From contig NZ_JACCBB010000001.1 of the NCBI RefSeq assembly GCF_013409345.1, forward strand, positions 4,712,001 through 4,776,000: DNA of 64,000 bases, written 5' to 3'. This DNA comes from Kineococcus aurantiacus (GTDB taxonomy: Bacteria; Actinomycetota; Actinomycetes; Actinomycetales; Kineococcaceae). Position 1 is the first letter of the stretch; each line of letters starts with the position of its first letter. A program made the translations under genes and the position numbers. The notes below the pieces were generated by a model. That model had not been told where the DNA came from and made no database searches. It worked only from the letters and a program-made list of their open reading frames with translations. Positions 1-64,000 of the stretch are shown here, piece by piece.

Positions 1-675
1 GCACGGGAGTGTCGGACGAGCTGCGCGGCGCGGGCGGTGAGCGCGACCACCTCGGCGAGCACGCCCGTCGACCAGGGCGACGGTGCCTGCTGGGTGAGGA
101 TCGTCCGCTGTCGCCGGTGCACCCACCACCGTCGCCGAGCGGACGGTGCCGGACGGCACGGTCGAGGTACCGGTGAGCGCCGTCGTCGCGGCGAGCGTGT
201 TCATCGCCGGCGTGCTCCTCCGGTTCGCGCGACAGCGCCGAACCGGGGCGTCACCGACGGCCGACGGGGGACCCACCGTCTCGTCGGTCACCGAGGAGGC
301 GGTGCTCGGTCCCCGCCACCGCGAGGAGCCGCGTCACCCGGCGGACGAGGTCCCGGGCCGTGGCGCCGGTGGGCACCGGGCGCCGGACACCCGCCCGTCG
401 GCCGGACCGCGGGTCGCCGACGTCCCGGCTCACGCCGCGACCGCACGTGTTCGCAGCAGGTCCTGGTGGGACGGTGGATCGAGGGAGCGGGTGCCGTGGA
501 ACGAGGCAGCGGCTCACCGTCGGCACCGGTCCCGGTGCCGCCCCGGTGCCTGCCGTGGCGCTCGCAGTGGACGACCACCCCGTGCCGGGTCGGAGCGGGC
601 GGTGTCCCGGGACGGCCCGTCGAGGACTGGTCGCTCCCCTCCGTCAGGAGGGTTTCGGATCGACGTCCCGGCGTC
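1..675. other. No supported complete gene; possibly decayed DNA
   Basis: Long overlapping open frames exist here on both strands, but all are arginine/proline-rich and typical of GC-driven false frames. Two weak hints: the minus strand from about position 122 leftwards reads without a stop to the window edge with balanced composition, so it could be the start of a gene continuing outside. A plus-strand stretch near 160-230 encodes a hydrophobic segment followed by arginines, like a broken membrane protein. Neither is strong enough to call a gene. Confidence 0.3.
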
Positions 676-960
676 TCAGGCGTTGGGGACGTGCTCGGCG
701 GCGAACCCCTCCGTCGTCGGCGTGACCTGCCAGACACGCACGTCGCGGCCCCCGCCGTCGTCGCCCTGCTTCTCGTGAACCACTGCCTTCTCGTCCTCGA
801 CCGTACCGACCCCGACGACGTCGTGCTGGTGAGTTCCGTAGGTGGCGCGGAAGGAGGTCTTGCCCTCGAAGTCCTCGAGCTCGGTGGCGGGGTGTCCGTG
901 CACCTCGTCGACGGAGTACTCCCGGCCCGACACGACCGGTTCGTTGCGCAACTCGCCCAT
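676..960 (-). CDS. Small acidic hypothetical protein
   Basis: A 94-residue protein whose composition (many Glu, Val, Thr, Asp, few Arg) differs sharply from the false frames around it, which is the main reason to believe it. I chose the ATG at 960, giving MGELRNEPVV; a longer in-frame start at 1050 would add 30 residues of shadow-like sequence. No signal peptide, membrane segment or catalytic motif is visible, and the family is not recognised. It may be a small stand-alone beta-rich protein. The surrounding DNA looks decayed, so it could be a survivor of a degraded region. Confidence 0.55.
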   Translation of the reverse strand: MGELRNEPVVSGREYSVDEVHGHPATELEDFEGKTSFRATYGTHQHDVVGVGTVEDEKAVVHEKQGDDGGGRDVRVWQVTPTTEGFAAEHVPNA

Positions 961-1494
961 GGTCTTGAGCTCCCGAGGTGGGTGGGGACCTCCGGTGATC
1001 CGGCGGTCCTCCGTAGTGTGCCCTCCGGTGCCGCTGAACGGTACCCCCACGTGCTGCGGGCGTCGGGGAACCGGGACCGGGGCGGTGATCGGAGGAACAG
1101 CCGCCGGTCGAGGCGCTCTGCACCCCCTCTGTCAGCGTCGCTCTGGCACCGATCACCTGAGCCGCGTCGACCACGAGAGGTGCCGCGCCGCGGCGACGTC
1201 TGCGGCACGATCGAGTCACTCACCTGCCGCAGCTGTTGATCGGGAACCGCCGGCAGGTCCGGGCCCGGGCAGTGCGGGCCCGAGGCGATGGCCAGCTCGG
1301 TCCAGGGCGGGGTGCGTGAGCGCACGAGGTGCCGTGACCACCCGACGGGTACCCGGCGCCGGGGTCGAGGCCCGGGCTCCCTCGTGGCCTGCGGCCGGTG
1401 TTCGCGCCGCGGTCACCGTCCGGCCGTGGCGGCGCTCCACGGTCGGGGCCGGCGGATCGTCCAGGTCGTCCCACCGGGCCGGGACGACGGTGCG

Positions 1495-2370
1495 GTGGAG
1501 GGTGGCGCGGACACGGCGGTCGACGGACGCGGCCGAGGACTCAACCGCAGGGGCGTGCTGGGTGTGGGCGCGGTGATCGCGACGGCTCCGGCCGCGGTGG
1601 CCCGGTCGAGCCCGCGGGGACGGCCTCGGCCCGCACACCGCTGCGGGGCGCGCCGGACGCGATGGGCCACCGGCAGCACGTCGTGAGCGCAGGGGAGCGG
1701 TACGTCCTGCGCACCGACCTCGGCGGTCCCGCCGCGCCGGCGCGCGCACGCCCCCCCCGGATGCTGGCCGCGTTCGTGCAGTCCACCGACATCCACGTCC
1801 AGGACACGCAGCCCCGGCGCGGTTCGAGTTGCTGGACCGCACCTCCGACTCCGCTTCGAGGGGATCGCGGACGGGCGACCCGGCACCTACGACCCCTCCC
1901 ACTGGCACCCGGGGAAACCCCGGCGGGCGCCACCGGCGGTACGGACGTCCACCGCGCCGCGGGTTTCCCCGTGGTCCCGGGCTTGCCGGCCGCCGCGATC
2001 AGACCCTTCAGCCCGGTCGGCCTGCGGCTGCCCCGGTACGCGGTGCACGGCGACCACGACGGTCTCGTGACCGGCGACTGGTGAGGCGCGCCGAGGTCGT
2101 CGCGGCGCACTTCGACACCCCGGCGGCGACGTGGAACGGTTCGCTCGATTCGTCCGCGGTGCTGGCCCCGTCGTCCCGGGAACTGGTCGCCGACGACCCG
2201 CAGGGGAACGCTCGCCCCGACAGTTCGATCGATGGACCGCGGGGCGGCGTGGCGGACCGGAACGTCGAACTGCTGCTGCCCGAACCGGTCGGTGTGGCCC
2301 AGGGCGTGCCCTGCGACCCGACCGCTGGTCCCCGGGACGGTCGCCTCGAGACGCCTGTGCTACAGCGCCT
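1495..2370 (+). pseudogene. Broken Tat-exported metallophosphoesterase (TIGR03767-like)
   Basis: Fragments in several plus frames line up with the actinobacterial exported metallophosphoesterase family TIGR03767. First comes a Tat-type leader (LNRRGVLGVGAVIATAP, near 1540-1600). Then comes a metal-binding AFVQSTDIHVQDTQ stretch (near 1770-1815), followed in another frame by YDPSHWHPGKP and in a third by GFPVVPGL and YAVHGDHDGLV (near 1960-2075). The segment that should hold the GDNTDN-type motif between the second and third blocks is missing, and at least two frameshifts are needed. The remainder up to about 2370 no longer aligns clearly. The protein would have been a periplasmic or secreted phosphoesterase. 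It cannot be functional as read here unless the sequence contains errors. Confidence 0.6.
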
Positions 2371-2426
2371 CACCCCGCGCTGTGCGCGTGTGCCTCGTCA
2401 GCGGTGACCCGCTGGACCTGCCCGCC

Positions 2427-2975
2427 TCACCGGTGCCCTTCGCCGGTGAGGCGGCGGACCGTCCCCACGACCGCGTCGACGGCGATCCCGAACACCAGGT
2501 GCGACCCGCCCTCCCAGACCCACCACGCCTTCGGCAGTTCCGACAGCCGGGCCTGCACGCCCGTCGCCGGCAGCAGCGTGCCGTGGAAGGTGGCGAACAA
2601 CGCGGCGCCGCCGAGGGTCCCGGCGCCGGCGCGGACCAGCGGCAGCGGCCGGGACACCAGGGAGTAGACGACGGGGTAGCCGTAGGCCAGAGCGCGGTGG
2701 AGCCACACGGCACCCGCCTCCAGGTCGTCGCCCTCCAGGGCGTCCCCGTCCCCGCCGCGCAGGTCGACCAGGCGCCGGTAGAGCACCGAGGGGGGCATGC
2801 GGTCGCCGTGACCGGCGGGGTCGGCCCCGGGGAGTTCCTTCTGGCCGGGTTCTGGCGGCAGGATCCGCTCACCCCAGGCCTGCAGGGTGGATTCGGCCTT
2901 GGCCTTCGCCTGCAGGCCCACCCAGCCCGCCAGCAGACCCGTCGCCACGTCGAGCACTGCTCGCGATGTCTTCAC
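2427..2975 (-). CDS. DUF1440/YagU-like membrane protein
   Basis: A 182-residue protein starting at ATG 2975. It begins with a glycine-rich hydrophobic segment (VATGLLAGWVGLQAKAKAES) in which a GLLAG/GWxGxxxK pattern precedes an acidic residue, as in YagU-family inner-membrane proteins. A conserved-looking PP motif follows (MPPSVLYRRL), then two or three further hydrophobic helices (LAYGYPVVYSLVSRPL, GGAALFATFHGTL) and a last one near SHLVFGIAVDAVVGTV. YagU proteins are linked to acid resistance in enterics; the role here is unknown. It stands alone, 240 bases from the start of the heptose cassette's last gene product and reading the same way, and probably has its own promoter. Confidence 0.6.
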   Translation of the reverse strand: MKTSRAVLDVATGLLAGWVGLQAKAKAESTLQAWGERILPPEPGQKELPGADPAGHGDRMPPSVLYRRLVDLRGGDGDALEGDDLEAGAVWLHRALAYGYPVVYSLVSRPLPLVRAGAGTLGGAALFATFHGTLLPATGVQARLSELPKAWWVWEGGSHLVFGIAVDAVVGTVRRLTGEGHR

Positions 2976-3218
2976 CGGACCTGGCTACCTGACGTGCGCG
3001 CGGAGCGCAATCCTGAGCCGGGGCCCCCGGCCCACGTCGACGACGGCGAGCGTCCCCGGCTCGGGGGGGCAGGGGTGCGCTCCTCACCCCGCGAGTCGGG
3101 GAGCGCTCGCCCTGCCGGACGCCGACCGGACGACGGCGCCACACCCGGCGGGTTCGGGGTTCCGGGTTCGGGCGAGGCGCGTCGCTCCGCGATCGACGAC
3201 CGAGGGGGTTCGTGGGCG

Positions 3219-5312
3219 TCAGCGGACGGTGGGCGGCCCTTCCGCCGGGGCGGCGCCACGGGCCAGCGTGAGGGTGGTGGACCGGCCCGCGAGGTAGGGG
3301 AGCAGCACCACCCGTCCGCCCCAGCTGCGCACCAGCGGGGCCTCGAGCAGTTCGGCGCCGCCGTAGTCACCGCCCTTGGCCCACACGTCCGGGCGCAGCG
3401 TCTCCAGGGCGGTCCGGGGATCGTCCTCGTCGAAGACGACCACGGCGTCCACGCAGTCCAGGGCGGCGAGGACCCGGGCCCGGTCGGCCTGGTCGTTGAC
3501 GGGGCGGCCGGGACCCTTCAGCCGGCGGACCGAGGCGTCGGAGTTCAGCAGCACCACGAGGGCGTCACCGAGCCGGCGGGCCGCTTCCAGGCACGCGACG
3601 TGCCCGGCGTGCAGCACGTCGAAGCACCCACCGGTCGCCACGACCGTCCCCCCGGCCGCACGCACCCGGGCCACTGCGTCGCCGTCGGGTTCGGCGACGG
3701 GCGGTCCGTCCACGACACGGTGCTGGGCCCCGCGCCACCCGGCGGCTCCACCGGCCGCGACCCACGCCGACGCGTCTGCGACCGCCGTCACGACGGCGTC
3801 GGAGGGAACCCGCCCGGCGGCCAGCGCCAGGGCGGCGGAGGCCGCGAACCGGTCACCGGCGCCGCAGGGGTCGCCGACGGCCACCGCGGGGGCCGGGACG
3901 AAGAGCGCCTCGGTGCCCGGCGCGGCCAGCCACGCCCCCTGCGCCCCGGTCGTCACCACGACGCCCTGCACGCCCCAGCGGGAGGCGAGGTGCTCGGCCA
4001 GGTCGTCAGGCGTCGTCGGGGCGGACGACCCGGCCGCCGCGCGCGCTTCGGGCAGGTTCGGGGTGACGAGCGCGCAGCCGGGGACCGGCTGCCCGCCGCG
4101 CGGGTGCGGGTCCCACACGACCGGTACCCGGCGGGCGGCCTCGGCCAGGGCCGCGCGGACCACCGGGTCGTGGGTCGTCCCGGCGCCGTAGTCGCTGACG
4201 AGCACGACGTCGGCGTCGGCGAGGACCGCGGCGAGGGCGGCGGCGTCCACGTCCTCCGGCGTCGCCGGGCCCCCTTCGTCCAGCCGGACCAGGGACTGCC
4301 CCGAGACCCGGACGCGGGTCTTGGTGCGGGTGGCGCCGCGGTGCCCCAGCCCGACGAGGGCGACCGGGGCCGCAGCGCCCTCCAGGCTCGTGCGCAGGCG
4401 CCGGCCGGCCTCGTCGTCAGCCAGCGGGGTGACCAGCGTGGTGCGGGTGCCGCTGGTTCCCGCGCCGCCGGCGGCCACGAGCAGGGCCGTCAGGCCGGCG
4501 CCGCCGGGGCTCTCCTGCCGTTCGGTGAGGTCCACGACGGGCACCGGGGCGTCCGGGGCGATGCGGTCGCTGCGCCCCAGGAGGTCGCGGTCCAGGACGC
4601 TGTCGCCGACGACGACGACGTGGCGCGCTCCCGCGGCGCGCGGCGGCCGGGCCGGGGCCGGCGGGGTCGTCCGCTCCGGGGTCGCCGGCGAGGGGATGCG
4701 GGTGGGGACGACGTCGCGACGCAGGTGCGCGTCGACCGCGGCGCACAGGGCGTGCACCGCGACGAGGTGCCCCTCCTGCACGGCGGAGGTCGACGACCCC
4801 TCCACCCCGACGAACACGGTCTCGTCGCTGGCCTCCGACAGCGGGCTGCGCGCCGGTCCGGTCAGGGCCAGCACGTGCAGCCCGTGGCGGCGGGCGCGCT
4901 GCGCGGCCCGCACGACGTTGGCGCTGCGGCCGGAAGTGGACAGCAGCACCAGCACGTCACCGGGCCGGCCGTGCGCCTCGACCTGGCGGGCGAAGACCTC
5001 CTCCCCGCCGTAGTCGTTGCCGATGGCGGTCGTGGTGGAGGTGTCCGCGTGCAGCGCGATCGCCGACAGCGGTCGCCGCTCGCCCTCGAAGCGGCCCACC
5101 AGTTCCGCGGTCAGGTGCTGGGCCTCCGCGGCGCTGCCGCCGTTGCCCGCGGCCAGCAGGCGGCCCCCGCGCTCGAACACGCGGGCCAGCCGGGCGGCCC
5201 AGCCGTCCAGCACCTCGCCCTGGGCGGTCAGGCTCGACACCGCTTCGGCGACCTGGGGTTCGTGCCCGGTCAGCCACCGCTGCGCGGGCCGGTCCGGTGT
5301 GGGGTCGTTCAC
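3219..5312 (-). CDS. Trifunctional GmhA-HldE fusion: sedoheptulose-7-P isomerase / heptose kinase / adenylyltransferase
   Basis: A 697-residue cytoplasmic fusion making ADP-heptose precursors. Residues about 1-200 are a SIS-domain phosphoheptose isomerase (GmhA): AAGNGGSAAEAQH at 54-66, STSGRS at 125-130, and Q179 with H187 in the metal-site region. After a Pro/Ala linker (about 205-228), residues about 230-540 are a PfkB sugar kinase (HldE N-terminal half) with GDSVLDRDL, NLPEARAAAG and the catalytic anion hole DPCGAGDRF. Residues about 560-697 are a cytidylyl-like nucleotidyltransferase with GGCFDVLHAGH and KGGDY. In most bacteria GmhA and HldE are separate. It is the last gene of a leftward operon after the GT9 gene (49-base gap) and starts at GTG 5312 behind a purine-rich AGGAGGAG stretch. 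Confidence 0.9.
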   Translation of the reverse strand: MNDPTPDRPAQRWLTGHEPQVAEAVSSLTAQGEVLDGWAARLARVFERGGRLLAAGNGGSAAEAQHLTAELVGRFEGERRPLSAIALHADTSTTTAIGNDYGGEEVFARQVEAHGRPGDVLVLLSTSGRSANVVRAAQRARRHGLHVLALTGPARSPLSEASDETVFVGVEGSSTSAVQEGHLVAVHALCAAVDAHLRRDVVPTRIPSPATPERTTPPAPARPPRAAGARHVVVVGDSVLDRDLLGRSDRIAPDAPVPVVDLTERQESPGGAGLTALLVAAGGAGTSGTRTTLVTPLADDEAGRRLRTSLEGAAAPVALVGLGHRGATRTKTRVRVSGQSLVRLDEGGPATPEDVDAAALAAVLADADVVLVSDYGAGTTHDPVVRAALAEAARRVPVVWDPHPRGGQPVPGCALVTPNLPEARAAAGSSAPTTPDDLAEHLASRWGVQGVVVTTGAQGAWLAAPGTEALFVPAPAVAVGDPCGAGDRFAASAALALAAGRVPSDAVVTAVADASAWVAAGGAAGWRGAQHRVVDGPPVAEPDGDAVARVRAAGGTVVATGGCFDVLHAGHVACLEAARRLGDALVVLLNSDASVRRLKGPGRPVNDQADRARVLAALDCVDAVVVFDEDDPRTALETLRPDVWAKGGDYGGAELLEAPLVRSWGGRVVLLPYLAGRSTTLTLARGAAPAEGPPTVR

Positions 5313-5361
5313 TCCTGCTCCTCCTGCTGTCGGGTCCTGCTGCGTCGTCCGGCCGGGGCGG

Positions 5362-6504
5362 TCACAGCGCCTGCTCCGCGCCGGCGCGGACGTCGGCCCG
5401 CGGGTCGAGCGGTGCGGCCGGCGGCGGCACCGGGACCCGTCCCGCGGCCAGCGCCGCGACGGCGTCGACGACCCGTTGCGGGGAGACGTCGAGGCAGGGG
5501 TGGCCCGGGACGGGGCAGACCTGCGCCCGGGTCAGGCGGCACGGCGCGGACAGGTCGCCGAGGACCACGACCGGCACGCCGAAGGGGGCCCAGCGCTCGA
5601 CGGGCATGACCGCGGAGAACCAGCTCGCGACGGGGGTCCCGACCGCGGCCGCGAGGTGCGCGGGTCCGGTGTTGCCGACCACCGCGACGGCGGACGCCGC
5701 CAGCAGGGTGGCGAGCTGACCGAACGTGGTGCGGCCCGAGGCGTCGACGACGCGCGGTGCGCCGGCGCGCACCTGCGCGGCCAGCTCGACCTCGCCGGGG
5801 CCACCGGTGACCACGACCCGCCACCCCGCCGCGTCCAGGGCCGCCACGGCGGCCGCGGCCACCGTCGGGAGCGGCGCCCGCGCCGGGACGGAGGCCCCGG
5901 GGTGGACGACGACGCAGCGCTTCGCGGCCAGGTCCGCACCCAGTTCCTCGACCAGGTCCGCGGGCAGGTCCGGCAGGGGGTGGCGCAGCGCCATCCGCGG
6001 GTCGTCGGGGATCGCCCGCCCGGAGGCGAGGACCAGTCCGAGGTTCGCGATCACCTCGTGCTCCCCGCCCGTCCCGTCCGGGTTCCCGGGACGCTTGTGA
6101 CGCACGTCGAGCAGGCTCCCGGGGTAGTCGTCGCAGGCCGCGACCACGCGCGGCACCTCGGCCATACGGGCCAGCAGGGCCATCGGCAGGGCGCTCTGGT
6201 GGTAGGAGGTGAAGACCACCACCTCGTCGTAGCGACCCTCGCGGACGACGTCCACGAGCGCCCGCAGCGCGGGAGCGTCCGGAGCGGGCGGGTGGTACCC
6301 CGACCACGGGACGTCGGCGACGAGCACGTCGTCGACCCCGGGCAGGAGTCGGGCGGCTGCGGCGCCGGGGGGTGCGGCGAGGACGTCGACGCGGGAGGCG
6401 GCCGTTCCGTCGGGCCCGTGCCGCAGCGCGGCGATGGCGGGGCCGGTCATGAGCACGTCGCCGTCGCTGTCGAGCCGGACGGCGAGGATGCGCGGACCGC
6501 TCAC
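5362..6504 (-). CDS. Glycosyltransferase family 9 (heptosyltransferase-like)
   Basis: A 380-residue GT-B enzyme of the ADP-heptose:heptosyltransferase family. The N-terminal domain starts ILAVRLDSDGDVLMTGPAI, matching the family's RLxxxGDVLxxTP pattern. The C-terminal nucleotide-sugar domain has VVHPGAS, VVTGGPGE and a GNTGPAHLAAAVGTPV block near residues 270-285, where the family binds the ADP moiety. The start is GTG 6504, overlapping the stop of the upstream gmhB-like remnant by four bases (GTGA), which argues for one ancestral operon with translational coupling. It presumably transfers the heptose made by the next gene's product to a cell-surface glycan; the acceptor is unknown. Confidence 0.88.
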   Translation of the reverse strand: MSGPRILAVRLDSDGDVLMTGPAIAALRHGPDGTAASRVDVLAAPPGAAAARLLPGVDDVLVADVPWSGYHPPAPDAPALRALVDVVREGRYDEVVVFTSYHQSALPMALLARMAEVPRVVAACDDYPGSLLDVRHKRPGNPDGTGGEHEVIANLGLVLASGRAIPDDPRMALRHPLPDLPADLVEELGADLAAKRCVVVHPGASVPARAPLPTVAAAAVAALDAAGWRVVVTGGPGEVELAAQVRAGAPRVVDASGRTTFGQLATLLAASAVAVVGNTGPAHLAAAVGTPVASWFSAVMPVERWAPFGVPVVVLGDLSAPCRLTRAQVCPVPGHPCLDVSPQRVVDAVAALAAGRVPVPPPAAPLDPRADVRAGAEQAL

Positions 6505-6731
6505 CGCGCGGCCGTCAGGTGGCCCAGCGCCGCGGCGAGGTCGGGGACCCCGGCGGGTTCTGCGGGGGTGCGCGGGCCCGGTACGGGCACCGACCGGGTG
6601 CAGGGACCGGTCGCCCCGTCGACGAGGTGGACCGGTCGGGGATCGCCGTCGTGGGGGACGCCGTGCACGTCCGTCCCGTCGCGGTCGGAGATCAGGGCCC
6701 GCGGTTGGACCCTGTTGTCGGGATTCCTCAC
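6501..6731 (-). pseudogene. gmhB-like heptose bisphosphate phosphatase remnant with internal deletion
   Basis: An open frame of 76 codons (GTG 6731). Residues 12-40 read RALISDRDGTDVHGVPHDGD and onward, closely following the N-terminus of GmhB-type HAD phosphatases (DRDGT, VPYNGDP, V.GA). The last part, TPAEPAGVPDLAAALGHL, resembles the end of such proteins. About 90-110 residues of the middle, including the other HAD motifs and the zinc loop, are absent, so it should lack phosphatase activity. The frame is still open and still overlaps the GT9 start by four bases, so it may persist as a leader that couples translation. The alternative, a genuine small HAD-like protein, is less likely. Confidence 0.55.
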
Positions 6732-6904
6732 TCGCTGTTCATAGCCGAGGGGGAGGACGGACGCACGGCGATCGGGCGGGTCTGGGTGAGACGTGCGCCA
6801 CTTTCCAGGTACCCGTCGAGCTGCCCCGATCCGAGGGGGTTAGGTTCCCCGAGGAACTCGGGCGGTCTCCCGCCCTCAGGAAACCTGGACCGCAGGAGTC
6901 GTCG

Positions 6905-8284
6905 ATGAGCACCTCCGTCGCTCCCTACCCGCGTCGCAGCACCTCGACCGACGACGGGCAGAGAATCTGGAACTGGGCCCGGAACTCCGTCATCGCGCCG
7001 TCGGCGGCTGTCGTGAGGCCGACCACCGAAGCCCAACTGCGCGAGGCGATCGCCTCGAGCACCGGCCGGGTCCGGTTGACCGGGTCCCGCATGTCCGCCG
7101 GCAGGATGCTGGAACTCGCCGGCGCAGGTGACCGCCTCCTGGACACCACCGGTTTGCGCGGTCTGCTGACGACGGGTGAGGACAGCGTCACGTTCGCCGG
7201 GGGTACGCCGCTGCAGGAGGTGTACGACGTGCTGACGGCGATGGGTCGCATGCTGCCCTCCTCACCCGGGGTCATCGCCTCCCAGACCCTCGCCGGTGCC
7301 TTGGCGACCGGGACGCACGGGCAGGGACTGCGCCAGTCCTCGATCGGGGACGCGGTGCTCGACGCGCGGCTGGTGCTCGCCGACGGGTCCGTCGCCGAGT
7401 TCGACCGCGACCACCCCTCGTTCCCGGCCGTCCAGCTCGGTCTCGGGCTCCTGGGTGCCGTCAGCGCGGTGACCCTGCGCACCGTGCCGTCACTCGTCTA
7501 CACCTGCGCCAAGGAGGCGGTCAGCGCCGGGGACCTCGGGACCCGGCTGCCGGCCTGGAACCGCGACAGCGCCCTCACCAAGGCGTGGTGGTTCCCCGAC
7601 GAGGACCTGGTTCACGTCTGGACGGCGCGGGAGGCGGACGAGGAGGAGCGGCGCGAGTACGAGGGCGGTGGCCGACGCCTCGTGGAGCGCGGGAGCGCCA
7701 GCGACGCCATGAACCGCACGGTCGAGGCCGCCCTGGCGAACATGCGCGGTGACACCCGGCTGACGGACACCGACAGCAAGCCGTACCGGACGGTGAAGCG
7801 CTTCAAGGACTTCACCGACGTGACGGGTGACGTCTACCAGGTGTTCTGCCGCGGCATCGCCACCCCGCAGATCAACGTGGAGATCGGCGTCCCGCTGGAG
7901 CGGGCCGGCGAGGTCGTCGCGGCCCTGAAGGAGTGGCACGCCCGGACCCGCCCGCACATGCACTACCCGATCATCCTGCGCTGCACCGGACCGTCGACCG
8001 CCTGGCTCAGTCCGTCGCACGGGCAGGAGACGGTGTACTTCGGCTTCGTCGTGTACTACGCCGAGGACGGGACCCTGTCCGAGGGCGGGATGGAGTTCCT
8101 CCGCGCGGTGGAGGAGGTGCTGGCCGTGCAGGGCGGGCGGCCGCACTGGGGCAAGTACTTCGAGGCACCGCTCTACGACTGGCGGGCCCTGTACCCGAGG
8201 TGGGACGACTTCCGTCGCGTGCGCGACGAGTTGGACCCGACGCACCGGTTCGCCAACGCGTTCGCCGACGGCCTGTTCGAGTGA
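6905..8284 (+). CDS. FAD-dependent sugar-lactone oxidase (L-gulono/D-arabinono-lactone oxidase family)
   Basis: A 459-residue VAO-type flavoprotein. The FAD-binding half contains VRPTTEAQLREAI, then TGSRMSAG, and the pyrophosphate loop segment LAGALATGTHGQG near residues 135-147, where the family often attaches or contacts flavin. The C-terminal ALO-type substrate domain ends with PHWGKYF (about 415) and a RDELDPTHRFANAF tail, both family hallmarks. Likely reaction: O2-linked oxidation of an aldono-lactone or alditol; the substrate is not predictable. Start ATG 6905 has CAGGAG eight bases ahead. It is followed after 68 bases by a GT8 gene on the same strand, suggesting a two-gene unit, and is divergent from the heptose cassette. 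Confidence 0.85.
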   Translation: MSTSVAPYPRRSTSTDDGQRIWNWARNSVIAPSAAVVRPTTEAQLREAIASSTGRVRLTGSRMSAGRMLELAGAGDRLLDTTGLRGLLTTGEDSVTFAGGTPLQEVYDVLTAMGRMLPSSPGVIASQTLAGALATGTHGQGLRQSSIGDAVLDARLVLADGSVAEFDRDHPSFPAVQLGLGLLGAVSAVTLRTVPSLVYTCAKEAVSAGDLGTRLPAWNRDSALTKAWWFPDEDLVHVWTAREADEEERREYEGGGRRLVERGSASDAMNRTVEAALANMRGDTRLTDTDSKPYRTVKRFKDFTDVTGDVYQVFCRGIATPQINVEIGVPLERAGEVVAALKEWHARTRPHMHYPIILRCTGPSTAWLSPSHGQETVYFGFVVYYAEDGTLSEGGMEFLRAVEEVLAVQGGRPHWGKYFEAPLYDWRALYPRWDDFRRVRDELDPTHRFANAFADGLFE

Positions 8285-8352
8285 CCCGTCCGGACCACCT
8301 GCCCGGACCACCCTTCCCGCCGACCGATCCAGCCCGACCGAGGAGTGCACCG

Positions 8353-9189
8353 ATGAAGGCGTGGGCGACGCTGCTGACCCAGCCCGACTACCTGGTGGGT
8401 GTGCGGGTGCTGAACGCCTCGCTGCGCCGTTCCGGCACCTCGTACCCCCTCGTGGTGATGGTCACCCCGGACATCGACGCCTCCGACCGCCAGGCGCTCC
8501 TCGACGAGGGGTGCCTGGTCCGGGAGGTCCCGACGCTGCGACCGGACAGCCGGCTCGAGGCCCGCTACGCCAACGCCCGGTTCGCCGAGGTGTGGAGCAA
8601 GCTGGGTTCGTGGGGCTTGACCGAGTTCGAACGCCTCGTCGTCCTCGACGCCGACATGCTCGTCGTGGCGAACATGGACGAGTTGTTCTCCCTGGAGCTG
8701 CCCGACGGCGGTCTCGCCGCCTGCCACGCGTGCCGTTGCAACCCCAACCGCATCCCCAGCTACCCCGCGTCCTGGAAGCCGGAGAACTGCTTCTACACGC
8801 ACTGCCGCGGCATCGACCACACCGAGGAACCGGACGTGGTCGACAACTACTTCAACGGCGGTTTCCTCGTCGTGGAGCCGGACCGCGCGGTCTTCGAGAC
8901 CATGATCGCCCGTCTGGAGGGCCTGACCGACCTCGCGCGCTACCAGTTCGCCGAGCAGGACTTCCTCAACGAGTTCTTCCACGGCCGGTGGCGTCCGGTG
9001 CCGTACGTCTACAACGCGCTCAAGACGCTTCCGCACCAGCACCCCGCGCTGTGGGACGCGGCCCGGGTGAAGAACATCCACTACATCATCGACAAGCCCT
9101 GGGAGGGCAGGACCGAGCCCGGGAGCCGTTACCACGACCTGCACGAGATGTGGTGGGCGGTGGCCGAGCAGGACGTCCTCTCCTCCTGA
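8353..9189 (+). CDS. Glycosyltransferase family 8 (glycogenin/galactinol-synthase-like)
   Basis: A 278-residue retaining GT-A enzyme. It starts MKAWATLLTQPDYLVGVRVL at ATG 8353 with a GAGG-like site ahead. The metal-binding DxD is LDADM (residues 99-101), followed by VDNYFNGGFLVV and, at the end, NIHYIIDKPWEG, whose histidine is the usual third metal ligand in GT8. No signal peptide or membrane segment is present, so it acts in the cytoplasm. The resemblance is closest to eukaryote-like glycogenin/inositol galactosyltransferase enzymes, which also occur in actinobacteria. Its pairing with the lactone oxidase suggests a small carbohydrate or compatible-solute pathway. A strong hairpin follows its stop. 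Confidence 0.87.
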   Translation: MKAWATLLTQPDYLVGVRVLNASLRRSGTSYPLVVMVTPDIDASDRQALLDEGCLVREVPTLRPDSRLEARYANARFAEVWSKLGSWGLTEFERLVVLDADMLVVANMDELFSLELPDGGLAACHACRCNPNRIPSYPASWKPENCFYTHCRGIDHTEEPDVVDNYFNGGFLVVEPDRAVFETMIARLEGLTDLARYQFAEQDFLNEFFHGRWRPVPYVYNALKTLPHQHPALWDAARVKNIHYIIDKPWEGRTEPGSRYHDLHEMWWAVAEQDVLSS

Positions 9190-9200
9190 CGACCGAGGGC

Positions 9201-9227
9201 GCCCCGTCGGTGCACCACCGGCGGGGC
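9201..9227 (+). terminator. Hairpin terminator after the GT8 gene
   Basis: Twelve-base arms 9201-9212 and 9216-9227 pair with one G-T wobble around a 3-base loop (CAC). The hairpin lies 12 bases after the GT8 stop and has no U-tract, as is usual in high-GC actinobacteria. Confidence 0.65.
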
Positions 9228-9342
9228 ACCCTGCGCCCCTCGGAGTCCGCTCCACGACCCACCCGGGTGTGCCCGGCGGATCGTGGGCTGCGTCACCGTG
9301 AGCCCGTGGGGGGCGGACCGGGCCGGGACGAGCGCGTCGGCC

Positions 9343-10230
9343 TCACGCCTGAGGACGGCGGTACGCCTCGAGCTGCTCGGCCGAGAGCTTGGGCAGCGCG
9401 TGGACCGGATCGGCCGGTGCCTCCCCGGTCGCCCGGTCGCGGGCCGCGTCGGGGGCCTCGTCACGGGCCGCGCCGGGGGCCTCGTCACGGGCCGCGCCGG
9501 GGGCCGTCCGGGGAACCGTCTCGCCCGTCGCCCCGGGCAGCATCCCGCTCGCGGGACCGGTCGGCGCCGGGTCCACCGGGACCGGACCGGCAGTGGGGCC
9601 GGTGCCGGCGGTGTCGGGTCGCAGGTCCCGCACCCGCCACAGCACGAGGGCCGCGGCCAGCGGCAGCACCACGGTCACCACCAGCAGCGCCAGGACGGGG
9701 GCGATCTGGGGGAACCCCCCGGTGTTCGGCAGGACGTAGGTCAGCTGCAGGTTCCCGAACGGCTCGCTGGGCGGTTCGTCGGTCAGGTCGAAGAGCATCA
9801 CCAGGCACAGCGCGCTCTCCACCGCTGTCAGCAGCGCCGCCCCCGCAGCGGCCCGGCCGGCCCAGCGGGAGGGCACGAGCCAGCTGGGCCGTCCCGCCGC
9901 GACCAGGGCCGCCAGCGCCACGAGCACCAGCGAGGAGGCCAGCAGGACCTCCGGCACCGGCACCGTCGCCCACAGCAGGCGGAACCGCACGGAGAAGGTG
10001 AAGTCGATCCGGCTGCGCAGCGTCTCCTCCGAGACGTAGCTGCCGAAGTAGCTCGTGTCCGAGGCGCCGGTCAGCGAGCGCCGGAACACCTCGGCCAGGA
10101 CCACCGCGCTGGCGACCGCGCTCGCGACGAGCGACCAGGACACCCACACCAGCGGACCCCGCCCGTCCGGGTCCCCCGGCCCCTCCTCGTCGGGCCAGGA
10201 GTTCTCGGGCTGCCCGCTCCGGTCGTCCAC
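9343..10230 (-). CDS. Four-helix membrane protein with Pro/Ala-rich C-terminal tail
   Basis: A 295-residue protein with four predicted membrane helices (about residues 27-47, 85-112, 123-147 and 174-197). A long cytoplasmic or external tail follows, low in complexity. Its middle repeats GAARDEAP two to three times, encoded by a near-perfect 24-base direct repeat around 9440-9500. It ends in a more ordered segment, LPKLSAEQLEAYRRPQA. No family is recognised. It stands between convergent and same-strand neighbours without obvious operon partners. The repeated tail may vary in copy number between strains. Confidence 0.7.
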   Translation of the reverse strand: MDDRSGQPENSWPDEEGPGDPDGRGPLVWVSWSLVASAVASAVVLAEVFRRSLTGASDTSYFGSYVSEETLRSRIDFTFSVRFRLLWATVPVPEVLLASSLVLVALAALVAAGRPSWLVPSRWAGRAAAGAALLTAVESALCLVMLFDLTDEPPSEPFGNLQLTYVLPNTGGFPQIAPVLALLVVTVVLPLAAALVLWRVRDLRPDTAGTGPTAGPVPVDPAPTGPASGMLPGATGETVPRTAPGAARDEAPGAARDEAPDAARDRATGEAPADPVHALPKLSAEQLEAYRRPQA

Positions 10231-10287
10231 GTCCCGAACCTACGGCGAAGGCGCCGGGCCGTCACGCCAGGACCGTGGGCGGAACCC

Positions 10288-11151
10288 TCAGGCCCCGGCG
10301 GCCGGCGCGAGGTCCTGCACGCCGACGACCCCGAGCAGCTGCAGGCGCTCGGCGGTACCGGTGCCCGGCTGGGGGCGGAACAGCACCAGGCTCTGACCGG
10401 ACGGCGGGCTCACCACGACGTCGCACTGCAGTTCCAGGCGGCCCACCTCGGGGTGGTGCAGCACCTTGCGGGTGGCGCGCAGCGGCAGGACCTCCTGCCG
10501 CGCCCAGGTGCGGCGGAACTCCGCGCTCTCGGCGGTCAGGGCGTCCACCAGGGCCCGCACGTCCGGGTCGTCGGGACGTGCACCGCTGGTGACGCGCAGG
10601 TCCGCGACGTACTCCCGGCCCAGCTGCTCGTGCTGCTCCGGGGCGTACCGCGAGCGCAGGGCGGGGTCGGTGAACCAGCGGTAGACGAACGAGCGGCGCA
10701 GCCCCCGCTCGCCGGCCAGCGGGCCCAGGAGGGCGACGTTGAGCCGGTTCTGCGCCACGACCGTGCTGACGTCGTCGGTGATGAGCGCCGGGACGTGCGG
10801 GGCCAGGGCGTCCAGCACGCACATGAGGCCGGCGTCGGCGTAGCCCTGGGAGCGGTGCCGGGCCGGCGGCGCCTGCCCGGCGAGGCGGTGGACGTGGTCG
10901 CGCTCGTCCAGCGTCAGGCGCAGCGCCCGCGCGATCGCGCCCAGCACCTCCGCCGACGGGCGCGCTCCGCGGGCCTGCTCGATGCGTTCGTAGTGGTCGG
11001 TGGAGATGGCCGCCAGTACCGCCACCTCGTCCCGGCGCAGACCGGGGGCGCGGCGCCGGGCCCCGGCGACCAGCCCCACGTCGGAGGGCTGCAGCTGTTC
11101 ACGGCGGTGGCGCAGGAAGGCGGCCAGCGCCTGACGGTCCCCGGAGTTCAC
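10288..11151 (-). CDS. XRE-family regulator with MmyB-like ligand domain
   Basis: A 287-residue transcription factor. Residues about 5-75 are an N-terminal helix-turn-helix (LAAFLRHRREQ, then GLRRDEVAVLAAIS and YERIEQARGARPS). Residues about 105-280 form the MmyB-type sensor domain found in many actinobacterial regulators that sit divergent to a dehydrogenase. I chose GTG 11151 (VNSGDRQALAAFL). A GGAGG lies about 16 bases upstream, so a nearer non-ATG start a few codons earlier cannot be excluded. It is divergent from the SDR gene, with 162 bases between, and probably represses it and responds to its substrate or a fatty-acid-like ligand, as proposed for the family. Confidence 0.85.
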   Translation of the reverse strand: MNSGDRQALAAFLRHRREQLQPSDVGLVAGARRRAPGLRRDEVAVLAAISTDHYERIEQARGARPSAEVLGAIARALRLTLDERDHVHRLAGQAPPARHRSQGYADAGLMCVLDALAPHVPALITDDVSTVVAQNRLNVALLGPLAGERGLRRSFVYRWFTDPALRSRYAPEQHEQLGREYVADLRVTSGARPDDPDVRALVDALTAESAEFRRTWARQEVLPLRATRKVLHHPEVGRLELQCDVVVSPPSGQSLVLFRPQPGTGTAERLQLLGVVGVQDLAPAAGA

Positions 11152-11313
11152 GACCGCCAGTGTGGTGCCTCCAGGTGCCGGTAGCCCCGTACTGCCGGTC
11201 CGGGGCACAGCCGTACGCCCACGTCCGGCCGGACCGGGCCCACGCTGATCCAGCAGCACCTGACCAGCACTCGCACCACCAGCGAACGTCACCGCCCCAC
11301 GAGAGGTCCTCCC

Positions 11314-12072
11314 ATGGCTCCCCAGCAGATCGTCCTCATCACCGGCGCCAGCCGCGGCCTGGGCCGCAGCGCGGCCCGCCACCTGGCGCGAGCCGGCGTC
11401 GGCGTCATCGGCACCTACCAGTCCAACCGGGCCGAGGCCGAGGCGATGGTCGCCGAGGTCACCGCCTCCGGCGTCCCCGCCGTCGCCCTGCAGCTCGACG
11501 TCGCCGACGCCTCGACGTTCGACGCCTTCACCGCCGCCGTCACCGAGGCGCTGAACGGCTGGGACGTCGAGCACCTGCACGCCGTCGTCCACTTCGCCGG
11601 CTACGGCGTCCACGCCCCCTACACCGAGACCAGCGCGCAGCAGCTGGAGCAGATGCTGCGCGTGCACGTCAGCGCCCCCTTCCTGCTGACCCAGGCGCTG
11701 CTGCCGATGATGACGACCGGCGGGCGGATCCTGAACGTCTCCTCCGGCCTGGCCCGCTTCACCGGTCCCGGCTACGCCGCCTACGCCGCGGCCAAGGGCG
11801 CGGTGGAGGTGCTGACCCGCTACCAGGCCGCCGAACTGGGCGGGCGCGGCATCCGCGTCAACACCCTGGTGCCGGGGGCGATCGCCACCGACTTCGGCGG
11901 CGGCGTGGTGCGCGACGACGCCGACGTCAACCGCGCCGTGGCCGGAGCCATCGCCCTGGGGCGGGTCGGCGAACCGGACGACATCGGCGCGGCCGTCCCC
12001 GCCCTGCTGTCCGACGGGCTGGGCTGGGCCACCGGGACCCGCATCGAACTGTCCGGCGGGCAGTCCCTCTAA
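11314..12072 (+). CDS. SDR-family oxidoreductase
   Basis: A 252-residue classical short-chain dehydrogenase/reductase. The cofactor motif TGASRGLG is at residues 10-17, the acidic LDVAD at 61-65, the catalytic serines NVSS at 141-144, and the YAAAK active-site pair is Y157/K161. The C-terminus ends in GGQSL after a typical GRVGEPDDIG block. Lack of an acidic residue after the second strand (GTYQSNR) favours NADP(H). The start is ATG 11314 behind a GAGAGG site. The substrate is unknown; such enzymes paired with MmyB-type XRE regulators are common in actinobacteria, and the pair is divergent here. Confidence 0.9.
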   Translation: MAPQQIVLITGASRGLGRSAARHLARAGVGVIGTYQSNRAEAEAMVAEVTASGVPAVALQLDVADASTFDAFTAAVTEALNGWDVEHLHAVVHFAGYGVHAPYTETSAQQLEQMLRVHVSAPFLLTQALLPMMTTGGRILNVSSGLARFTGPGYAAYAAAKGAVEVLTRYQAAELGGRGIRVNTLVPGAIATDFGGGVVRDDADVNRAVAGAIALGRVGEPDDIGAAVPALLSDGLGWATGTRIELSGGQSL

Positions 12073-12276
12073 ACCCTGACTCCCCCGGGAGACGGCCCGA
12101 GGGAGCAGGCGTTGCGCAGGGGGTCGACGCCCCGCCTCCACCGGCCACGGCGCCGGTCCCCGTGCCACCAGCGCTCGCGGGAGGCCGCGGGCACGAGTTC
12201 CCCGGGACGGGCGCCCGCACCCCGGCGGTGGCGTCACGCCCGGCGGCGGTGACCCCCGGGCGGCCGGGGCCCGCGG

Positions 12277-13062
12277 TCACCGGGCGGGGGCCGGCAGGAC
12301 GCCGGTGCGGGCCAGAGCCGCGGTCAGCAGCTCCAGGTCGATGGCGACGTGGGCCCGGGCGATCCGCTCGGCGTCGTCCGCCCGCTGCCCGGCGATCGCG
12401 GCGACGAGCTCGCGGTGCTCGCGCAGCGCCCGGACCTCCATGGCCCGCATGCCCTCCGGCGCCCCCCACAGGTGCGCGGGGGCGCCGATGCTGAGCTGGC
12501 CCTCGAGGTCGGCCAGCACCCGGCGGAGGGTGTCGTTGTGCGCGGCGTCGATGATCGCCAGGTGCAGGGCGCTGTCGGCCTGCTGCGAGGCCAGGCCGGA
12601 CTCCGCGCCGGCGTACACCTCCAGCGCGTCCTGGATGCGCGCCAGGTCGGCGGGGGAGCGGGACTCGGCCGCGGCCCGGCAGACGGCCCCGTGCAGGCGG
12701 GCGATGGCCTCGCACAGGTCGCGCAGCTGCGCGTAGGTCGCCGACAGGGTGCGCCCGACGATTGCGGTGGAGGACTCCGGCCACTGCTGGACGACGAAGG
12801 AACCGCCGGTGCGGCCGCGGCGGGTCTCGATGAGCCCGCGCCGGGCCAGGTGCGCCAGCGCCGCGCGGACCGTCATCCGCCCCGCGCCGAGGGCGGCGGC
12901 GAGGTCTCGCTCGGGGGGCAGCCGGGAGCCGGGCAGGTACTGCCCGGTGGCGATGGCCGTGACGAGGCGTTCGAGCACCGCGGCCACGCGGGGGCTGTCG
13001 GGCTCGGCGGGAGCACCCGTCCGCGTCCCCGCCCGCGCCCGTTCCACGTCCGTCTGCCTCAC
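12277..13062 (-). CDS. GntR/FadR-family transcriptional regulator
   Basis: A 261-residue regulator. An N-terminal winged helix (about residues 25-90: LPPERDLAAALGAGRMTVRA, then LARRGLIETRRGRTGGSFV) precedes an all-helical FCD ligand domain (about 105-245), with the family's histidine ligands in LHLAIIDAAHND and LREHRELVAAI. It is divergent from the peptidase/permease operon, 83 bases apart. A GGTC...GACC inverted pair lies in that gap (13107-13110 / 13119-13122) and is a weak operator candidate. A CGGTGAC/GTCACCG hairpin overlaps the gene's 3' end (12247-12282) and could terminate transcription. The ligand is probably linked to the substrate of the neighbouring operon. Confidence 0.88.
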   Translation of the reverse strand: MRQTDVERARAGTRTGAPAEPDSPRVAAVLERLVTAIATGQYLPGSRLPPERDLAAALGAGRMTVRAALAHLARRGLIETRRGRTGGSFVVQQWPESSTAIVGRTLSATYAQLRDLCEAIARLHGAVCRAAAESRSPADLARIQDALEVYAGAESGLASQQADSALHLAIIDAAHNDTLRRVLADLEGQLSIGAPAHLWGAPEGMRAMEVRALREHRELVAAIAGQRADDAERIARAHVAIDLELLTAALARTGVLPAPAR

Positions 13063-13145
13063 CCCGTCACCCTCCCACCGTTTCCCCCAGGTTAATTCCC
13101 GCCAATGGTCTTGTGCGGGACCTTTCCGCTCAGCATGCTCTCGCC

Positions 13146-14087
13146 ATGCCCGTCGCGACCACCACCGTCGAGTCCCGCACCCTGCCGGTCCTCGGCCACG
13201 AGACCTGGGTGCAGGTCACCACCCCCACCGACCCCCGCCCCGGCGCCCTGCCGCTCGTCGTCCTGCACGGCGGACCGGGCATGGCCCACGACTACGTCGC
13301 CAACCTCGCCGCCCTGGCGGAGGAGACCGGGCGCACCGTCGTCCACTACGACCAGCTCGGCTGCGGGCGCAGCACCCACCTGCCCGACGCGCCCGCGGAG
13401 TTCTGGACCCCGCAGCTGTTCGTCGACGAGTTCCACGCCGTCCTGGCCGGCCTGGGGATCGAGCGCTGCCACGTCCTGGGCCAGTCCTGGGGCGGGATGC
13501 TGGGGGCCGAGATCGCCGTGCGCCGCCCGGCGTCCCTGGTCTCGCTGGCCATCTGCAACTCCCCGGCGTCGATGCAGCTGTGGGTGGAGGGCGCCGCGCA
13601 GCTGCGGGCCGAACTCCCCGACGACGTCCGCGACGCGCTGGAGCGCCACGAGGCCGCCGGCACGACGACCGACCCGGAGTACCTGGCCGCGACCGGGGTG
13701 TTCTACGCCCGCCACGTCAGCCGGGTCACCCCGACCCACCCCGACTTCGCCGCCAGCGAGGCCCAGATGGAGGCGGAACCGACCGTCTACCACACCATGA
13801 ACGGGCCCAACGAGTTCCACGTCGTCGGCACCCTGCGCGACTGGAGCATCGTCGACCGGCTGCCCGCGGTCGAGGTGCCCACCCTCGTCGTCGCCGGCGA
13901 GTTCGACGAGGCCACCCCCGCCACCTGGGCCCCGTTCGTCGAGCGGATCCCCGACGTCACCAGCCACGTCTTCCCCGGCGCCAGCCACTGCACCCACCTC
14001 GAGCAGCCCGAGGAGTTCCGCGCGGTCGTCGCGGCCTTCCTCGCCCGCCACGACGACACCGCCGAGACCCCCGGAGAACCGCGATGA
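13146..14087 (+). CDS. Alpha/beta-hydrolase, proline iminopeptidase / amino-acid amidase type
   Basis: A 313-residue serine hydrolase of peptidase family S33. The HGGPG oxyanion motif is at residues 41-45, the nucleophile elbow GQSWGG holds S114, the acid is in GEFDEATP and the histidine in GASHCTHLE. HGGPGMAHDY followed by LGQSWGGMLGAE is typical of the proline iminopeptidase/L-amino-acid amidase group. Start ATG 13146 was preferred for its typical N-terminus; an in-frame GTG at 13113 is the alternative, and neither has a clear Shine-Dalgarno. The stop overlaps the permease start (ATGA). Co-transcription with an APC permease suggests hydrolysis of an imported peptide or amide to an amino acid, or the reverse order. 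Confidence 0.88.
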   Translation: MPVATTTVESRTLPVLGHETWVQVTTPTDPRPGALPLVVLHGGPGMAHDYVANLAALAEETGRTVVHYDQLGCGRSTHLPDAPAEFWTPQLFVDEFHAVLAGLGIERCHVLGQSWGGMLGAEIAVRRPASLVSLAICNSPASMQLWVEGAAQLRAELPDDVRDALERHEAAGTTTDPEYLAATGVFYARHVSRVTPTHPDFAASEAQMEAEPTVYHTMNGPNEFHVVGTLRDWSIVDRLPAVEVPTLVVAGEFDEATPATWAPFVERIPDVTSHVFPGASHCTHLEQPEEFRAVVAAFLARHDDTAETPGEPR

Positions 14088-15472
14088 GCGACCAGCAGCG
14101 CACCCTGGAGTCCTTCGGCTACCAGCAGGAGCTCAAGCGTTCCGTCTCCACCCTCGACCTGCTCGTCTACGGCCTGGTCTTCATGGTCCCCATCGCCCCG
14201 TGGGCGATCTTCGGGACCGTCTACGACAGCGCCCGCGGGATGGTCCCCCTCGTCTACCTCATCGGTCTGGTGGCGATGGTGTTCACCGCTCTCGCCTACG
14301 GGCAGATGGCGAAGGCGTTCCCGCTGGCCGGCTCGGTGTTCTCCTACGTCGGCCGCGGCGTCCACCCCGCGCTGGGGTTCTTCGCCGGCTGGGCGATCCT
14401 GCTGGACTACCTGCTCATCCCCACGCTGCTGTACGTGTTCGCCGCCGAGTCGATGGTCGGCATCTTCCCCGGCAGCCCGCGGTGGGTGTGGGCGCTGGTG
14501 TTCGTGGCGATCAACACCGTCGTGAACCTGCTGGGCATCAGCTCCCTCAAGCTGGCCAACCGGGTGTTCCTGGCCATCGAGATCGTCTTCGTCGTCGCGT
14601 TCGTGATCATCGCCGCGACCGCGCTGAACGGTGGCACGATCCCCGGCGCCGAGTGGGGCGCGACGCCGTTCTGGAACTCCTCGGAGGTCAGCGGCCCGCT
14701 CATCGCCTCGGCGCTGTCCATCGCCGTGCTCAGCTTCCTCGGCTTCGACGGCATCTCGACCCTGGCCGAGGAGACCACCGGGCGCAAGAACCCCGCCGGG
14801 CGCGCGATGCTCATCGCCCTGTTCGTCGTCGCGTTCCTCTTCGTCGTCCAGACCTGGCTGGCCAGCCTGCTCGCGGCGGGACGGGACTCCTTCGGCGCCG
14901 ACGCCGCCGGCAACGCGTTCTTCGACCTCGTCGAGGCCGCGTCGAGCTCCGGCTGGAAGACCGCCTTCCTCGTCGTCAACGTCGTGGCCGTGGGCATCGC
15001 CAACGCCATGGCCGCGCAGGCCGCCACCTCGCGCCTGCTGTTCTCGATGAGCCGCGACCGGCAGCTGCCCGCGTTCCTGTCGCGCGTCAGCGCCCGGCAG
15101 GTGCCGATGGCGGCGACCCTCGTCGTCACCGGGCTGACCCTGGTCCTGGTGCTGTTCTTCGTCGGGCAGATCGGGCTGATCTCGTCGCTGGTGAACTTCG
15201 GCGCCCTGTTCGGCTTCTGCCTGCTGCACGTCTCGGTGGTCGTCCACCACCTGGTGCGGGGGCGTTCGCGCAACTACCTCCTGCACCTCGTCGCCCCGGT
15301 GCTGGGGTTCCTCATCATCGGGTACGTGCTGCTCAACGCCGACGCGGCCGCCAAGATCGGCGGCTTCGCCTGGCTGGCCGTCGGGGCGGTGGTCCTCGCG
15401 CTGAACCTGCGCGCCGGTCGCGGCGCCCCGAGCCTGCCGGCGGACGAACCCGCGGAGGCGGGCCGCCCCTGA
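14084..15472 (+). CDS. APC-superfamily amino acid/amine permease
   Basis: A 462-residue inner-membrane transporter with about twelve hydrophobic helices. It opens with an APC-type signature (SVSTLDLLVYGLVFMVPIAP) and has the SFLGFDGISTLAEET block (about residues 220-234), which in this family marks the unwound helix that binds substrate, and RLLFSMSRDRQLP near 320. The start ATG 14084 overlaps the hydrolase stop by four bases and has GGAG nine bases ahead, so the two are translationally coupled. Controlled presumably by the divergent GntR protein. A strong hairpin ends the operon. Confidence 0.9.
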   Translation: MSDQQRTLESFGYQQELKRSVSTLDLLVYGLVFMVPIAPWAIFGTVYDSARGMVPLVYLIGLVAMVFTALAYGQMAKAFPLAGSVFSYVGRGVHPALGFFAGWAILLDYLLIPTLLYVFAAESMVGIFPGSPRWVWALVFVAINTVVNLLGISSLKLANRVFLAIEIVFVVAFVIIAATALNGGTIPGAEWGATPFWNSSEVSGPLIASALSIAVLSFLGFDGISTLAEETTGRKNPAGRAMLIALFVVAFLFVVQTWLASLLAAGRDSFGADAAGNAFFDLVEAASSSGWKTAFLVVNVVAVGIANAMAAQAATSRLLFSMSRDRQLPAFLSRVSARQVPMAATLVVTGLTLVLVLFFVGQIGLISSLVNFGALFGFCLLHVSVVVHHLVRGRSRNYLLHLVAPVLGFLIIGYVLLNADAAAKIGGFAWLAVGAVVLALNLRAGRGAPSLPADEPAEAGRP

Positions 15473-15490
15473 GCGGACGCCCCCGGCGTG

Positions 15491-15527
15491 GGCGACCTGG
15501 TGCGGGCGCGCCCCCCACCAGGTCGCC
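15491..15527 (+). terminator. Hairpin terminator after the permease operon
   Basis: Perfect 12-base arms (15491-15502 and 15516-15527, GGCGACCTGGTG and its complement) around a 13-base loop, 18 bases after the permease stop. Confidence 0.75.
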
Positions 15528-15725
15528 TCACGCGGTGGAGCCGCCGGTCTGATCGTGCAGGTACCCGTCACTGCCGTCCCTGTCCGGGTGCGGGGTGCCC
15601 TGAACTCAGCACGGGTCTCAGCACGGGTGGGGTCGGGTGTCTGTCCGAGCTGCGCACTAGCCTCCGCGCGCAGGGGCCAGGACGTGCAGGGGTGCCGGCC
15701 CGCAGGAGAGGTCAGGAGGCCCGTC

Positions 15726-16124
15726 GTGGCACGACACCGGATCTTCAGCACTGCCGTGGCCAGCGTCTACCCGCACTACGTGGCCAAGGCCGAGCGCAAG
15801 GGCCGCAGCCGCAGGGAGGTCGATGAAGTGATCTGCTGGCTCACCGGCTACGACGAGGCGGGTCTGGCTGACGTCATCGCCCGCCAGGTCGACCTGGAGA
15901 CCTTCTTCGCGCAGGCGCCGCGCGTGAACCCGAACGCGGCGCTGATCACGGGAGTGATCTGCGGGTACCGGGTCGAGGAGATCGAGGACCCCTTGATGCA
16001 GCAGATCCGGTGGATGGACAAGCTGGTCGACGAGGTGGCTCGCGGCAAGAAGATGACGTCGATCCTGCGCAGCGGTACCCCCGGCGCCCCGGCGGGGACG
16101 TCGTCACCCCCGCCGTCCGACTGA
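15726..16124 (+). CDS. DUF2200 family protein
   Basis: A 132-residue protein matching the DUF2200 family: HRIFSTAVASVYPHYVAKAE at the start, then a YDEAGL, FFAQAP, ITGVICGYRVEEIEDPLM and MDKLVDEVARGK series. The family is about 110-125 residues long; the extra Gly/Pro/Ser-rich tail here is unusual but short. The GTG at 15726 is preceded by AGGAGG six bases away, which decides the start over longer frames. The function is unknown; the family is widespread, cytoplasmic and often monocistronic, as it is here. Confidence 0.88.
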   Translation: MARHRIFSTAVASVYPHYVAKAERKGRSRREVDEVICWLTGYDEAGLADVIARQVDLETFFAQAPRVNPNAALITGVICGYRVEEIEDPLMQQIRWMDKLVDEVARGKKMTSILRSGTPGAPAGTSSPPPSD

Positions 16125-16917
16125 TCGAGTCGGCGCGGTCGTCGGCCGTCCTGAGTCGGTGCGAGCGACCTCGGCGGATCGGCGGTGGGACGCCGCGGAG
16201 GCGGGGCAGCTGACCACTCCGGCCGGTCGGCGGTGACCAGTCAGGCGCCGCGGCCCGGTGGCGAGGTCGTCTGGACCGGTGGGCGTCGGGTCAGCGACGA
16301 CGACCAGGAGCTGCCGGTGCGCACCGGGCAGTGCTGAACGCTCGGAGCAGCACGATCGGGCGGCGCTGCACGAGGGAATGCCGGCGCGCCACTCCGCCTT
16401 GTAGAGGGTGGTCGACCTGCTGCAAGTCCCCGGGCCTCACCTTCAGCCACCTCGAGTGGCCACTCGCCGAGAGGCGACTGCCGGGTCGATCAGCACGAGG
16501 GTCGCCGAGTCCTGGACTCGGCGGCCCTCTCCTGTTCACGGTGCCGACGGGCGACGGGCGGTGCCGAACCGCTCGCTGCGGCCGAGGTCGCCGACCGCAC
16601 CGGCACCTCCGCCGAGGCCGCCGAGGACCCGCGCCCGCAGATCGGGTGGGCCCGCCCGCTGGCCGGTGTCCCCCGGGCAACGGCACGAGAGCCCGACCTC
16701 GCGCGGGTGTGCTGGGCGCCGTCCGGTGCCCGCGCGACGCTCCGCCGGCACGGGGCCCGACCCCCGACCCCACCCCCTGTCCGCGCCACTGACGGGGGAC
16801 GGGTCCGGCACCACGACTCCTGTCGGCCGCCGTGTGGACAGCTCCGTCCGCTGCTCCCGAGCACCGGCGCCGCGCGCTCCCGCGTCCGAGCGGCCACCTC
16901 GCCGATACGGCGATGAC
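16125..16917. other. Gene-poor interval of about 790 bases
   Basis: All open frames here are arginine-rich shadows without recognisable motifs, ribosome-binding sites or paired frames. A short inverted repeat just after the DUF2200 stop (GACT...AGTC) may act as a weak terminator. The last 20 bases lead into the iron box. I see no RNA gene. Confidence 0.5.
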
Positions 16918-16936
16918 TTGGGATAGGCTAAGCTCA
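16918..16936 (+). promoter_or_regulatory. IdeR/DtxR iron box upstream of the siderophore operon
   Basis: A 19-base sequence centred on ATAGGCTAAGC matches the actinobacterial IdeR/DtxR consensus (TTAGGTTAGGCTAACCTAA) at 15 of 19 positions. It lies 120 bases upstream of the substrate-binding lipoprotein gene, so the four-gene ABC operon is expected to be repressed when Fe2+ is plentiful. Confidence 0.75.
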
Positions 16937-17056
16937 CTTCAGCAGGTGATCATGACACCTGTTCCAGCCTCGACCGACGTGGACAGCCCGACGCGTGGCC
17001 TCTCGCCGCGCTGCTGTCCGCGCGGTTCCCGTGCCGATCCACCCCGGAGTCGCCCC

Positions 17057-18079
17057 ATGCCCTCGCTGCGTCCCACCCCTGTCCTGGCCCTGATCGCCGC
17101 TGCGACGTTGCTCGCCTCCGGCTGTTCGGGCGGGTCCTCCGAGGCCGCCTCCTCGGACGGCGACGCCGCGCAGACGGCCACGGCGTCGTTCACGTGGCAG
17201 CGCAACACCGCGGGGGAGGACGAGGACCCGGTCTACGAGGAGACCACGGTCGAGGTCCCGGTGGACCCGGAGAAGATCGTCGTGTTCGACCTGGCCAGCC
17301 TGGACACGATCGGTGCTCTCGGCGGGGAGGTCGCCGGCGCTCCGTTGGACTCGGTGCCCGACTACCTGCGCGACCACCTGGCCGACGACGCGTTCAACGC
17401 CGGCACCCTGTTCGAGGCCGACCTGGTGGGCATCGAGGCCCAGCAACCCGACCTGATCGTCATCGGTGGCCGCTCCGCGGGGCTGTACGACGACCTCAGC
17501 CGGATCGCCCCGACCGTCGACCTGAGCACCCGCGGTTCCTACACCGAGAACCTCGAACGCAACGTCACCTTCCTGGGGGAGGTGCTCAACGCCCCCGATG
17601 CGGCGGCCGCGGCCATCACCGAGCTCGAAGACGGTGTGGCGCAGGCCAGGGCGGCGACCGCGAAGCTGGGCACCGGTCTGGGGCTGATGGTTTCCGGTGG
17701 CCGGCTGTCGGCGCAGGCCCCGGCCGGCGAGGACGCCAGCGGCCGCAACGCCCGCGGTGGTCTGATCTACGACGCGTTCGGCGTGCGCCCGGCCGTGGCC
17801 GACGTGGAAGCCGCCACGCACGGTGAGCCGGTCTCCTTCGAGTTCCTCCTCGAGCACGACCCGGACTACCTGTGGGTCGTCGACCGCGACGCCGCCACCG
17901 GTCAGGACCAGGGCGCGCAGCCGGCGGCGGCGGTGCTGGACAACGACATCGTCAAGCAGACGAAGGCCGCCCGCAACGGGCACGTCGTGTACCTGGACCC
18001 GGTGGCGTGGTACATCGTCTTCGGTGGTGTCGACACCACGAAGATCATGATCGACGACGTCCTGCAGGCCGCCGCCTGA
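17057..18079 (+). CDS. Siderophore ABC transporter substrate-binding lipoprotein
   Basis: A 340-residue exported lipoprotein (lipobox LLASGC, Cys about residue 22) of the FatB/CeuA-like group that binds Fe(III)-siderophores. The two-lobed fold is visible as VEVPVDPEKIVVFDLASLDT, then EAQQPDLIVIGGRSAG at the hinge, and the C-lobe ending VAWYIVFGGVDTTKIMIDDV. The W-Y near 313 and the RNARGGLIYDAFG block are typical of catecholate binders. Start ATG 17057 is preceded by GGAG at 17046. First gene of an operon of substrate-binding protein, two permeases and ATPase, behind an IdeR box. Confidence 0.9.
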   Translation: MPSLRPTPVLALIAAATLLASGCSGGSSEAASSDGDAAQTATASFTWQRNTAGEDEDPVYEETTVEVPVDPEKIVVFDLASLDTIGALGGEVAGAPLDSVPDYLRDHLADDAFNAGTLFEADLVGIEAQQPDLIVIGGRSAGLYDDLSRIAPTVDLSTRGSYTENLERNVTFLGEVLNAPDAAAAAITELEDGVAQARAATAKLGTGLGLMVSGGRLSAQAPAGEDASGRNARGGLIYDAFGVRPAVADVEAATHGEPVSFEFLLEHDPDYLWVVDRDAATGQDQGAQPAAAVLDNDIVKQTKAARNGHVVYLDPVAWYIVFGGVDTTKIMIDDVLQAAA

Positions 18080-18086
18080 GCCGGCG

Positions 18087-19136
18087 GTGACCCCCACCAC
18101 CGTGCCCCCCACGGTTCCCGCCACGACCGTTCGCACCGGTCCGGAGTCGGTCCTCCGGCGGCGGTCCCGCCGTCGCCGGCTGGCGGCCTCGATCGCTGTG
18201 CTCTCGTTCCTCCTGACCGCGGCGAGCCTGTTCACCGGGGTGTCCGACGTCTCCCCGCTGGCTCTGTGGAACGGCGCGGACGAGGGGCGGGCGGTGTTCC
18301 TGCTCGCCGTCAGCCGGGTCCCGCGCACGCTCGCCCTGGTCCTGGCCGGCGCCTCGCTGAGCATCGCCGGCCTCATCATGCAGATGCTGGTGCGCAACAA
18401 GTTCGTCGAGCCCAGCACGACCGGCGTCACCGAGTTCGCCACCTTGGGCATGCTGACCACGATGTTCCTGTGGCCGGGCGCACCGGTGCCCGCACGGGCG
18501 GCGGTGGCGGCCGGCTGCGGCGTGTTCGGCACGTGGGTCTTCCTGCGGGTGGTGCGGGTGGTGCCGGTCCGTCAGCTCGTCCTGGTGCCCCTGGTGGGCC
18601 TCGTGCTCGGAGGAGTCGTCGGGGCGGTGACCACGTTCTTCGCCTACCGCGCCGACCTCGTGCAGTCCCTGGGGCAGTGGTCGCAGGGCAGTTTCGCCGG
18701 CATCGTGCCCGGGCGGTACGAGTTCCTCTGGATCGCCGCGGCGATGGTGGTCATCGCCTGGATCGCCGCCGACCGCTTCAGCGTCGCCGGCATGGGGGAG
18801 GCGTTCTCGACGAACCTGGGCCTGAACCACCGCCGGGTGGTGGCCGTCGGGATGGTGGTCGTGGCCGTCATCACCGCCACCGTCCTGGTCACCGCCGGCA
18901 CGGTCCCCTTCCTGGGACTGGTCGTCCCGAACGTGGTCAGCCTGCTGGTCGGGGACAACGTGCGCCGGTCGCTGCCCTGGGTGGCCGCGCTGGGCGCCGC
19001 GTTCGTCCTGGGCTGCGACGTGGTCGCCCGGCTCGTGCGCTTCCCCTACGAGATCCCGCTGTCCGTCGTGGTGGGCGTCGTCGGCGCCGGGGTGTTCCTG
19101 TGGCTGCTGCTGCGCAGGGGGACCCGTGCCCACTGA
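18087..19136 (+). CDS. Siderophore ABC transporter permease (FecCD family), subunit 1
   Basis: A 349-residue polytopic permease with eight to nine membrane helices and the FecCD/BtuC hallmarks SRVPRTLALVLAGASLSIAG (about residues 74-93) and LVTAGTVPFLGLVVPNV (about 268-284, the segment contacting the ATPase). It starts at GTG 18087, seven bases after the lipoprotein stop, and its end overlaps the next permease by 11 bases. It forms the membrane channel with the following subunit. Confidence 0.9.
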   Translation: MTPTTVPPTVPATTVRTGPESVLRRRSRRRRLAASIAVLSFLLTAASLFTGVSDVSPLALWNGADEGRAVFLLAVSRVPRTLALVLAGASLSIAGLIMQMLVRNKFVEPSTTGVTEFATLGMLTTMFLWPGAPVPARAAVAAGCGVFGTWVFLRVVRVVPVRQLVLVPLVGLVLGGVVGAVTTFFAYRADLVQSLGQWSQGSFAGIVPGRYEFLWIAAAMVVIAWIAADRFSVAGMGEAFSTNLGLNHRRVVAVGMVVVAVITATVLVTAGTVPFLGLVVPNVVSLLVGDNVRRSLPWVAALGAAFVLGCDVVARLVRFPYEIPLSVVVGVVGAGVFLWLLLRRGTRAH

Positions 19137-20187
19137 CACCGGCACCGGCACCGGCGCCGATCCCGGCAGCGCCGGCGCGGCGGCCGGACTCACGGACCGC
19201 ACCGGGACGGCGGGCGGCAGCCGGCTGCGCCTCACCTGGTGCCGGCCGGGGGTCCGGCTGTCGGTCCTGGCCGGTGCGGTCCTGGCGCTGGTGGCGCTCT
19301 ACCTGTTCACCGACGTGCCCGGCTCGTTGGCCTTCGCGCTGCGCCTGCGCGGTCTGACGGTCCTGGCGATGCTCCTGGTCGCCGTCTCGGTCGGAGTCTC
19401 GACCGTCGTGTTCCACACCATCACCCAGAACCGCGTCCTGACCCCGTCCATCCTGGGTTTCGACGCGTTCTACGCGCTGATCTCGACGTTCGTGGTCTTC
19501 TCCCTGGGGTCCGCGGCGTTCCTGGGCGCCGACGTCGTGACCCTGTGGGTCGTCCAGGTCGTCGTCATGGTCGCCTTCAGCGTGCTCCTGTTCACCTGGT
19601 TGTTCGGCGGCAAGCGCCGGTCCCTGCACCTCGTGCTGCTGGTCGGGTTGGTGCTGGGCACGTTCTTCCGCGCCTTGACCGAGTGGATGCAGCGGATGCT
19701 GGACCCGCTGGACTTCCAGGTGGTCACCGACGCGATGTTCGCCTCCCTGACCCGCCCGGACGAGACGCTGCTGGTGCTGACCGGGGTGCTGGTGCTCGTG
19801 AGCCTGGCGGTGCTTGTGCCCCTGCTGCCGGTCCTGGACGTGCTGGTCCTGGGACAGGCCAACGCCACGGGCCTGGGGGTGAACCACCGCCGTGTCGTGA
19901 TGACGCTGTTCACCGTGGTCTCCACCACGGTGGCCGCCTCGACGGCCCTGGTGGGCCCGGTTCTGTTCTTCGGCCTCATCGTCGCCAACCTGGCCTACAG
20001 CGTGGCCGGGACGTTCCGGCACCGGTGGACCCTGCCGAGCGCCGTGCTGCTGGGCCTGCTGTGCCTGCTGGGCGGTCAGCTGGTCCTGGAGCGGGTGTTC
20101 TCCCTGGGAGCGACGTTGTCGACGACCATCGAGTTCGCCGGCGGGCTGTTCTTCCTCCACCTCGTCCTGCGCAAGGGAGCCCGATGA
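19126..20187 (+). CDS. Siderophore ABC transporter permease (FecCD family), subunit 2
   Basis: A 353-residue FecCD-type permease, partner of the preceding subunit. The first 40 residues are Gly/Thr-rich and cytoplasmic; eight to nine helices follow. It has NRVLTPSILGFDAFYALIST (about 102-121) in place of the usual first coupling motif, and STALVGPVLFFGLIVANLAY near 268-287. The GTG at 19126 lies inside the end of the upstream gene. The stop overlaps the ATPase start (ATGA), so translation of all three is coupled. Confidence 0.9.
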   Translation: MPTDTGTGTGADPGSAGAAAGLTDRTGTAGGSRLRLTWCRPGVRLSVLAGAVLALVALYLFTDVPGSLAFALRLRGLTVLAMLLVAVSVGVSTVVFHTITQNRVLTPSILGFDAFYALISTFVVFSLGSAAFLGADVVTLWVVQVVVMVAFSVLLFTWLFGGKRRSLHLVLLVGLVLGTFFRALTEWMQRMLDPLDFQVVTDAMFASLTRPDETLLVLTGVLVLVSLAVLVPLLPVLDVLVLGQANATGLGVNHRRVVMTLFTVVSTTVAASTALVGPVLFFGLIVANLAYSVAGTFRHRWTLPSAVLLGLLCLLGGQLVLERVFSLGATLSTTIEFAGGLFFLHLVLRKGAR

Positions 20188-20942
20188 TCCGCCTGCACGG
20201 TGTCACCAAGCGCTACGGGGCTCAGACGGTGCTGCACGACGTGCACCTGGAACTGGGGGCCGAGGGGGTGACCTCGCTCATCGGCCCCAACGGGGCGGGC
20301 AAGTCGACCCTGTTCGGCGTGATCAGCCGACTGGTGGCGCCCGACGCCGGGCGGGTCAGCGTCGACGGGATGGACGTCGCCTCGACCGACTCGGCCCGGC
20401 TGGCCCGCACGCTGGCGGTGCTGCGGCAGGACAACCACGTCGCGGCCCGGTTGACCGTGCAGGACCTGGTGGAGTTCGGGCGCTTCCCGCACTCCCGCGG
20501 TCGCCTCACCCGCACCGACCACGACCAGATCGAGCGTGCGCTGGCCCACCTCGAGCTGGACGGGCTGCGTGGCCGCTTCCTCGACGAGCTGTCCGGGGGC
20601 CAGCGCCAACGGGCCTTCATCGCGATGGTCCTGGCGCAGGACACCCGGTACGTGCTGCTGGACGAACCGCTGAACAACCTCGACCTGCGGCACATGGCCG
20701 AGACCATGCGCCTGGTCCGCACGATGGCCGACGACTTGGGCAAGCGGGTGGTGGTGGTCCTGCACGACGTCAACTTCGCCGCGACCTGGTCGGACCGGAT
20801 CGTGGCGGTGCGGCAGGGTCGTGTCGTCGCCGATGCCGCCGCCGGGGAGGTGATGCGCCCGGACGTGCTCGAGGCCGTCTACGACGTCCCCGTCGACATC
20901 CGCCAGGTCGACGGACGACCGGTGGCGCTGTACTACCGCTGA
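20184..20942 (+). CDS. Siderophore ABC transporter ATPase
   Basis: A 252-residue ATP-binding subunit energising Fe-siderophore import. Walker A GPNGAGKST is at residues 34-42, the Q-loop is in LRQDNH (about 80-85), the signature LSGGQ at 136-140, Walker B VLLDE around 157-161, and the switch histidine H194 in VLHDVNF. Length and sequence fit the FepC/CeuD/YclP group. ATG 20184 overlaps the permease stop by four bases. No obvious terminator follows in the next 60 bases. Confidence 0.92.
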   Translation: MIRLHGVTKRYGAQTVLHDVHLELGAEGVTSLIGPNGAGKSTLFGVISRLVAPDAGRVSVDGMDVASTDSARLARTLAVLRQDNHVAARLTVQDLVEFGRFPHSRGRLTRTDHDQIERALAHLELDGLRGRFLDELSGGQRQRAFIAMVLAQDTRYVLLDEPLNNLDLRHMAETMRLVRTMADDLGKRVVVVLHDVNFAATWSDRIVAVRQGRVVADAAAGEVMRPDVLEAVYDVPVDIRQVDGRPVALYYR

Positions 20943-21232
20943 CGTCGCGGGGGGTCGTGGAGCAGTCATCGCGACGGGTGGGTGAGCGGTGGTTCCCCGA
21001 ACCCGGCGTCTCCAGCGGCAGCAGACAGTGCTCGTCTGCTGCACGGGACCGCTGTTGAGCGAGGGCGCGAAAGTCTGCGTGTCGGGGCGGGCGAGGCTGT
21101 CGCTGGAGAGCGACACGTCGGAGGTGCGCGTCGAGGCCGAGCTGACCCGCCGCCTGCGTCGTGGCGGTGGGCAGACCACCGCTGCCGAGGCTGCGGTCGT
21201 GGTGGTGAGGGATCACCGGGGTGGCGTCGGGG

Positions 21233-21670
21233 TCACCTGGAGCCGGGGCGGGGGGCCGGCCCGAGCGTGCGGGAGGTGACGACGCCGCAGGCGTCCACGA
21301 CGAGCTGCACGCTGTGGCGTCGGCGGCTCCGGGCGATGCTGAGGGCGGCCCAGAACGGCAGCCACGCCCCCAGGGTGCACACCGCGGCGAGGGCGTGCCG
21401 GCGGTGCGCGGTCGCCTCGCGGCAGGTGAGGACCGCCTGGTGCGCACTGGCGTGCTGCACCACCGCGCCGGCGGCCACGTGGTCCTGCACCGCCCGGCGC
21501 AGCGCAGCTGCCCGCTCCACGTCGCCCACCCGCTCGTCGGGGCAGGACGAGCGTGCCGGCCCGGGGTCGGGGGCGGGCGTGGTCGCTGACGACGGCGTCG
21601 TGGCAGCGGACGAGGTCGGGAGTGCGTCGGGAGTGCCCTTGGTGAGCCTCGGGCGTACGCGCAGCGACAT
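21233..21670 (-). CDS. Small membrane protein
   Basis: A 145-residue protein with a low-complexity Ser/Thr/Pro N-terminus. A region then resembles small actinobacterial membrane proteins in which LRRAVQDHVAAGAVVQHASA precedes a single strongly hydrophobic helix (HALAAVCTLGAWLPFWAALS, about 100-119) and a basic stop-transfer segment followed by a short beta-rich tail. The start is ATG 21670, with GGAGGG five bases upstream; this excellent site decides against the longer frame from 21706. Function unknown. It converges on the siderophore operon with a 290-base gap in which I see no gene. Confidence 0.65.
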   Translation of the reverse strand: MSLRVRPRLTKGTPDALPTSSAATTPSSATTPAPDPGPARSSCPDERVGDVERAAALRRAVQDHVAAGAVVQHASAHQAVLTCREATAHRRHALAAVCTLGAWLPFWAALSIARSRRRHSVQLVVDACGVVTSRTLGPAPRPGSR

Positions 21671-22338
21671 GGCAACCCTCCGATGACTAGCTGTCTGGTG
21701 GAGCACTTGCTAACCATTTCGGGATCAGGTGTCACTGACTTGAGGGCTTCCGCCGGGCGGGTCGCGAGGAGCAGGCACGCACCGTCACGGATGAGGGTGC
21801 CCCGGTCCGGGCGGCCGACGCGGCGTCGCCGTGGCCGGTCGAGGCGACGAGCGGGCCGTGCAGGAGCAGTCCTCGCGGGCCGTCGTCGTCGCTGCTGGTG
21901 GCGCAGCCCCTGAGCATCGCGGTGGCCGGGAGCGCGAGGGCGAGCAGTGCCCACTTCGCACTCCCAGCGGATGCGCACCCGCGCAGTGCCGGTTGCGAGG
22001 GACGCGGGCGCGAGGGCTGGCCTCAGCGAGCCCGCTCGGCCGTGGGGAGGCGGAGGCAGCGTCGTGACCCTGCGTTCGCGACCGGTGCCGTTCAGAGTGG
22101 TCGAGGTCGGCACCGGTGCCGCCGCAACGGGGAAGCAGGGCGTCGGCACGGGCGCGCGGCGCGGGCGGCTCCCGTGGTCCAGGAACTCGGACGTCGACCG
22201 GTGACCACGTGGGCCCGGGCCTGCGTGAGGGGTGCGTCAGAGGTGCCACGCGCCGCTGCCCGCATGCTGTTGCCCGGCAGGACGTGCGCTCACGAGTTGA
22301 GCCGGGATCGCTCGAGGACCGGGGCGGCGCCGGAGTCG
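21671..22338. other. Intergenic region with a possible lipoprotein fragment
   Basis: No complete gene. On the minus strand 21732-21990 reads as a hydrophobic leader plus lipobox-like LRGC and a Ser/Asp-rich mature part, but no ATG, GTG or TTG precedes the leader in frame. Only ATG 21917, inside the lipobox, is available. This looks like a lipoprotein gene that lost its start, or chance. Confidence 0.3.
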
Positions 22339-22368
22339 TTGACAACGAGATCTTGAGCTGGCTAGGTT
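22339..22368 (+). promoter_or_regulatory. Sigma70-type promoter of the riboswitch-MFS unit
   Basis: TTGACA at 22339-22344 and TAGGTT at 22363-22368 are separated by 18 bases. Transcription would begin near 22375, immediately at the 5' edge of the SAM-IV aptamer, which supports both calls. Confidence 0.65.
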
Positions 22369-22375
22369 CCTGCTC

Positions 22376-22490
22376 GGTCACGAGTCCCAGCGACGAGCCC
22401 CGGCTTGCTGGGCGGCAACCCTCCTCGTCGTGGGGTGCCCCGGGTGATGACCTGACCTGCGCCGGCGCGCGGGTAAGGACGAGCACCTGC
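22376..22490 (+). promoter_or_regulatory. SAM-IV riboswitch
   Basis: The sequence from GGTCACGAGT (22376) to GGGTGATGACC (22452) follows the actinobacterial SAM-IV aptamer element by element. P1 is GGTCA/TGACC, then CCCAGCG...CCCCGGCTTGCTGGGC, then GGCAACCCTCC, then GGGGTGCCCCGGGTGATGACC. A GC-rich helix (ACCTGCGCC/GGCGCGCGGGT, 22455-22474) occupies the place of the 3' P4/pseudoknot region. SAM-IV RNAs shut down methionine and sulfur genes when S-adenosylmethionine is high. The downstream gene, starting 49 bases later, is an MFS transporter. Confidence 0.85.
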
Positions 22491-22538
22491 CGCGACTCCT
22501 GCCTCCGTCGGTGCCTCGGCTACGGCACGGAGGACCCC

Positions 22539-23903
22539 ATGGCGGCACGGCTCGACCACACGCGCTGGAGACCGGCGCACACCCGCATCGCGACGGCCTT
22601 GGGCATCGGGTGGATGCTCGACGCCTTCGAGGTGCAGATCATCGGCTCAGTCATCCCGGGCATCCAGTCGGAGTTCGGTCTGGGCGCCGACCAGGCGGTG
22701 ACGATCAACGTCGTCTGGTTCTTCGGCATCGCGGTGGGTGCCCTCGGTTTCGGCTGGCTGGCTGACCGGGTGGGGCGCAAACGCCTCTTCGTCGCGACGT
22801 TGCTGGTGTACTCCCTCGCCGCGGTCGCCAGTGCCGCAGCACCCTCCTACGAGGTGTTCATGCTGTTCCGCTTCATCACCGCGCTCGGCGTCGGGGGTGA
22901 GTACTCGGCGATCACCTCGGCGATCTCGGAGTTCACCCCCGCTCGCAACCGTGGTCGCAGCAACGGCCTGGTGATGACCTTCTGGGCCCTGGGCGGGATC
23001 CTCTCCTCCCTCGTCTCGATCCTGGTGATCTCCACGTTCGGCCTGACCTGGCGGTACACGCTGTTGTTCGGTGTGGTCAGCGCCGTCTACGGTCTCCTCG
23101 CCCGGCGTCTGGTGCCTGAGTCTCCGCGCTGGCTGGCTTCGCGCGGGCGTTTGGCCGAGGCAGACGCCGTCGTCGTCGCGATCACCGGCCAGACCAGCGC
23201 CGACGGTTACGTGCTGCCCCCCTCGGGACGGCGTGGCCGAGGCGCGCTGACCGAACTGTGGAAGCACCACCGCAGCAAGCTCTTCTTCGGGATGGCTCTG
23301 GACTTCTCCGAGGCTGCCGGCTACTACGGCCTCTTCACGGCGATGAGCGTCTTCGTCTTCTCCTCCGCCTCCGGCGCTGTACCGATCTCCGACGCAGCGC
23401 TGCCCTGGTACTTCCTGGTCGCCAACGTGGGAGCGCTGGCCGGCGGTGTGCTCGTCGCGTGGGCGCTGGACGCCCTGGGCCGCCGGCCCTCGGTGGTCAT
23501 CAGCTACAGCGGTGCGGCGCTGAGCATGCTCGGGTGTGCCGCGGCGGCTTCGACCGGTTCGCGTGGGCTCGTCCTGGCGTCGTTCACGGTTGCGGCGTTC
23601 TTCGCGACGTGCGCCTGGGTGTCGGCCTACCCCACGTTCTCGGAGCAGTTCCCCACCCACCTGCGTGCTACAGGGGTGGGCGCTTCGGTCGGGGTGGGGC
23701 GGATGGGCGCGGTCGTCGGGCAGGTCCTGCTGGCCGAGGTCGCAGTCGTCTTCTCCGTGACCTCCATGTTCGTGCTGCTCGCCGCGTTCTGGATGATCGG
23801 TGCGGCGGCGGGTGTGACGTGGTGGGTGAAGGGCAACGAGGCGCGGGGCGTGACGCTCGGCGACCTGGAGCTCGACCGCGCAGCCTCCACCGCCGGCGTG
23901 TGA
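22539..23903 (+). CDS. MFS transporter under SAM-IV control (candidate methionine/sulfur-compound transporter)
   Basis: A 454-residue major facilitator with twelve predicted helices. Family motifs: GWLADRVGRKRLF after helix 2, RFITALGVGGEYSAITSAIS in helix 4-5 and VPESPRWLASRGR after helix 6, placing it near the sugar-porter/aromatic-acid/metabolite:H+ symporters (SV2-like). ATG 22539 has GGAGG five bases upstream. The SAM-IV riboswitch in its leader is the strongest functional clue: expression when SAM is low implies uptake of methionine, a precursor or another sulfur compound. This is inference; homologues are usually annotated only as generic MFS. A perfect 13-bp hairpin follows the stop. 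Confidence 0.85.
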   Translation: MAARLDHTRWRPAHTRIATALGIGWMLDAFEVQIIGSVIPGIQSEFGLGADQAVTINVVWFFGIAVGALGFGWLADRVGRKRLFVATLLVYSLAAVASAAAPSYEVFMLFRFITALGVGGEYSAITSAISEFTPARNRGRSNGLVMTFWALGGILSSLVSILVISTFGLTWRYTLLFGVVSAVYGLLARRLVPESPRWLASRGRLAEADAVVVAITGQTSADGYVLPPSGRRGRGALTELWKHHRSKLFFGMALDFSEAAGYYGLFTAMSVFVFSSASGAVPISDAALPWYFLVANVGALAGGVLVAWALDALGRRPSVVISYSGAALSMLGCAAAASTGSRGLVLASFTVAAFFATCAWVSAYPTFSEQFPTHLRATGVGASVGVGRMGAVVGQVLLAEVAVVFSVTSMFVLLAAFWMIGAAAGVTWWVKGNEARGVTLGDLELDRAASTAGV

Positions 23904-23909
23904 CCCGCA

Positions 23910-23941
23910 GCGCCCGGGCCGGACGGGACCGGCCCGGGCGC
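23910..23941 (+). terminator. Hairpin terminator after the SAM-IV-controlled MFS gene
   Basis: Perfect 13-base arms 23910-23922 (GCGCCCGGGCCGG) and 23929-23941 around a 6-base loop, seven bases after the stop. The following 23942-24270 holds no convincing gene. Confidence 0.8.
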
Positions 23942-24270
23942 CCCCGCAGCGCAGAGCGCGTCGGCCATCCGGGCGTCGCCCGACCGTCGTCACCGACGAG
24001 GAAGAACAGCAGCGTGGGCTCGGCGACCGGGCTCCGTGCGTCGTCGAGTTCCGGTTGCGCGCGTGGGAGGCGGCCCGTGGAGACCGGCCCGGCGTGGTCG
24101 AGCCCTGTGGTCGTGGACCGCAACCTCGTCTCCGCGCAGAACTCCCGGTCCACGGCGGCTGCGGCGCAGCAGTTCCTCGCGGCGCTGAGCGTCTCCGTCG
24201 GCCGCAGGGGCTCGGTCGATCGGTACCCGTCCGCCCCTACCGAGTCCGGTGCTCCGGGCCGGGGAGCGGG

Positions 24271-24894
24271 TCAGGCAGATGCGGGTGCGGTCTTTCGAGT
24301 GCGCGCCACCGGTGCCCGCCGGGCCCGGGCCGGGCCGGGGGCCGGGGTCGGCTCCACGTGCGTCATGCCCGTGGTCAGGGCCTTGGCCCAGGAGGTGTTC
24401 AGCCCGTCGAGGCCGGAGGTGACGATGAGGTGGCACAACTGGCCGTAGGCGATGAAGCGCTGCACCGCCGCGTCATCGGCCCCGGAACGTTGCTGGACCA
24501 GGCGCACCACCGAGGCCAGGCCCTCCTGCAAGGCATCCCGCACCTCCGGTACGTCACAGGCGCTCTGGGCGTGGACCTGGAGCATCAGCAGGTCCTTGTC
24601 GGCGACCAAGCGGGCGTAGGCGACGCTCATCGCCTCGAGCACCTCCTCGGGGGAGGTTCCCGTGGCCTGCTCGGCGCCTTCGTCGAGGGCCGCGCGCACC
24701 TGCTCGAAGCAGTGCTCCAAGGCGGCGACGAACAGCCCCAGCTTGTCGGTGAACAACCGGAAGACGTAGGCCGCGGAGATCCCGGCCTCGGCGGCCACGG
24801 AGGTCACCGGGGTGGCGTGGTACCCGGTGCGGGCGAACACCCGGACGGCGCTGGCGGTGGCGCGGGCGCGCTGGGACTCGGCGGTGGACCTCAC
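24271..24894 (-). CDS. TetR-family regulator
   Basis: A 207-residue repressor. Residues about 1-60 hold the three-helix DNA-binding domain: RATASAVRVFARTGYHATPV, then TSVAAEAGISAAYVFRLFTD with recognition helix AAYVFRLF. A helical ligand domain follows (about 70-190) and a Pro/Ala/Arg tail. GTG 24894 was chosen because GGAG stands six bases ahead. An operator-like sequence lies just upstream. It is downstream of, and on the same strand as, the multicopper oxidase gene, and is the intact paralogue of the truncated TetR at 27543. Confidence 0.85.
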   Translation of the reverse strand: MRSTAESQRARATASAVRVFARTGYHATPVTSVAAEAGISAAYVFRLFTDKLGLFVAALEHCFEQVRAALDEGAEQATGTSPEEVLEAMSVAYARLVADKDLLMLQVHAQSACDVPEVRDALQEGLASVVRLVQQRSGADDAAVQRFIAYGQLCHLIVTSGLDGLNTSWAKALTTGMTHVEPTPAPGPARARRAPVARTRKTAPASA

Positions 24895-24918
24895 GAGGCG
24901 CTCCGGGACAGCATGTGA

Positions 24919-24934
24919 TTGATTGAACACTAAT
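24919..24934. promoter_or_regulatory. Candidate TetR operator upstream of the intact TetR gene
   Basis: TTGATTGAACACTAAT shares 12 of 15 aligned positions with the sequence in front of the truncated paralogue (28002-28017). Its position ahead of the regulator's start suggests autoregulation. Confidence 0.45.
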
Positions 24935-25025
24935 GTACGAGGCGAGTCAACCGGCGGCTCCCGGCGGGTCGTCCTCGCCCGCCGGGCTCCTCCCGCCAGG
25001 AGCCGTCGTGAGCCGAGGGGTGGCC

Positions 25026-26525
25026 TCACGACCGGACCTCCCGGAGGTCGCGGACGTCCAGGACGCCCATCATGCCCAGGTCCTCGTGGGAGGCGATGTG
25101 GCAGTGGTAGACGGTGCGGCCGGCTTCGCCGCGCAAGGGCACCGCGATGCGCACGGTGGAGGCGGCGGGGACGTTGACGGTGTCGCGCCAGGCGGTGAAC
25201 GGTTCGGGGGTCCCGGCGCGCTGGAGGACCTGGAAGGGGTAGCTGTGCAGGTGGAAGGGGTGGTCGGTGGTGTGCTCGTTGACCAGCTCCCAGACCTCCA
25301 CCGTTCCCAGCTGGGCGCTGATGTCGACGCGGTCGGGATCGAAGGTGTGCCCGTCGAGGGTGTAGGCCCCGTGGCCGTCCGCGCCCAGGGTGAGGCGGCG
25401 GGTGCGCACGGCGGCGGCAGGGTCGAGGCGCTGCAGCGGCAGCAACTGCTGCGGCAGGGGCAGTGGCGCCAGACCGGCGGGAACCTGCAGCACGGCCAGC
25501 GTGCGCTCCTCGCTGGTGGCACCGCCGGGCCCGTAGACCGAGTACGGCAGGGCCTGCACTCCCACGGTGCCGGCCCGGGTGGTGTCGATCAGCACCTCGG
25601 CGCGTTCACCGGGGGCCAGGAGCACTTCCTGCAGCGGCACCGGGCGCTGGGTGAAGCCGCTGTCGGTGGCGATCAGGTGCATCGGCTGGCGCCGTCCGTC
25701 GCGGACCAGGCCGATCAGCAGGTGGTCCCCGGCGGTGGCGTTGAGCAGGCGCAGCCGCACCCGTCCCGCCTGTGCGTGCACGACCGGGTGCAGGACCCCG
25801 TTGGCGTGCAGGGCGGAACCCTGGCGGGTCAGCATCAGCAGCCGGTCGTCGGCCGCGGCCAGCTCGGGTGTCTGGTCCAGGGGGCCGGTGACCACGACGG
25901 GGCCGGCCAGGCCGGCGAGCAGTTGGCGCTCGACGTCGCCGTGGGCGTGCGGGTGGTACCAGTACGTCCCCGCGCAGCCGGCCGGCAGCGTGAACTCGCG
26001 CACGTCGCCCGTGCCGGGTTCCAGGTGGGCGAAGGGGGCATCGGCCGCCGGTCCCAACGGCAGCCCGTGCAGGTGCAGGCTGCTGTGGGCACCGGTGTCG
26101 TTGTGGAAGCTCAAGCGGACTCGCTCGCCCTCGCGCAGCCGCAGCAGCGGTCCCGGAGCGCTGCCGTTGTAGGCCAGCCCGGTGGTGGTGCTGCCGGCGC
26201 TCAGCAGCCCGGTGCGGGCCCCGTCGGCACCGGTGGTCAGCTCCAGCTCCGCCAGCTGGGGCAGGGCCGGGCCGTCCAGGGGCAGCCGGGGGCCGCGTCG
26301 GGCCAGCGCCAGGGCGCCCGACGTCCCGACCAGGGCTACAGCGCCCGCGCCGGTCAGCAGCGCGCGCCGGCTGACGGCAGGACGGCGCTGCTGGTTCGGC
26401 TGGTCGGGCCCGGGCGGGGGAGTCGGCTCGCTGGGTGACACCCGCTGGCTCGAGCGGTCCCAGGTGCGCCGGTCAGCTCCGGCGGGCCGCGGACCACCCG
26501 GACCGGTACTTGTTCCTTCAGCCAT
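25026..26525 (-). CDS. Tat-exported multicopper oxidase
   Basis: A 499-residue three-domain laccase-like oxidase. It has a Tat leader (SRRALLTGAGAVAL, arginines 53-54) and all four copper motifs: HLHG (151-154), HPHAHGD (191-197), HPFHLHSYPFQ in domain 3 and HCHIASHEDLGMMG at the C-terminus. In the last motif the Cys-His pair links T1 to T2/T3 copper and the final Met is the T1 axial ligand. It acts outside the membrane, probably oxidising Cu(I), Mn or phenolics with O2. Start ATG 26525 overlaps the cupredoxin gene's end by eight bases; two in-frame upstream GTG codons are alternatives. Coupled with the cupredoxin, it probably forms a copper-handling pair. Confidence 0.92.
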   Translation of the reverse strand: MAEGTSTGPGGPRPAGADRRTWDRSSQRVSPSEPTPPPGPDQPNQQRRPAVSRRALLTGAGAVALVGTSGALALARRGPRLPLDGPALPQLAELELTTGADGARTGLLSAGSTTTGLAYNGSAPGPLLRLREGERVRLSFHNDTGAHSSLHLHGLPLGPAADAPFAHLEPGTGDVREFTLPAGCAGTYWYHPHAHGDVERQLLAGLAGPVVVTGPLDQTPELAAADDRLLMLTRQGSALHANGVLHPVVHAQAGRVRLRLLNATAGDHLLIGLVRDGRRQPMHLIATDSGFTQRPVPLQEVLLAPGERAEVLIDTTRAGTVGVQALPYSVYGPGGATSEERTLAVLQVPAGLAPLPLPQQLLPLQRLDPAAAVRTRRLTLGADGHGAYTLDGHTFDPDRVDISAQLGTVEVWELVNEHTTDHPFHLHSYPFQVLQRAGTPEPFTAWRDTVNVPAASTVRIAVPLRGEAGRTVYHCHIASHEDLGMMGVLDVRDLREVRS

Positions 26526-27396
26526 GGTGGTGCCCACCCGGGTGGTCACCGGTGAGCGTGAGCGAGGCGGCTGGTCGGGTGCTCGCGGCGCCGGCGTCGG
26601 CGGTCACGACGAGCCTGCCCTCCATGCCGTCTCGGCGGTGGCTGCCGACCGAGCAGTGGAACTCGTACTCCCCGGCGGGGGCGTCCAGGACCACCACGCG
26701 ATCCCGGCCGCTGGGCACGGTGACGTCGATGCCGAGCTGGTCGACGGTGAAGCTGTGGGAGTCGTCGGTGTCGTTGGTGAAGCGGAAGGCCACCGGTTCG
26801 CCCTCGCCGGCGCGCAGCTGGGCGGCCTCGAAGCGGTAGTTGACCATGTCGACGCTCGGCAGCGCTCGCCGTTGGGCTTCGCTCAGCCCGCCGGTGTGCT
26901 CGCCCTGCGGGGAGGCGGTCAGCAGGACGGCGCCGACGGCGACGGCCGCGGCGGTCCCCGCGATCGCGAACACCGCACCGGACGGCCCGGAGGTCTCCCC
27001 GCTGCGGCGGCGGGCGGTCCAGGTCACGGCTGCGCCGCTGAGGCTGAGACCGGCCACGAGCAGTTCCAGGACGGCCACGGCGAAGGGTGCCGGATCCCCG
27101 GGGCGGATGAGGTCGAAGGACAGGTCGGTGGTCCTGATGCCGACGGTGGTGGCGACGGCCAGCAGTGCCGCCAGCGGAGCCCACCGGCGACCACGGTGCA
27201 CGGCGGCGGCGGCGATGAGGGGGAGCAGGGACGCGCTGGCCATGCCGGGGTTCGGTCGTCCGGCCAGCACCAGGTAGCCGACCAGGTTCGCTGCCGCCAG
27301 GGCGAGCAGGGAAGCAGTGGTCCAGCGAGCGGGCCCCGGGGAGGTGCTCGAGGCGCTGCGGGGGGAACTGGAGGTGGATCGGTCGAGGGTGCTCAC
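26518..27396 (-). CDS. Membrane-anchored cupredoxin
   Basis: A 292-residue protein: four to five membrane helices in residues 25-165, then a C-terminal extracytoplasmic cupredoxin domain (about 180-278). The type-1 copper ligands are visible as H214 (DDSHSF), C248, H253 and M258 (HCSVGSHRRDGM). It ends in a histidine-rich HPGGHHHG tail that could bind extra metal. The start GTG 27396 follows GGAG. It likely delivers electrons or copper to the overlapping multicopper oxidase. A perfect inverted repeat 27 bases upstream of the start is a candidate operator. Longer frames upstream were rejected because they turn arginine-rich and run through the truncated TetR gene. Confidence 0.85.
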   Translation of the reverse strand: MSTLDRSTSSSPRSASSTSPGPARWTTASLLALAAANLVGYLVLAGRPNPGMASASLLPLIAAAAVHRGRRWAPLAALLAVATTVGIRTTDLSFDLIRPGDPAPFAVAVLELLVAGLSLSGAAVTWTARRRSGETSGPSGAVFAIAGTAAAVAVGAVLLTASPQGEHTGGLSEAQRRALPSVDMVNYRFEAAQLRAGEGEPVAFRFTNDTDDSHSFTVDQLGIDVTVPSGRDRVVVLDAPAGEYEFHCSVGSHRRDGMEGRLVVTADAGAASTRPAASLTLTGDHPGGHHHG

Positions 27397-27422
27397 GAGA
27401 ACTCCAAGGGTGTGGTCAGCGG

Positions 27423-27444
27423 AGTGACTGAGTGGACAGTCACT
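27423..27444. promoter_or_regulatory. Perfect inverted repeat, candidate TetR operator of the copper operon
   Basis: AGTGACTG at 27423-27430 and its exact complement CAGTCACT at 27437-27444, spaced by six bases, just upstream of the cupredoxin start. The half-site AGTGACT also occurs in the box in front of the truncated TetR gene. Confidence 0.6.
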
Positions 27445-27542
27445 TGGTGGGGCCGGAAAGGGTGGCTGGTGCGTGACGTCGTGTCGAGGTTGCGGGCTGT
27501 GGGCTGGCCGTGCCGCAGTGGGTGAGTGCTGCTGAGGCTTGC

Positions 27543-27998
27543 TCAGGTGGTGCTGGGCTGCAGGTGCTCCACACCGGCGGTCAGGAACTGGGCCCATCGG
27601 GTGTCCAGGGCGTCCAGGTCGGCGGTGACGACGAGGTGGCACAGCCGTCCGTGGGCCACGGAGTGCTGGATCGCCGCCGGTGAGGCCGTGCCGTGCTGCT
27701 CGACGACGCCGACCAGCACGGCCGGTCCGCGCTGCGGGGCTCGGTGCACCTCGGGCAGGTCCGCGGCGCTCCGGGTGTGGACCTGGAACACGAGCAGATC
27801 GCGGTCGGTGACCAGGTCGACGTAGGCGTCGGTCATCGCCGCCAGTCGCTGCGCGGGATCCCCGCCGGCGCCGGCGGCGTCGGTGGCGATCGACGTGATC
27901 GCGGTCGCGTGGTGACCGGTGCGGGCGGAGGCGTGCAGGGCGCTGGTGGTGACGCGCGCTCGCTGAGCCTCGGCGGTGGAGCGTCGCGGTGGACTCAT
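27543..27998 (-). pseudogene. TetR paralogue lacking the recognition helix
   Basis: A 151-residue open frame starting at ATG 27998. Its ends align well with the intact TetR at 24271 (STAEAQRARVTTSALHASAR with STAESQRARATASAVRVFAR; GRLCHLVVTADLDALDTRWA with GQLCHLIVTSGLDGLNTSWA). About 45 residues between IATDAA and GDPAQRL are missing: the recognition helix and the first ligand-domain helix. It therefore cannot bind DNA like its paralogue, though the dimerisation part remains and it might form mixed dimers. The frame stays open, so a functional inhibitor role is conceivable; decay is simpler. Confidence 0.6.
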
Positions 27999-28001
27999 GT
28001 G

Positions 28002-28017
28002 AGTGACTAAACACTAA
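28002..28017. promoter_or_regulatory. Candidate TetR operator upstream of the truncated TetR gene
   Basis: AGTGACTAAACACTAA lies directly before the ATG at 27998. It combines the AGTGACT half-site of the copper-operon repeat with the AACACTAA found ahead of the intact TetR. Confidence 0.45.
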
Positions 28018-28020
28018 CAA

Positions 28021-28538
28021 CGGGGACGAGGTCAACCCCCGTGGGCGGACCTACCGCCAGGCAGTCGGTCGGCCTTCGCCCGCGCTCAGCGCCACCACGT
28101 ACCGGGAGGGTGCCCGCCGGCCGGCGGGCCTGGCGCACCTGCACGTCAACCGACTGCTCGTGACGAGCTGTTCATCGACTCCGCAGGTGACGATCACGGA
28201 GTTCCGGAAGCCCCTGTCGGGCGCCTCTGCCGGGCGCCTTTTCCGGGCGCTAGTCGAAACCACCGCCACACCTACCCCGAGAACCGGGTGGGCGAGCCCG
28301 CACTGCTGGGTCGGAGGTGGGTCGGCGGTGAACGTCAGGTCCTTCGATGCTGCTCGCCGTCATCGGGAACGGACGCGAACCGATGCCCTGGCAGGAGCTG
28401 GCAGGGCGTCAGGGGGCGACGATCCGGCGAGTTCTCGGGGAGGGCCTGGCGCGCCACCGCCTCGACGCTGCACCGGAGGCGTTGAGCCCCGCCGCCCCTG
28501 AGTCGTGGGACCTGCGCGGACTCGAGCGGCACGGTGTC
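28021..28538. other. Gene-free interval
   Basis: About 520 bases with only short shadow frames. A tandem near-repeat (GGCGCC/GGGCGC around 28215-28250) is present but no gene, RNA or clear terminator is recognised. Confidence 0.4.
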
Positions 28539-29147
28539 TCACGTGCCGTCCCACCGCATGATGTTCATGATCATCTCGCCCTGCTCGCGGGCGTCGTCGA
28601 GGGCGTGGTGGGTGTGCCGTCGCCTGCTGCGCAGGTGAGCGGGCATGAAGCGCTTGGTGGAACCGACGATCCCGCGACCGGCTCGGGTGGCGAAGGCGGT
28701 CTTGGCGTCGAAGTGCGTGGAGTGCCCGTAGGGGGAGCGGCCGGTGAAGTGGACGGCGTACCAGGTGACCCACATGACGTCGAAGCCGAGGGGGTAGCAG
28801 GCCAGGACAGGACGGACGCGGTCGCCCAGCTGCTGGGTCAGGCGCGCGCAGGTCCCGTCGACGAAGGCGTTCATGGCGAGCATGGCCTGCTGGGGTTCTC
28901 GGCCGTGGTTGACGAGGTGGTTCCGGTCCAGACCGGCGACGGCGGCGGCTTCGGGGTCGAAGGTGTCGCTGATGGGTCGCAGTTCGGCGTAGAAGGTGGG
29001 CTGGTCGGTGTCGGCGGGGACGTCGACGAGGTCGCCGGCGTGGGTGCGGTACCCGCACAGGGCCACGCCGATGGCAGACAGCGAGTAGGGGCCGGGAATG
29101 GGTCCGTCGGCTTCGACGTCGGTGGAGAAGTACGCCTCCGCGGTCAC
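28539..29147 (-). CDS. 3'-5' exonuclease-like protein (DEDDh fold)
   Basis: A 202-residue protein with the layout of RNase T/DnaQ-type DEDDh exonucleases. The first acidic pair is in FSTDVEADGP (Asp and Glu near residues 9-11). A later Asp sits in YPLGFDVMWV, and the final His-Asp motif is HHALDDAREQ near 185-194. The start GTG 29147 has AGGAAGG about seven bases ahead. It is probably cytoplasmic and acts on nucleic-acid 3' ends; the substrate is unknown. Similar stand-alone proteins are annotated as exonuclease-domain proteins in actinobacteria. No operon partners are seen. Confidence 0.75.
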   Translation of the reverse strand: MTAEAYFSTDVEADGPIPGPYSLSAIGVALCGYRTHAGDLVDVPADTDQPTFYAELRPISDTFDPEAAAVAGLDRNHLVNHGREPQQAMLAMNAFVDGTCARLTQQLGDRVRPVLACYPLGFDVMWVTWYAVHFTGRSPYGHSTHFDAKTAFATRAGRGIVGSTKRFMPAHLRSRRRHTHHALDDAREQGEMIMNIMRWDGT

Positions 29148-29429
29148 GCTGATCCTTCCTCGCCGTGCAGGACGTGGAGCGGTGTTCGAGGCACCGCAGG
29201 AGCTCGGTGGGGGCTCGGTGGTCGCCAGTGTTCCACCACCGCGGAGTCGACCGAACCGGGGCAGACCCGTGAAGGCTGCTGGCCCGGTGGGTGTCTGCCC
29301 TCGCCGCAGGTGGTCCGACGCGGAGCCGGTGCCGGAGCCGCACGAGGATCCGGTCCAGCACCGGTTCGTCGCCGGAGACCGGACCGGTCGTGAGTCGGTG
29401 ACAGTTCCCGCGAGCGGCAGGTGCCCCTC

Positions 29430-29800
29430 CGGGGACCCCACCGCGGAGGGCAAGACCTACGGTGCTGCCGAGGTCCACGTCCTCAGCCGGGTGGTGGTGG
29501 GCTGGTCCATCGCCGACCACGTTCGCGCAGAACTCGTCGCCGACGCCGTGCAGGTGGCGCGCTGGCGACGCCGTCCGCGGCCAGGAACCATCGTCCACGC
29601 CGGCTGTTGGTCTGCTGGGTTCGACGGCCCGAGTTGCTTCGGGCGTCCACAGCGGGCTGGACAACGGGCTGGTGGAGACCTCCTGGTCCACGATGCAGCA
29701 CGAGGTCCTGGATCGCCGCTCCTGGTCCGCGCGAGCGGCGCTGGCCTCGGCGACGTTCGACGGGGCGCCTCCCACGAAGTGGGGAGGATCGAGGCGTTCT
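29430..29800 (+). pseudogene. IS3-family transposase (OrfB) remnant
   Basis: Two plus frames together match the integrase core of IS3-type OrfB. The first is PTAEGKTYGAAEV, VVVGWSIADHVRAELVADAV and WRRRPRPGTIVH in one frame. The second is DNGLVETSWSTMQHEVLDRR with SWSARAALASATFD in another. The catalytic Asp after TIVH is replaced (HAGCWS instead of HSDRGSQ) and a frameshift separates the blocks. Neither OrfA nor inverted ends are present. It is a dead fragment of an old insertion next to the MerR gene. Confidence 0.75.
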
Positions 29801-29888
29801 CGTGCCGCTACCCGTGCGGTCTCCTTCCCGTGCGGTCTCTTCCTTGCCGCCGGCAGGTGGTGCAAGGCCCGGTGCAGTGTGTGGACGG

Positions 29889-30278
29889 CTACGCCACGCT
29901 GGTGCTGCGGACCACCGTGACCTCCTGCAGGTAGCGGCGCACGGTGTCCCGGCTGCGGGTGAGGCAGACCAGGGATGCTTCGAGGCGCTCGAACTCCCCC
30001 TGCAGGTCGTCGGCGACCGCAGCCGTGCAGGTCGGCGACCACCCCTGCACCGGCTCGTCACCAGACGCCAACCCCATGTCGAGCACGGCCCGCACCAGAC
30101 GGGTGCCCAGCCCCGCCCGCACGAGGTGGCTGATCTGCTCGATGCGCTCCACGTCAGCCTCGGCGTACTCGCGGTAGCCGTTGGCGCCACGCCGCGGGCT
30201 CAGCAGCCGCTGCTGCTCGTAGTAGCGCAGCATCCGGGTGCTCACCCCGGTACGACGGCTCAGCTGTCCGATGCGCAT
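29889..30278 (-). CDS. MerR-family transcriptional regulator
   Basis: A 129-residue regulator. The winged helix (residues 1-70) reads MRIGQLSRRTGVSTRMLRYY, then GYREYAEADVERIEQI. A dimerisation coiled coil follows (about 80-118, DDLQGEFERLEASLVCLTRS). No metal-binding cysteine pattern is present beyond single cysteines, so an organic-ligand sensor is more likely than a metal sensor. ATG 30278 has GGAGG ahead at eight bases and was preferred to an upstream start. It is divergent from an MFS exporter with a shared promoter/operator, the classic MerR arrangement. Confidence 0.88.
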   Translation of the reverse strand: MRIGQLSRRTGVSTRMLRYYEQQRLLSPRRGANGYREYAEADVERIEQISHLVRAGLGTRLVRAVLDMGLASGDEPVQGWSPTCTAAVADDLQGEFERLEASLVCLTRSRDTVRRYLQEVTVVRSTSVA

Positions 30279-30301
30279 CCTCGCCACCTCCGCAGTTGAC
30301 C

Positions 30302-30317
30302 TTGACACTGGTGTCAA
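30302..30317. promoter_or_regulatory. MerR-type operator/promoter between the regulator and the MFS gene
   Basis: TTGACAC (30302-30308) and its exact complement GTGTCAA (30311-30317) flank two bases. With TTGACC at 30296-30301 as -35 and TTACCG at 30321-30326 as a weak -10, the spacer is 19 bases, the over-long spacing MerR activators correct. Confidence 0.65.
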
Positions 30318-30334
30318 TCCTTACCGTCGCCGAC

Positions 30335-31522
30335 GTGGAACACCGAGCGCAACTGGCCGCCTTGAGCCTGGCCGCTTTCGTCACCGTCACCATCGAACTG
30401 GCTCCCACGGGGCTGCTGCCGCTGGTCGCCGACGGGCTCGACGTCTCCCGCGCCGCCGCGGGCAGCCTGGTCGCCTCGTGGGCCCTGACCATCGCCGTGA
30501 GCAGCGTGCTGCTCGTGCGGCTCACCGCGCGCTTCGACCGGCAGCGCGTCATCGCGGTGGCGGTGCTCATCAGCGCCGGCGCCACCGTGGCGACCGCACT
30601 GACCCCCACCCTGGCCGCCGCCCTCGCCGTCCGCGTCGTCGGCGCTGCCGCGCACGGTGTCGTCTGGGCCCTGCTGGTGCCGCACGTCAGCTCCCTCGTC
30701 AGGCCCGAACGGCTCGGGCGGGCGATCTCGATCGTCTTGGCCGGACCGACGGCCGCCACCGTCGTCGGAGTTCCCCTGGTCACCGCCTCGGCCGCGGCGC
30801 TGGGGTGGCGTGCAGCGTTCGCGGCGCTCGCCGTCCCGGCCGTGCTCGCGACGGCGCCGCTGCTGCGGGCCGGTGGGGCGCCGCCGTCGGCCTCACGACG
30901 CACCGGGTACCGGTGGTGGAAGGACCCCTCGGCTCGGTCGGTCCTGTGGACGTCCGCGGCGACGGCTCTGGTGCTGGCCGGTCACTTCGCGCTGGCGACC
31001 TTCACCGCCGTTCTGCTCACCGCCCGAGCAGGGTTCGGCCAGGACGCCGTTGCGCCCCTGCTGCTCGTCTTCGGAGCCGCAGGCGTCGGTGGGCTCGCCG
31101 TGTCGGGGTGGCTGTCGGACCGACGTCCGCGGGCCGCGCTGCGGCTGACGGCGACAGCGTTCATCGCCGCACTGGGCGCGCTCGGAGTTCTGGGTGTGCA
31201 CCCGGTCGTCGCGGTCGCGGCGGTGACAGCGTGGGGGTTCCTCACCGGGCTGCTGCCACCGGTGTTCCAGGTCACGGTGACTCGGCAGGCCGCGCCCGCG
31301 ATCCGCGGTGAGGCCGGTGCGATGGCCATCACCGCCCTCAACGTCGGCATCGCCGCCGGGGCAGGCGTCGGTGGGGTGGTTCTGGCAGCTGGCGGAACCG
31401 GATGGCTGATCGCCGTCGCGACGGCCACCGCGGCGGTGGGGGCCGCGTTGCTGTGGGCGCACGACGGCCCGGCCAGGGCAGCTGGTCGCGTCGTCGATGG
31501 ACCGATGTCTCAGAGCAGGTAG
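30335..31522 (+). CDS. MFS drug-efflux-type transporter (AraJ/Cmr-like)
   Basis: A 395-residue major facilitator with twelve helices, of the DHA1 group that includes AraJ and Cmr/Cmx. ELAPTGLLPLVADGLDVSRA in helix 1 resembles the family's E-x-x-x-G-LLP motif, and RFDRQRVIAVAV follows helix 2. I start it at GTG 30335 (VEHRAQLAAL). This lies only about two bases from the predicted transcription start of the MerR promoter, so the message may be leaderless; upstream codons fall inside the operator. Likely exports the compound sensed by the divergent MerR protein. Confidence 0.85.
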   Translation: MEHRAQLAALSLAAFVTVTIELAPTGLLPLVADGLDVSRAAAGSLVASWALTIAVSSVLLVRLTARFDRQRVIAVAVLISAGATVATALTPTLAAALAVRVVGAAAHGVVWALLVPHVSSLVRPERLGRAISIVLAGPTAATVVGVPLVTASAAALGWRAAFAALAVPAVLATAPLLRAGGAPPSASRRTGYRWWKDPSARSVLWTSAATALVLAGHFALATFTAVLLTARAGFGQDAVAPLLLVFGAAGVGGLAVSGWLSDRRPRAALRLTATAFIAALGALGVLGVHPVVAVAAVTAWGFLTGLLPPVFQVTVTRQAAPAIRGEAGAMAITALNVGIAAGAGVGGVVLAAGGTGWLIAVATATAAVGAALLWAHDGPARAAGRVVDGPMSQSR

Positions 31523-31732
31523 TCGCCTCGGTCTTCGGGCGGTGGCGTCGACGACGCTGAGGTGCTGGTGAGCGAGGTGGTCAGCCGTGTCGTCGACGTC
31601 GGGTCCAACGTCAACATCGGGCAGTGCAGGAGCACTCCGCACTGCTGGCGGGGGGTGTGGGCCGAGTGCCTGCACGACCCGGTCCGCGCCGTGACCCTGA
31701 CGTGCCTCCCGGCCGGGCACAGTGGTCAGGTG

Positions 31733-32095
31733 ATGGATCCGATGCCCGCGCTGGAGGACCTGGTCTGGCTCTTCGAGAGCGAGCCCACGTACCCCTTCGG
31801 CATGGAGGACGCACCGTGGCCCTACGTCTGCGTCCGCTTCACCCTGACCCGCGGCGCCGCGCGGGTGGAGCTGGAGGTGGAGCCGGCGTCTGAGTTGGTC
31901 AAGCTGTCGTTGACCTCGGCGGGTGCGGAGCTGGTCGACGTGGAGCTGCAGTCGGTGCAGTCGCTGGTCGTGGAGAAGCGGGCCGGGCGGGAGCTGCTGG
32001 GCGTCGTCTTCGATGAGCGGGTGCCCCTGGGGGGTTTGTGGTTGCAGACCAAGCCTGCTCTGTCGTTGACCTGGCGAGCCGGTGCAGCCGAGTAG
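31733..32095 (+). CDS. Hypothetical protein
   Basis: A 120-residue, acidic, beta-rich protein beginning MDPMPALEDLVWLFESEPTY at ATG 31733, chosen because upstream codons of the longer frame look non-coding. No signal peptide or known motif. The sequence GGARVELEVEP-type strands and a WLQTKPAL segment suggest a small single-domain fold. It is the first of the short orphan genes that are followed by the GATGACCG repeat family (repeat copy begins right after its stop). Related in style, not clearly in sequence, to the array at 42-52 kb. Confidence 0.6.
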   Translation: MDPMPALEDLVWLFESEPTYPFGMEDAPWPYVCVRFTLTRGAARVELEVEPASELVKLSLTSAGAELVDVELQSVQSLVVEKRAGRELLGVVFDERVPLGGLWLQTKPALSLTWRAGAAE

Positions 32096-32125
32096 ACGCG
32101 CCCGCAGGGCGCCGTGACCGTGAGG
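32096..32125 (+). repeat. Interspersed repeat, type A
   Basis: CGCCCGCAGGGCG hairpin followed by CCGTGACCGTGAGG, directly after the stop of the preceding gene. Leftmost clear copy of the family. Confidence 0.75.
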
Positions 32126-32265
32126 CTCTGCCCTCGAGCTGAAACGGGAGCGACGGCCACCGTGCACGAGTGAGAACGTGGTGGCGCAGGCAGAGTCCCG
32201 TCAGCGCTGACGTCGTCGACTCACCACTGGTGCCCCGAGCGTCTGCGTCGGGAGCTGGACGCGCC

Positions 32266-32290
32266 GCTCCGCGGGATGACCGTGAGGTCG
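32266..32290 (+). repeat. Interspersed repeat, type B
   Basis: CTCCGCGGGATGACCGTGAG copy; type B replaces the CGCC-hairpin side of type A with CGCGGG. Confidence 0.75.
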
Positions 32291-32296
32291 CTGGCT

Positions 32297-32440
32297 TCAG
32301 ACGTCGTGCCGTGAACACACCGGTCGGAAGGCCCACCTGGTGAGGAACCTCCAGTCCAGGGAGGGGTGGGTGACCTCACCGATGAGCAGGGCCAGGGTGA
32401 TGCCGTCGTCGGCTTCCCCGTGCTGCAGGGTGCCTCGGGC
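32297..32440 (-). pseudogene. Possible 3' fragment of a decayed gene
   Basis: The minus strand reads GTLQHGEADDGITLALLIGE and on through a TRWAFRP segment to a stop at 32297, a protein-like composition unlike the arginine-rich sequence upstream of it. No start or intact N-terminal part is found. From 32441 to 32979 further pieces (for example GYHGHLAAGCAVVQDFAEEH in another frame) look like scattered coding remains, but no complete gene is supported. Confidence 0.35.
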
Positions 32441-32979
32441 TCGTCCTCGCTCCGTTGGACGTCGAACGGCGGGCCCGCCCGCGTCGCGGGCGCCTGTCCG
32501 CGGCGGTCGCCCCGCTGCCGCTGGTGCGGGCGATGGTCCCGCACCACCTGCACCGGGTGCGTGCGCTCGCCCGTCGCGGAGCGCGGGTCCTGCGGCGCCG
32601 GCGGTGAACCGTTCCCGGCGCCCCGGTCCCGGCGAGCGTCTCGGCGGGCGGCTGCGGGTTCGAGCGCGACGGGTTCTCCGGGCCCAGCAGCACCAGCCCT
32701 CACCGGCGCAGGGGGACGGGGTGTTCCTCCGCGAAGTCCTGCACGACTGCGCAGCCCGCGGCGAGGTGGCCGTGGTACCCCGCTGACGGCGCTGCCGCAG
32801 CTGACCCGGCGGGTGTTCGTGGGCCTCCGCGGCCGCCTCGTCGACGCAGCCCGCACCGGGGTCGTGCTCGACGAGGGCACGCGTCCGTGGCCGTCCGCGG
32901 GCGACTGCTCCGCGCTGGGCGGGCGACCGACCGCGACGACCCCCGTGGTTCCTGCTCGCCGCTGCGCGCGGCGTCCTGG

Positions 32980-33927
32980 TCAGCGGTGCAGGAACAGCCG
33001 CACCGCGGTTCCGGCGCTCGTGCTGCGAACGGCGCTGTCGTCGGCGATGGCCCGGGCGAGCCACAGTCCGCGGCCGTTCTCGCCGTCCGGCTCGGGCACG
33101 GTGTAGCCGGCCACGCCGACGGTGAACCCGGGGCCGTCGTCACGCACCTCGAGCACGAGACGGCCCTCACCGTCCGTCCACGCGCTCAGCTCGGCCGAGC
33201 CGGCGGCTCGGAGCGCGTTGGCGACGAGCTCGTGGACGGCGAGCAGCGTGTCGTCCGCGCGGTCGTCGAGGCCGCCGTCCGTCAGGACCTGCCGGGCGAA
33301 CCGGCGCGCCGTCCGCGTGTCGGAGACGACCGCCCGGGAGGCGTCGGGCGGCGCCTGGAGCCACGCCGGTTCCGCCAGGCGCACGTAGGCGTCGGGGTCC
33401 ATGAACGACGCCGACGGGACGGGGGACGCGCCACCCCAGACCAGGGGGTGCGTCCGCTGCACCTCGGCCACGTGGGCCGGCGCGAGGTGGCGCAGGTCGT
33501 GCAGGCACAGCGCGTAGTGGCTCACGTCCTCGTAGGCGCGGTTGTACGCCGTCTCGATGCGGTGCCACTCCTGCGCGTCGGCGTGCTCCAGCCACACCGG
33601 TTCGCCGATGAGGCGGCACGCCTTGCCGCGTTGCGCCAGGTCGCGGAGCACGCGGTCGTACAGCTGCACCGTCCCGTGGCCGCCCTGCCAGACGTCCGCG
33701 GACTCGGCGCAGAGCGCCAGACGGTCGGCGTCAGCGCCGAGCACCGACACCAGGGCGGCGACGGTGGTGCGGCTGCCGACGAGGAGGACGTCCTCGTCGC
33801 GCTCGAAGCCTTCACGGATGAAGGGGAGGCACCGGGCCACGAGCTCGTCGTCGTCGGCGAAGAAGAAGGCCTCGTGCGCCAGGCCCGTCCCCGTCCAGCC
33901 GCCGGACGGCTGCAGCTCGACGGTCAC
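32980..33927 (-). CDS. MEDS-domain protein with HATPase (anti-sigma kinase-like) domain
   Basis: A 315-residue protein. Residues about 15-190 form a MEDS (DcmR-type) sensory domain: HEAFFFADDDELVARCLPFI, EDVLLVGSRTTVAAL, and the later QEWHRIETAYNRAYEDVSHY. Residues about 200-315 are a GHKL/HATPase_c domain of the RsbW/SpoIIAB type: N-box LLAVHELVANALRAAG, G1 box VRDDGPGF, and GRGLWLARAIAD. Such proteins bind ATP and phosphorylate or sequester anti-sigma partners. GTG 33927 overlaps the stop of the upstream MEDS-STAS gene (GTGA), so the two are co-translated and probably partners. Confidence 0.85.
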   Translation of the reverse strand: MTVELQPSGGWTGTGLAHEAFFFADDDELVARCLPFIREGFERDEDVLLVGSRTTVAALVSVLGADADRLALCAESADVWQGGHGTVQLYDRVLRDLAQRGKACRLIGEPVWLEHADAQEWHRIETAYNRAYEDVSHYALCLHDLRHLAPAHVAEVQRTHPLVWGGASPVPSASFMDPDAYVRLAEPAWLQAPPDASRAVVSDTRTARRFARQVLTDGGLDDRADDTLLAVHELVANALRAAGSAELSAWTDGEGRLVLEVRDDGPGFTVGVAGYTVPEPDGENGRGLWLARAIADDSAVRSTSAGTAVRLFLHR

Positions 33928-34757
33928 GACGCGTCCCCGGTGAGCCCGAAGGTGGACAGGCACAGTCGGGCCGGTCCGTGCGCCCCCGAGATGAGGACCT
34001 CCCGGCCGGCGACGCCCTGGGCGCCGACGAACTGGGCCAGGCGCCGGGTCGCGCCGGCGTCGAGGAAGCTGAGCTCGGACAGGTCGATGCGCACGGGGTC
34101 GTCGGCGACGAGTGCGGCGGCGTCGAGCGCCTCGCCGAACTCGGTGACGTCGAACGTGTCGACCTCCCCGCCGATCACGATGCGGTTCTCGCGACAGGTC
34201 ACGGAGAACGGCGGCACGTCGGTGCCGCAGCGCACCGGGTGCGCGGCGATGACGGCACGGCCGGCCGTGCCGATGCGGTGGACGTCGTACCCGCACAGCG
34301 TGATCAACGGCTCCGCCGCGACGACGGCGTCGACCGCGAGCTCGTAGGCGACCAACCGGCGCAGGGCGGAAGCACCCGTGGCGACGGGACTCATGTCCGC
34401 GGCGACCCGCAGCGCGCGGTGCCCCGAGGTCTTCGCGTTCCGGCCGGCGCGGGCGTAGGCGGCGCTCTGGACGTCGGCGTCGAAGGTCTCGGGCGGCCCG
34501 TAGGAGTCGATGGTCCGCGTGAGGGTGAGCCGCCCGGACGCGAGGAGTTCGTCGCGGCCGGGGAGCGCTGCCAACGCGGCGGTGAGTTCGTCGACCGTCC
34601 CGTCACCGGTGTACAGCAGCCGATCGCCGGCACGGGCTCCTTCGTCGAGGAACGCGATCGCCGCGGTGTGCCAGTCGGCTCGGTCGTCGTACGCCACGCA
34701 GGCGTGATCGCCGACCTCGGCACCCAGCGCGTCAGCTGGAGTCCCCGTGCGTCTCAT
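33924..34757 (-). CDS. MEDS-domain protein with STAS (anti-anti-sigma-like) domain
   Basis: A 277-residue protein starting at ATG 34757. It has a MEDS sensory domain (residues about 15-175: GDHACVAYDDRADWHTAAIA, DRLLYTGDGTVDELTAAL, then VAYELAVDAVVAAEPLITLC) followed by a STAS domain (about 185-275). In the STAS domain, DLSELSFLDAGATRRL holds the position where the conserved Ser/Thr of SpoIIAA-type anti-anti-sigma factors would be phosphorylated; here the residue is Ala-Thr after DAG. It is coupled with the downstream MEDS-HATPase protein, making a sensor kinase/antagonist pair that presumably controls a sigma factor encoded elsewhere. Confidence 0.85.
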   Translation of the reverse strand: MRRTGTPADALGAEVGDHACVAYDDRADWHTAAIAFLDEGARAGDRLLYTGDGTVDELTAALAALPGRDELLASGRLTLTRTIDSYGPPETFDADVQSAAYARAGRNAKTSGHRALRVAADMSPVATGASALRRLVAYELAVDAVVAAEPLITLCGYDVHRIGTAGRAVIAAHPVRCGTDVPPFSVTCRENRIVIGGEVDTFDVTEFGEALDAAALVADDPVRIDLSELSFLDAGATRRLAQFVGAQGVAGREVLISGAHGPARLCLSTFGLTGDAS

Positions 34758-34850
34758 GCGCGCAACAGTACGGCGTCGTGCCGAGAGCGGGTGGTCCGCT
34801 CATCGTCGTGACCGGACCGGGCGTGAAGGTGGTGAGCCGACCGGTCCTCA

Positions 34851-34869
34851 CAAGGTGAGGCTAAGCTAA
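34851..34869 (+). promoter_or_regulatory. IdeR/DtxR iron box upstream of the siderophore-binding gene
   Basis: CAAGGTGAGGCTAAGCTAA matches the IdeR consensus at 15 of 19 positions. It ends six bases before the GTG start at 34876, so repressor binding would cover the promoter -10 and the transcript must be nearly leaderless. Confidence 0.75.
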
Positions 34870-34875
34870 CGCACC

Positions 34876-35946
34876 GTGTCTCACGATCAGCTCAGTCGCC
34901 CACGTTCCCGGCGCAGCGTGTTGGTGTTGTTGGGTGCCGGTGGCCTGACCCTCGCGTCGTGCAGCCCGGCTGAGGACCCAGCTCCAGCTGCGGCCCCCTC
35001 CGTCGCCGGGTCGTCGGCGGCCGCTCCGGCCGGTGCCGGCACGGTTCGGGTCACCCCTCGGGAGCTGCCGGCCGGGTGGGGCAGTGGCGAGGTCGACGGC
35101 GTGTTCCCGCGCACGGTGACGCACGCGCGGGGTCGCACGACCATCGATCGTGCACCCGCGCGCGTCACGGTGATCTCCACGGGGCAGATGGACGCTGCCC
35201 TCACGGTGGGGCTCGTCCCCGTCGGCTCGACCGCAGGTGACGGGGCCGGCACGGTGCCCGCTTACCTGGAGGAGGCCTTCCCCGCGTCAGCGGCGGCGTT
35301 GGAGGCGGTCGTCGAACTGGGTGGCCGGACCGAGCCCAACCTCGAAGCCCTCGCCGCTCTGGCGCCGGACCTCATCCTCGTGAACGCCGCCGGCCAGGAC
35401 ACCGGGCAGTTGCACACCACGTTGTCGGCGATCGCTCCGACGGTGGTGACGCGGGGAACGGGTCTGTACTGGAAGCAGGACTTCCAGTTGCTGGCTGATG
35501 CTCTCGGCAGGCGCGAGCAGGCGCAGGACTGGCTGGCCGGGCACCACGAACGCGCTGCAGCACTGGGCAGCAGGTTCACCGACGCTCCGACCGTCTCGTT
35601 CCTGCGCAAGAACGGCGACCGGGTCCGTGTCTTCGGGGTCGCTTCCTTCAGCGGCTCGGTGGCCGAGGACGCCGGGCTGCCGCGGCCGCAGGTCCAGAGC
35701 TTCACCGACGACACCTCCCGGGACATCAGCCTCGAAGAGCTGCCTCTGGCGGACGGGGACTACCTGTTCTACTCCGCCCAAGGAGGGGACGAGGCTGAGT
35801 TCACCTCTCTGCCCCTCTGGCCGACGATCCCCGTCGTCGGGGCTGGTCGTGCCGTCGAGGTCGACGACGACACCTTCTACCTGAACGCCGGCCCCACTGC
35901 GGCGCGGCGGGTGCTCGATCAGCTGGAAACGACCCTCGCGACGTGA
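34876..35946 (+). CDS. Iron-siderophore substrate-binding lipoprotein
   Basis: A 356-residue exported lipoprotein of the FhuD/FepB-like periplasmic-binding family. The leader RSRRSVLVLLGAGGLTLASC ends in a lipobox (Cys about 34); the twin arginine suggests Tat export. The mature part has a Pro/Ala linker, then TIDRAPARVTVISTGQMDAA, ELGGRTEPNLEALAALAPDL (the family's recognition segment) and SGSVAEDAGLPRP. GTG 34876 is placed immediately after an IdeR box. No permease or ATPase gene adjoins it, so it probably shares a translocator such as the one at 18-21 kb. Confidence 0.88.
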   Translation: MSHDQLSRPRSRRSVLVLLGAGGLTLASCSPAEDPAPAAAPSVAGSSAAAPAGAGTVRVTPRELPAGWGSGEVDGVFPRTVTHARGRTTIDRAPARVTVISTGQMDAALTVGLVPVGSTAGDGAGTVPAYLEEAFPASAAALEAVVELGGRTEPNLEALAALAPDLILVNAAGQDTGQLHTTLSAIAPTVVTRGTGLYWKQDFQLLADALGRREQAQDWLAGHHERAAALGSRFTDAPTVSFLRKNGDRVRVFGVASFSGSVAEDAGLPRPQVQSFTDDTSRDISLEELPLADGDYLFYSAQGGDEAEFTSLPLWPTIPVVGAGRAVEVDDDTFYLNAGPTAARRVLDQLETTLAT

Positions 35947-35970
35947 CGGCCGGTCGTGGTCGCCTGCCCT

Positions 35971-35988
35971 CCCGTCGGTGAGGACGGG
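35971..35988 (+). terminator. Weak hairpin after the siderophore-binding gene
   Basis: CCCGTC/GACGGG arms with a six-base loop, 24 bases after the stop; outer GCCGG/CCGGC bases could extend the stem. Confidence 0.4.
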
Positions 35989-36200
35989 CCGGCGCCGAGG
36001 AGTTCTCGGCGGGGACGCTGCTCGGTGAGCCTGGCTCCCTCGCCCGTCGACCGGCGGAGCGCTACCGGGTGGACGCCGTCGTCAGCGCTGGGGACCGGGC
36101 GCTGGGAACGTCGACGGGGGAGGGCTGCGCCGCGGGCGGGTGACGGCCCAGCGGTGCGGCGCCCGTCGACCAGGCCGGGTCCCGGGTCCGTGCGCCGGGT

Positions 36201-37672
36201 TCACCGAGCGCTGTCGTCCTGGGCCAGCAGGTCCTCGCTGCGGGTGATGGCCGAGCGTTCGGTGGCCACGTCCAGGCGCCGGTTGAGCAGCAGGGACAGC
36301 GCACCGGGAACGGCGAGGCCGACCACGACGGCCAGGTCGACTCCACCCAGGGCGTGGGCGACGGGGCCGGTGTAGAAGCCCGCGACGGAGATGAAGGGGA
36401 TCTCCATGAGGATGCCGATGGCGTAGGCGACGAGCCCGCGGGTGCCCCAGCGTCCGTACAACCCGTCGGGGGTGAACAGGTCGGCGATGGCGTAGTGGCC
36501 GCGGCGGACGAAGAAGTAGTCGACGAGGTTCACCGCCGTCCACGGGGCCAGCAGGTACAGCATCACCAGCAGCGCGGTGTTCAGCGCTTCGCTGGCGTCG
36601 CTGAGTCCGACGCCGACGGCGGTCCACACCACGGCCAGGACCAGGATGCCGGTCACGCGCACGGTGCGGGTGCGCGGGACCGGGCGCACCGCGTCGATGG
36701 CGGTGACGAGGGAGAGCATGCCGCTGTAGGCGTTCAGACCCATGGTGGCCACCAGGGCCAGCACGGACAGGATCGCCAGGATGCTGCCCAGGGGGGTGAA
36801 GACGGTGTTGCCGGCGTCGTGGATGCCCACCAGCGCGTCGGTCACGCCGAGCGAGGTGGCGAACCAGGCGCCGAGGGGGATCAGCCAGGCGGGGGAGGCC
36901 GAGGCGCCCCAGAACACCGAGACGATGATCTTGGCGGGGGAGGTGTCTTCGGGCAGGTAGCGGGAGTAGTCCGACACGTACGGGGCGTAGGTGATGTTGT
37001 AGCTGGCGGCAGCGGTGAACATGATGATGAACCCGGTGCCGTTGAACCGCCGGCGGCGGCGGCCTGCGACCCGCCGGCCGCCCCGGTGATCACGCCGACG
37101 GTGAGCACGACCCAGAACGGCAGCGAGATCCAGAAGAGCACCTTGAAGGTGGTGTGCAACCAGTCGTGGCCGTAGATGGCCAGCACCGTGGCGACGACGC
37201 TGATGACGATGCCGACGACCACCGGGTTCCACCCGAAGATGCCCTGCAGCCCGGCGCCGATGATGACGGTGTCGACGACGTTGAACGCCACGAAGGTGAT
37301 CAGGGAACCGATCAGGGGCACCAGCACGCCGCTGTAGCCGAACTGGGCGCGCGACTGGATCATCTGCGGCAGGCCGAGCCGGGCGCCCTGGGTGGCGTGG
37401 AAGGCCATGAAGAAGGTGCCGAAGAGGATGCCGGCGATCCCGGCGACGGCGGTCCAGCCCAGCGAGAGCCCGACGGCGGGTCCGATCAGGCCGATCGCGA
37501 CGGTGAACGGCTGGAAGTTGCCCAGGAACCAGAACGGACCCTGCAGCCAGACCTTGCCGTGGCGCTCGGCGGTGGGGACCCAGTCCAGTGAGCGGACCTC
37601 GATCGCCGAGGAGCGCTCACCGGGGACGGTTGGGGAGCCGGAGGAGTGGGAGGGCGGAGTCGGGGAAGTCAT
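36201..37672 (-). pseudogene. NCS1-family nucleobase/cytosine permease with a frameshift
   Basis: The two halves of one NCS1 transporter lie in different frames. Codons from ATG 37672 (MTSPTPPSHSSGSPTVPGER, then WVPTAERHGKVWLQGPFWFL and TQGARLGLPQMIQSRAQFGY) run to about 37050; the rest resumes as FNGTGFIIMFTAAASYNITY and continues to the stop at 36201. Between them, in a GCC/GGC-rich stretch near 37045-37070, one base is missing (total length 1472, one short of a multiple of three). Restored, it would be 490 residues, the normal size. It could be real inactivation or a sequencing slip. An AGGAG site precedes the start. It is divergent from the SnoaL/XRE-cupin pair. Confidence 0.8.
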
Positions 37673-37805
37673 GAGCGCTCCTGGGGGGGCAGGGGGCTGG
37701 CGCACGCGGCACACGAGCGTGCGCGGAGCGTCGTCGATCAGGACCGACTCGCAGGCCCGAGCCGGGGCACCACGGTCCCGCTCGGTCACCTGCCAGTCAA
37801 CCCTT

Positions 37806-37817
37806 GTTTCCTGAAAC
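37806..37817. promoter_or_regulatory. Inverted repeat, candidate operator of the XRE-cupin regulator
   Basis: GTTTC and its complement GAAAC separated by CT, in the 281-base gap between the divergent NCS1 and SnoaL genes. XRE-cupin regulators commonly bind short palindromes of this kind next to transport genes. Confidence 0.45.
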
Positions 37818-37953
37818 GCGCCCCGTGTAGCGAGAACGTAACGTGAGGGCCGTGGGTAGCATCTCGTCGAGCACGTCCGCGCAACCGGTGTTTCCCGCGA
37901 GGCAACGCTGCTACGGTGCGCAGACCGGTCGACCTTCGAGCAAGGAGTGCGCT

Positions 37954-38424
37954 GTGGCAGGAGACGAGGTCCCCTCCACCGCCTCACGTCGGGACGAGGA
38001 CGTCCGAGAACTCGCGCACCGCCTCGTGGCCGCCTTCGGTGCCGGTGACCTGGAGACGTACTTCGCCTGCTTCGCCGATGACGCCACCTTCGCCTTCCCC
38101 ACCCACCCCGAGGTGCTGACCTCGCTGCAGGCCCACCGCCGGCAGCGGTGGGAGCACGAGGACGCCTTCACCGTGCTGGGGTGCGCCACCAGCGAAGCGC
38201 ACTGGCAGGTGTGGAGCGACGCAGCGGTCCTGGTGCACCGCGTGGCGACGACGGTGCGTGCGGCGGGGAGCGAGTCCGCGCTCGACGAGCGCGGGACCAT
38301 CGTCTTCCACCGGCGTGCCCAGGGGTGGCGGGCGGTGCACGAGCACCTGTTCGTGCACCCCGGCGCGATCCGTCCGACCGGCACCGCCGTCGCGGCCCCC
38401 ACCCCCGGCGCCCCGGTCTCCTGA
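37954..38424 (+). CDS. SnoaL/NTF2-like domain protein
   Basis: A 156-residue protein of the NTF2-like (SnoaL_3) fold: HRLVAAFGAGDLETYFACFA, then DDATFAFPTHPEVL, and the closing strands TIVFHRRAQGWRAVHEHLF. Length and order match the family. GTG 37954 is preceded by AAGGAG seven bases away. The following XRE-cupin gene starts inside its stop (TGATG), so the two form an operon, divergent from the broken NCS1 permease. The family includes small enzymes and ligand-binding proteins; in this context a role in nucleobase or amine degradation is plausible but unproven. Confidence 0.8.
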   Translation: MAGDEVPSTASRRDEDVRELAHRLVAAFGAGDLETYFACFADDATFAFPTHPEVLTSLQAHRRQRWEHEDAFTVLGCATSEAHWQVWSDAAVLVHRVATTVRAAGSESALDERGTIVFHRRAQGWRAVHEHLFVHPGAIRPTGTAVAAPTPGAPVS

Positions 38425-39026
38425 TGCAGCCGGTCAGGGCCGCCTCCGCCGGTGGACCGGCACCCATCGGCGCACGACTGCGCGCGGTGCGCGCCGCCCG
38501 GCGGATGACGGTGCAGGAAGTGGCCACCGCCGCAGCGGTCACCAAGGGTTTCCTCTCGCGCTTGGAACGTGACCAGGCCAACGCCTCGGTCGCCGTCCTG
38601 GTCCGCATCTGCGAGGTGCTGGAGCTGCCGGTGGGGGCACTGTTCGAGCCGGCACCAGCGGGGCAGGTCCTGCGCCGCGTCGACTACCCGCTCATCGGTT
38701 TCGGCGGTCACGGCCTGCGCGAGCACCTGCTCACCCCCCGCGGTGAGCAGCGCATGGCGGCGATCCTCAGCGAGATCGAGCCCGGCGGCGGCGGAGGTGC
38801 CGAACCGTACGCGCTGCCCGCGGACGTCGAATTCTGCTTCGTGCTCTCCGGCAGTCTCGAGCTCCTCTTCGCCAGCGCCGGCGAACCGGTGACCCTGGAG
38901 GAGGGCGACACCTTCACCTTCGACCCCGGCGCGTTGCACACCTTCAACGCCGGTCGGCGCGGCGCGCGCGTGCTCTGGGTCATCAGCCCCGGACTGCTCG
39001 GCCCTCCACGTGGAGCGGAGGCCTGA
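38424..39026 (+). CDS. XRE-cupin transcriptional regulator
   Basis: A 200-residue regulator. The N-terminal helix-turn-helix (residues about 15-70: IGARLRAVRAARRMTVQEVA, TKGFLSRLERDQANAS) is followed by a C-terminal cupin sensor (about 85-190: AAILSEIEPGGGGG, EFCFVLSGSLELLF, LEEGDTFTFDPGALHTFNA). ATG 38424 overlaps the SnoaL stop by one base. It likely controls the divergent NCS1 permease and its own operon in response to a small molecule bound in the cupin barrel. Confidence 0.88.
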   Translation: MQPVRAASAGGPAPIGARLRAVRAARRMTVQEVATAAAVTKGFLSRLERDQANASVAVLVRICEVLELPVGALFEPAPAGQVLRRVDYPLIGFGGHGLREHLLTPRGEQRMAAILSEIEPGGGGGAEPYALPADVEFCFVLSGSLELLFASAGEPVTLEEGDTFTFDPGALHTFNAGRRGARVLWVISPGLLGPPRGAEA

Positions 39027-39121
39027 CACCCCTGGCCGGGCACCGGGTCCTCGCCCCGTGGAACCCGGTGGTCCACGCTTCCGCCGCCGATCCGATGCCC
39101 AGCAGTTGGCGCCAGGTGGTC

Positions 39122-39670
39122 ATGATGGGTCACGTGCTCGAGGACAGGTGGCCTGCCGCGTTCCGGGTCCCGCGCCGTGCAGCGGCTGTCGCCGGGACGT
39201 GCGTCCTCGTGGTGGCCACGTCTGCCTGCTCCTCCCTCGATCCTGCGGCCTCGTGCACGAGCCTCACCCCACCGTTCGGGCTGGCCTTCGACCTGAGTGC
39301 GCTGGGCGACGTGGCTCAGAGCCCCACCGGTCCACGCACCGCCGACTACTGCCTCGACGACGTCTGCCGGAGCGTTCCGCTCCGCCTGTTCACCGGCCCC
39401 GTGGAACAGCGGACGAAGGACCCCAGCGCCCTGTTCATCACCGACCGGGCCATGAGCGTCGACCCGACAGCACAGCTGCGCCTGCGTGATGCCGCCGACT
39501 CGATCACGCAGACCGCCAGCACCGCGGTCAGGCCCCGTGAGGTCACCTCGGACGTCAACCCCGAGTGCGCCACCACGGGCCGGTGGGGGGTGGTCCGCTG
39601 GGAAGCTGATGGTGGCCTCACCGACGTCACCGCGACCTCGCCCCTGCCTGCGACGTTGCACGCTCGGTGA
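39122..39670 (+). CDS. Hypothetical exported lipoprotein
   Basis: A 182-residue protein whose N-terminus carries basic residues (RVPRRAAAVAG) followed by a hydrophobic stretch and a lipobox-like TSACSS. The mature domain has four further cysteines (SCTSL, DYCLDDVC, PECATT) that could form disulfides, and no known motif. Start codon is uncertain: ATG 39122 is used, a GTG 15 bases later and an earlier frame from 39068 are alternatives. It stands alone. Confidence 0.6.
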   Translation: MMGHVLEDRWPAAFRVPRRAAAVAGTCVLVVATSACSSLDPAASCTSLTPPFGLAFDLSALGDVAQSPTGPRTADYCLDDVCRSVPLRLFTGPVEQRTKDPSALFITDRAMSVDPTAQLRLRDAADSITQTASTAVRPREVTSDVNPECATTGRWGVVRWEADGGLTDVTATSPLPATLHAR

Positions 39671-40271
39671 GGTAGGCCCGGTGGGCCGGACCTGTCGATC
39701 GTGGTCGGGACCTGGCTCCAGCGTGCTGACGTGCAGGACGATCTCGATCGCTCCCTCGGACGAGATCGTGCTGGCCGTGGCCGGTCCGGACACCCGCGGC
39801 GTGCTGCTGCGCTGAGCCCGAGGCGGGTCCTGCCGTCGTCCCTGACGTTCCCAGCGCCGCTCTCGTGCACGTCCTCATCGGGGTGCTGCGCCACCCCGGC
39901 TGCGCGAGCCGGCTCCTGCGTTCTGGGGCGTCTTCACGTAGGCCGCCCGAGGCGGGTCTCCAGGACGCGGCCCGATTCTCGACCGGCACGGCCCGGGCCA
40001 CCGGGAGCTGCGTCAGCGGGACGACGATCGGACGAGGGCGCGTCCTCGGCCCCTCGACACCGGTCACCGCCACACTGTGTGCGAGCGCACGGCGGGTCCG
40101 TCGCTGTCGACGAGGTGGGTTGCGAGGGGCCGTCACCGGCTCGGCGGGGGGCATCGGGGTGGGAGTGAGGAAGCCGTGGGGTGCAGCGTCGGCGGGTGGG
40201 TCGCGAGGGCGCTGTCGTGGCCTCGGTGGTCTGCGCGGGGGCGACCTCGAGGGCTGGGGCGTCGCTTCCTG
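39671..40271. other. Gene-free interval of 600 bases
   Basis: Only shadow frames. A plus-strand piece near 39740-39812 (APSDEIVLAVAGPDTRGVLL to a stop) has protein-like composition and may be the 3' relic of a gene, but has no start. No RNA or terminator recognised. Confidence 0.35.
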
Positions 40272-41840
40272 ATGGGGGAGCGGTCGCGGACAGGATCCGG
40301 CGTTCGAGGGGGTGGGCGGGCCGGCACCGAGGTGCACCGTGCCGAGCACCACCTCCGTCCCCACCAGCTCCTCCACCGCGTCGCGGGCGGGTGGTGGTGG
40401 CTGCTGCCGGGCCTGCTGGCCGTGGCGATCACCGCGTGGCGCTACGGAGCAAAACCCTTGTGGCGCGACGAGATCTACACCCTCGCCACCGCGGTGCGGG
40501 GCTGGTCGGTGATGCTGCGCGGGCTGCGGGTGACCGATGCCGGCCTGGGGCCGTGGTACGCGCTCATGCACCCCTGGGTGCGGGTGTCGCAGGGCGAAGC
40601 GTGGCTGCGGCTGCCCGGGGCGGTCGCGACGGTGGTGGCGGTGGTGGTCGTCGCCGCGTGTGCGCGTCGGCTGCTGGATCCGGTGGCCGGGGTGGCAGCG
40701 GGTGTCGTCTGCGCCGTGCTGCCGGTGCTCGTCGAGCACAGCCAGGAGGCGCGTCCCTACCCCCTCGTCGTGGCGAGCGTGACCGTCACCGCGTACGCCC
40801 TCCTGCGCGACCGGGAAGGACCCCGTACCCGCTGGTGGATCCTGTGGACGGGGGCGGCCACCGCAGCGGCGGCGCTGCACGTCCTCAGCGGGGCGCCCGC
40901 TGTCGCCGCTCTGATCACCGTCGTGCTCCTGTGGCCGGCTCGCGCACCGCGGCGACGCATCCTGCTCGGTGCCGTGCTCCCCGCGTCAGCGGCCGTCGCG
41001 TTGGTCGCTGTCGGCTTCAGCCAGGCGCCGGACCGCATCGGCGACGACTTCCCCGTGCTGTCCAGGACGCTGGACCTGTGGCACTCCGCAGCGGGAGGCC
41101 GCGCGGCGCTGGTGGTGGTGGCCGTGCTGTGCGCGGTGGGGCTCACCGCGTGGTCGCGTCGAGCGGACCGGGGAGGTCGCCGGTTCGGCCCGGTGTTCGT
41201 GATCGCGTGGATCGCGGCGCCGGTGCTGGCGAACGCCGGCTCGGCGTGGGGCGGGCAGCTCTTCGAGCCCAGGTACTCGACAGCAGCCGCGCCGGGGCTG
41301 GCCGTGCTCTGCGGGGCAGGGGTCGCTGTGCTCGCTCGTGGACGCGGGGCACAGTCACTCGGCCTCCCGCGGTGGCGGTCCGTCGGCGCGGGGCTGGCGG
41401 TGACGTTGCTCGTGGCGACCCAGGTCCCCCACCTGGTGCAGGTCCGGCGGCAGGCCTACGTGATCGACGACATGCCCGCGGCGGCCCGGGACCTGGCGGC
41501 GAGCGTGCAACCAGGTGACGCGGTCGTCTACCTCGGCAACACCACGCGCCCGATGGCTCGCTACTACCTCCCACCCGGACTCGGCCTCGAGGACGTCCTC
41601 CTCCGCAGTGATCCCGCCGTCAGCGTCTCCATCGGCGGGGACGAGATCCCCGACGGTGAACGCCTCGCCGCCCTCGGAAGTTTCAACCGGGTGTGGCTGG
41701 TGGGCGTGCGCCTCAACGACCCGTGGGACGTCGTCTTCGCGTCCTCGACGACCGCAGCTCACACCCGTCGGACGATGATCTTCCACGAGGACTACGGTCA
41801 GCTGCGGGTCGAGCTGTGGGCAGGACCTGGGGCTCCCTGA
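40272..41840 (+). CDS. GT39-like polytopic membrane glycosyltransferase
   Basis: A 522-residue GT-C enzyme using a polyprenyl-phosphate sugar. It has about ten membrane helices. The first outer loop holds the hallmark acidic motif LWRDEIYTLATA (Asp-Glu), as in PMT/ArnT-like enzymes, and EHSQEARPYPL is typical of the second catalytic loop. The C-terminal 120 residues form an extracytoplasmic soluble domain (VQPGDAVVYLGNTTRPMARY). ATG 40272 is taken as start; a GTG about 50 bases on is an alternative. Likely glycosylates a cell-wall polymer or protein outside the membrane. Confidence 0.82.
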   Translation: MGERSRTGSGVRGGGRAGTEVHRAEHHLRPHQLLHRVAGGWWWLLPGLLAVAITAWRYGAKPLWRDEIYTLATAVRGWSVMLRGLRVTDAGLGPWYALMHPWVRVSQGEAWLRLPGAVATVVAVVVVAACARRLLDPVAGVAAGVVCAVLPVLVEHSQEARPYPLVVASVTVTAYALLRDREGPRTRWWILWTGAATAAAALHVLSGAPAVAALITVVLLWPARAPRRRILLGAVLPASAAVALVAVGFSQAPDRIGDDFPVLSRTLDLWHSAAGGRAALVVVAVLCAVGLTAWSRRADRGGRRFGPVFVIAWIAAPVLANAGSAWGGQLFEPRYSTAAAPGLAVLCGAGVAVLARGRGAQSLGLPRWRSVGAGLAVTLLVATQVPHLVQVRRQAYVIDDMPAAARDLAASVQPGDAVVYLGNTTRPMARYYLPPGLGLEDVLLRSDPAVSVSIGGDEIPDGERLAALGSFNRVWLVGVRLNDPWDVVFASSTTAAHTRRTMIFHEDYGQLRVELWAGPGAP

Positions 41841-41915
41841 CTGGCCGGCGAGCCAGGTGTCGTGGGTGCTCGAGCACGCCTGCTCTGCGCTGCGTGACGC
41901 CAAGACCGCGACCGG

Positions 41916-41938
41916 CTCGCGCGATGACCGTGACGTCG
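41916..41938 (+). repeat. Interspersed repeat, type B
   Basis: Single copy reading CTCGCGCGATGACCGTGACG; begins the repeat-rich zone. Confidence 0.7.
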
Positions 41939-41978
41939 TGCCCGTGACTTCTGGTGTTCCTGCTCCCACAGTGGGCGG

Positions 41979-42653
41979 GTGAGTGAGGACACCGCACCTG
42001 GCGCCGACCTGGGCATGATCACCGGGTTGCCCTTGGCTGCAGCACTCGAGGCGCTGCTGGCTTCGCTGGAGCCGGTCCGCGTCACGCGCCACCACCGCAG
42101 ACCCAGCCGCCGGCCGTTGGGACAGCAGGGTCGGTGGCCGGGTCCTGACCCACTCAGCCAGCGCCTGGGACTTACCGTGCCGACGCTGTCGGCGCTGCGT
42201 GAGCGTGGCCAGCTGGAGGTCTTCGGCCCTCACCCCGACGAAGTGCGTCCGGTGCACGAGCTGGCCGCGGGTGAGTCTGCTGCGGTCTCGGTCGCTTACG
42301 TTCCGCACGAGTCGGTGCTCGACCTGCCGGTGGAGCAGGCGTTGGAGGCGGGGGCGACGTGTGTGGGGGTGCGCTACGGCCACGGGCATCCGTGGCCACC
42401 GCTGGTGGCGACGCCGCGGACACGACGTGACCCGGCCTCTGGAGACTTCACGGTCATCGACGTCCAAGGCCAGCTGGTGGGTGTGCAGCACCTGTGGTGG
42501 AGCAGGACTCGGATGACGTGGGCGGTACGGGGCGGCGCCGACGGAGGCGTTGACGGCGGGTACGACGTGGAGGTCCTCACCGGTTTGACGCCGCTGGCGG
42601 CGGTCCGTCTCCTGGTGAGCTGCAACCTCTTCAGCGCCCACGGCGCGGCGTGA
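41979..42653 (+). CDS. Hypothetical protein, paralogue of the gene at 43956
   Basis: A 224-residue protein (GTG 41979) without signal peptide or membrane helix. No family is recognised. Its last 75 residues (GDFTVIDVQGQLVGVQHLWW, then DGGYDVEVLTG and PLAAVRLLVSCNLF) align in pattern with the end of the gene at 43956 (SDFVIVTVAGTAVGVQVDTS, DRRWDVELHLR, EEALRLVHEAGLL), so the two are diverged copies. This suggests expansion within the orphan-gene array. Size, acidity and setting resemble immunity-type proteins, but that is inference. Confidence 0.65.
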   Translation: MSEDTAPGADLGMITGLPLAAALEALLASLEPVRVTRHHRRPSRRPLGQQGRWPGPDPLSQRLGLTVPTLSALRERGQLEVFGPHPDEVRPVHELAAGESAAVSVAYVPHESVLDLPVEQALEAGATCVGVRYGHGHPWPPLVATPRTRRDPASGDFTVIDVQGQLVGVQHLWWSRTRMTWAVRGGADGGVDGGYDVEVLTGLTPLAAVRLLVSCNLFSAHGAA

Positions 42654-42772
42654 GGCGGCGACCGTCAGGCCGGCGCGGTCGCGCACTGATGCGCCCTCGG
42701 GCGACGGCGTCATGGCGCTGCGAGACCGTCCGCAACTCGACACGACTGTGACGTCGCGGGCGCCAGCGACAG

Positions 42773-42829
42773 CGCGCACCGCGGGATGACCGTGCGCTCC
42801 GCGCGCACCGCGGGATGACCGGAAGGTCA
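42773..42829 (+). repeat. Type B repeat doublet
   Basis: Two CACCGCGGGATGACCG units separated by TGCGCTCCGCGCG; nearly the same composite as at 51150-51200. A degenerate inverted type A piece (GGCGTCATGGCGCTG) lies at 42705-42720. Confidence 0.75.
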
Positions 42830-42862
42830 CGTGACGACGTGGCTTCTGCCACGCTGCCAACC

Positions 42863-43231
42863 ATGGACAGCTCCGGGTGGGTCGCGGTGCGATGCATCTT
42901 CCGCAGCCGCCGCGAGGACGGGGAAGGCGAGGCCGTCTTCGAGGAGCGCCTGACGCTGTGGCAGGAGACCGACGTCGACCGCGCCATCGAAAGGGCTGAG
43001 ACGGAGGCGGAGGCCTACGCGGCCGAGACGACGTGGCCGCCGGACTGGGTGACGGAGTACCTGGGCACTGCCCAGGCGTACGTGCTCTCCGACGAGCCGG
43101 CGGACGGCGCGGAGGTCTTCAGCCTGATGCGCAACAGTCACCTGGCACCGACTGCCTACCTCGATCACTTCTTCACGACCGGTCAGGAACGCACGGGGCA
43201 CATCGACGAAGCGGGCGCCGAGGCTCCCTGA
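42863..43231 (+). CDS. DUF4288-like protein
   Basis: A 122-residue protein starting MDSSGWVAVRCIFRSRREDG at ATG 42863. The pattern W-x-AVRCIF, EERLTLWQETDVDRAIERAE, EYLGTAQAYVLSDEP and ending with a short basic/acidic helix matches the DUF4288 family, small proteins often found near immunity genes of contact-dependent toxins. Cytoplasmic, no cofactors visible. A longer frame from 42815 would begin inside the preceding repeat and is rejected. A repeat copy follows its stop. Confidence 0.65.
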   Translation: MDSSGWVAVRCIFRSRREDGEGEAVFEERLTLWQETDVDRAIERAETEAEAYAAETTWPPDWVTEYLGTAQAYVLSDEPADGAEVFSLMRNSHLAPTAYLDHFFTTGQERTGHIDEAGAEAP

Positions 43232-43240
43232 CGAGCCTCT

Positions 43241-43265
43241 CTCACCGCGGGATGACCGCCAGGTG
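43241..43265 (+). repeat. Interspersed repeat, type B
   Basis: CTCACCGCGGGATGACCGCC copy nine bases after the DUF4288-like gene. Confidence 0.7.
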
Positions 43266-43381
43266 GTGCTGGCCTTTTTCCGCAGCCGGTTGGATCACGA
43301 GGGCGTCTCCTCGTGATCTCAGGTGGCTGACGGGCTCGCATCTGCCTGCGGCTGTGCACCGCTGCTGGTTACGGTCAGGTG

Positions 43382-43783
43382 ATGACGACGAAGGCGCCGG
43401 CAGTGGGCATGGGCTTGATCGTTCTGGCCTTGCTGGTGGTCATCGGGTGGTCGATGTGGACCCCGCCTCCGCTGCGCTTCCTCACCCGTGCTGACCTGCC
43501 AACCTGCCCGCCGGTCAGTGCTAAGCAGTTGGCCGCCGCACCGCAGGCGGCAGGAGGTTGCCTCTTCGGTGAGCGGGCCCGGCGCGAGGGTGCAGAGCTG
43601 GTCGTGACGTCGATGACCGATGAGGGCGATGAGGTGCGCACTTACTACCGGGCGGTGCCGCGGACCGCGGGGTTGGAGGTGTGGAGCGACACGAGCGGTG
43701 ACCGCTACGGCGGTGGGTGGGAGCACCAGGTGTGCCCTGAGGCTGTGTCGCTGGCTGCTCTAGGTACCTGCCGGACGGCGTGA
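43382..43783 (+). CDS. Small membrane-anchored hypothetical protein
   Basis: A 133-residue protein with one N-terminal membrane helix (VGMGLIVLALLVVIGWSMW, about residues 7-25). An extracytoplasmic domain follows with four cysteines (PTCPP, GGCLFG, HQVCPE, GTCRT), probably two disulfides. Its middle, RYYRAVPRTAGLEVW-like, is beta-rich. ATG 43382 directly follows an in-frame GTG that could also start it. The family is unknown. Confidence 0.6.
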   Translation: MTTKAPAVGMGLIVLALLVVIGWSMWTPPPLRFLTRADLPTCPPVSAKQLAAAPQAAGGCLFGERARREGAELVVTSMTDEGDEVRTYYRAVPRTAGLEVWSDTSGDRYGGGWEHQVCPEAVSLAALGTCRTA

Positions 43784-43833
43784 GAGCGAAACCGCGGTGT
43801 GGCGGTGGGAGGTAGGCAGCAGCGCCGCTACAT

Positions 43834-43863
43834 CGCCCGGACGGCGCCATGACCGTGAAGTCG
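43834..43863 (+). repeat. Interspersed repeat, type A
   Basis: CGCCCGGACGGCG hairpin plus CCATGACCGTGAAGTCG. Confidence 0.75.
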
Positions 43864-43955
43864 TTCCCGACCCGTAGTGGTGTTACGAGACCCTTGGCGG
43901 AGGGGTCGCTAGTCGCAGCGTGCGATGGAGGGGTGGTCGTTGATCTGGAGGGCGC

Positions 43956-44630
43956 GTGTCTGAGCAGCCGGGGCCCGGCGCGGTGCCGGATGACGTCAGT
44001 GCTGTCCTGCGGGCGTTGACGCCGACTGATGCCCTGACCTGGGCGTTGCGGCCAGCGTCGCGTAGCCCAGGGCACCTGTCCCACGCGTGGGCGGTGGTGA
44101 GCGAGGAGGAGTTGGCCGCCGTGGCGGGCTTCTGCCCACCGCGGGTGCCGGCGGCGGCGATCGAAGGCTTGTGCGAGGTGTTGGCCGTGCCCGGGCGCCA
44201 CGGCAAGCCTCACCTCCAGCGTGAGGACTCGGGCAGGTCCTTCACCTCGTCGTTCGCGGTCTTCTACCTCCCGGAGTCCTCAACGTGGCGCACCATGAGG
44301 AGGTCTTCGGTACTGAGCAGCAACACCATGGCCCTCTACGTCAGAGAAGCTGATGAGCAAGAGTGGCCGAGGGACATGGGGCGGCGGTGGCAGGAGTTCG
44401 ACGCTGACGGTTCGGTGATTCCCCTGCAGGCTGCGTCGGACTTCGTGATCGTGACGGTCGCCGGTACTGCGGTGGGTGTCCAGGTCGATACCAGCGGAGC
44501 CATGGCCTTGGGGTGGTCGCTGCGCCGGGAGGTGCGGGGAGCTGACCGTCGCTGGGATGTGGAGCTGCATCTACGGCGTGAGCCTGAGGAGGCGCTGCGG
44601 CTGGTCCACGAGGCGGGGCTGCTGACCTGA
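43956..44630 (+). CDS. Hypothetical protein, paralogue of the gene at 41979
   Basis: A 224-residue soluble protein starting at GTG 43956 (MSEQPGPGAVPDDVSAVLRA). No family recognised. It shares with the 41979 product identical length and a C-terminal pattern VGVQ...DVE...P..A.RL. The N-terminal half (PTDALTWALRPASRSPGHLS, then HAWAVVSEEELAAVAGFCPP) appears unrelated, so the two may share only one domain. Candidate member of an immunity-like array. Confidence 0.65.
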   Translation: MSEQPGPGAVPDDVSAVLRALTPTDALTWALRPASRSPGHLSHAWAVVSEEELAAVAGFCPPRVPAAAIEGLCEVLAVPGRHGKPHLQREDSGRSFTSSFAVFYLPESSTWRTMRRSSVLSSNTMALYVREADEQEWPRDMGRRWQEFDADGSVIPLQAASDFVIVTVAGTAVGVQVDTSGAMALGWSLRREVRGADRRWDVELHLRREPEEALRLVHEAGLLT

Positions 44631-44670
44631 GCCGAGAGCGGCTTGCTGGGCCCAGTCACCGGCAGGCGAG

Positions 44671-44698
44671 ACGCCCAGATCACGCCATGACCGGACGC
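44671..44698 (+). repeat. Interspersed repeat, degenerate type A
   Basis: CACGCCATGACCGGACGC; a still weaker trace (CCGCGAGATGACGG) follows at 44733-44750. Confidence 0.6.
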
Positions 44699-44799
44699 AT
44701 GCGCAGCGCGCCTTGGCCGGATGCTGCAGCTGACCGCGAGATGACGGGGCTCGTCGGGTCATAGCTGATGAGCGGATGGTCGCCGGAAGCGCTGCGGGG

Positions 44800-45525
44800 T
44801 CAGGACCAGCCGACGCTGCGGTGGAAGGCCGGGTCGTCCAGGTAGTGCCGATAGCCGTCCTGACTGTGGATGACGCCGTGCTCGTCCTCCACAGCACGCC
44901 AGTCTTGCCATGCACCCGCATAGCGCAGGGAGATGACGCTTTGGACCGCTGCGGAGGAGGCGGTCGAGTCTTCCCAGAGGCCAGGATCGTCAGGCGTCGC
45001 CGCGGGACCTCCAGAGGTGGCGGTGAGAGCGTGCTTCTCGGCGAGGTCGGCGGTGGCGTGGAACATCGCGGCCAGCGAAGGAGCGATCAGGCGCCGACCG
45101 TCGACGCCGACGTCGATCAAGATCGCTGGTCGCTCGGCGGTCAGCTCCAAGGCGATGGAGTAGTGGCCTCCCTGTGTCAGCGGTAGCCATCCCCGGGGCC
45201 AGGGACCCATGAAGCCGTCGGAGCAGAAGTCCTGGTAGTTCCTAGTCATGTACTGCGCCGGGGTGAGCACGCCGGCGTTGAGGGTGGGCCACCACGCGAT
45301 GGACGATGCATCGGACTGTCCGTCGTGCCAGCGCAGGTAGGCGACCAGGTCGGGGGGCAGCGGCCAGGGGGCGGTGGCCTCGTGTAGCGCCTGCAGGTCT
45401 TGCTCAGTGGCTGGGGGGCGCAGGGTGGACTTCAGCACGGGTGCGCCGGTGGTGAGTGCGGCATCGAGCCGCTGCAGCGCTGAGGTGATGTCGTGCGTGT
45501 CCTCCACTTGGCCACGGTAGGACAC
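44800..45525 (-). CDS. SMI1/KNR4-family protein
   Basis: A 241-residue protein (GTG 45525) with the SMI1/KNR4 layout: RPPATEQDLQALHEATAPWP, LPPDLVAYLRWHDGQSD, WWPTLNAGVLTP, GWLPLTQGGHYSIALEL and DLAEKHALTA. In bacteria this superfamily supplies immunity proteins against polymorphic toxins, though many members stand alone. It is cytoplasmic. No toxin gene is adjacent, so it is an orphan. The minus-strand orientation interrupts the plus-strand run of neighbours. Confidence 0.75.
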   Translation of the reverse strand: MSYRGQVEDTHDITSALQRLDAALTTGAPVLKSTLRPPATEQDLQALHEATAPWPLPPDLVAYLRWHDGQSDASSIAWWPTLNAGVLTPAQYMTRNYQDFCSDGFMGPWPRGWLPLTQGGHYSIALELTAERPAILIDVGVDGRRLIAPSLAAMFHATADLAEKHALTATSGGPAATPDDPGLWEDSTASSAAVQSVISLRYAGAWQDWRAVEDEHGVIHSQDGYRHYLDDPAFHRSVGWS

Positions 45526-45623
45526 CGTTCAGCGGTCGAGCGGATACTCGGAGTCCGAGGTGGTCTTGATGAGTGGTGTGCTCGGTCATCGGCATGTCCG
45601 GATGTCGCCGGCTGCCCGTGCCT

Positions 45624-45657
45624 GCGCCCGGAAGGCGCATGACCGGTGGGTCTTCGC
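45624..45657 (+). repeat. Interspersed repeat, type A
   Basis: CGCCCGGAAGGCG followed by CATGACCGGTGGGTC. Confidence 0.65.
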
Positions 45658-45698
45658 GTCTCCCAGGCTTCGTCAGGTGCTGCTGGCAGGCTGTAAGG

Positions 45699-46217
45699 GT
45701 GGCGGATCGACTGCACGCACCAGGCCCTCCGCATCTGCAAGGCGCACCGTTGCAGGCGCTGCTAGGCGCCCTCGACGACCACCAGCACCTGGAGCGCCCG
45801 GCCGACTACGACCACGCCAGGACCCGGGCCCGCTTCGAGCAGCTGATCGCCGACCTCGAAGCGGCCTTCGGTTGCCGCTGCGAGGTGGATGGACAGGTGC
45901 AGGACGCCAGCCACCACGGGCGCATCACCGTCCCGGCCGTGGCCACGGCTTCGGGGGTGCCGCTGGTCGTGGTGCTCAGCAACTTCGCCGGCCTGGTCGT
46001 GTGCGCGGTGGACAACCCTGGTGCTCACAGTGATGAGGAGACCGACCTATTGGTCGATGCCGCTGACGCGGTCCGGATCCGTGCGGTCTTGTCGCGGCTG
46101 GACCTGACCCTGGTGCCGGAGGACCCGTTGTGGCGGGCCTACGACGGCGACGGGCCGCTGGGGCCTCACCTGGGGGCAGGTCGCACCTGGTTTGAGCGCT
46201 ACTTCGACTACCTCTAG
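45699..46217 (+). CDS. Hypothetical protein
   Basis: A 172-residue acidic protein. I start it at GTG 45699 (VADRLHAPGPPHLQ) with AAGGG directly upstream; the longer frame runs back through a repeat copy and is rejected. It contains a helical LEQ/ARFEQLIADLEAAFGCRC segment and a beta strand pattern (GVPLVVVLSNFAGLVVCAVD), ending RTWFERYFDYL. No family recognised; the aromatic acidic end is common in small immunity-type proteins. Confidence 0.6.
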   Translation: MADRLHAPGPPHLQGAPLQALLGALDDHQHLERPADYDHARTRARFEQLIADLEAAFGCRCEVDGQVQDASHHGRITVPAVATASGVPLVVVLSNFAGLVVCAVDNPGAHSDEETDLLVDAADAVRIRAVLSRLDLTLVPEDPLWRAYDGDGPLGPHLGAGRTWFERYFDYL

Positions 46218-46281
46218 AAGGTGGTCGGTGACCGGGTGCGTGAGGCGACGTCTTCGGGAAGCGCGGCTTGCGCCGTGACCT

Positions 46282-46359
46282 CGCCCGCAAGGCGCCATGA
46301 CCGGACGCGCCCGCAGGGCGCCATGACCGGACGCGCCCGCAGGGCGCCATGAGCGGGCG
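46282..46359 (+). repeat. Tandem triplet of type A repeats (26-bp units)
   Basis: Three head-to-tail 26-base units starting at 46282, 46308 and 46334, each CGCCCGCARGGCG plus CCATGACCGGACG. The first two differ at one base, the third has AGCGGGCG at its end. A degenerate fourth unit precedes them. Confidence 0.85.
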
Positions 46360-46383
46360 GTCTCAGTTGGTGGTCGGTGCGCG

Positions 46384-46995
46384 TCAGCCCAGGCCGCGAT
46401 AGACGCCGTCGGTTCCGGCGGCGTCCGCGAAGGACTCCCAGTCCATGTTCGCCAGCGAGAGGTTGTTCTCGATCGACCACATGGACGCGGGCACGGCGCG
46501 CAATTGGTGCGCCACCCCATCGCTGATGTAGATCACCAGAGCGGCTAGCTCCGGTGAGGACAGGGCGGCCGCGTCGGCGACGATGATCAACGCGTAGTCC
46601 GGCGCGGCAGCGGTGATGTCCTCGGCCGTGGCGTCCTGCCACCGGCGGTCCTCGACCGGGATGAAGCTGGGGAGGAAGCCCTCCTCGCTGGGTGTCTCCA
46701 GGGCTTCCAGCAGGGCGTTCCAGCGCTGAGGCTGGGAGAAGTCCGTGCGCACCAGCACGGTTCCTCGCTCGGTCGGTAGTGCGGCCAACTGTGAGCCTCC
46801 TTGATCGTCATCCGTGTCGTTCATCGGCGTCGGGTCGGGTGCTGCCTGGCCGGTCGGCTGGCTCGCAGACGGGCCGGAGGCGGCTGACGCCTCGACGAGG
46901 GTGACTCCTTGGTGGGAGGAGGTCGTGCCGGCGCAGCCGGGCAGCACGAGCGCCACTGCGATGAGCGCGGCCCTCGTCCGACGCGCCGACGGCAC
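46384..46995 (-). CDS. DUF6924-like lipoprotein
   Basis: A 203-residue protein (GTG 46995). A lipoprotein leader (AALIAVALVLPGC, Cys about 21) and a Ser/Asp-rich linker precede a domain of about 125 residues. In it, TVLVRTDFSQPQRWNALLEA, VEDRRWQDATAEDITA, MWSIENNLSLANMDWESFAD and GVYRGLG fit the DUF6924 pattern, which normally is a small cytoplasmic protein. Fusion to an export signal is notable. Function unknown; related domains are seen near immunity genes. Confidence 0.7.
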   Translation of the reverse strand: MPSARRTRAALIAVALVLPGCAGTTSSHQGVTLVEASAASGPSASQPTGQAAPDPTPMNDTDDDQGGSQLAALPTERGTVLVRTDFSQPQRWNALLEALETPSEEGFLPSFIPVEDRRWQDATAEDITAAAPDYALIIVADAAALSSPELAALVIYISDGVAHQLRAVPASMWSIENNLSLANMDWESFADAAGTDGVYRGLG

Positions 46996-47154
46996 CTGTG
47001 ACCTACCTCCCTGAGACGCTCACGCCGCGGCCTGGATGGTGCGACCGGACTTGCCTACCGCGTCCGGCTACGCGGACCCGTGTCCAGCGCGGAAGGTCAC
47101 CCATTCGGTCCTGCACCAGCCGTCCGCTCGTCGGCAAGACCGCGCGGTCGACGA

Positions 47155-47185
47155 GCACCCGGACGGCGCCATGACCGCGAAGTCG
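47155..47185 (+). repeat. Interspersed repeat, type A
   Basis: CACCCGGACGGCG plus CCATGACCGCGAAGTCG. Confidence 0.75.
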
Positions 47186-47243
47186 CTCTTGTCACGAGGT
47201 GACCTCACGTCAGGACTCCGTTCCCGCAACCGAGCTTCGAGCT

Positions 47244-47744
47244 TCAGCTGTACGGAGACAAGCTCTCGGCCTCGATCTTGCCCTCGGTCAACCACAGCAA
47301 GACAGGCCGCGGCTCTTCTCCGTACTCGATGTAGCCCAGCAAGATCGGACGCAACGGGTGCCCCTGCAGGTAGGGCCCCAACCAGCGCAAAGCAGGAACG
47401 ATGCCTTCAGGCCAGGTCTTGATGGCCCACCGGCAGGTCAGGGTCCACCTGTGCGCTTGCGTCCACACCAGCTGTGCGCTGGGCGAGCACGAGACGCTCA
47501 TGGAGTGGCTGAACCAGCCGGCCCAGTCATGCAGCCACGGAGTGGGGTCCTCAGTGGGGTCAGAGAGCTCGTCACTGGGTTCCCAGTCCTCGTCAGGGTC
47601 GATTACGTGCGGAGCTGGCAGCGGCGGGGCCGGCTCCTGCCAGGACTCCCGCGGGACCGCCAGGGCTGAGAACGCGGCCAGGACGTGGTCGGGGGTGTCC
47701 GGACGGAACGAGAAACCGAGCACGACCTCGGAGAAGGAGCCCAT
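47244..47744 (-). CDS. Hypothetical protein
   Basis: A 166-residue acidic, tryptophan-rich protein starting MGSFSEVVLGFSFRPDTPDH at ATG 47744. No signal or membrane segment. The middle (DEDWEPSDELSDPTEDPTPW) is highly acidic. The C-terminal part (RPILLGYIEYGEEPRPVLLW) resembles beta-hairpin ends. It is not assigned to a family. Coding character is supported by normal amino-acid composition and low arginine. Confidence 0.65.
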   Translation of the reverse strand: MGSFSEVVLGFSFRPDTPDHVLAAFSALAVPRESWQEPAPPLPAPHVIDPDEDWEPSDELSDPTEDPTPWLHDWAGWFSHSMSVSCSPSAQLVWTQAHRWTLTCRWAIKTWPEGIVPALRWLGPYLQGHPLRPILLGYIEYGEEPRPVLLWLTEGKIEAESLSPYS

Positions 47745-47877
47745 CGGCTGAGGCTAGAACGGCACGTGTGTCGTGCACTGGGGGCAGGAGCTCGGGTTCA
47801 TCCGTTCAGCCGCACAGTGATGAGTCGTCCGCTCCTAGCGCTCTTCGGCATGTGCGTGTGGTCGACGACGTTCTGGC

Positions 47878-47899
47878 CAGCGCCATGACCGTGCGGGTC
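47878..47899 (+). repeat. Interspersed repeat, type A half copy
   Basis: CAGCGCCATGACCGTGCGGG; hairpin side lost. Confidence 0.6.
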
Positions 47900-47976
47900 A
47901 AGCCGTGCCCCGTTGCCGAGTGCGCCTCAGGATGCAGCCCTTGTCCGCGACTCTCGTCTGAGCCAGAGTGATCACC

Positions 47977-48561
47977 ATGCGGATGGCCGGTGCGCCGAGT
48001 TGGCAGGTCCGGAGCGGCTTCGATGGCCCGCTGACGCTGGCCTTGTACGTGCGAGACGTCGCCGGCTTGGGCCGCTACGCCTCCGCCGAGCCGGACCTGC
48101 CGGTGCTGCAACCGCCGGTTCCGGCTCAGCCGGTGCAGGCGGACCTGGCCGAGGTGGTCCGGCAGTGGCAGCGATGGTGGCCGCGGATGCTAGCTGAACG
48201 TTCTGAGGACGCGGCCCCCTTCGGCCCGCCGTACTGGCCGGGCCTGGAGGACCTGCCGGTGTTGCGGGCCTTGGTCGAGGAGCACTTCGAGGCGTTCAGC
48301 GGCTGGAGTCGTCAGGTGCAGCTGGCTGAGCAGGCCCGTGCTCGGCGTGGCTCCTTGGGGCTGGTGCACTTCGTCAACGGCTACGAACGGCGGCTGGGTC
48401 GTCCGGTGCGGCCCTTCCGGTTGGACCTGCGTGAGGTGCCGGTCGAAGGCCGCGGGGGGTGGGTCCTCAGCGCTGGTGCTGTGGTGGTCAGCTCCGCGCT
48501 CCTCGATGACGAGGCGAGCTTGATGCAGTTCCTGCAGCCGGTCATCGACGACTTGGCCTAA
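47977..48561 (+). CDS. Hypothetical protein
   Basis: A 194-residue soluble protein from ATG 47977 (MRMAGAPSWQVRSGFDGPLT); an in-frame GTG at 47968 is the alternative. It contains a VVRQWQRWWPRMLAERS helix, RALVEEHFEAFSGWSRQ, and a closing beta-rich part ending LQPVIDDLA. No family is recognised. A repeat copy begins four bases after its stop, as for several neighbours. Confidence 0.6.
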   Translation: MRMAGAPSWQVRSGFDGPLTLALYVRDVAGLGRYASAEPDLPVLQPPVPAQPVQADLAEVVRQWQRWWPRMLAERSEDAAPFGPPYWPGLEDLPVLRALVEEHFEAFSGWSRQVQLAEQARARRGSLGLVHFVNGYERRLGRPVRPFRLDLREVPVEGRGGWVLSAGAVVVSSALLDDEASLMQFLQPVIDDLA

Positions 48562-48564
48562 GCG

Positions 48565-48593
48565 TCGCCCGCAGGGCGCCATGACCGCGAGGT
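48565..48593 (+). repeat. Interspersed repeat, type A
   Basis: CGCCCGCAGGGCG hairpin plus CCATGACCGCGAGG, just after a stop codon. Confidence 0.8.
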
Positions 48594-48678
48594 GGGTACT
48601 CGCTCCTTGGGGTCTCGGCCGCCGCTGCTGTTGGAGGCTCGTGACCTTGCACTGTCACGATGGGTGACCGTGGCGAGG

Positions 48679-49098
48679 ATGAAGGGCCCGTGGTCGTGGC
48701 TGCTGGCGGTGATCTGGCTGGGCTTTGCAGCCATGGGCGCGATGATCTTGAGTGAGGACCACACTCCTGGCGGGCTGATCATCGGCGCTGCGGTCTTGGC
48801 GACGGGGTTGTTCTGCGGGGCGCGGGCTGCGCTAAGCCACGTTCGGCTGACCGATGAGGGGCTGGTGTACGTCGGGTACGCAAGGACGCGACGTGTGCCG
48901 TGGACTCAGGTGAGTGAGGTGGTGGTCGCCGAGCTCGGATCGGCACTGCCGATCACGACGGTGGGGGTGTCGGTGCGGCTGTACGACGCCACCGAGGTTG
49001 AGTTGCCTGCACTGGCTGGCTTCGCGGTGGCTGGGCATAACCGCCGTGTGCAGCGTCTGGTAGATGCTGCGGAGCGACGCCGAGCTGGTAAGGGCTGA
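48679..49098 (+). CDS. Small two-helix membrane protein with PH-like domain
   Basis: A 139-residue protein. Two N-terminal membrane helices (SWLLAVIWLGFAAMGAMIL and GGLIIGAAVLATGLFCGAR) precede a domain of about 75 residues, VRLTDEGLVYVGYARTRRVP, then WTQVSEVVVAELGS and VSVRLYDATEVELPAL. This is the strand pattern of small bacterial PH-like (bPH) domains. Start uncertain: ATG 48679 used, GTG 48664 or 48670 possible. Role unknown. Confidence 0.65.
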   Translation: MKGPWSWLLAVIWLGFAAMGAMILSEDHTPGGLIIGAAVLATGLFCGARAALSHVRLTDEGLVYVGYARTRRVPWTQVSEVVVAELGSALPITTVGVSVRLYDATEVELPALAGFAVAGHNRRVQRLVDAAERRRAGKG

Positions 49099-49121
49099 TG
49101 TAGGCGCTGAGTCGAGGAAAC

Positions 49122-49206
49122 AGGCGCGGATCGCGCCATGACCGTGTGCAGCGCGGCTCGCGCCAGGACCGTGACCTCGCCTCCAAGGTGCCATGACGGT
49201 GACATG
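49122..49206 (+). repeat. Type A composite with spacer
   Basis: CGCGCCATGACCGTG, spacer GCAGCGCGGCTCG, second core CGCCAGGACCGTGACC, then a third degenerate CCATGACGGTGAC. Confidence 0.75.
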
Positions 49207-49236
49207 CCGCGACGGAGCCTGCGCCAGTCCGAACGA

Positions 49237-49494
49237 TCAGCGTCGAACCTTTCGCCCGACCTTGGACGCCACATAGGCCACCGTCCCCACGACAGCTGCC
49301 TGGACCAATGCTTCCCCCCAGCGGGGCCAAGACAGGGCGTCCAGTAGGTAGCTAAGACCGATGAAGGTCACGAAGCAGACCAGCAGCACTACTGGCAACC
49401 AGGCGAGGGAGCCTTGCCGACGAGGTCCATCAGATGGTTCTGACACCCGTTCACCATGACACCGCGCCAAGGTCTCGTGGTCACCTTCCACCAT
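49237..49494 (-). CDS. Small membrane protein
   Basis: An 85-residue protein from ATG 49494 (MVEGDHETLARCHGERVSEP): a polar N-terminus, then two membrane helices (LAWLPVVLLVCFVTFIGLSYL and EALVQAAVVGTVAYVA) and a basic tail (SKVGRKVRR). Upstream in-frame starts run into the repeat copies at 49520-49602 and are rejected. Family unknown. Confidence 0.5.
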   Translation of the reverse strand: MVEGDHETLARCHGERVSEPSDGPRRQGSLAWLPVVLLVCFVTFIGLSYLLDALSWPRWGEALVQAAVVGTVAYVASKVGRKVRR

Positions 49495-49519
49495 CTGAAG
49501 CGCTAATGATCTTGCGCTC

Positions 49520-49602
49520 TTCGGCATGACCGCTGGGTCGTCGAGCATGCGGACGGCGCCGTGACCGTGCCCAGCGCGGCTCGCGCCATGACCGCGACCT
49601 CG
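49520..49602 (+). repeat. Type A composite with spacer
   Basis: CGGCATGACCGCTGGGTCG, then GGACGGCGCCGTGACCGTG, spacer CCCAGCGCGGCTCG, and CGCCATGACCGCGACC. Third composite of this layout. Confidence 0.75.
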
Positions 49603-49656
49603 TCCTCGGGGGATTTGTCCCACCACGGACCGCACCGGTGCGGCAGCCTGGCCGGC

Positions 49657-50130
49657 ATGAGCAGCTTCTCGGTCATGGCGTCAGTACAGATGCGCGGCGC
49701 CGGCCCTGACCTGCCTCTGCCACGAGTGGGGCTCATCGCCGCTCCAGACCGACCACTGCAGCACGACCAGGACGAGCGGGACGATCTGCAGGACTGGCCT
49801 TTCCCGGTCAGCGTGGACTTCGCCAGCCCCACCGGCGTGGGGCGCTACGCCGTAGTCCAGACAGTGTCGCAGCGCGTGACCTCGGCCGGGGCGGCGTTGG
49901 TGCTCGACAGCGCCTCAGGAGGTGAGCCGTGGCAGCCGCGACCGAAAGCCTTGGGCTGGGACCCGGAGGACTGGGGGATGCGCTGGCCCTTCGACGGGTG
50001 GTGGGTGTGGGCGGACTTCACCAGCGACTTCGCGGGGCCGGCAATCTTCACCGTTACCGCACCGGTGCGGTGGGGACCTGATCACAGGCGGGCAGAGGTG
50101 GTGCTGACGCTGACGGTGACAGGGCACTGA
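49657..50130 (+). CDS. Hypothetical protein
   Basis: A 157-residue protein from ATG 49657 (MSSFSVMASVQMRGAGPDLP). The middle and end are beta-rich (FPVSVDFASPTGVGRYAVV, FTVTAPVRWGPDH, AEVVLTLTVTG). The segment WDPEDWGMRWPFDGWWVWAD is strikingly tryptophan-rich. No signal peptide. Not assigned to a family. The longer frame from 49561 reads through repeat DNA (MTVPSAARAMT) and is not used. Confidence 0.6.
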   Translation: MSSFSVMASVQMRGAGPDLPLPRVGLIAAPDRPLQHDQDERDDLQDWPFPVSVDFASPTGVGRYAVVQTVSQRVTSAGAALVLDSASGGEPWQPRPKALGWDPEDWGMRWPFDGWWVWADFTSDFAGPAIFTVTAPVRWGPDHRRAEVVLTLTVTGH

Positions 50131-50174
50131 GCCTGGCGCTGAGGTGCTCGTCTGCCCGGCCACGGAGTGGCCGA

Positions 50175-50201
50175 CCGCCCGGACGGCGCCATGACCGTGC
50201 G
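50175..50201 (+). repeat. Interspersed repeat, type A
   Basis: CGCCCGGACGGCGCCATGAC followed by CGTGCG. Confidence 0.75.
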
Positions 50202-50218
50202 CCGCGTGGCGGTGGGGC

Positions 50219-50653
50219 TCAGATGAGCCAGACGTCCTGCTCAGGCTGGGCGTTGCAGTCCGTCAAGGCCTGAGCAAGCTCGTCGGAGCTGGCGCTGAGC
50301 GATGAGGCCGGCACCGCGCCCCCGCCGAGTTCGGTCTGCTCGCCGAGGGTGAGGGTGTGCCCGCCGGGCATGGTGAGGGTGGACGTGGTGGTGTCCCAGG
50401 TGGTGCCCGCCGGCCAGATCACCAGCAGGTCCTCCAGCCCGATGCAGGGACCGACGCGAGCCAAGCGGCCGGTGATGACCGCGGTCATGCTCCCGTTGCC
50501 GTCGTCGGAGGCGACGATGATCTCGCCTTCTCGGGCGGCGGTGAGCTCGAGGCTGGCGTCGTCACGGGCACAGCTGCTCAAGCCGGCAATCAAGCCGGCG
50601 GTGATGATCGTGATCACGATCGCGCCAGTGCGCCGCTTCGGCGGTCTCTTCAC
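50219..50653 (-). CDS. Hypothetical lipoprotein
   Basis: A 144-residue exported lipoprotein (GTG 50653): basic start KRPPKRR, hydrophobic IVITIITAGLIAG and lipobox LSSC (Cys 28). The mature part is beta-rich with LLVIWPAGTTWDTTTSTLTM and GGHTLTLGEQTELGGG, a small OB/beta-barrel-like pattern recurring in actinobacterial lipoproteins, and two further cysteines that could pair. No partner gene. Confidence 0.65.
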   Translation of the reverse strand: MKRPPKRRTGAIVITIITAGLIAGLSSCARDDASLELTAAREGEIIVASDDGNGSMTAVITGRLARVGPCIGLEDLLVIWPAGTTWDTTTSTLTMPGGHTLTLGEQTELGGGAVPASSLSASSDELAQALTDCNAQPEQDVWLI

Positions 50654-50713
50654 GGCCCTGGGACGTTCGGTGGCTCGTGCTGGTTGCGTACGACGGACGC
50701 CGCGACGGCACCA

Positions 50714-50767
50714 TCTCTGCGGGATGACCGTGCGGTCTCGCGCACCGCGGGATGACCGTGATGTCGC
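50714..50767 (+). repeat. Type B repeat doublet
   Basis: CTCTGCGGGATGACCGTGCG, then CGCACCGCGGGATGACCGTG. Confidence 0.75.
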
Positions 50768-50844
50768 CCATGCCCGGGGCCGACGTGAGACGGTGCCAGG
50801 GTGATGGTGAGCTGCTCCAGCCCTCTCGCATCGTGGGCTGTCTC

Positions 50845-51084
50845 ATGTGGATGAGGGAGCGACCCGGAGGTCCACTTCGACCCCGAGTGCGCTGGATCAT
50901 GACCTTCGTCTACGCCGTAGTGGGCGTGGGTGGCGGCCTCGTCTTCATCGTTCGAGGTGCCCGGGATGGAGATGACTTCTTCTACTGGCTCGCCGCTGCC
51001 AACGCAGTCTTCTGGCTTGGCCTGTTGGTCGCGATTCTCGTCGTCGACAACCGTCGACGGCGTGCGGTGGGTGGGACGTCATAG
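50845..51084 (+). CDS. Small two-helix membrane protein
   Basis: A 79-residue protein from ATG 50845 (MWMRERPGGPLRPRVRWIMT): basic N-terminus, two membrane helices (FVYAVVGVGGGLVFIV and YWLAAANAVFWLGLLVAILV) and a basic tail (DNRRRRAVGGTS). Both ends cytoplasmic by the positive-inside rule. No homologue recognised. The frame upstream of this start overlaps a repeat doublet. Confidence 0.5.
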   Translation: MWMRERPGGPLRPRVRWIMTFVYAVVGVGGGLVFIVRGARDGDDFFYWLAAANAVFWLGLLVAILVVDNRRRRAVGGTS

Positions 51085-51126
51085 AAGCCTCTTGGTGATC
51101 TTCCACTGACTGAGTGACCGCCTGCA

Positions 51127-51200
51127 CTTCGGTATGACCCCGACCGCGCGCTGCGCGGGATGACCGTGCGCCGCTCGCACCGCGGGATGACCGGAAGGTC
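51127..51200 (+). repeat. Type B repeat cluster
   Basis: CTTCGGTATGACC, then GCTGCGCGGGATGACCGTGC, spacer GCCGCTCG, and CACCGCGGGATGACCGGAAG; close copy of the doublet at 42773. Confidence 0.75.
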
Positions 51201-51210
51201 TTGCCTCTCT

Positions 51211-51804
51211 TCAGCGCCGTCCGCGGTACCGCGAGCTGGACCGGCGAGAAGCCGACGTAGCCGGGGCGGTCTTAGGTGCCATCAGTGAGGTGAAAGGCGT
51301 TCCGTGCTCAGCGCACGCCCGCTGCACAGCTTGGATCGCCTCAGCCTGTTCGTCTTCGTCGAGCAGCAGCAGGTCTGTGACGTAGGAGACTCCGTCGCTG
51401 CCCTTCCAGGAGGCACTGGGCTGGTGGAACAAGGTGAGGTAGGTGTGCGCCGTCGCAGGAGCGCGGCCACCCAGGCTCCACTGCGGGTGCTTGGCCCAGC
51501 GGCCCATCTCCACTTTCTGCAGCTGCGTCCAGGCGATCTGCCCGCGCAGCCGGCGCCGGTTGCGCCACAGCAGGTGGGTGCCGTCGTCGTGGGCGCTGTT
51601 GTGGGCCAGGACGTGGCGCCACCACAGCCAGCGCAGAGTGCTTACCGCCAGGGGTGCTGCGGCGATCTGTACGAAGAAGAGGTCCCGGGTCAGCAGGGTC
51701 ACCACCGTCAGGGGGATGGTGAGCACCATGGCGGGAGTGAAGGCACGCCAGGCGTGGCGGGCGGAGCTGGTGAGCAGCATCCGCTCGGTGGCGGTGGAAG
51801 GCAC
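51211..51804 (-). CDS. Two-helix membrane protein
   Basis: A 197-residue protein (GTG 51804): two membrane helices (FTPAMVLTIPLTVVTLL and LFFVQIAAAPLAVSTL, residues about 22-58). A soluble region follows with WRNRRRLRGQIAWTQLQKVE, reminiscent of PH-like domains in which a Trp/Thr-Gln-Leu stretch opens a strand, and then VTDLLLLDEDEQAEAIQAVQ. The tail is Ser/Arg-rich. Function unknown; an overall layout similar to the 48679 product. Confidence 0.6.
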   Translation of the reverse strand: MPSTATERMLLTSSARHAWRAFTPAMVLTIPLTVVTLLTRDLFFVQIAAAPLAVSTLRWLWWRHVLAHNSAHDDGTHLLWRNRRRLRGQIAWTQLQKVEMGRWAKHPQWSLGGRAPATAHTYLTLFHQPSASWKGSDGVSYVTDLLLLDEDEQAEAIQAVQRACAEHGTPFTSLMAPKTAPATSASRRSSSRYRGRR

Positions 51805-51861
51805 CCTTCACGCTACGGCAGATGGGGCCGTGTCCTGGAGTGATCCAGGCTGCTGCACCCA

Positions 51862-51883
51862 GAGAGCGGGATGACCGTGCGGT
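51862..51883 (+). repeat. Interspersed repeat, type B
   Basis: AGAGCGGGATGACCGTGCGG single copy. Confidence 0.7.
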
Positions 51884-51943
51884 AGCTATGCAGACCTCTC
51901 AACCACCGCAGCAGTCCTCGCGGCAATCGATCACGATGGTCAC

Positions 51944-52411
51944 GTGAGACCTGAAACCGCCGCTGTGCTCGGCCCTGTCCTGCGCGACTGGGACAGCTAC
52001 AGGATCAGCTACCGGGTGCAGGAGGACTGGGCTCCATCCCCCTACGACCCCGACTCGGCCGCGGCGATCGTGATGGTCTGGACCTCGGACGGATCGGGTA
52101 CCGGCGTCTTCGTCGGCGCACCCGGCGAGCCGGTGACCGCGCTGGCAGTGCTCGCCGCCGCGAACGCCCTGCACGACGCCGTCATCGACGACCGGCTGTT
52201 GGGCATGACGACCTGGCCGCCATGCCCGCTGCACCCGGCCAGCCACCCCCTCACCCCACGTCTGCACGATCCCGACCAGACGCACGAGCAAGACCTGGAC
52301 GAAGCCCTCTACCCGGACGTCGACGTGGTCTGGACTTGCCTGCGCACCGGTGAGGTGGTCTGCCGAGTAGGGGAGCTGGAGAGCGCGTCGTTCGAGTCCA
52401 TGTCCGGGTGA
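51944..52411 (+). CDS. Hypothetical protein
   Basis: A 155-residue acidic soluble protein from GTG 51944 (VRPETAAVLGPVLRDWDSYR). Strands SYRVQEDWAPSPYDPDSAAA and AIVMVWTSDGSGTGVFVGA precede a helix (ALAVLAAANALHDAVIDDRL) and a CPLHPASHPL loop with conserved-looking Cys and His; a further Cys is in VDVVWTCLRTGEVVCRVG. The Cys/His residues might bind metal. No family assignment. It ends at the presumed left edge of the IS110 element. Confidence 0.6.
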   Translation: MRPETAAVLGPVLRDWDSYRISYRVQEDWAPSPYDPDSAAAIVMVWTSDGSGTGVFVGAPGEPVTALAVLAAANALHDAVIDDRLLGMTTWPPCPLHPASHPLTPRLHDPDQTHEQDLDEALYPDVDVVWTCLRTGEVVCRVGELESASFESMSG

Positions 52412-54040
52412 GACGAACGCTCGGCCATCGGCTACTTGTTGACTTCCCCCACGGCAACGGCCCGGCCAGGCTGTGCCGAGGTGCCCGGCGCGACGCTCTC
52501 ATATCGGCTGCCCACCAGCTGCACCGGTGTGGCTCTCTCATGGCGTGCGAAGCGTCGGGCACCGCCCGGCGGGGTGAGGCTCAAGAGGGGTCTGGTCATG
52601 CTCGAAGTAGCGCTGCCCACCACCGTCAGCACCACCGAGGACGACTGACTGGCTGTCCTCGAGCGCGACGGGGAGGTCAGCATGAAGCAGGCGAAGCCAG
52701 CAGCGCAGCCAACAGGGACCGCTCCGGCGGTGGTGATCGGGATGGACCCGCACAAACGTTCCGCCACCATCGAGGTCCTGAACCGCAGCGAGGACGTCCT
52801 GGGCGAAGGGCGCTTTGCCAGCGACACCGCCGGCTACCGAGCGATGCTGGCCGCCGGACGGACGTTTCCCTCGCGCCTGTGGGCGGTCGAAGGCGCGAAC
52901 GGCATCGGTAAGCACTTGGCGCAGCGCCTCATCGCCGACGGTGAGGACGTCGTCGACGTCCCGGCGAAGCTGTCGGCGCGGGCGCGGGTGTTCTCCACCG
53001 GTCAGGGCCGCAAGACCGATGCGACCGACGCGCACTCCATCGCCGTCGTCGCCTTGCGGACCACCACCTTGCGGGCGGTGACCGTCGATGGGGAGCACGT
53101 CGCCTTGCGGCTACTGGCTGACCGGCGGGACGAGTTGGGGGTCCGACGGACGGAGACGGTGAACCGGATCCACAAGCTGCTGTTGGAGTTGATGCCGGGC
53201 GGGGCGAAGAAGTTCCTGTCTGCAGCGCAGGCGAAAGCACTGGTAGCGCCCGTCCGCCCGCGTGACGTCGCGGGCAAGACCCGTCGGCGGATCGTGGTTG
53301 CGCTCATCGATGAGCTGGCCGCCACGGACAAGCTGATCAAGGCCGCGAACAAGGAACTGACCGAACTGGTCACCGCCTCGGGGTCACGGTTGATGGACCT
53401 GCAGGGCATCGGTCCTTCGACCGCGGCGCGGCTGCTGGGCGATGTCGGGGACATTGCCCGCTTCCCGTCCAAGGGGCACTTCGCGTCCTGGAACGGGACT
53501 GCTCCGATCGATGCCTCCAGCGGCGACAGTGATCACCAGCGCCTGTCGCGGGCCGGCAACCGGCGGCTGAACCGGGTGCTGCACACGATGGCCATCGTTC
53601 AGCTGCGACACGACACCGAGGGCCGGCGATACTTCGACGGCAAGAAGGCGGCGGGCAAGTCGTCGATGGAGGCGCTGCGGGCGTTGAAGCGGCGTCTGTC
53701 CGATGTGGTCTATCGCCAGATGGTCGCCGACCAGGACGTTCGTCGCTTCGGGCTGGAACCACCGGACGGACCGTCGCCGGAGCCTGCGGCGACGGCTCTG
53801 GCGCAGGAGGCGGAGCTCGTTGTCGACCTTGTCGAGGCCCTGGACGAGAAGGCATCACCGGAGGCCCTGGTGACGGGTCCGGGAGGACAGGTGGGGGCGG
53901 CTACTGGCTCCAGCGCGGTCGACTGCAACCCCGGTGTCGACGCTTCGGAGAAGTCACTTCCCGGACCCGCACGACCATCCTCGACCCGTGCTCGCCGACC
54001 CCGCAAGACCCGCCCTTGACATAGAGGGGAGCCATGACCG
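52412..54040 (+). mobile_element. IS110-family insertion sequence
   Basis: An apparently intact IS110-type element: a 270-base 5' non-coding part, a complete DEDD transposase gene, and a 3' end just after the stop at a TTGACATAGAGGGGAG stretch. IS110 elements lack inverted repeats, so both ends are estimates. Published IS110 biology places the bridge (guide) RNA in the long non-coding end, here most likely 52412-52681. The repeat cores CCATGACCGTGACG and GTGACCGTGAAG follow the right end directly. Confidence 0.7.
52682..54019 (+). CDS. IS110-family DEDD transposase
   Basis: A 445-residue recombinase. The N-terminal RuvC-like domain has D22 (GMDPHKRSA), E70 (WAVEGANG), D113 and D116 (KTDATDAHS). 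The C-terminal transposase_20 domain has LMDLQGIGPSTAARLL and SGDSDHQRLSRAGNRRLNRV, with the conserved serine. The last 80 residues (Pro/Ala/Arg-rich) extend past the usual end, probably because the stop lies in the element's 3' end. ATG 52682 has GGGAGG seven bases ahead. All catalytic residues are present, so it may be active. Confidence 0.92.
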   Translation: MKQAKPAAQPTGTAPAVVIGMDPHKRSATIEVLNRSEDVLGEGRFASDTAGYRAMLAAGRTFPSRLWAVEGANGIGKHLAQRLIADGEDVVDVPAKLSARARVFSTGQGRKTDATDAHSIAVVALRTTTLRAVTVDGEHVALRLLADRRDELGVRRTETVNRIHKLLLELMPGGAKKFLSAAQAKALVAPVRPRDVAGKTRRRIVVALIDELAATDKLIKAANKELTELVTASGSRLMDLQGIGPSTAARLLGDVGDIARFPSKGHFASWNGTAPIDASSGDSDHQRLSRAGNRRLNRVLHTMAIVQLRHDTEGRRYFDGKKAAGKSSMEALRALKRRLSDVVYRQMVADQDVRRFGLEPPDGPSPEPAATALAQEAELVVDLVEALDEKASPEALVTGPGGQVGAATGSSAVDCNPGVDASEKSLPGPARPSSTRARRPRKTRP

Positions 54041-54063
54041 TGACGTCCGTGACCGTGAAGTCG
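54031..54063 (+). repeat. Type A repeat cores next to the IS110 end
   Basis: CCATGACCGTGACGTC and GTGACCGTGAAGTCG in tandem. The interval 54041-54399 contains no gene. Confidence 0.65.
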
Positions 54064-54182
54064 CACCATGATCATCGGATCGAGCTGTAGCTGGCCTGTC
54101 CCGAAGACACTCCCGGTTTTCGGGACACTGGGGCCAGGGTGGGCTTCGATCACGGCCATGGTCTGCACCGGCGCATGTGCAG

Positions 54183-54238
54183 CTCGGACGGCGTGATGAC
54201 CGCGACGCCGCCCGCAGGGCGCCGTGACCGCGGGGCGG
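54183..54238 (+). repeat. Interspersed repeats, mixed type
   Basis: CGGACGGCGTGATGACCGCG, then CGCCCGCAGGGCG with CCGTGACCGCGGGG. Confidence 0.7.
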
Positions 54239-54399
54239 TTCCAGCGCAGCGACGTTGTGACAGGGATGAAGCAGTTGGAGCAGGCCGCGATCTAGATGAA
54301 GTGTGGGGTTGGTGGTCGTAGAGGCACTGGCCTGACGTCATGACTTGATCTGTCCGTGCAAGCCCAGTCCCGATGCCTGACGTGCCGCCGCGCTGAGGG

Positions 54400-55047
54400 T
54401 CAGGTCGAACACGCCCACGGACCGGAGGTGTCCACGTCGGGGATCTGCAGGGCGGCGCTGTTCCCCTTCCACGTCAGCTCATACTGTCCTTCCTCCACGA
54501 GCCGGGTGCTGCTGACGTAGTAGCCCACCTCCCGCGCACGGTGTTGCCCACCCGGCACGACGTACACCCTCACCCCGATTCCACCGGAGCCAGCCGCCTC
54601 ATCCACCACCAGCCGGCAGCCGGTGGCGCTGCGTTCGGGCAGCACGGTGAAGTGGTCTGAAGAGTCCAGCCACGCGATCAAGGCGGTCAGCGGGCACGCG
54701 ATCAGCAGGACGAAGGCGGTCACCAGGCCAGTCCCCACCTTGCGGACCCAGTGCCGTCGTGGCCGGGGCACTGCGCGGTCGGCCAGCACGATCCGGCACC
54801 CGGCTCCGGCGATGAGGGACACCACGCCGATACCCAGGAGGGCGCCGACCACGTGCAGGGCGCGGGGAACCCAAGACCCGATGACCCAGACGTCTTCCCA
54901 GCCGGTCGGCGTGAAGGCGACGACGGTCGAGGCGAGGAGGCTGACGATACCGACCCGCCAGAGCCAGTCGGCCAGCCCATGAGAGGCGCGGGTGGAGCTC
55001 ACCGGATCAGCGTCGCCGGTGGTGGGCAGTGGGGTGTCTTGCTGCAC
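54400..55047 (-). CDS. Hypothetical three- to four-helix membrane protein
   Basis: A 215-residue protein (GTG 55047). A polar N-terminus (about 25 residues) precedes three or four membrane helices (GIVSLLASTVVAFTP, ALHVVGALLGIGVVSLIAGAG, VTAFVLLIACPLTALIAWL). An extracytoplasmic C-terminal domain of about 85 residues follows (GCRLVVDEAAGSGGIGVRVY, EVGYYVSSTRLVEEGQYELT) with two cysteines. No family recognised. It lies downstream of the left anti-sigma-like gene on the same strand, 97 bases away. Confidence 0.65.
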   Translation of the reverse strand: MQQDTPLPTTGDADPVSSTRASHGLADWLWRVGIVSLLASTVVAFTPTGWEDVWVIGSWVPRALHVVGALLGIGVVSLIAGAGCRIVLADRAVPRPRRHWVRKVGTGLVTAFVLLIACPLTALIAWLDSSDHFTVLPERSATGCRLVVDEAAGSGGIGVRVYVVPGGQHRAREVGYYVSSTRLVEEGQYELTWKGNSAALQIPDVDTSGPWACST

Positions 55048-55144
55048 CGGACCCCCTCAGGTGAGCACGGGCCCTGCACACGCACCGTCTGCTCCACCGG
55101 GGTGAGAACGGTCCTTCGAGGCTTGCCGGCGCCACTGACCCCGC

Positions 55145-56194
55145 TCACCTGCCACGGACGGCGGCGAGGTCACTGGCCCGCAGGTCCTGAACTGCGGCGC
55201 TGAGCAGGGCGATGAGCTCATCGGAGCGAGCGGCCGCAGCCTCGCGGGTAGCGGCAGGCAGGGACGCGCTGACGATGAGGTCCCCCACTCGAGCCGAGCC
55301 GGTGAGGTAGGACGGCGGTCCGCCGAGGTCGGCGGTCACCGCCCAGGACTGATCCGCCCCGGGGACGGTGACCTCGACCGGTGCCAACTGCCCGGTCATC
55401 GCGCAGGTCAGGTGTCTGCCGGTGGCGGCCTGGAACGTCGCCGCCCCAGTGCCGGCCGGCCACCCGGTGACGGTGAGGGTGATGACGTGTTGAGACACCG
55501 CTTGATCAGCCCACTGGAACTCCCGCCCGGCGATGCTGTAGTCGTGCACGTCGGCGGCCTCGGCGGCCTCGGCGGCCTCGGCGGCCTCGGCGGCCTCGGC
55601 GGCCTCGGCGGCCTCGGCGGCCTCGGCGGCCTCGGCGGCCTCGGCGGAATCCCCGGAGCACCCCACCGGCCCGGCCAGGGGACTTTGAGCGCGGCGCTGA
55701 TCGGCTGACCCGACGAGGTCCGGCAACGTCTGGGTACCGGTCAGGGCCGTGCGGGCTTGGGTCATATCCGGGATGGCGTAGGTCACGACGGCGATGCTCA
55801 ACTCTCCGAGCTGGGGGGTCGATGCGGGCGACGCAGCGCGTGGACCGGTGATCGGGCTCGGAGGTGAGTCCCGACCGGGGGACTGGGCAATCGGAACGGT
55901 TGAGACCGTAGGCATGGAGGTAGGCCAGACCTGCACACCGATCGGCACCGCTGCCGCCACGACGAGGGCAGCGGCGGCGACCTGCACCCGCCGCACCCGG
56001 CGGCGCTGTTGCAGCCGGGCGCGGGTACCGGCGGTCAGGCGCTGCTCATCCACCGGCCGGCTGCGGACGTCGTGGTCGAAAGCGGCCAGCAGCAGCGCGG
56101 TCACCGGGTCGTCAGGGTCGCTGGTGCCGCCAGATCCTGCCCCGCGGGGGAGGCCTTGACCAGGCAGGTCGGGGTGGTCGGGGGGCTTAGGCAC
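55145..56194 (-). CDS. Membrane anti-sigma-like partner of the left SigE-type factor
   Basis: A 349-residue single-pass protein and paralogue of the 58704 product: cytoplasmic N-terminus (ALLLAAFDHDVRSRPVDEQR), membrane helix RVQVAAAALVVAAAVPIGV (about residues 65-85), then a long extracytoplasmic part. After a Ser/Pro linker and LPDLVGSADQRR it carries an EAA tripeptide repeat (about 10 copies), absent from the paralogue, then a sensor-like domain ending RVGDLIVSASLP. GTG 56194 overlaps the sigma gene's stop by three bases with GGAGGG ahead, so the pair is coupled. No zinc-finger motif is seen; the anti-sigma role is inferred from position and topology. Confidence 0.7.
   Translation of the reverse strand: MPKPPDHPDLPGQGLPRGAGSGGTSDPDDPVTALLLAAFDHDVRSRPVDEQRLTAGTRARLQQRRRVRRVQVAAAALVVAAAVPIGVQVWPTSMPTVSTVPIAQSPGRDSPPSPITGPRAASPASTPQLGELSIAVVTYAIPDMTQARTALTGTQTLPDLVGSADQRRAQSPLAGPVGCSGDSAEAAEAAEAAEAAEAAEAAEAAEAAEAAEAADVHDYSIAGREFQWADQAVSQHVITLTVTGWPAGTGAATFQAATGRHLTCAMTGQLAPVEVTVPGADQSWAVTADLGGPPSYLTGSARVGDLIVSASLPAATREAAAARSDELIALLSAAVQDLRASDLAAVRGR
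55551..55640 (+). repeat. Ten perfect 9-bp tandem repeats inside the anti-sigma-like gene
   Basis: Unit TCGGCGGCC repeated ten times without a mismatch, plus a partial eleventh. On the coding (minus) strand it encodes Glu-Ala-Ala. Changes of copy number keep the reading frame. Confidence 0.95.
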
Positions 56195-56867
56195 GAGTGA
56201 TTCCCTCCTCGGTGAGCAGTCGGCGCAGCGTGGCCAGGCCGCGGTGGGCGTTGCTGCGCGCGGTGGCCGTGGAGCAGTCCACGAGGTCGGCGATCTCGGT
56301 ATCGGGCAGCCCCTCGTACAGGCGCAAGACGACGGCGATGCGCTGCTTGTCCGGAAGCTGGCGCAGCAGGGCCAGGCAGCGTTGCCGCTCCGCATGCGTG
56401 CCGGCGACATCACCCAGACCGGCTCCGATGTGCAAGGGATGGGACCGCTCGGTGAGCTGGGCCAAGTCGGTGGGGTCGGCGGCGTGTTCGCGTCGCCAAG
56501 GTCGGCGGCGGGAGGTGGTGACGGCGTTGACCAGCATGCGGTTGAGGTAGGCCGAAGGGTCCTCGAGGGCTTCGATGCGGGCCCATCTGGTTACGCAGGT
56601 GGCCAAAACGTCCTGGACGACGTCTTCGGCTTGGTGTTCATCGCGCAGCAGGGTCCAGGCCAATCGGACCAGCTGCGGCCCCTTTCAGGCCACCAAGGAC
56701 TCCAGGTCCCACACACCGCGAGGCGCAGTACCGGCTCGCTGCCGATTGAAGGCGTCGGTGCTGATTGAGCCGCCGTCGCTTCGGGCCTGTCCAGCTGGGT
56801 CCTGCTCACCCCTGGGAGAGGAGGCGCCAGCGCTGGGGTGCTCGGCGCTGGCGGCGGGAGGTGTCAC
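56187..56867 (-). pseudogene. SigE-family ECF sigma factor with in-frame TGA
   Basis: Codons from ATG 56867 read to DLESLVA, hit TGA at 56685-56687, and continue in the same frame as KGPQLVRLAWTLLRDEHQAE. The paralogue at 58145 has tryptophan (TGG) at that position (DLESLVAWKGPQLMRL). After the stop all of sigma region 2 (EDVVQDVLATCVTRWARIEA, AYLNRMLVNAV) and region 4 (RQLPDKQRIAVVLRLYEGLP, TARSNAHRGLATLRRLL) is intact, so only one base inactivates it. Initiation at an internal TTG (56663) could still make a nearly complete factor. The stop overlaps the partner gene's start. Confidence 0.75.
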
Positions 56868-56940
56868 AGCAGTACAACGCGATCAGCACCCTCGGTTGTT
56901 GCACGTCACGACCAGCAACATGTCCTGGACCTCTCACCTC
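56842..56940 (+). other. Conserved short segment upstream of the left sigma gene (inverted copy at 57802-57915)
   Basis: The plus strand reads GGVTAVQRDQHPRLLHVTTS and then SWTS, matching GVTPVQRDDPGQLLHASS...SWT on the minus strand at 57802-57915. Both lie divergent to their sigma gene, so the duplication includes this region. It may be the 3' relic of a divergent gene or a conserved promoter region. Confidence 0.5.
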
Positions 56941-56982
56941 GACTCACCACCCGCAGATCGACACGACTGCGAGGTCGTCGAG

Positions 56983-57036
56983 CGCGCGGACGGCGCCATG
57001 ACCGTGCGCAGCGCGGCTCGCGCCATGACCGTGCGC
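56983..57036 (+). repeat. Type A composite with spacer
   Basis: GCGGACGGCGCCATGACCG, then TGCGCAGCGCGGCTCG, then CGCCATGACCGTGCGC; a clean example of the composite. Confidence 0.8.
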
Positions 57037-57126
57037 AACGACTCGCGGCTAGGGGACTGAGGAACCCCTTTGGTCACGCTCGCGTCGAAGCTCAGTCAAG
57101 CGCTGCAGGCTGACGATGGGGTGGGC

Positions 57127-57579
57127 ATGAGCACTAGGTGGACGTCGCGCCGTGTGATCGTTGTGGCCGCAGCCGGTGCCTTGATCGCTGGTGCGGGGTT
57201 GACCGCTGCTCAGCCCAGTCCTGCAGATGCGACGTCAAGTGGGGCTACGCCACGGGCAGGGTGCTTGGTGATGGCCATCTACGAAGGGGCACACAGCGCC
57301 CCCAGCAAGCAGGTCTTGCTGCAGTCGATGGTCGATGGAGCTCGACACGACTTGGACTACCTGGCTACGCGTTCAGCTAGCGCCGAGACTCCCGGGGACA
57401 CTGCTCGAGCGCAGGCCCACCTCGATGCTGCTCAGGCGCTGTTGGCGACTGAGACGATGACCGAGGCGCGCGATGGGCACGGCACGGTCATCGCCGCTGC
57501 TGAGTACACGGCCGGCGTGGAGGGTGGCTACGCTATGGAGCGCTTCAGCTACTGGGACCCGACCGCTACCTGCGCATAG
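57127..57579 (+). CDS. Hypothetical secreted protein
   Basis: A 150-residue protein from ATG 57127. A signal peptide (TSRRVIVVAAAGALIAGAGL, with cleavage near AAQPSPADA) is followed by a helical mature domain (SKQVLLQSMVDGARHDLDYL, AQAHLDAAQALLATETM) with two cysteines (AGCLV near the start, TATCA at the end) that could form one disulfide. No family recognised. It sits at the centre of the inverted sigma/anti-sigma duplication and is flanked by repeat composites. Confidence 0.65.
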   Translation: MSTRWTSRRVIVVAAAGALIAGAGLTAAQPSPADATSSGATPRAGCLVMAIYEGAHSAPSKQVLLQSMVDGARHDLDYLATRSASAETPGDTARAQAHLDAAQALLATETMTEARDGHGTVIAAAEYTAGVEGGYAMERFSYWDPTATCA

Positions 57580-57630
57580 CCCTGCCTGCCGGCTGCGGCC
57601 ACCATGAGGCCCGGGCCACCACCACGACAG

Positions 57631-57721
57631 TGACGTCGCGCTCAATGCGCCATGACCGCGAGGTCGCCGGCAGGGCGCCATGACCGTGCGCAGCGCGGCC
57701 CGCGCCATGACCGTGACGTCG
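57631..57721 (+). repeat. Type A repeat cluster
   Basis: GTGACGTCGCGCTCAATGCG with CCATGACCGCGAGGTCG, then GGCAGGGCGCCATGACCGTG, spacer CGCAGCGCGGCCCG, and CGCCATGACCGTGACGTCG. The densest cluster. Confidence 0.8.
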
Positions 57722-57801
57722 TTCATGCTGACCTTCCCGGAGCGTTCGATCGGCGTGCCTGAGGTCGTCGCGAGGCCGGTGGCCTCCGGGAACTAGGGGG
57801 T

Positions 57802-57915
57802 CTAGGTGATGTTGCGGGTCCAGCTGTAGATGTTGGTGTCGGTGAAGTCATCGCTGGAGGCGTGCAACAGCTGGCCGGGGTCATCGCGTTGTACGGGAGT
57901 GACACCCTGTTCAGA
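57802..57915 (-). other. Conserved short segment upstream of the right sigma gene
   Basis: Minus-strand frame ending at a TAG at 57802 with GVTPVQRDDPGQLLHASSDD, FTDTNIYSWTRNIT. It matches the plus-strand segment at 56842-56940. Upstream of it the frame becomes Pro/Ser/Arg-rich, so no complete gene is called. Confidence 0.5.
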
Positions 57916-58144
57916 CGATGTCGGGCGCGATGGCCTCGCCTCCGCGCCTGTCCTCGGGTGGTGGGACCGACTCGCTGGCTCCGGTGGCGGTCCGGAGGCA
58001 GGTCCGGGTGTGGGTGAGGAAGTGGGAGGGGACTTCGTCACCGACGCTTCTAGCTTCGAGCCGGTGAGCCGGAGTGGTTTCGGCAGGAGGAAAGGGGTGG
58101 GCGCCGCCGTGCCCAGCAGCGGGCCATCCCGAGGCGAATGGGGA

Positions 58145-58711
58145 ATGTCTCAGCAGCGGGAAGATCGCGACCAGAGTATGGGTCGTGAGCACGGCGGTGA
58201 CCGCGGGCTCACAGGGGGAGGGGACCTGGAGTCCTTAGTGGCTTGGAAGGGCCCGCAGCTGATGCGCCTGGCTCAGATGCTGCTGCGCGATGAGCACCAG
58301 GCCCAAGACGTGGTGCAGGACGTGCTGGCCGCGTGCGTGGCCAAGTGGAGCCGCATCCAGGCCCTGGAGGATCCTTCGGCGTACCTGAACCGGATGCTGG
58401 TCAACGCCGTCAGCACCTCCCGGCGCCGGCCGTGGCGCCGCGAGCACACCGCCGACCCCGCCGACCTGCCCGAGCAGACGCTGGGGGACCCTGCCGGTCC
58501 GCACGCCGAGCGGGCGCGGATGTTGGCGTTGCTGCAGCGGCTGCCGGACAAGCAGCGCATGGCGGTGGTCTTGCGCATCTATGAAGACCTGCCCGATGCC
58601 GAGATCGCCGACCTCATGAACTGTTCCATGGTCACGGTGCGCAGCAACGTGCACCGGGGCCTGGCCACCTTGCGCCGACTGCTCGCCGAGGAGGACCCCC
58701 ACCGTGCCTGA
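58145..58711 (+). CDS. SigE-family ECF RNA polymerase sigma factor
   Basis: A 188-residue sigma-70 of the extracytoplasmic-function class. Region 2 spans about 35-95 (MRLAQMLLRDEHQAQDVVQD, AYLNRMLVNAVSTSRRRPW, the last typical of the actinobacterial SigE group). Region 4 spans about 120-185 (LQRLPDKQRMAVVLRIYEDL, SMVTVRSNVHRGLATLRRLL with its HTH). ATG 58145 gives a short polar leader; ATG 58178 is an alternative. The stop overlaps the partner's GTG by eight bases. It is the functional paralogue of the interrupted left copy. Confidence 0.9.
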   Translation: MSQQREDRDQSMGREHGGDRGLTGGGDLESLVAWKGPQLMRLAQMLLRDEHQAQDVVQDVLAACVAKWSRIQALEDPSAYLNRMLVNAVSTSRRRPWRREHTADPADLPEQTLGDPAGPHAERARMLALLQRLPDKQRMAVVLRIYEDLPDAEIADLMNCSMVTVRSNVHRGLATLRRLLAEEDPHRA

Positions 58712-59774
58712 TGACCACCAGCCCCACGATGACTTCTCGCACCAGCCCTACGACGAGTCTTCCGACCAGCCCCCTATGCAGTCCCACGATGAGCTCGACC
58801 ACTACGACATGCCAGGTGAGGAGCGGGGCGACGTGCCGTCTGATCCGTTGCTCGATGTCCGGTTCGAGCCGGTCCTCGCGCTGTTGCACGACGCTTTCGA
58901 CCACGAAGTGCGCACCCGGCAGTTCAACGAGCAGCAGCTGATCGCAGGGACCCGCGCCCGGCTGCGCCGGCGGGTCCGTACCCGCCGGTTGCAGGTGGCC
59001 GCCGCCGTCCTGGTCGCGGCCGCCGCGGTTCCGGTGACCTTGCAGGCCTGGCCCACCGCCACAGTGTCCACGACCCCGGCCGGTCAGGGCTTCTCGCCGA
59101 CCCCTTCTCGCCCGACACCAAGCCACTCCTCCCTGCCAGCTTCCAGCGCATCTCCCGGCCCTGGGGCACTTACGACGCCAGCCTCACCGGACCCAAGCTC
59201 CTCTTCGGCGGGGGCTTCGGCGGCGACTGTTCACCTGCCGGACCTGGCCCAGACGCGGGCTGCGGTGCCGGCGGGTCTGACACCGCTGCCCAGCCAAGGC
59301 CCCTACGCCGAGGAGTTGACCCCCTTGACCGGGCTGGGCGTGGGCTGCGATACGCACTCGAGTCTGCCGCGGACCGTGGCCGCGCAGAAGTTCGAGTGGA
59401 TTGACGAACGGCAGGCCACCGCCGACCAGGAGCAGGAGGTCATCACCGTCCTGGTCACAATGTGGCCCACCGGCCAAGGGGCAGCCGCCTTCGACGGCGT
59501 GGCCGGCGGGTCCGGGGCGTGCCACTTCGCCTACGCCATCGACCCCGTGACCGTGACGGTCCCCGGCGCCGAGCAGGCCTGGGCAGCCAGGACCGACTCG
59601 GCCGCTGGGTTCCCCGGAGTACCGTTTCACCAGGTCACCGGGATCGCACGGGTGGGTGACGTGCTCGTCGGCGTCTCTCACCAGGGACCCACCTCAGCCT
59701 CCACCAGCGACCTGACCGCTGTGCTCACGGCCGCGGTGGCCGACGTCCGCGCCAGCGGGCGAGGCAGCGGGTAA
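58704..59774 (+). CDS. Membrane anti-sigma-like partner of the right SigE-type factor
   Basis: A 356-residue single-pass protein from GTG 58704. It has a His/Asp-rich cytoplasmic N-terminus (about 45 residues), then LALLHDAFDHEVRTRQFNEQ (shared with the left paralogue), a membrane helix RLQVAAAVLVAAAAVPVTL (about 93-111), a Ser/Pro linker, and a sensor-like domain with VHLPDLAQTRAA and ARVGDVLVGVSH. Two cysteines in the outer domain (GVGCDTH, GACHFAY) may pair. Overlap with the sigma gene and topology suggest membrane regulation of that sigma factor; no zinc-finger signature is present. Confidence 0.75.
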   Translation: MPDDHQPHDDFSHQPYDESSDQPPMQSHDELDHYDMPGEERGDVPSDPLLDVRFEPVLALLHDAFDHEVRTRQFNEQQLIAGTRARLRRRVRTRRLQVAAAVLVAAAAVPVTLQAWPTATVSTTPAGQGFSPTPSRPTPSHSSLPASSASPGPGALTTPASPDPSSSSAGASAATVHLPDLAQTRAAVPAGLTPLPSQGPYAEELTPLTGLGVGCDTHSSLPRTVAAQKFEWIDERQATADQEQEVITVLVTMWPTGQGAAAFDGVAGGSGACHFAYAIDPVTVTVPGAEQAWAARTDSAAGFPGVPFHQVTGIARVGDVLVGVSHQGPTSASTSDLTAVLTAAVADVRASGRGSG

Positions 59775-59810
59775 GGCAGCGGGTAAGGCAGCGGGCTGGG
59801 CAGCGGCGAC
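59763..59810 (+). repeat. 12-bp tandem repeats over the anti-sigma stop codon
   Basis: GGCAGCGGGTAA at 59763-59774 and 59775-59786, then two degenerate units. The TAA of the first unit is the stop codon of the preceding gene, so each unit duplicates the stop. Confidence 0.8.
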
Positions 59811-60052
59811 ACCCGACGCATCGACTGCCTATTCATCGCTTCCCGCTCATCATATGGCGGTACCACGAATTGACTTTGAGTTCAAGGACCTGGCGCGGGG
59901 TGCCTTGTTCCTGCCATGGTGCGCAGCCGCCTGGCCGACCCGGCTGGGTGGCCGGGTTGCGCACGCTCAGCGGCTCGGTTCTGGTCGCGGCCACGAGTGA
60001 TCGGCGTGCTTCCGGGTGCAACAGTGGCAACGGTAGCGGGCGTTGTACAGGT

Positions 60053-62533
60053 GTGAAGGCCACGCGCACCGCTGCCCCTGCCCGCCGTCCTGTACTGCAG
60101 CTGCTGGCCGCCTTCGTCGCGGTCAGCGCTGTCGGTGGGGTCCTAAGTGCAGGGCTGGTGATCCCGGCGGTGGCCGTGACGGGCAGCCTGACCAGCAAGG
60201 GGGTGGACGTTTTCAACGAGCTGCCCACCGACCTGGGTGACCAGTCCCTATCAGAAGCCTCCACCATCTTGTGGTCCGACGGGACGGTCATGGCCAGGGT
60301 CTACGACCAGAACCGTAGCGTCGTCGGCTTCGACCAGATCGCCCCCGTCATGCGCGACGCGATCGTCTCCATCGAAGACGACCGCTTCTACCAGCACGGC
60401 GCCGTGGACTTCAAAGGCATCGTCCGTGCGCTGGTGTCCAACACCGGCGGGGGCAGTACCCAGGGTGCGTCGACGCTGACTCAACAGTACGTGAAGAACG
60501 TGTTGGTTCAGCAGGCCGTTCAAGCGGGCGATACCCAGGCTGCGGCCGCTGCGGTCGAGCACGAGGGCGTCGACGGCTACGCCCGCAAGCTGCGTGAAAT
60601 GAAGTTGGCCGTGGGGGTCGAGAAGGAGATGTCGAAGGATGACATCCTCACCGGCTATCTGAACGTCGCCTACTTCCAAAACAATGTTTACGGCATCGAG
60701 GCCGCGGCGCAGTTCTACTTTTCTAAGCCCGCCGCTGAGCTTCTTCTGCCCGAGGCGGCCCTACTGGCCGGCATGGTGCAGAACCCCGCCTCCTACAACC
60801 CGGTGGAGTACCCCGATGCGGCCGTCAAGCGCCGTAACGTCGTATTGGACCGGATGCTGGAGGTCGGCAAGATCGACCAGGCCATCCACGACCAGGCCGT
60901 CGCCACGTCACTGCTGCTGAACCGCAACCCCAGCCGGCAAGGTTGTCTGGCCGCCGGGACCGCAGCCTACTTCTGCGATTACGTTGTGCACGTCATCGAC
61001 AGCGACCCCATCTTCGGCGCCACGGCCGAGGAACGCAAGAAGCTGCTGCGCAGCGGGGGCTTGACGATCAGGACGACGTTGGACCGCACCGTGCAGCAGA
61101 TCACCCAGGACTCGGTCAACAAGGGCGTCAACCCCGGCCAGCTGGCCCGCGCAGCGGCCTCCGTCGTCCAGCCGGGCACGGGCAGCGTCTTGGCGATGGC
61201 GCAAGACACCACGTATTCGCCCGACGATGACCAGCTGGGGGTAACGACCTACAACTACAACGTCGGCGAGGCCATGGGAGGCACACGAGGCTTCCAACAG
61301 GGCTCAACGTTCAAGGCGTTCACCCTGGCGACCTGGCTGAAGGCGGGCCGGTCCTTGGACTCTACTGTCGCTGCCCCCAGCAAAGGCAACGACCCCTTCA
61401 GCGCCTTCACAAGCTGTGGGCAAAAGATGCGCGGCGGTACCTACCCCTACAGCAACTCCGAAGGTGGAGGTGAGGGATCGATGAGCGTGCGCCAAGCCAC
61501 AGCCAGGTCCGTGAACACTGCCTACGTGGCCATGGAAAAGCAGCTCGACCTGTGCGACATCGCCTCCACCGCGCAGTCGCTCGGCGTCTACAAAGGCCGG
61601 ATGGAGGAGAACTTCCCCACCGGTCAGACCAACGCCGACCTCGACCTGTACCCCTCGCTGACACTGGGCACCAACCTCGTCACCCCACTCGCGGTCGCCG
61701 GGGCGTACGCAGCGTTCGCCGCGGAGGGCAACTTCTGCAAACCGACGGCCATCACCGAGATGCTCAACACCGAGGGCAAGCCGCTAAACATCCCCTCAGC
61801 GGACTGCAAACGGGTCCTCGACGTCAACGTCGCCCGCAACGTGACCGAGGCTCTGCAGGGCGGGTGGACCGCTGGCACTGCCGCCTCGGTAGGCGGCAAG
61901 GGGCAACTGAACGGCCGTCAAGTTGCCAGCAAGACGGGAACCACGAATGGGAGCAAAGACACCTGGTTCGCCGCCTACACCCCACAGTTGGCCGCAGCGG
62001 TGTGGGTGGGTCATGAGACACCGAAGTCGCCCATCGGGGAGAAGATTAACGGCCTGCGGCGCGGTCGGGTCTTCGGCGCCACGATCGCTGGCCCCATCTG
62101 GACCGGCATTGTCGGCCCCGCCTCGAACGCACTGAACCTGCCGAAAGCGACGTTCACTCCCGGCACCAGCCAGGGCCTGAAGACCAGCACCAGCGACGGT
62201 CGGATTAAGGTTCCCAACGTCGTCGGGCGCAGTGTCTCTAACGCCAGGAGCATCTTGGAGGCCGCAGGCTTTCAGGTGGCCGTCTCCAGCAAGACGGCGT
62301 CCTCCCCATCGGTGACCAAGGGGCTCATCGCCTCCCAGAGTGCTCGTGCGGCCGCGGCCGGGACGACGATCACCCTGGTCCGCAGCTCCGGGCCGACGCC
62401 GGCCAAGACGCCAGCCCCGGTGCCATCGCAGACGCCGACGCCGAGCGACAGACCCGAAGCCCAGCCGCCGGCCCCGCCGGCCCAGCAGCTGCCATCACCG
62501 ACGGCCTCGGCTCCAGCTCCTGACGTCAACTGA
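60053..62533 (+). CDS. Class A penicillin-binding protein with PASTA domain
   Basis: An 826-residue bifunctional peptidoglycan synthase. A membrane anchor (VLQLLAAFVAVSAVGGVLSA, about 16-36) is followed by a GT51 glycosyltransferase (about 70-260) with EDDRFYQHGAVDFKGIVRA, where the second Glu/Asp pair is catalytic, and STQGASTLTQQYVKN. The transpeptidase domain (about 360-670) has the motifs STFK (Ser nucleophile), SVN and KTGT. One PASTA domain (about 715-780, VPNVVGRSVSNARSILEAAG) and a Pro-rich tail close it. Start GTG 60053 is chosen because earlier codons are arginine/cysteine-rich shadow. It stands alone. Confidence 0.92.
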   Translation: MKATRTAAPARRPVLQLLAAFVAVSAVGGVLSAGLVIPAVAVTGSLTSKGVDVFNELPTDLGDQSLSEASTILWSDGTVMARVYDQNRSVVGFDQIAPVMRDAIVSIEDDRFYQHGAVDFKGIVRALVSNTGGGSTQGASTLTQQYVKNVLVQQAVQAGDTQAAAAAVEHEGVDGYARKLREMKLAVGVEKEMSKDDILTGYLNVAYFQNNVYGIEAAAQFYFSKPAAELLLPEAALLAGMVQNPASYNPVEYPDAAVKRRNVVLDRMLEVGKIDQAIHDQAVATSLLLNRNPSRQGCLAAGTAAYFCDYVVHVIDSDPIFGATAEERKKLLRSGGLTIRTTLDRTVQQITQDSVNKGVNPGQLARAAASVVQPGTGSVLAMAQDTTYSPDDDQLGVTTYNYNVGEAMGGTRGFQQGSTFKAFTLATWLKAGRSLDSTVAAPSKGNDPFSAFTSCGQKMRGGTYPYSNSEGGGEGSMSVRQATARSVNTAYVAMEKQLDLCDIASTAQSLGVYKGRMEENFPTGQTNADLDLYPSLTLGTNLVTPLAVAGAYAAFAAEGNFCKPTAITEMLNTEGKPLNIPSADCKRVLDVNVARNVTEALQGGWTAGTAASVGGKGQLNGRQVASKTGTTNGSKDTWFAAYTPQLAAAVWVGHETPKSPIGEKINGLRRGRVFGATIAGPIWTGIVGPASNALNLPKATFTPGTSQGLKTSTSDGRIKVPNVVGRSVSNARSILEAAGFQVAVSSKTASSPSVTKGLIASQSARAAAAGTTITLVRSSGPTPAKTPAPVPSQTPTPSDRPEAQPPAPPAQQLPSPTASAPAPDVN

Positions 62534-62731
62534 TTCCTGCAACCTACTCACGGTCGCAATACCTGCCTGCGAATTTGCAGGCTGGTTGGGCCTGGGAGCT
62601 CACCGCCAACGATCATCTGTCATCACCTCCCCACGAGAGCACCCGCAACCTGCAACGCGGGATGAGTGCGCAGGTGGCGAAGTGGCCGTACGCGTCATGA
62701 ACAGCGCATCAGGACAGCGAGGTATCAGCGC

Positions 62732-62771
62732 TCGGCAGCTCGGCAGCTCGGCAGCTCGGCAGCTCGGCAGT
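62732..62771 (+). repeat. Five perfect 8-bp tandem repeats
   Basis: CTCGGCAG five times head to tail at 62732-62771, between the penicillin-binding protein gene and the converging membrane protein gene; the surrounding 260 bases contain no gene. Confidence 0.9.
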
Positions 62772-62799
62772 CCATCAGTCCTGTAGCCCGGTAATTCAG

Positions 62800-63276
62800 C
62801 TACTGCCGCCCAGACGGTTCGTCCGGTGCTGTCTCCCTTTCACCGCCAAGAGCTTGGTCGGCCTGCGCCTTATCGCGTTCATCCAACCGCCGGCCCCAGG
62901 CGACCAGGAGTGCAAAGCCGGCTGAGAGCACCGGCACGGTAGCGAAGACGACCAGGTAGATGGCGCCGGTCGTGGCGAAGTAGAGGGGCTGGACGGCGAT
63001 GACGGTCACCGGCATCGCGATGCGCACCCGGGCGCGGGTGGTGAAAAGCATCGCCCACGGCGCGATGAGGTGCACTGCCCAGGGCACCCCGTACACCCCG
63101 ATCCAGCCCAGCTCGGCCAGAGGGGAGTCGTCGACCACCGAGACGACGGGAAGGGCCAGGACAAGCAGGATCACGACGACCTGCCAGGGCCGCAGGGGCC
63201 ACCAGCCGATCGTGCTGAGGACCAGGATCGGCAGTAGGCCCACTGCGTAGACCATCACCAGGGCGGCGTAGTGCAA
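62800..63276 (-). CDS. Hypothetical four- to five-helix membrane protein
   Basis: A 158-residue protein with hydrophobic helices ALVMVYAVGLLPILVLST, PWQVVVILLVLALPVVS, GVYGVPWAVHLIAPWAMLF, AMPVTVIAVQPLYFATTGAIY and LVVFATVPVLSAGFALLVAW, then a charged tail. The start is uncertain: TTG 63276 has AGGAG eleven bases ahead, ATG 63255 lacks a site. It converges on the penicillin-binding protein gene. Function unknown. Confidence 0.65.
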   Translation of the reverse strand: MHYAALVMVYAVGLLPILVLSTIGWWPLRPWQVVVILLVLALPVVSVVDDSPLAELGWIGVYGVPWAVHLIAPWAMLFTTRARVRIAMPVTVIAVQPLYFATTGAIYLVVFATVPVLSAGFALLVAWGRRLDERDKAQADQALGGERETAPDEPSGRQ

Positions 63277-63283
63277 TGCTCAC

Positions 63284-63734
63284 TCATCTCCTACTCGATG
63301 GGCATGGCCGCGGCGCTGGGCCGCGCCGGCGAACAGCAAACTGTGCGGTGGGCAGCCGACGGTCCGCTGGTGCGTTCGGAAGGCGCGGCGGCGGGGCTGT
63401 GCACCGGCCGCACGCTCGCATCGCAGGGAGGGCGGCCACCTTGACAGCGTCCCACCCTCCCAGCGGAGGGCAGGGGTCAGGTGTCCAAGTGGCCGCCGCT
63501 CGAGGCGATCTGAACGCTATTGCGGGCGGAGGCCGTGCCTGTGCTTTCACTGCGAGGTGGTCGAGGTCGCGTCAGGCCAGGGTATGTCGGCCAGTGCTGG
63601 GTTGGTGAACAGGGTGCGCGTGTCGTCGCCGGTGATGGAAGGAGCCGAAGGACCGCTCAGGTCCCAGCTCGTCCCGGCTGCTGGCCTCGCATTGGGTGTT
63701 GGCAACCACGCACGGCCCATCGGGGCAGAGTCGG
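63284..63734. other. Gene-free interval with a possible gene relic
   Basis: No supported gene. The minus strand from about 63690 to a stop at 63547 reads SWDLSGPSAPSITGDDTRTL and FTNPALADIPWPDATSTTSQ, a protein-like end without a credible start. Confidence 0.35.
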
Positions 63735-63780
63735 GTGCCATGACCGTGACGTCGCCCGCACGGCGCCATGACCGCGAAGT
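63735..63780 (+). repeat. Type A repeat doublet
   Basis: GTGCCATGACCGTGACGTCG, then CGCCCGCACGGCG with CCATGACCGCGAAG; rightmost copies in the window. Confidence 0.8.
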
Positions 63781-63817
63781 TCGGCCCGGCTGCCTGGGTG
63801 TGCGGGAGCATCGAGGC

Positions 63818-64000
63818 ATGGTGACTCTCGGCCCAGGTGGACAGGCTCCGCGCAAGCTGCGCGCGGGGGACCGAGTACGGCTGAGGACGGTGGACGAAGA
63901 GCGTCGCCTGAATGGTCTGACGACGGACGCGGTGGGTGTGATCGACATGGAGCTCGCTGCCGGCGGCTTCCTCGTGGGTTTCCCCGATGCCGGCTTGAAC
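63818..64000 (+). CDS. Hypothetical protein, cut by the window end
   Basis: ATG 63818 with GAGG three to six bases ahead opens a frame of 61 codons that runs off the right edge without a stop. The visible part (KLRAGDRVRLRTVDEERRLN, then AVGVIDMELAAGGFLVGFPD) is beta-rich, like a small SH3-type or KOW-like barrel with GD-V and G-V-I spacing. The family cannot be named from this piece. Confidence 0.6.
   Translation, partial: MVTLGPGGQAPRKLRAGDRVRLRTVDEERRLNGLTTDAVGVIDMELAAGGFLVGFPDAGLN

Follow-up and report, generated by a model that had tools for sequence, protein, structure and literature searches.

The interspersed repeats of Kineococcus aurantiacus in the window, as the whole stretch of 64,000 nucleotides analysed is called here, are probably sites of recombination in a cassette system that resembles integrons and is operated by a Xer-type recombinase. 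This reading rests on sequence data, namely on the repeats themselves, their orientation, the cassette borders, a hybrid site, the association with a recombinase and the conservation of an attI-like site in the Micromonosporaceae. In the proposed mechanism a cassette would be a short unit, most often of one gene, bordered by sites with a GCG-SS-ATGACCG core, and a tyrosine recombinase from a separate Xer-like clade, whose gene runs antiparallel to the sites, would exchange strands inside this 12-bp core. Cassettes would thereby be cut out, relocated and joined head to tail, always in the same direction. Elsewhere in the phylum, new cassettes would enter at the attI-like site preceding the recombinase gene. 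We infer that the exchange is catalysed by the array recombinase and proceeds through circular intermediates. No description of an integron-like actinobacterial cassette system was found in the open PubMed Central papers searched (bioRxiv and most subscription papers were outside this scope), nor was one of the repeat family, which the initial annotation had already called undescribed.

The same annotation had reported a two-form, intergenic and mostly plus-directed repeat, and these features were all borne out. CATGACCG matched 25 times in the window against 3.32 in shuffles (sd 1.95, max 9), and GATGACCG 20 times against 2.98 (sd 1.68, max 7). A weight matrix trained on the repeat copies themselves yielded 42 window sites at a score of at least 16, of which 40 were right of 31.6 kb (39 on the plus strand and 1 on the minus strand). 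At a score of at least 18, 38 sites were found in this part (37 plus, 1 minus) versus one match in 400 kb sampled elsewhere on the chromosome (20 x 20 kb). Left of 31.6 kb, where the initial annotation saw no copies, the matrix had two matches (scores 16.0 and 19.1). The two forms carry CC or GG directly 5' of ATGACCG (CC 52, GG 31 and other bases 19 among 102 distinct sites), and the 12-bp site core is GCGSSATGACCG. Sites within genes were 32 out of 421 in 13 arrays, according to our own simple gene caller, though 69.7% of the array DNA was called coding. The search of the window with Rfam gathering thresholds left the repeats unmatched, the sole match being a SAM-IV riboswitch.

The sites located in the window, described below, are all on the plus strand and were called with the weight matrix except at 45,624-45,652. 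The array starts with a degenerate left-edge site, GCGCCGTGACCG (32,099-32,127, score 26.0), followed by a GG-type site (32,261-32,289) that is the left end of a 178-bp stretch also present in island B (91%), a site at 41,909-41,937 and a composite site (42,727-42,828) with a box at 42,742 and GG-type units at 42,786 and 42,815. Next come a cassette gene with a weak DUF4288 match below the cut-off (42,863-43,231, plus; gene call and Pfam), a GG-type site (43,237-43,265), an inter-site ORF missed by the simple gene caller and without Pfam family (43,379-43,783, plus) and the top-scoring copy of the window, of CC type (43,834-43,862). The segment 43,834-44,684, to which a segment in an array of the genome G001 is related (83%), includes a cassette gene with no Pfam family (43,956-44,630, plus) and reaches a CC-type site (44,672-44,700). 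A SMI1/KNR4 (SUKH-1) cassette gene identified with Pfam lies antiparallel to the sites (44,800-45,525, minus) and is followed by the degenerate site GGCGCATGACCG, under the matrix threshold (45,624-45,652), a cassette gene with no Pfam family over the cut-off (45,750-46,217, plus; longer reading 45,573-46,217), three tandem sites of period 26 (46,282-46,362) and a DUF6924 cassette gene (46,384-46,995, minus; Pfam). The composite site at 47,121-47,184 consists of two boxes 35 bp apart and a long imperfect palindrome.

Two further cassette genes with no Pfam family (47,244-47,744, minus; 47,968-48,561, plus) flank a CC-type site (47,870-47,898), and the next CC-type site (48,566-48,594) starts at most 5 bp past the preceding stop codon. 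An inter-site ORF missed by the gene caller, with a bacterial PH domain match below the cut-off (48,592-49,098, plus), precedes two tandem sites of period 27 (49,123-49,178) and a composite site (49,511-49,601) with boxes at 49,526, 49,561 and 49,588. The cassette common with island C (49,583-50,197, plus; 88% over 616 bp) has both ends in a site core, and a CC-type site is at 50,176-50,204. The array continues with a cassette gene (50,219-50,653, minus), two GG-type sites of period 28 (50,709-50,765), an ORF missed by the gene caller (50,752-51,084, plus), two GG-type sites of period 27 (51,145-51,200), a cassette gene (51,211-51,804, minus), a GG-type site (51,856-51,884) and another cassette gene (51,944-52,411, plus), none of these four genes having a Pfam family. 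An IS110-family transposase within the array (52,682-54,019, plus) adjoins the weak site at 54,034, one of three sites in 54,019-54,237 (54,034 and 54,224 are weak, with 16.2 and 17.2, and 54,196 scores 26.4). Finally, a composite site with boxes at 56,963, 56,998 and 57,025 (56,948-57,038), three sites of periods 28 and 27 (57,637-57,720) and two of period 28 (63,725-63,781) were located, and the array runs on past the window.

The whole genome contains four islands, in which the sites are oriented 16 minus and 1 plus, 9 plus, 27 plus, and 68 plus and 1 minus. These islands hold 54 of the 74 genomic copies of CGCCATGACCG (21 of the 54 in one tandem array) and 29 of the 45 of CGGGATGACCG; such clustering, together with segment breaks in the core, does not support the suggestion that the repeats are binding sites. 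The interpretation in the initial annotation stands in part. It missed the three additional islands, the arrays across the genus and the cassette behaviour. In two relatives the long arrays had 66 plus and 1 minus, 0 plus and 72 minus, 64 plus and 0 minus, and 37 plus and 0 minus sites. The site model gave 8-131 matches per genome in 11 genomes of the genus and 0-2 per genome in 27 others. The sites of one array keep one orientation whatever the strand of the genes (159 genes on the same strand as the sites and 201 on the opposite one), and the presence of genes on both strands argues against one common promoter Pc. Because the GC-skew sampling was too noisy and G001 has arrays in both orientations, no claim is made on array orientation relative to replication. 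Among 271 inter-site segments, a single called gene was present in 148, two in 43, three to five in 37 and none in 43; the median inter-site distance was 787 bp. Pfam families over the cut-off were assigned to 13 of the 40 proteins scanned, including SMI1/KNR4, SdpI, GrpB, DUF6924 and DUF6461, and PADLOC applied to 10 cassette proteins gave one weak match, PDC-M40A on the SMI1/KNR4 protein.

Comparison of similar segments (at least 75% identity) gave 103 pairs, 95 after dropping tandem-array self matches in G0D, of which 13 had both ends at sites and 32 one end. Ends no more than 30 bp from a site in both copies were 58 of 190, when a random point lies so near to one site in 5.8% of cases. The breaks were mapped in pairs at least 85% identical with an end at most 16 bp from a site in both copies; these pairs overlap and are not all independent. 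At left ends, positions -5 to +20 agreed between the copies in 9-11 of 11 cases, and agreement was close to chance at positions to the left of -8. At right ends, the copies agreed in 18-22 of 22 cases at positions -6 to +6 and in 3-12 of 22 from +15. The breaks of shared segments ending at sites fall within the 12-bp core. In addition, a site in island B is a hybrid whose left part is D-like and whose right part is A-like. One-way cassette arrays with exchange at the site, as in integrons, were found, though 50 of the 95 similar pairs had no site-bound end. Some of these 50, part of which was checked, are mobile elements or partial homology.

A Xer-like tyrosine recombinase is encoded within arrays and was antiparallel to the sites in 9 of 9 copies examined, a count that leaves out G001:C1:96555-97468, G002:C14, G002:C27, G007:C26 and G009:C1. 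Three array recombinases scored 53.2-54.2 bits with the integron integrase model TIGR02249, far below its cut-off of 265, and canonical IntI was discarded. They were also below the cut-offs of XerC (116-122 bits), XerD (113-120) and PRK00283 (121-130); the copy at locus L168, with 118 bits versus 335 for XerC and 116 versus 330 for XerD, falls outside the housekeeping XerC/XerD. Among solved structures, XerD matched with E 2.6e-19 and IntI4 with E 2e-4. The distance from the GKGxK lysine to the HxxR histidine, counted on alignments, is 61 residues versus 69 in the XerD chain, so there is no insertion relative to XerD in this region, and the array recombinases are not IntI-family integrases with the I2 insertion. 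Structure prediction produced no usable model of the recombinase (mean pLDDT 39.5 and 49.6). From 41 recombinase loci, 25 were translated, and 4 with internal stops were left out of the tree and the alignment. In a tree compared with phage, plasmid and other recombinases, XerC/D and IntI being left out, the array recombinases of six families (26 rows) formed one clade (100/100) with sub-clades that track host families.

The genome of the window has a recombinase remnant only, and its islands resemble site arrays lacking an integrase, as no intact copy is present. G009 carries a divergent broken copy, and in G004, G005, G006 and G008, 4 of the 11 genus genomes, only general Xer-level matches and no family member were detected. 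G008 nevertheless has 85 site matches, and its different arrays contain cassettes that are 99% identical. Arrays thus persist with no family member detected, and seem to have moved recently, a point against the proposed system.

At 33 recombinase loci of other genera (word totals leave out L224 and the Kineococcus loci), GCGGCAGAT, with a GCGGCA core, was found 56 times antiparallel versus 8 parallel, and CGGCATGA 69 versus 21; both words were picked after inspecting these loci, and 5 of the 56 belong to one tandem array. Eight permuted control words gave 55-89 versus 50-82, and there was no strand bias at these loci for CGGCAAGA (24 versus 26) or the Kineococcus core (7 versus 9). An extended core at 22 loci had 111 antiparallel copies (10 in genes) versus 19 parallel (8 in genes). 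Genome-wide, GCGGCAGATSM showed no clear excess in 16 non-Kineococcus genomes (985 matches versus 807 with the reversed control word). Beside the recombinase gene, 12 of 14 loci of the Micromonosporaceae, from 11 genomes, carry a conserved attI-like site. Its column agreement was 0.84 to the left of the core, 1.0 within the core, 0.67 at +6 to +15 and 0.42 farther out; L200 and L210 were without the site. In the Actinomadura group the contrast was weaker, 0.67 versus 0.50 in six partly redundant rows, one without flank, and four more loci had an altered core. Upstream of eight Kineococcus recombinase copies, inspection of 330 bp by eye revealed no attI-like site; these copies sit inside arrays and not at an end.

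The antiparallel recombinase with an attI-like site in other families, the near-strict one-way order of long arrays and the lack of a Y1 transposase weigh against the reading of the repeats as passive, REP-like intergenic elements used by ordinary homologous recombination to shuffle the genes between them. We regard it as improbable, although the repeats lie between genes, show slight structure and are amplified in tandem, RecA could yield similar segments in several arrays, and some genomes in which no recombinase was detected have arrays; the breaks of site-bound segments fall within 12 bp, which is short for RecA. Much harder to sustain is the view that small integrated elements, satellite or phage-like, accreted in tandem in large numbers, each having now or once its own integrase, with the repeats as their attachment sites. 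Related integrases of Arthrobacter phages (46% over 87% of the query) are the top phage matches and a 2.5-kb element with two recombinases abuts sites in G001, but the units are small, as the 148 one-gene segments indicate, and the recombinase is found in few of them.

The initial annotation had also taken the stem variants as a sign of selection on structure, which is at most weakly supported. Paired cells were 65.5% compared with 63.3 in shuffles (sd 0.7), a value reached by 2 of 500, and 23 of the 24 double changes fall in one pair. The first hairpin alone gave 0.565 versus 0.541 (19 of 1000 shuffles reach it), and the second possible hairpin showed no excess (0.703 versus 0.706). DNA fold z was -0.38 for the top and -0.25 for the bottom strand (120 sites) versus -0.04 in 117 controls (p 0.007 and 0.11). 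Terminators of transcription, another suggestion of the annotation, or RNA elements at the ends of genes are hardly credible despite this weak pairing and the sites that begin a few bases past a stop codon, because site orientation ignores gene strand, tandem and composite forms occur without intervening genes and the aligned sites have no T run. Its REP-like option fails as well: it had seen no RAYT in the window, a genome-wide Y1_Tnp search at E<=0.001 gave 0 matches (its controls match in 5 of 14 genomes), and the repeats border cassettes in islands. Canonical attC, whose R''/R' boxes are RYYYAAC/GTTRRRY, was also rejected: at a distance of up to 40 bp, GTTRRRY accompanies 9 of 421 sites versus 69 of 2157 control points, and RYYYAAC 5 of 421 versus 49 of 2157.

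Returning to the cassette system, it seems rather probable to us that Actinomycetota possess a second, independently evolved cassette-capture platform, with a Xer-type recombinase without IntI-like insertion, its own attI, a sequence-defined cassette site and arrays that reach about 70 sites, and that several families have retained it. Integron finders have probably missed such arrays. The recombinase may act on double-stranded sites, an activity proposed as ancestral for IntI. Actinomycetota are reported to lack complete integrons. If the system is confirmed, this phylum of antibiotic producers would possess a cassette system of its own, in which numerous small, uncharacterised genes sit in swappable units, and a natural comparison for a possible origin of integrons from Xer-like recombinases would be at hand (PMC7790495). 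The core and the recombinase are together a marker for finding and testing such arrays.

Among known systems, REP elements with RAYT are likewise short, intergenic, slightly structured and in many copies, but the arrays have polarity and cassette borders and the genome has no Y1 transposase. Xer/dif and the pdif modules of plasmids also combine a Xer-type tyrosine recombinase with short sites bounding mobile gene modules; here, in contrast, there are dozens to more than 100 head-to-tail sites per genome and the recombinase is well below the XerC cut-off (118 versus 335 bits, L168). Like CALIN, the window islands and the G008 arrays have sites and cassettes with no intact array recombinase found, although the box test does not class their sites as attC. 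Unlike chromosomal (sedentary) integrons and superintegrons, the array recombinase is far below the integrase cut-off (53-54 versus 265 bits) and closer to XerC/D, the sites lack GTTRRRY/RYYYAAC enrichment, keep a 12-bp sequence core and fold weakly, and cassette genes lie on both strands. However, the two share long arrays that run one way and consist of small genes, most of them unassigned, with a recombination site at each border, a recombinase gene antiparallel to the array, an attI-like site upstream of it in the Micromonosporaceae and recombinase sub-clades that track host families.

The interspersed repeat family proposed in the initial annotation proved to be real: CATGACCG was found 25 times in the window versus 3.3 in shuffles and GATGACCG 20 times versus 3.0. 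A weight matrix built iteratively from these same copies gave 42 sites in the window with scores of at least 16; 40 lie to the right of 31.6 kb, 39 of them on the plus strand, in agreement with the mostly plus direction noticed initially. At a score of at least 18 there were 38 sites, compared with 1 match among 20 samples of 20 kb taken elsewhere on the chromosome. Sites have the core GCG-SS-ATGACCG, in many cases with (T/C)GA(V)GTCG after it; of 102 distinct sites, 52 have CC and 31 have GG at SS. The window also contains a nine-base tandem repeat (CGGCGGCCT) within a minus-strand reading frame (about 55551-55650) and a SAM-IV riboswitch (22376-22485, plus strand; 91.6 bits).

The window covers C1:4712001-4776000 of the Kineococcus aurantiacus genome (5.03 Mb), and searching that whole genome gave 74 matches of CGCCATGACCG (8 for the reversed control) and 45 of CGGGATGACCG (2 for the reversed control). 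Four islands hold 54 of the former, 21 of these being one tandem array, and 29 of the latter, with 20 and 16 outside, respectively. They were named A (about 2.226-2.246 Mb), B (3.371-3.377 Mb), C (4.465-4.492 Mb) and D (4.744-4.786 Mb), the last including the repeats first annotated. A 33-bp core model, with up to 150 candidates scored per genome, matched in 11/11 Kineococcus genomes (8-131 each, E<=0.001), and gave 0-2 matches per genome in 27 genomes of other genera. Copies are found beyond the window, in three further islands and throughout the genus; the loci compared include named records such as TRM81007, K. vitellinus and K. siccus. At L079:770-1324 (C1:4776770-4777324), a 27-bp unit is perfectly repeated in tandem 20.6 times, each unit being one entire site with no genes between copies; similar tandem sites of ~34 bp occur in Nocardioides psychrotolerans (L213) and Actinotalea (L188).

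Site orientation is nearly uniform within arrays. Minus/plus counts were 16/1 in island A, 0/9 in B, 0/27 in C and 1/68 in D. Plus/minus counts in a second Kineococcus genome (G001) were 66/1, 0/72, 15/0, 10/0 and 10/0, plus one stretch with 4 minus and then 10 plus, and the arrays of G008 have 64, 37 and 10 sites, all plus. Genes called between sites, with our own simple gene caller, were on the same strand as the sites in 159 cases and on the opposite one in 201, so that orientation is a property of the array and not of the gene. The initial placing of the repeats between genes was borne out, since just 32/421 sites lie inside called genes, although such genes take up 69.7% of array DNA. Site clusters are separated by a median of 787 bp; excluding segments >6 kb, 43 of 271 inter-site segments contain no called gene, 148 contain one, 43 contain two and 37 contain three to five. 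A Pfam search of 40 island proteins assigned 13 to families over the cut-off, including SMI1/KNR4, DUF6924, DUF6461, SdpI, GrpB, polyketide-cyclase-like, methyltransferase, transposase and regulator families. Larger genes, not cassette-like in appearance, are also present in island C. An IS110-family transposase (window 52682-54019) lies within the array directly adjoining a weak site at 54034, and IS110 elements may have the site as target.

Near-identical segments are shared by different islands: A/B (99.0% over 798 bp), B/D (98.1% over 570 bp) and C/D (88.5% over 616 bp). In island B one shared unit immediately adjoins another, and their common border is a hybrid site, D-like on its left and A-like on its right, the changeover falling between -6 and -2 (counting from the A of ATGACCG). 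Comparison of 13 arrays from three genomes gave 103 pairs of similar segments (>=75%, >=250 bp), or 95 after removal of tandem self-matches. Both ends lay <=30 bp from a site in both copies in 13 of these pairs and one end in 32, a distance that a random point meets 5.8% of the time; the 50 pairs with no end at a site count against the cassette reading. Break points were mapped in pairs of >=85% whose ends had been preselected as <=16 bp from a site in both copies, several pairs involving one and the same cassette. The 11 left ends agree in 9-11/11 from -5 to +20 and are close to chance further left than -8; for the 22 right ends the agreement is 18-22/22 from -6 to +6 and 3-12/22 from +15 onward. 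These limits define a 12-bp exchange zone, GCGSSATGACCG, and on sequence grounds the sites form the cassette borders.

Eleven candidates near sites were chosen among the tyrosine recombinases of the genus, and nine form one family: six are intact, two broken and one truncated at the end of a contig. All nine are antiparallel to the adjoining array, the G003 copy being also near one opposite site. When one of the seven intact or cut copies is taken as reference, the other six show 89-95% identity to it and have R, K, HxxR, H and Y, the residues expected of tyrosine recombinases. Intact or contig-cut copies occur in G001, G002, G003, G007 and G010; K. aurantiacus keeps a 72-position remnant in island B and G009 a divergent and broken copy. 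General Xer-level matches, with no family member found, were obtained in G004, G005, G006 and G008, although G008 has arrays and recently duplicated cassettes, which counts against our reading. Three copies scored 116-122 (XerC), 113-120 (XerD) and 53-54 bits (integron integrase) in NCBIfam, all under the cut-off; the closest solved structure is XerD. At the 5' end of three of these genes (L148, L167, L169) the upstream DNA and the following reading frame are conserved, the frame being possibly a partner gene or first cassette. In G001 a 2.5-kb element with two adjacent tyrosine recombinases (C1:77588-80141) abuts or nearly abuts a site at one end, and recurs at 165441-167898, 169448-172001 and 470001 to 471990 (stretch edge); we take it to resemble an element of RIT or Tn554 type that uses the sites.

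A scan of 84,980 species, one genome each, yielded 41 recombinase loci, some partial or broken, including loci in Actinotalea, Nocardioides, Motilibacter, Kribbella, Actinomadura, Actinoallomurus and several Micromonosporaceae. In the 33 non-Kineococcus loci, words selected after inspection of these same loci were antiparallel versus parallel to the recombinase gene 56 to 8 (GCGGCAGAT), 69 to 21 (CGGCATGA), 168 to 71 (CGGCAGA) and 53 to 28 (CGGCACGA). No bias was seen there for CGGCAAGA (26 to 24) or the Kineococcus core (9 to 7), and eight permuted control words gave 55-89 versus 50-82 (most uneven, 80 to 55). The extended core in 22 loci gave 111 antiparallel sites, 10 in called genes, and 19 parallel ones, 8 in genes. 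GCGGCAGATSM showed no clear genome-wide excess in 16 non-Kineococcus genomes (985 matches versus 807 for the reversed control), which counts against our reading. The array recombinases form a single clade (support 100/100, 26 rows) whose sub-clades track host families. The integrase of Arthrobacter phage Isolde (MH910037.1 gene 36, L229:2411-3328), 46% identical over 87% of the array recombinase, branches adjacent to this clade; one further phage record contains a stretch of 60-80% identity.

A site 59-101 bp upstream of the protein-match start was found in 12/14 Micromonosporaceae loci (11 genomes). This attI-like site, the proposed entry point for new cassettes, has a left flank of 50 bp in common among these loci (column agreement 0.81-0.84) and a core of 1.0; rightwards, agreement drops to 0.67 between +6 and +15 and to 0.42 further on, presumed to be chance level. 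The DNA following the site thus varies among loci, as expected of different first cassettes. Away from the gene, the flank has one extra copy in L203 and two in L197, and it is absent at the gene in L200 and L210. Contrast was weaker in six Actinomadura-group rows (0.67 versus 0.50), and four further loci of this group have an altered core. Inspection by eye of 330 bp upstream of eight Kineococcus copies, which sit inside arrays, showed no attI-like site, and this counts against the proposal.

Judging from these comparisons, the recombinase most likely cuts within the 12-bp core and would move cassettes between sites and into the attI-like site, so that arrays would grow head to tail; catalysis by this enzyme and cassette circles would both belong to this scheme. 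Site folding is slightly above shuffles (z -0.38 top, -0.25 bottom, versus -0.04 for controls), and some copies have long imperfect palindromes (e.g., 47121-47184). Since the recombinase has no insertion relative to XerD and the core is sequence-defined, we tentatively favour an Xer-like reaction on double-stranded sites.

No description of such arrays was found among the open PubMed Central papers searched, and 'integron', 'repeat' and 'cassette' are absent from the text on Kineococcus radiotolerans SRS30216 (PMC2587704). Complete integrons are lacking in Actinobacteria according to the IntegronFinder 2.0 article (PMC9024848). Two defining features of integrons are missing here, as the recombinases score below the IntI cut-off and attC boxes show no enrichment at the sites, but the proposed cassette system works like an integron.
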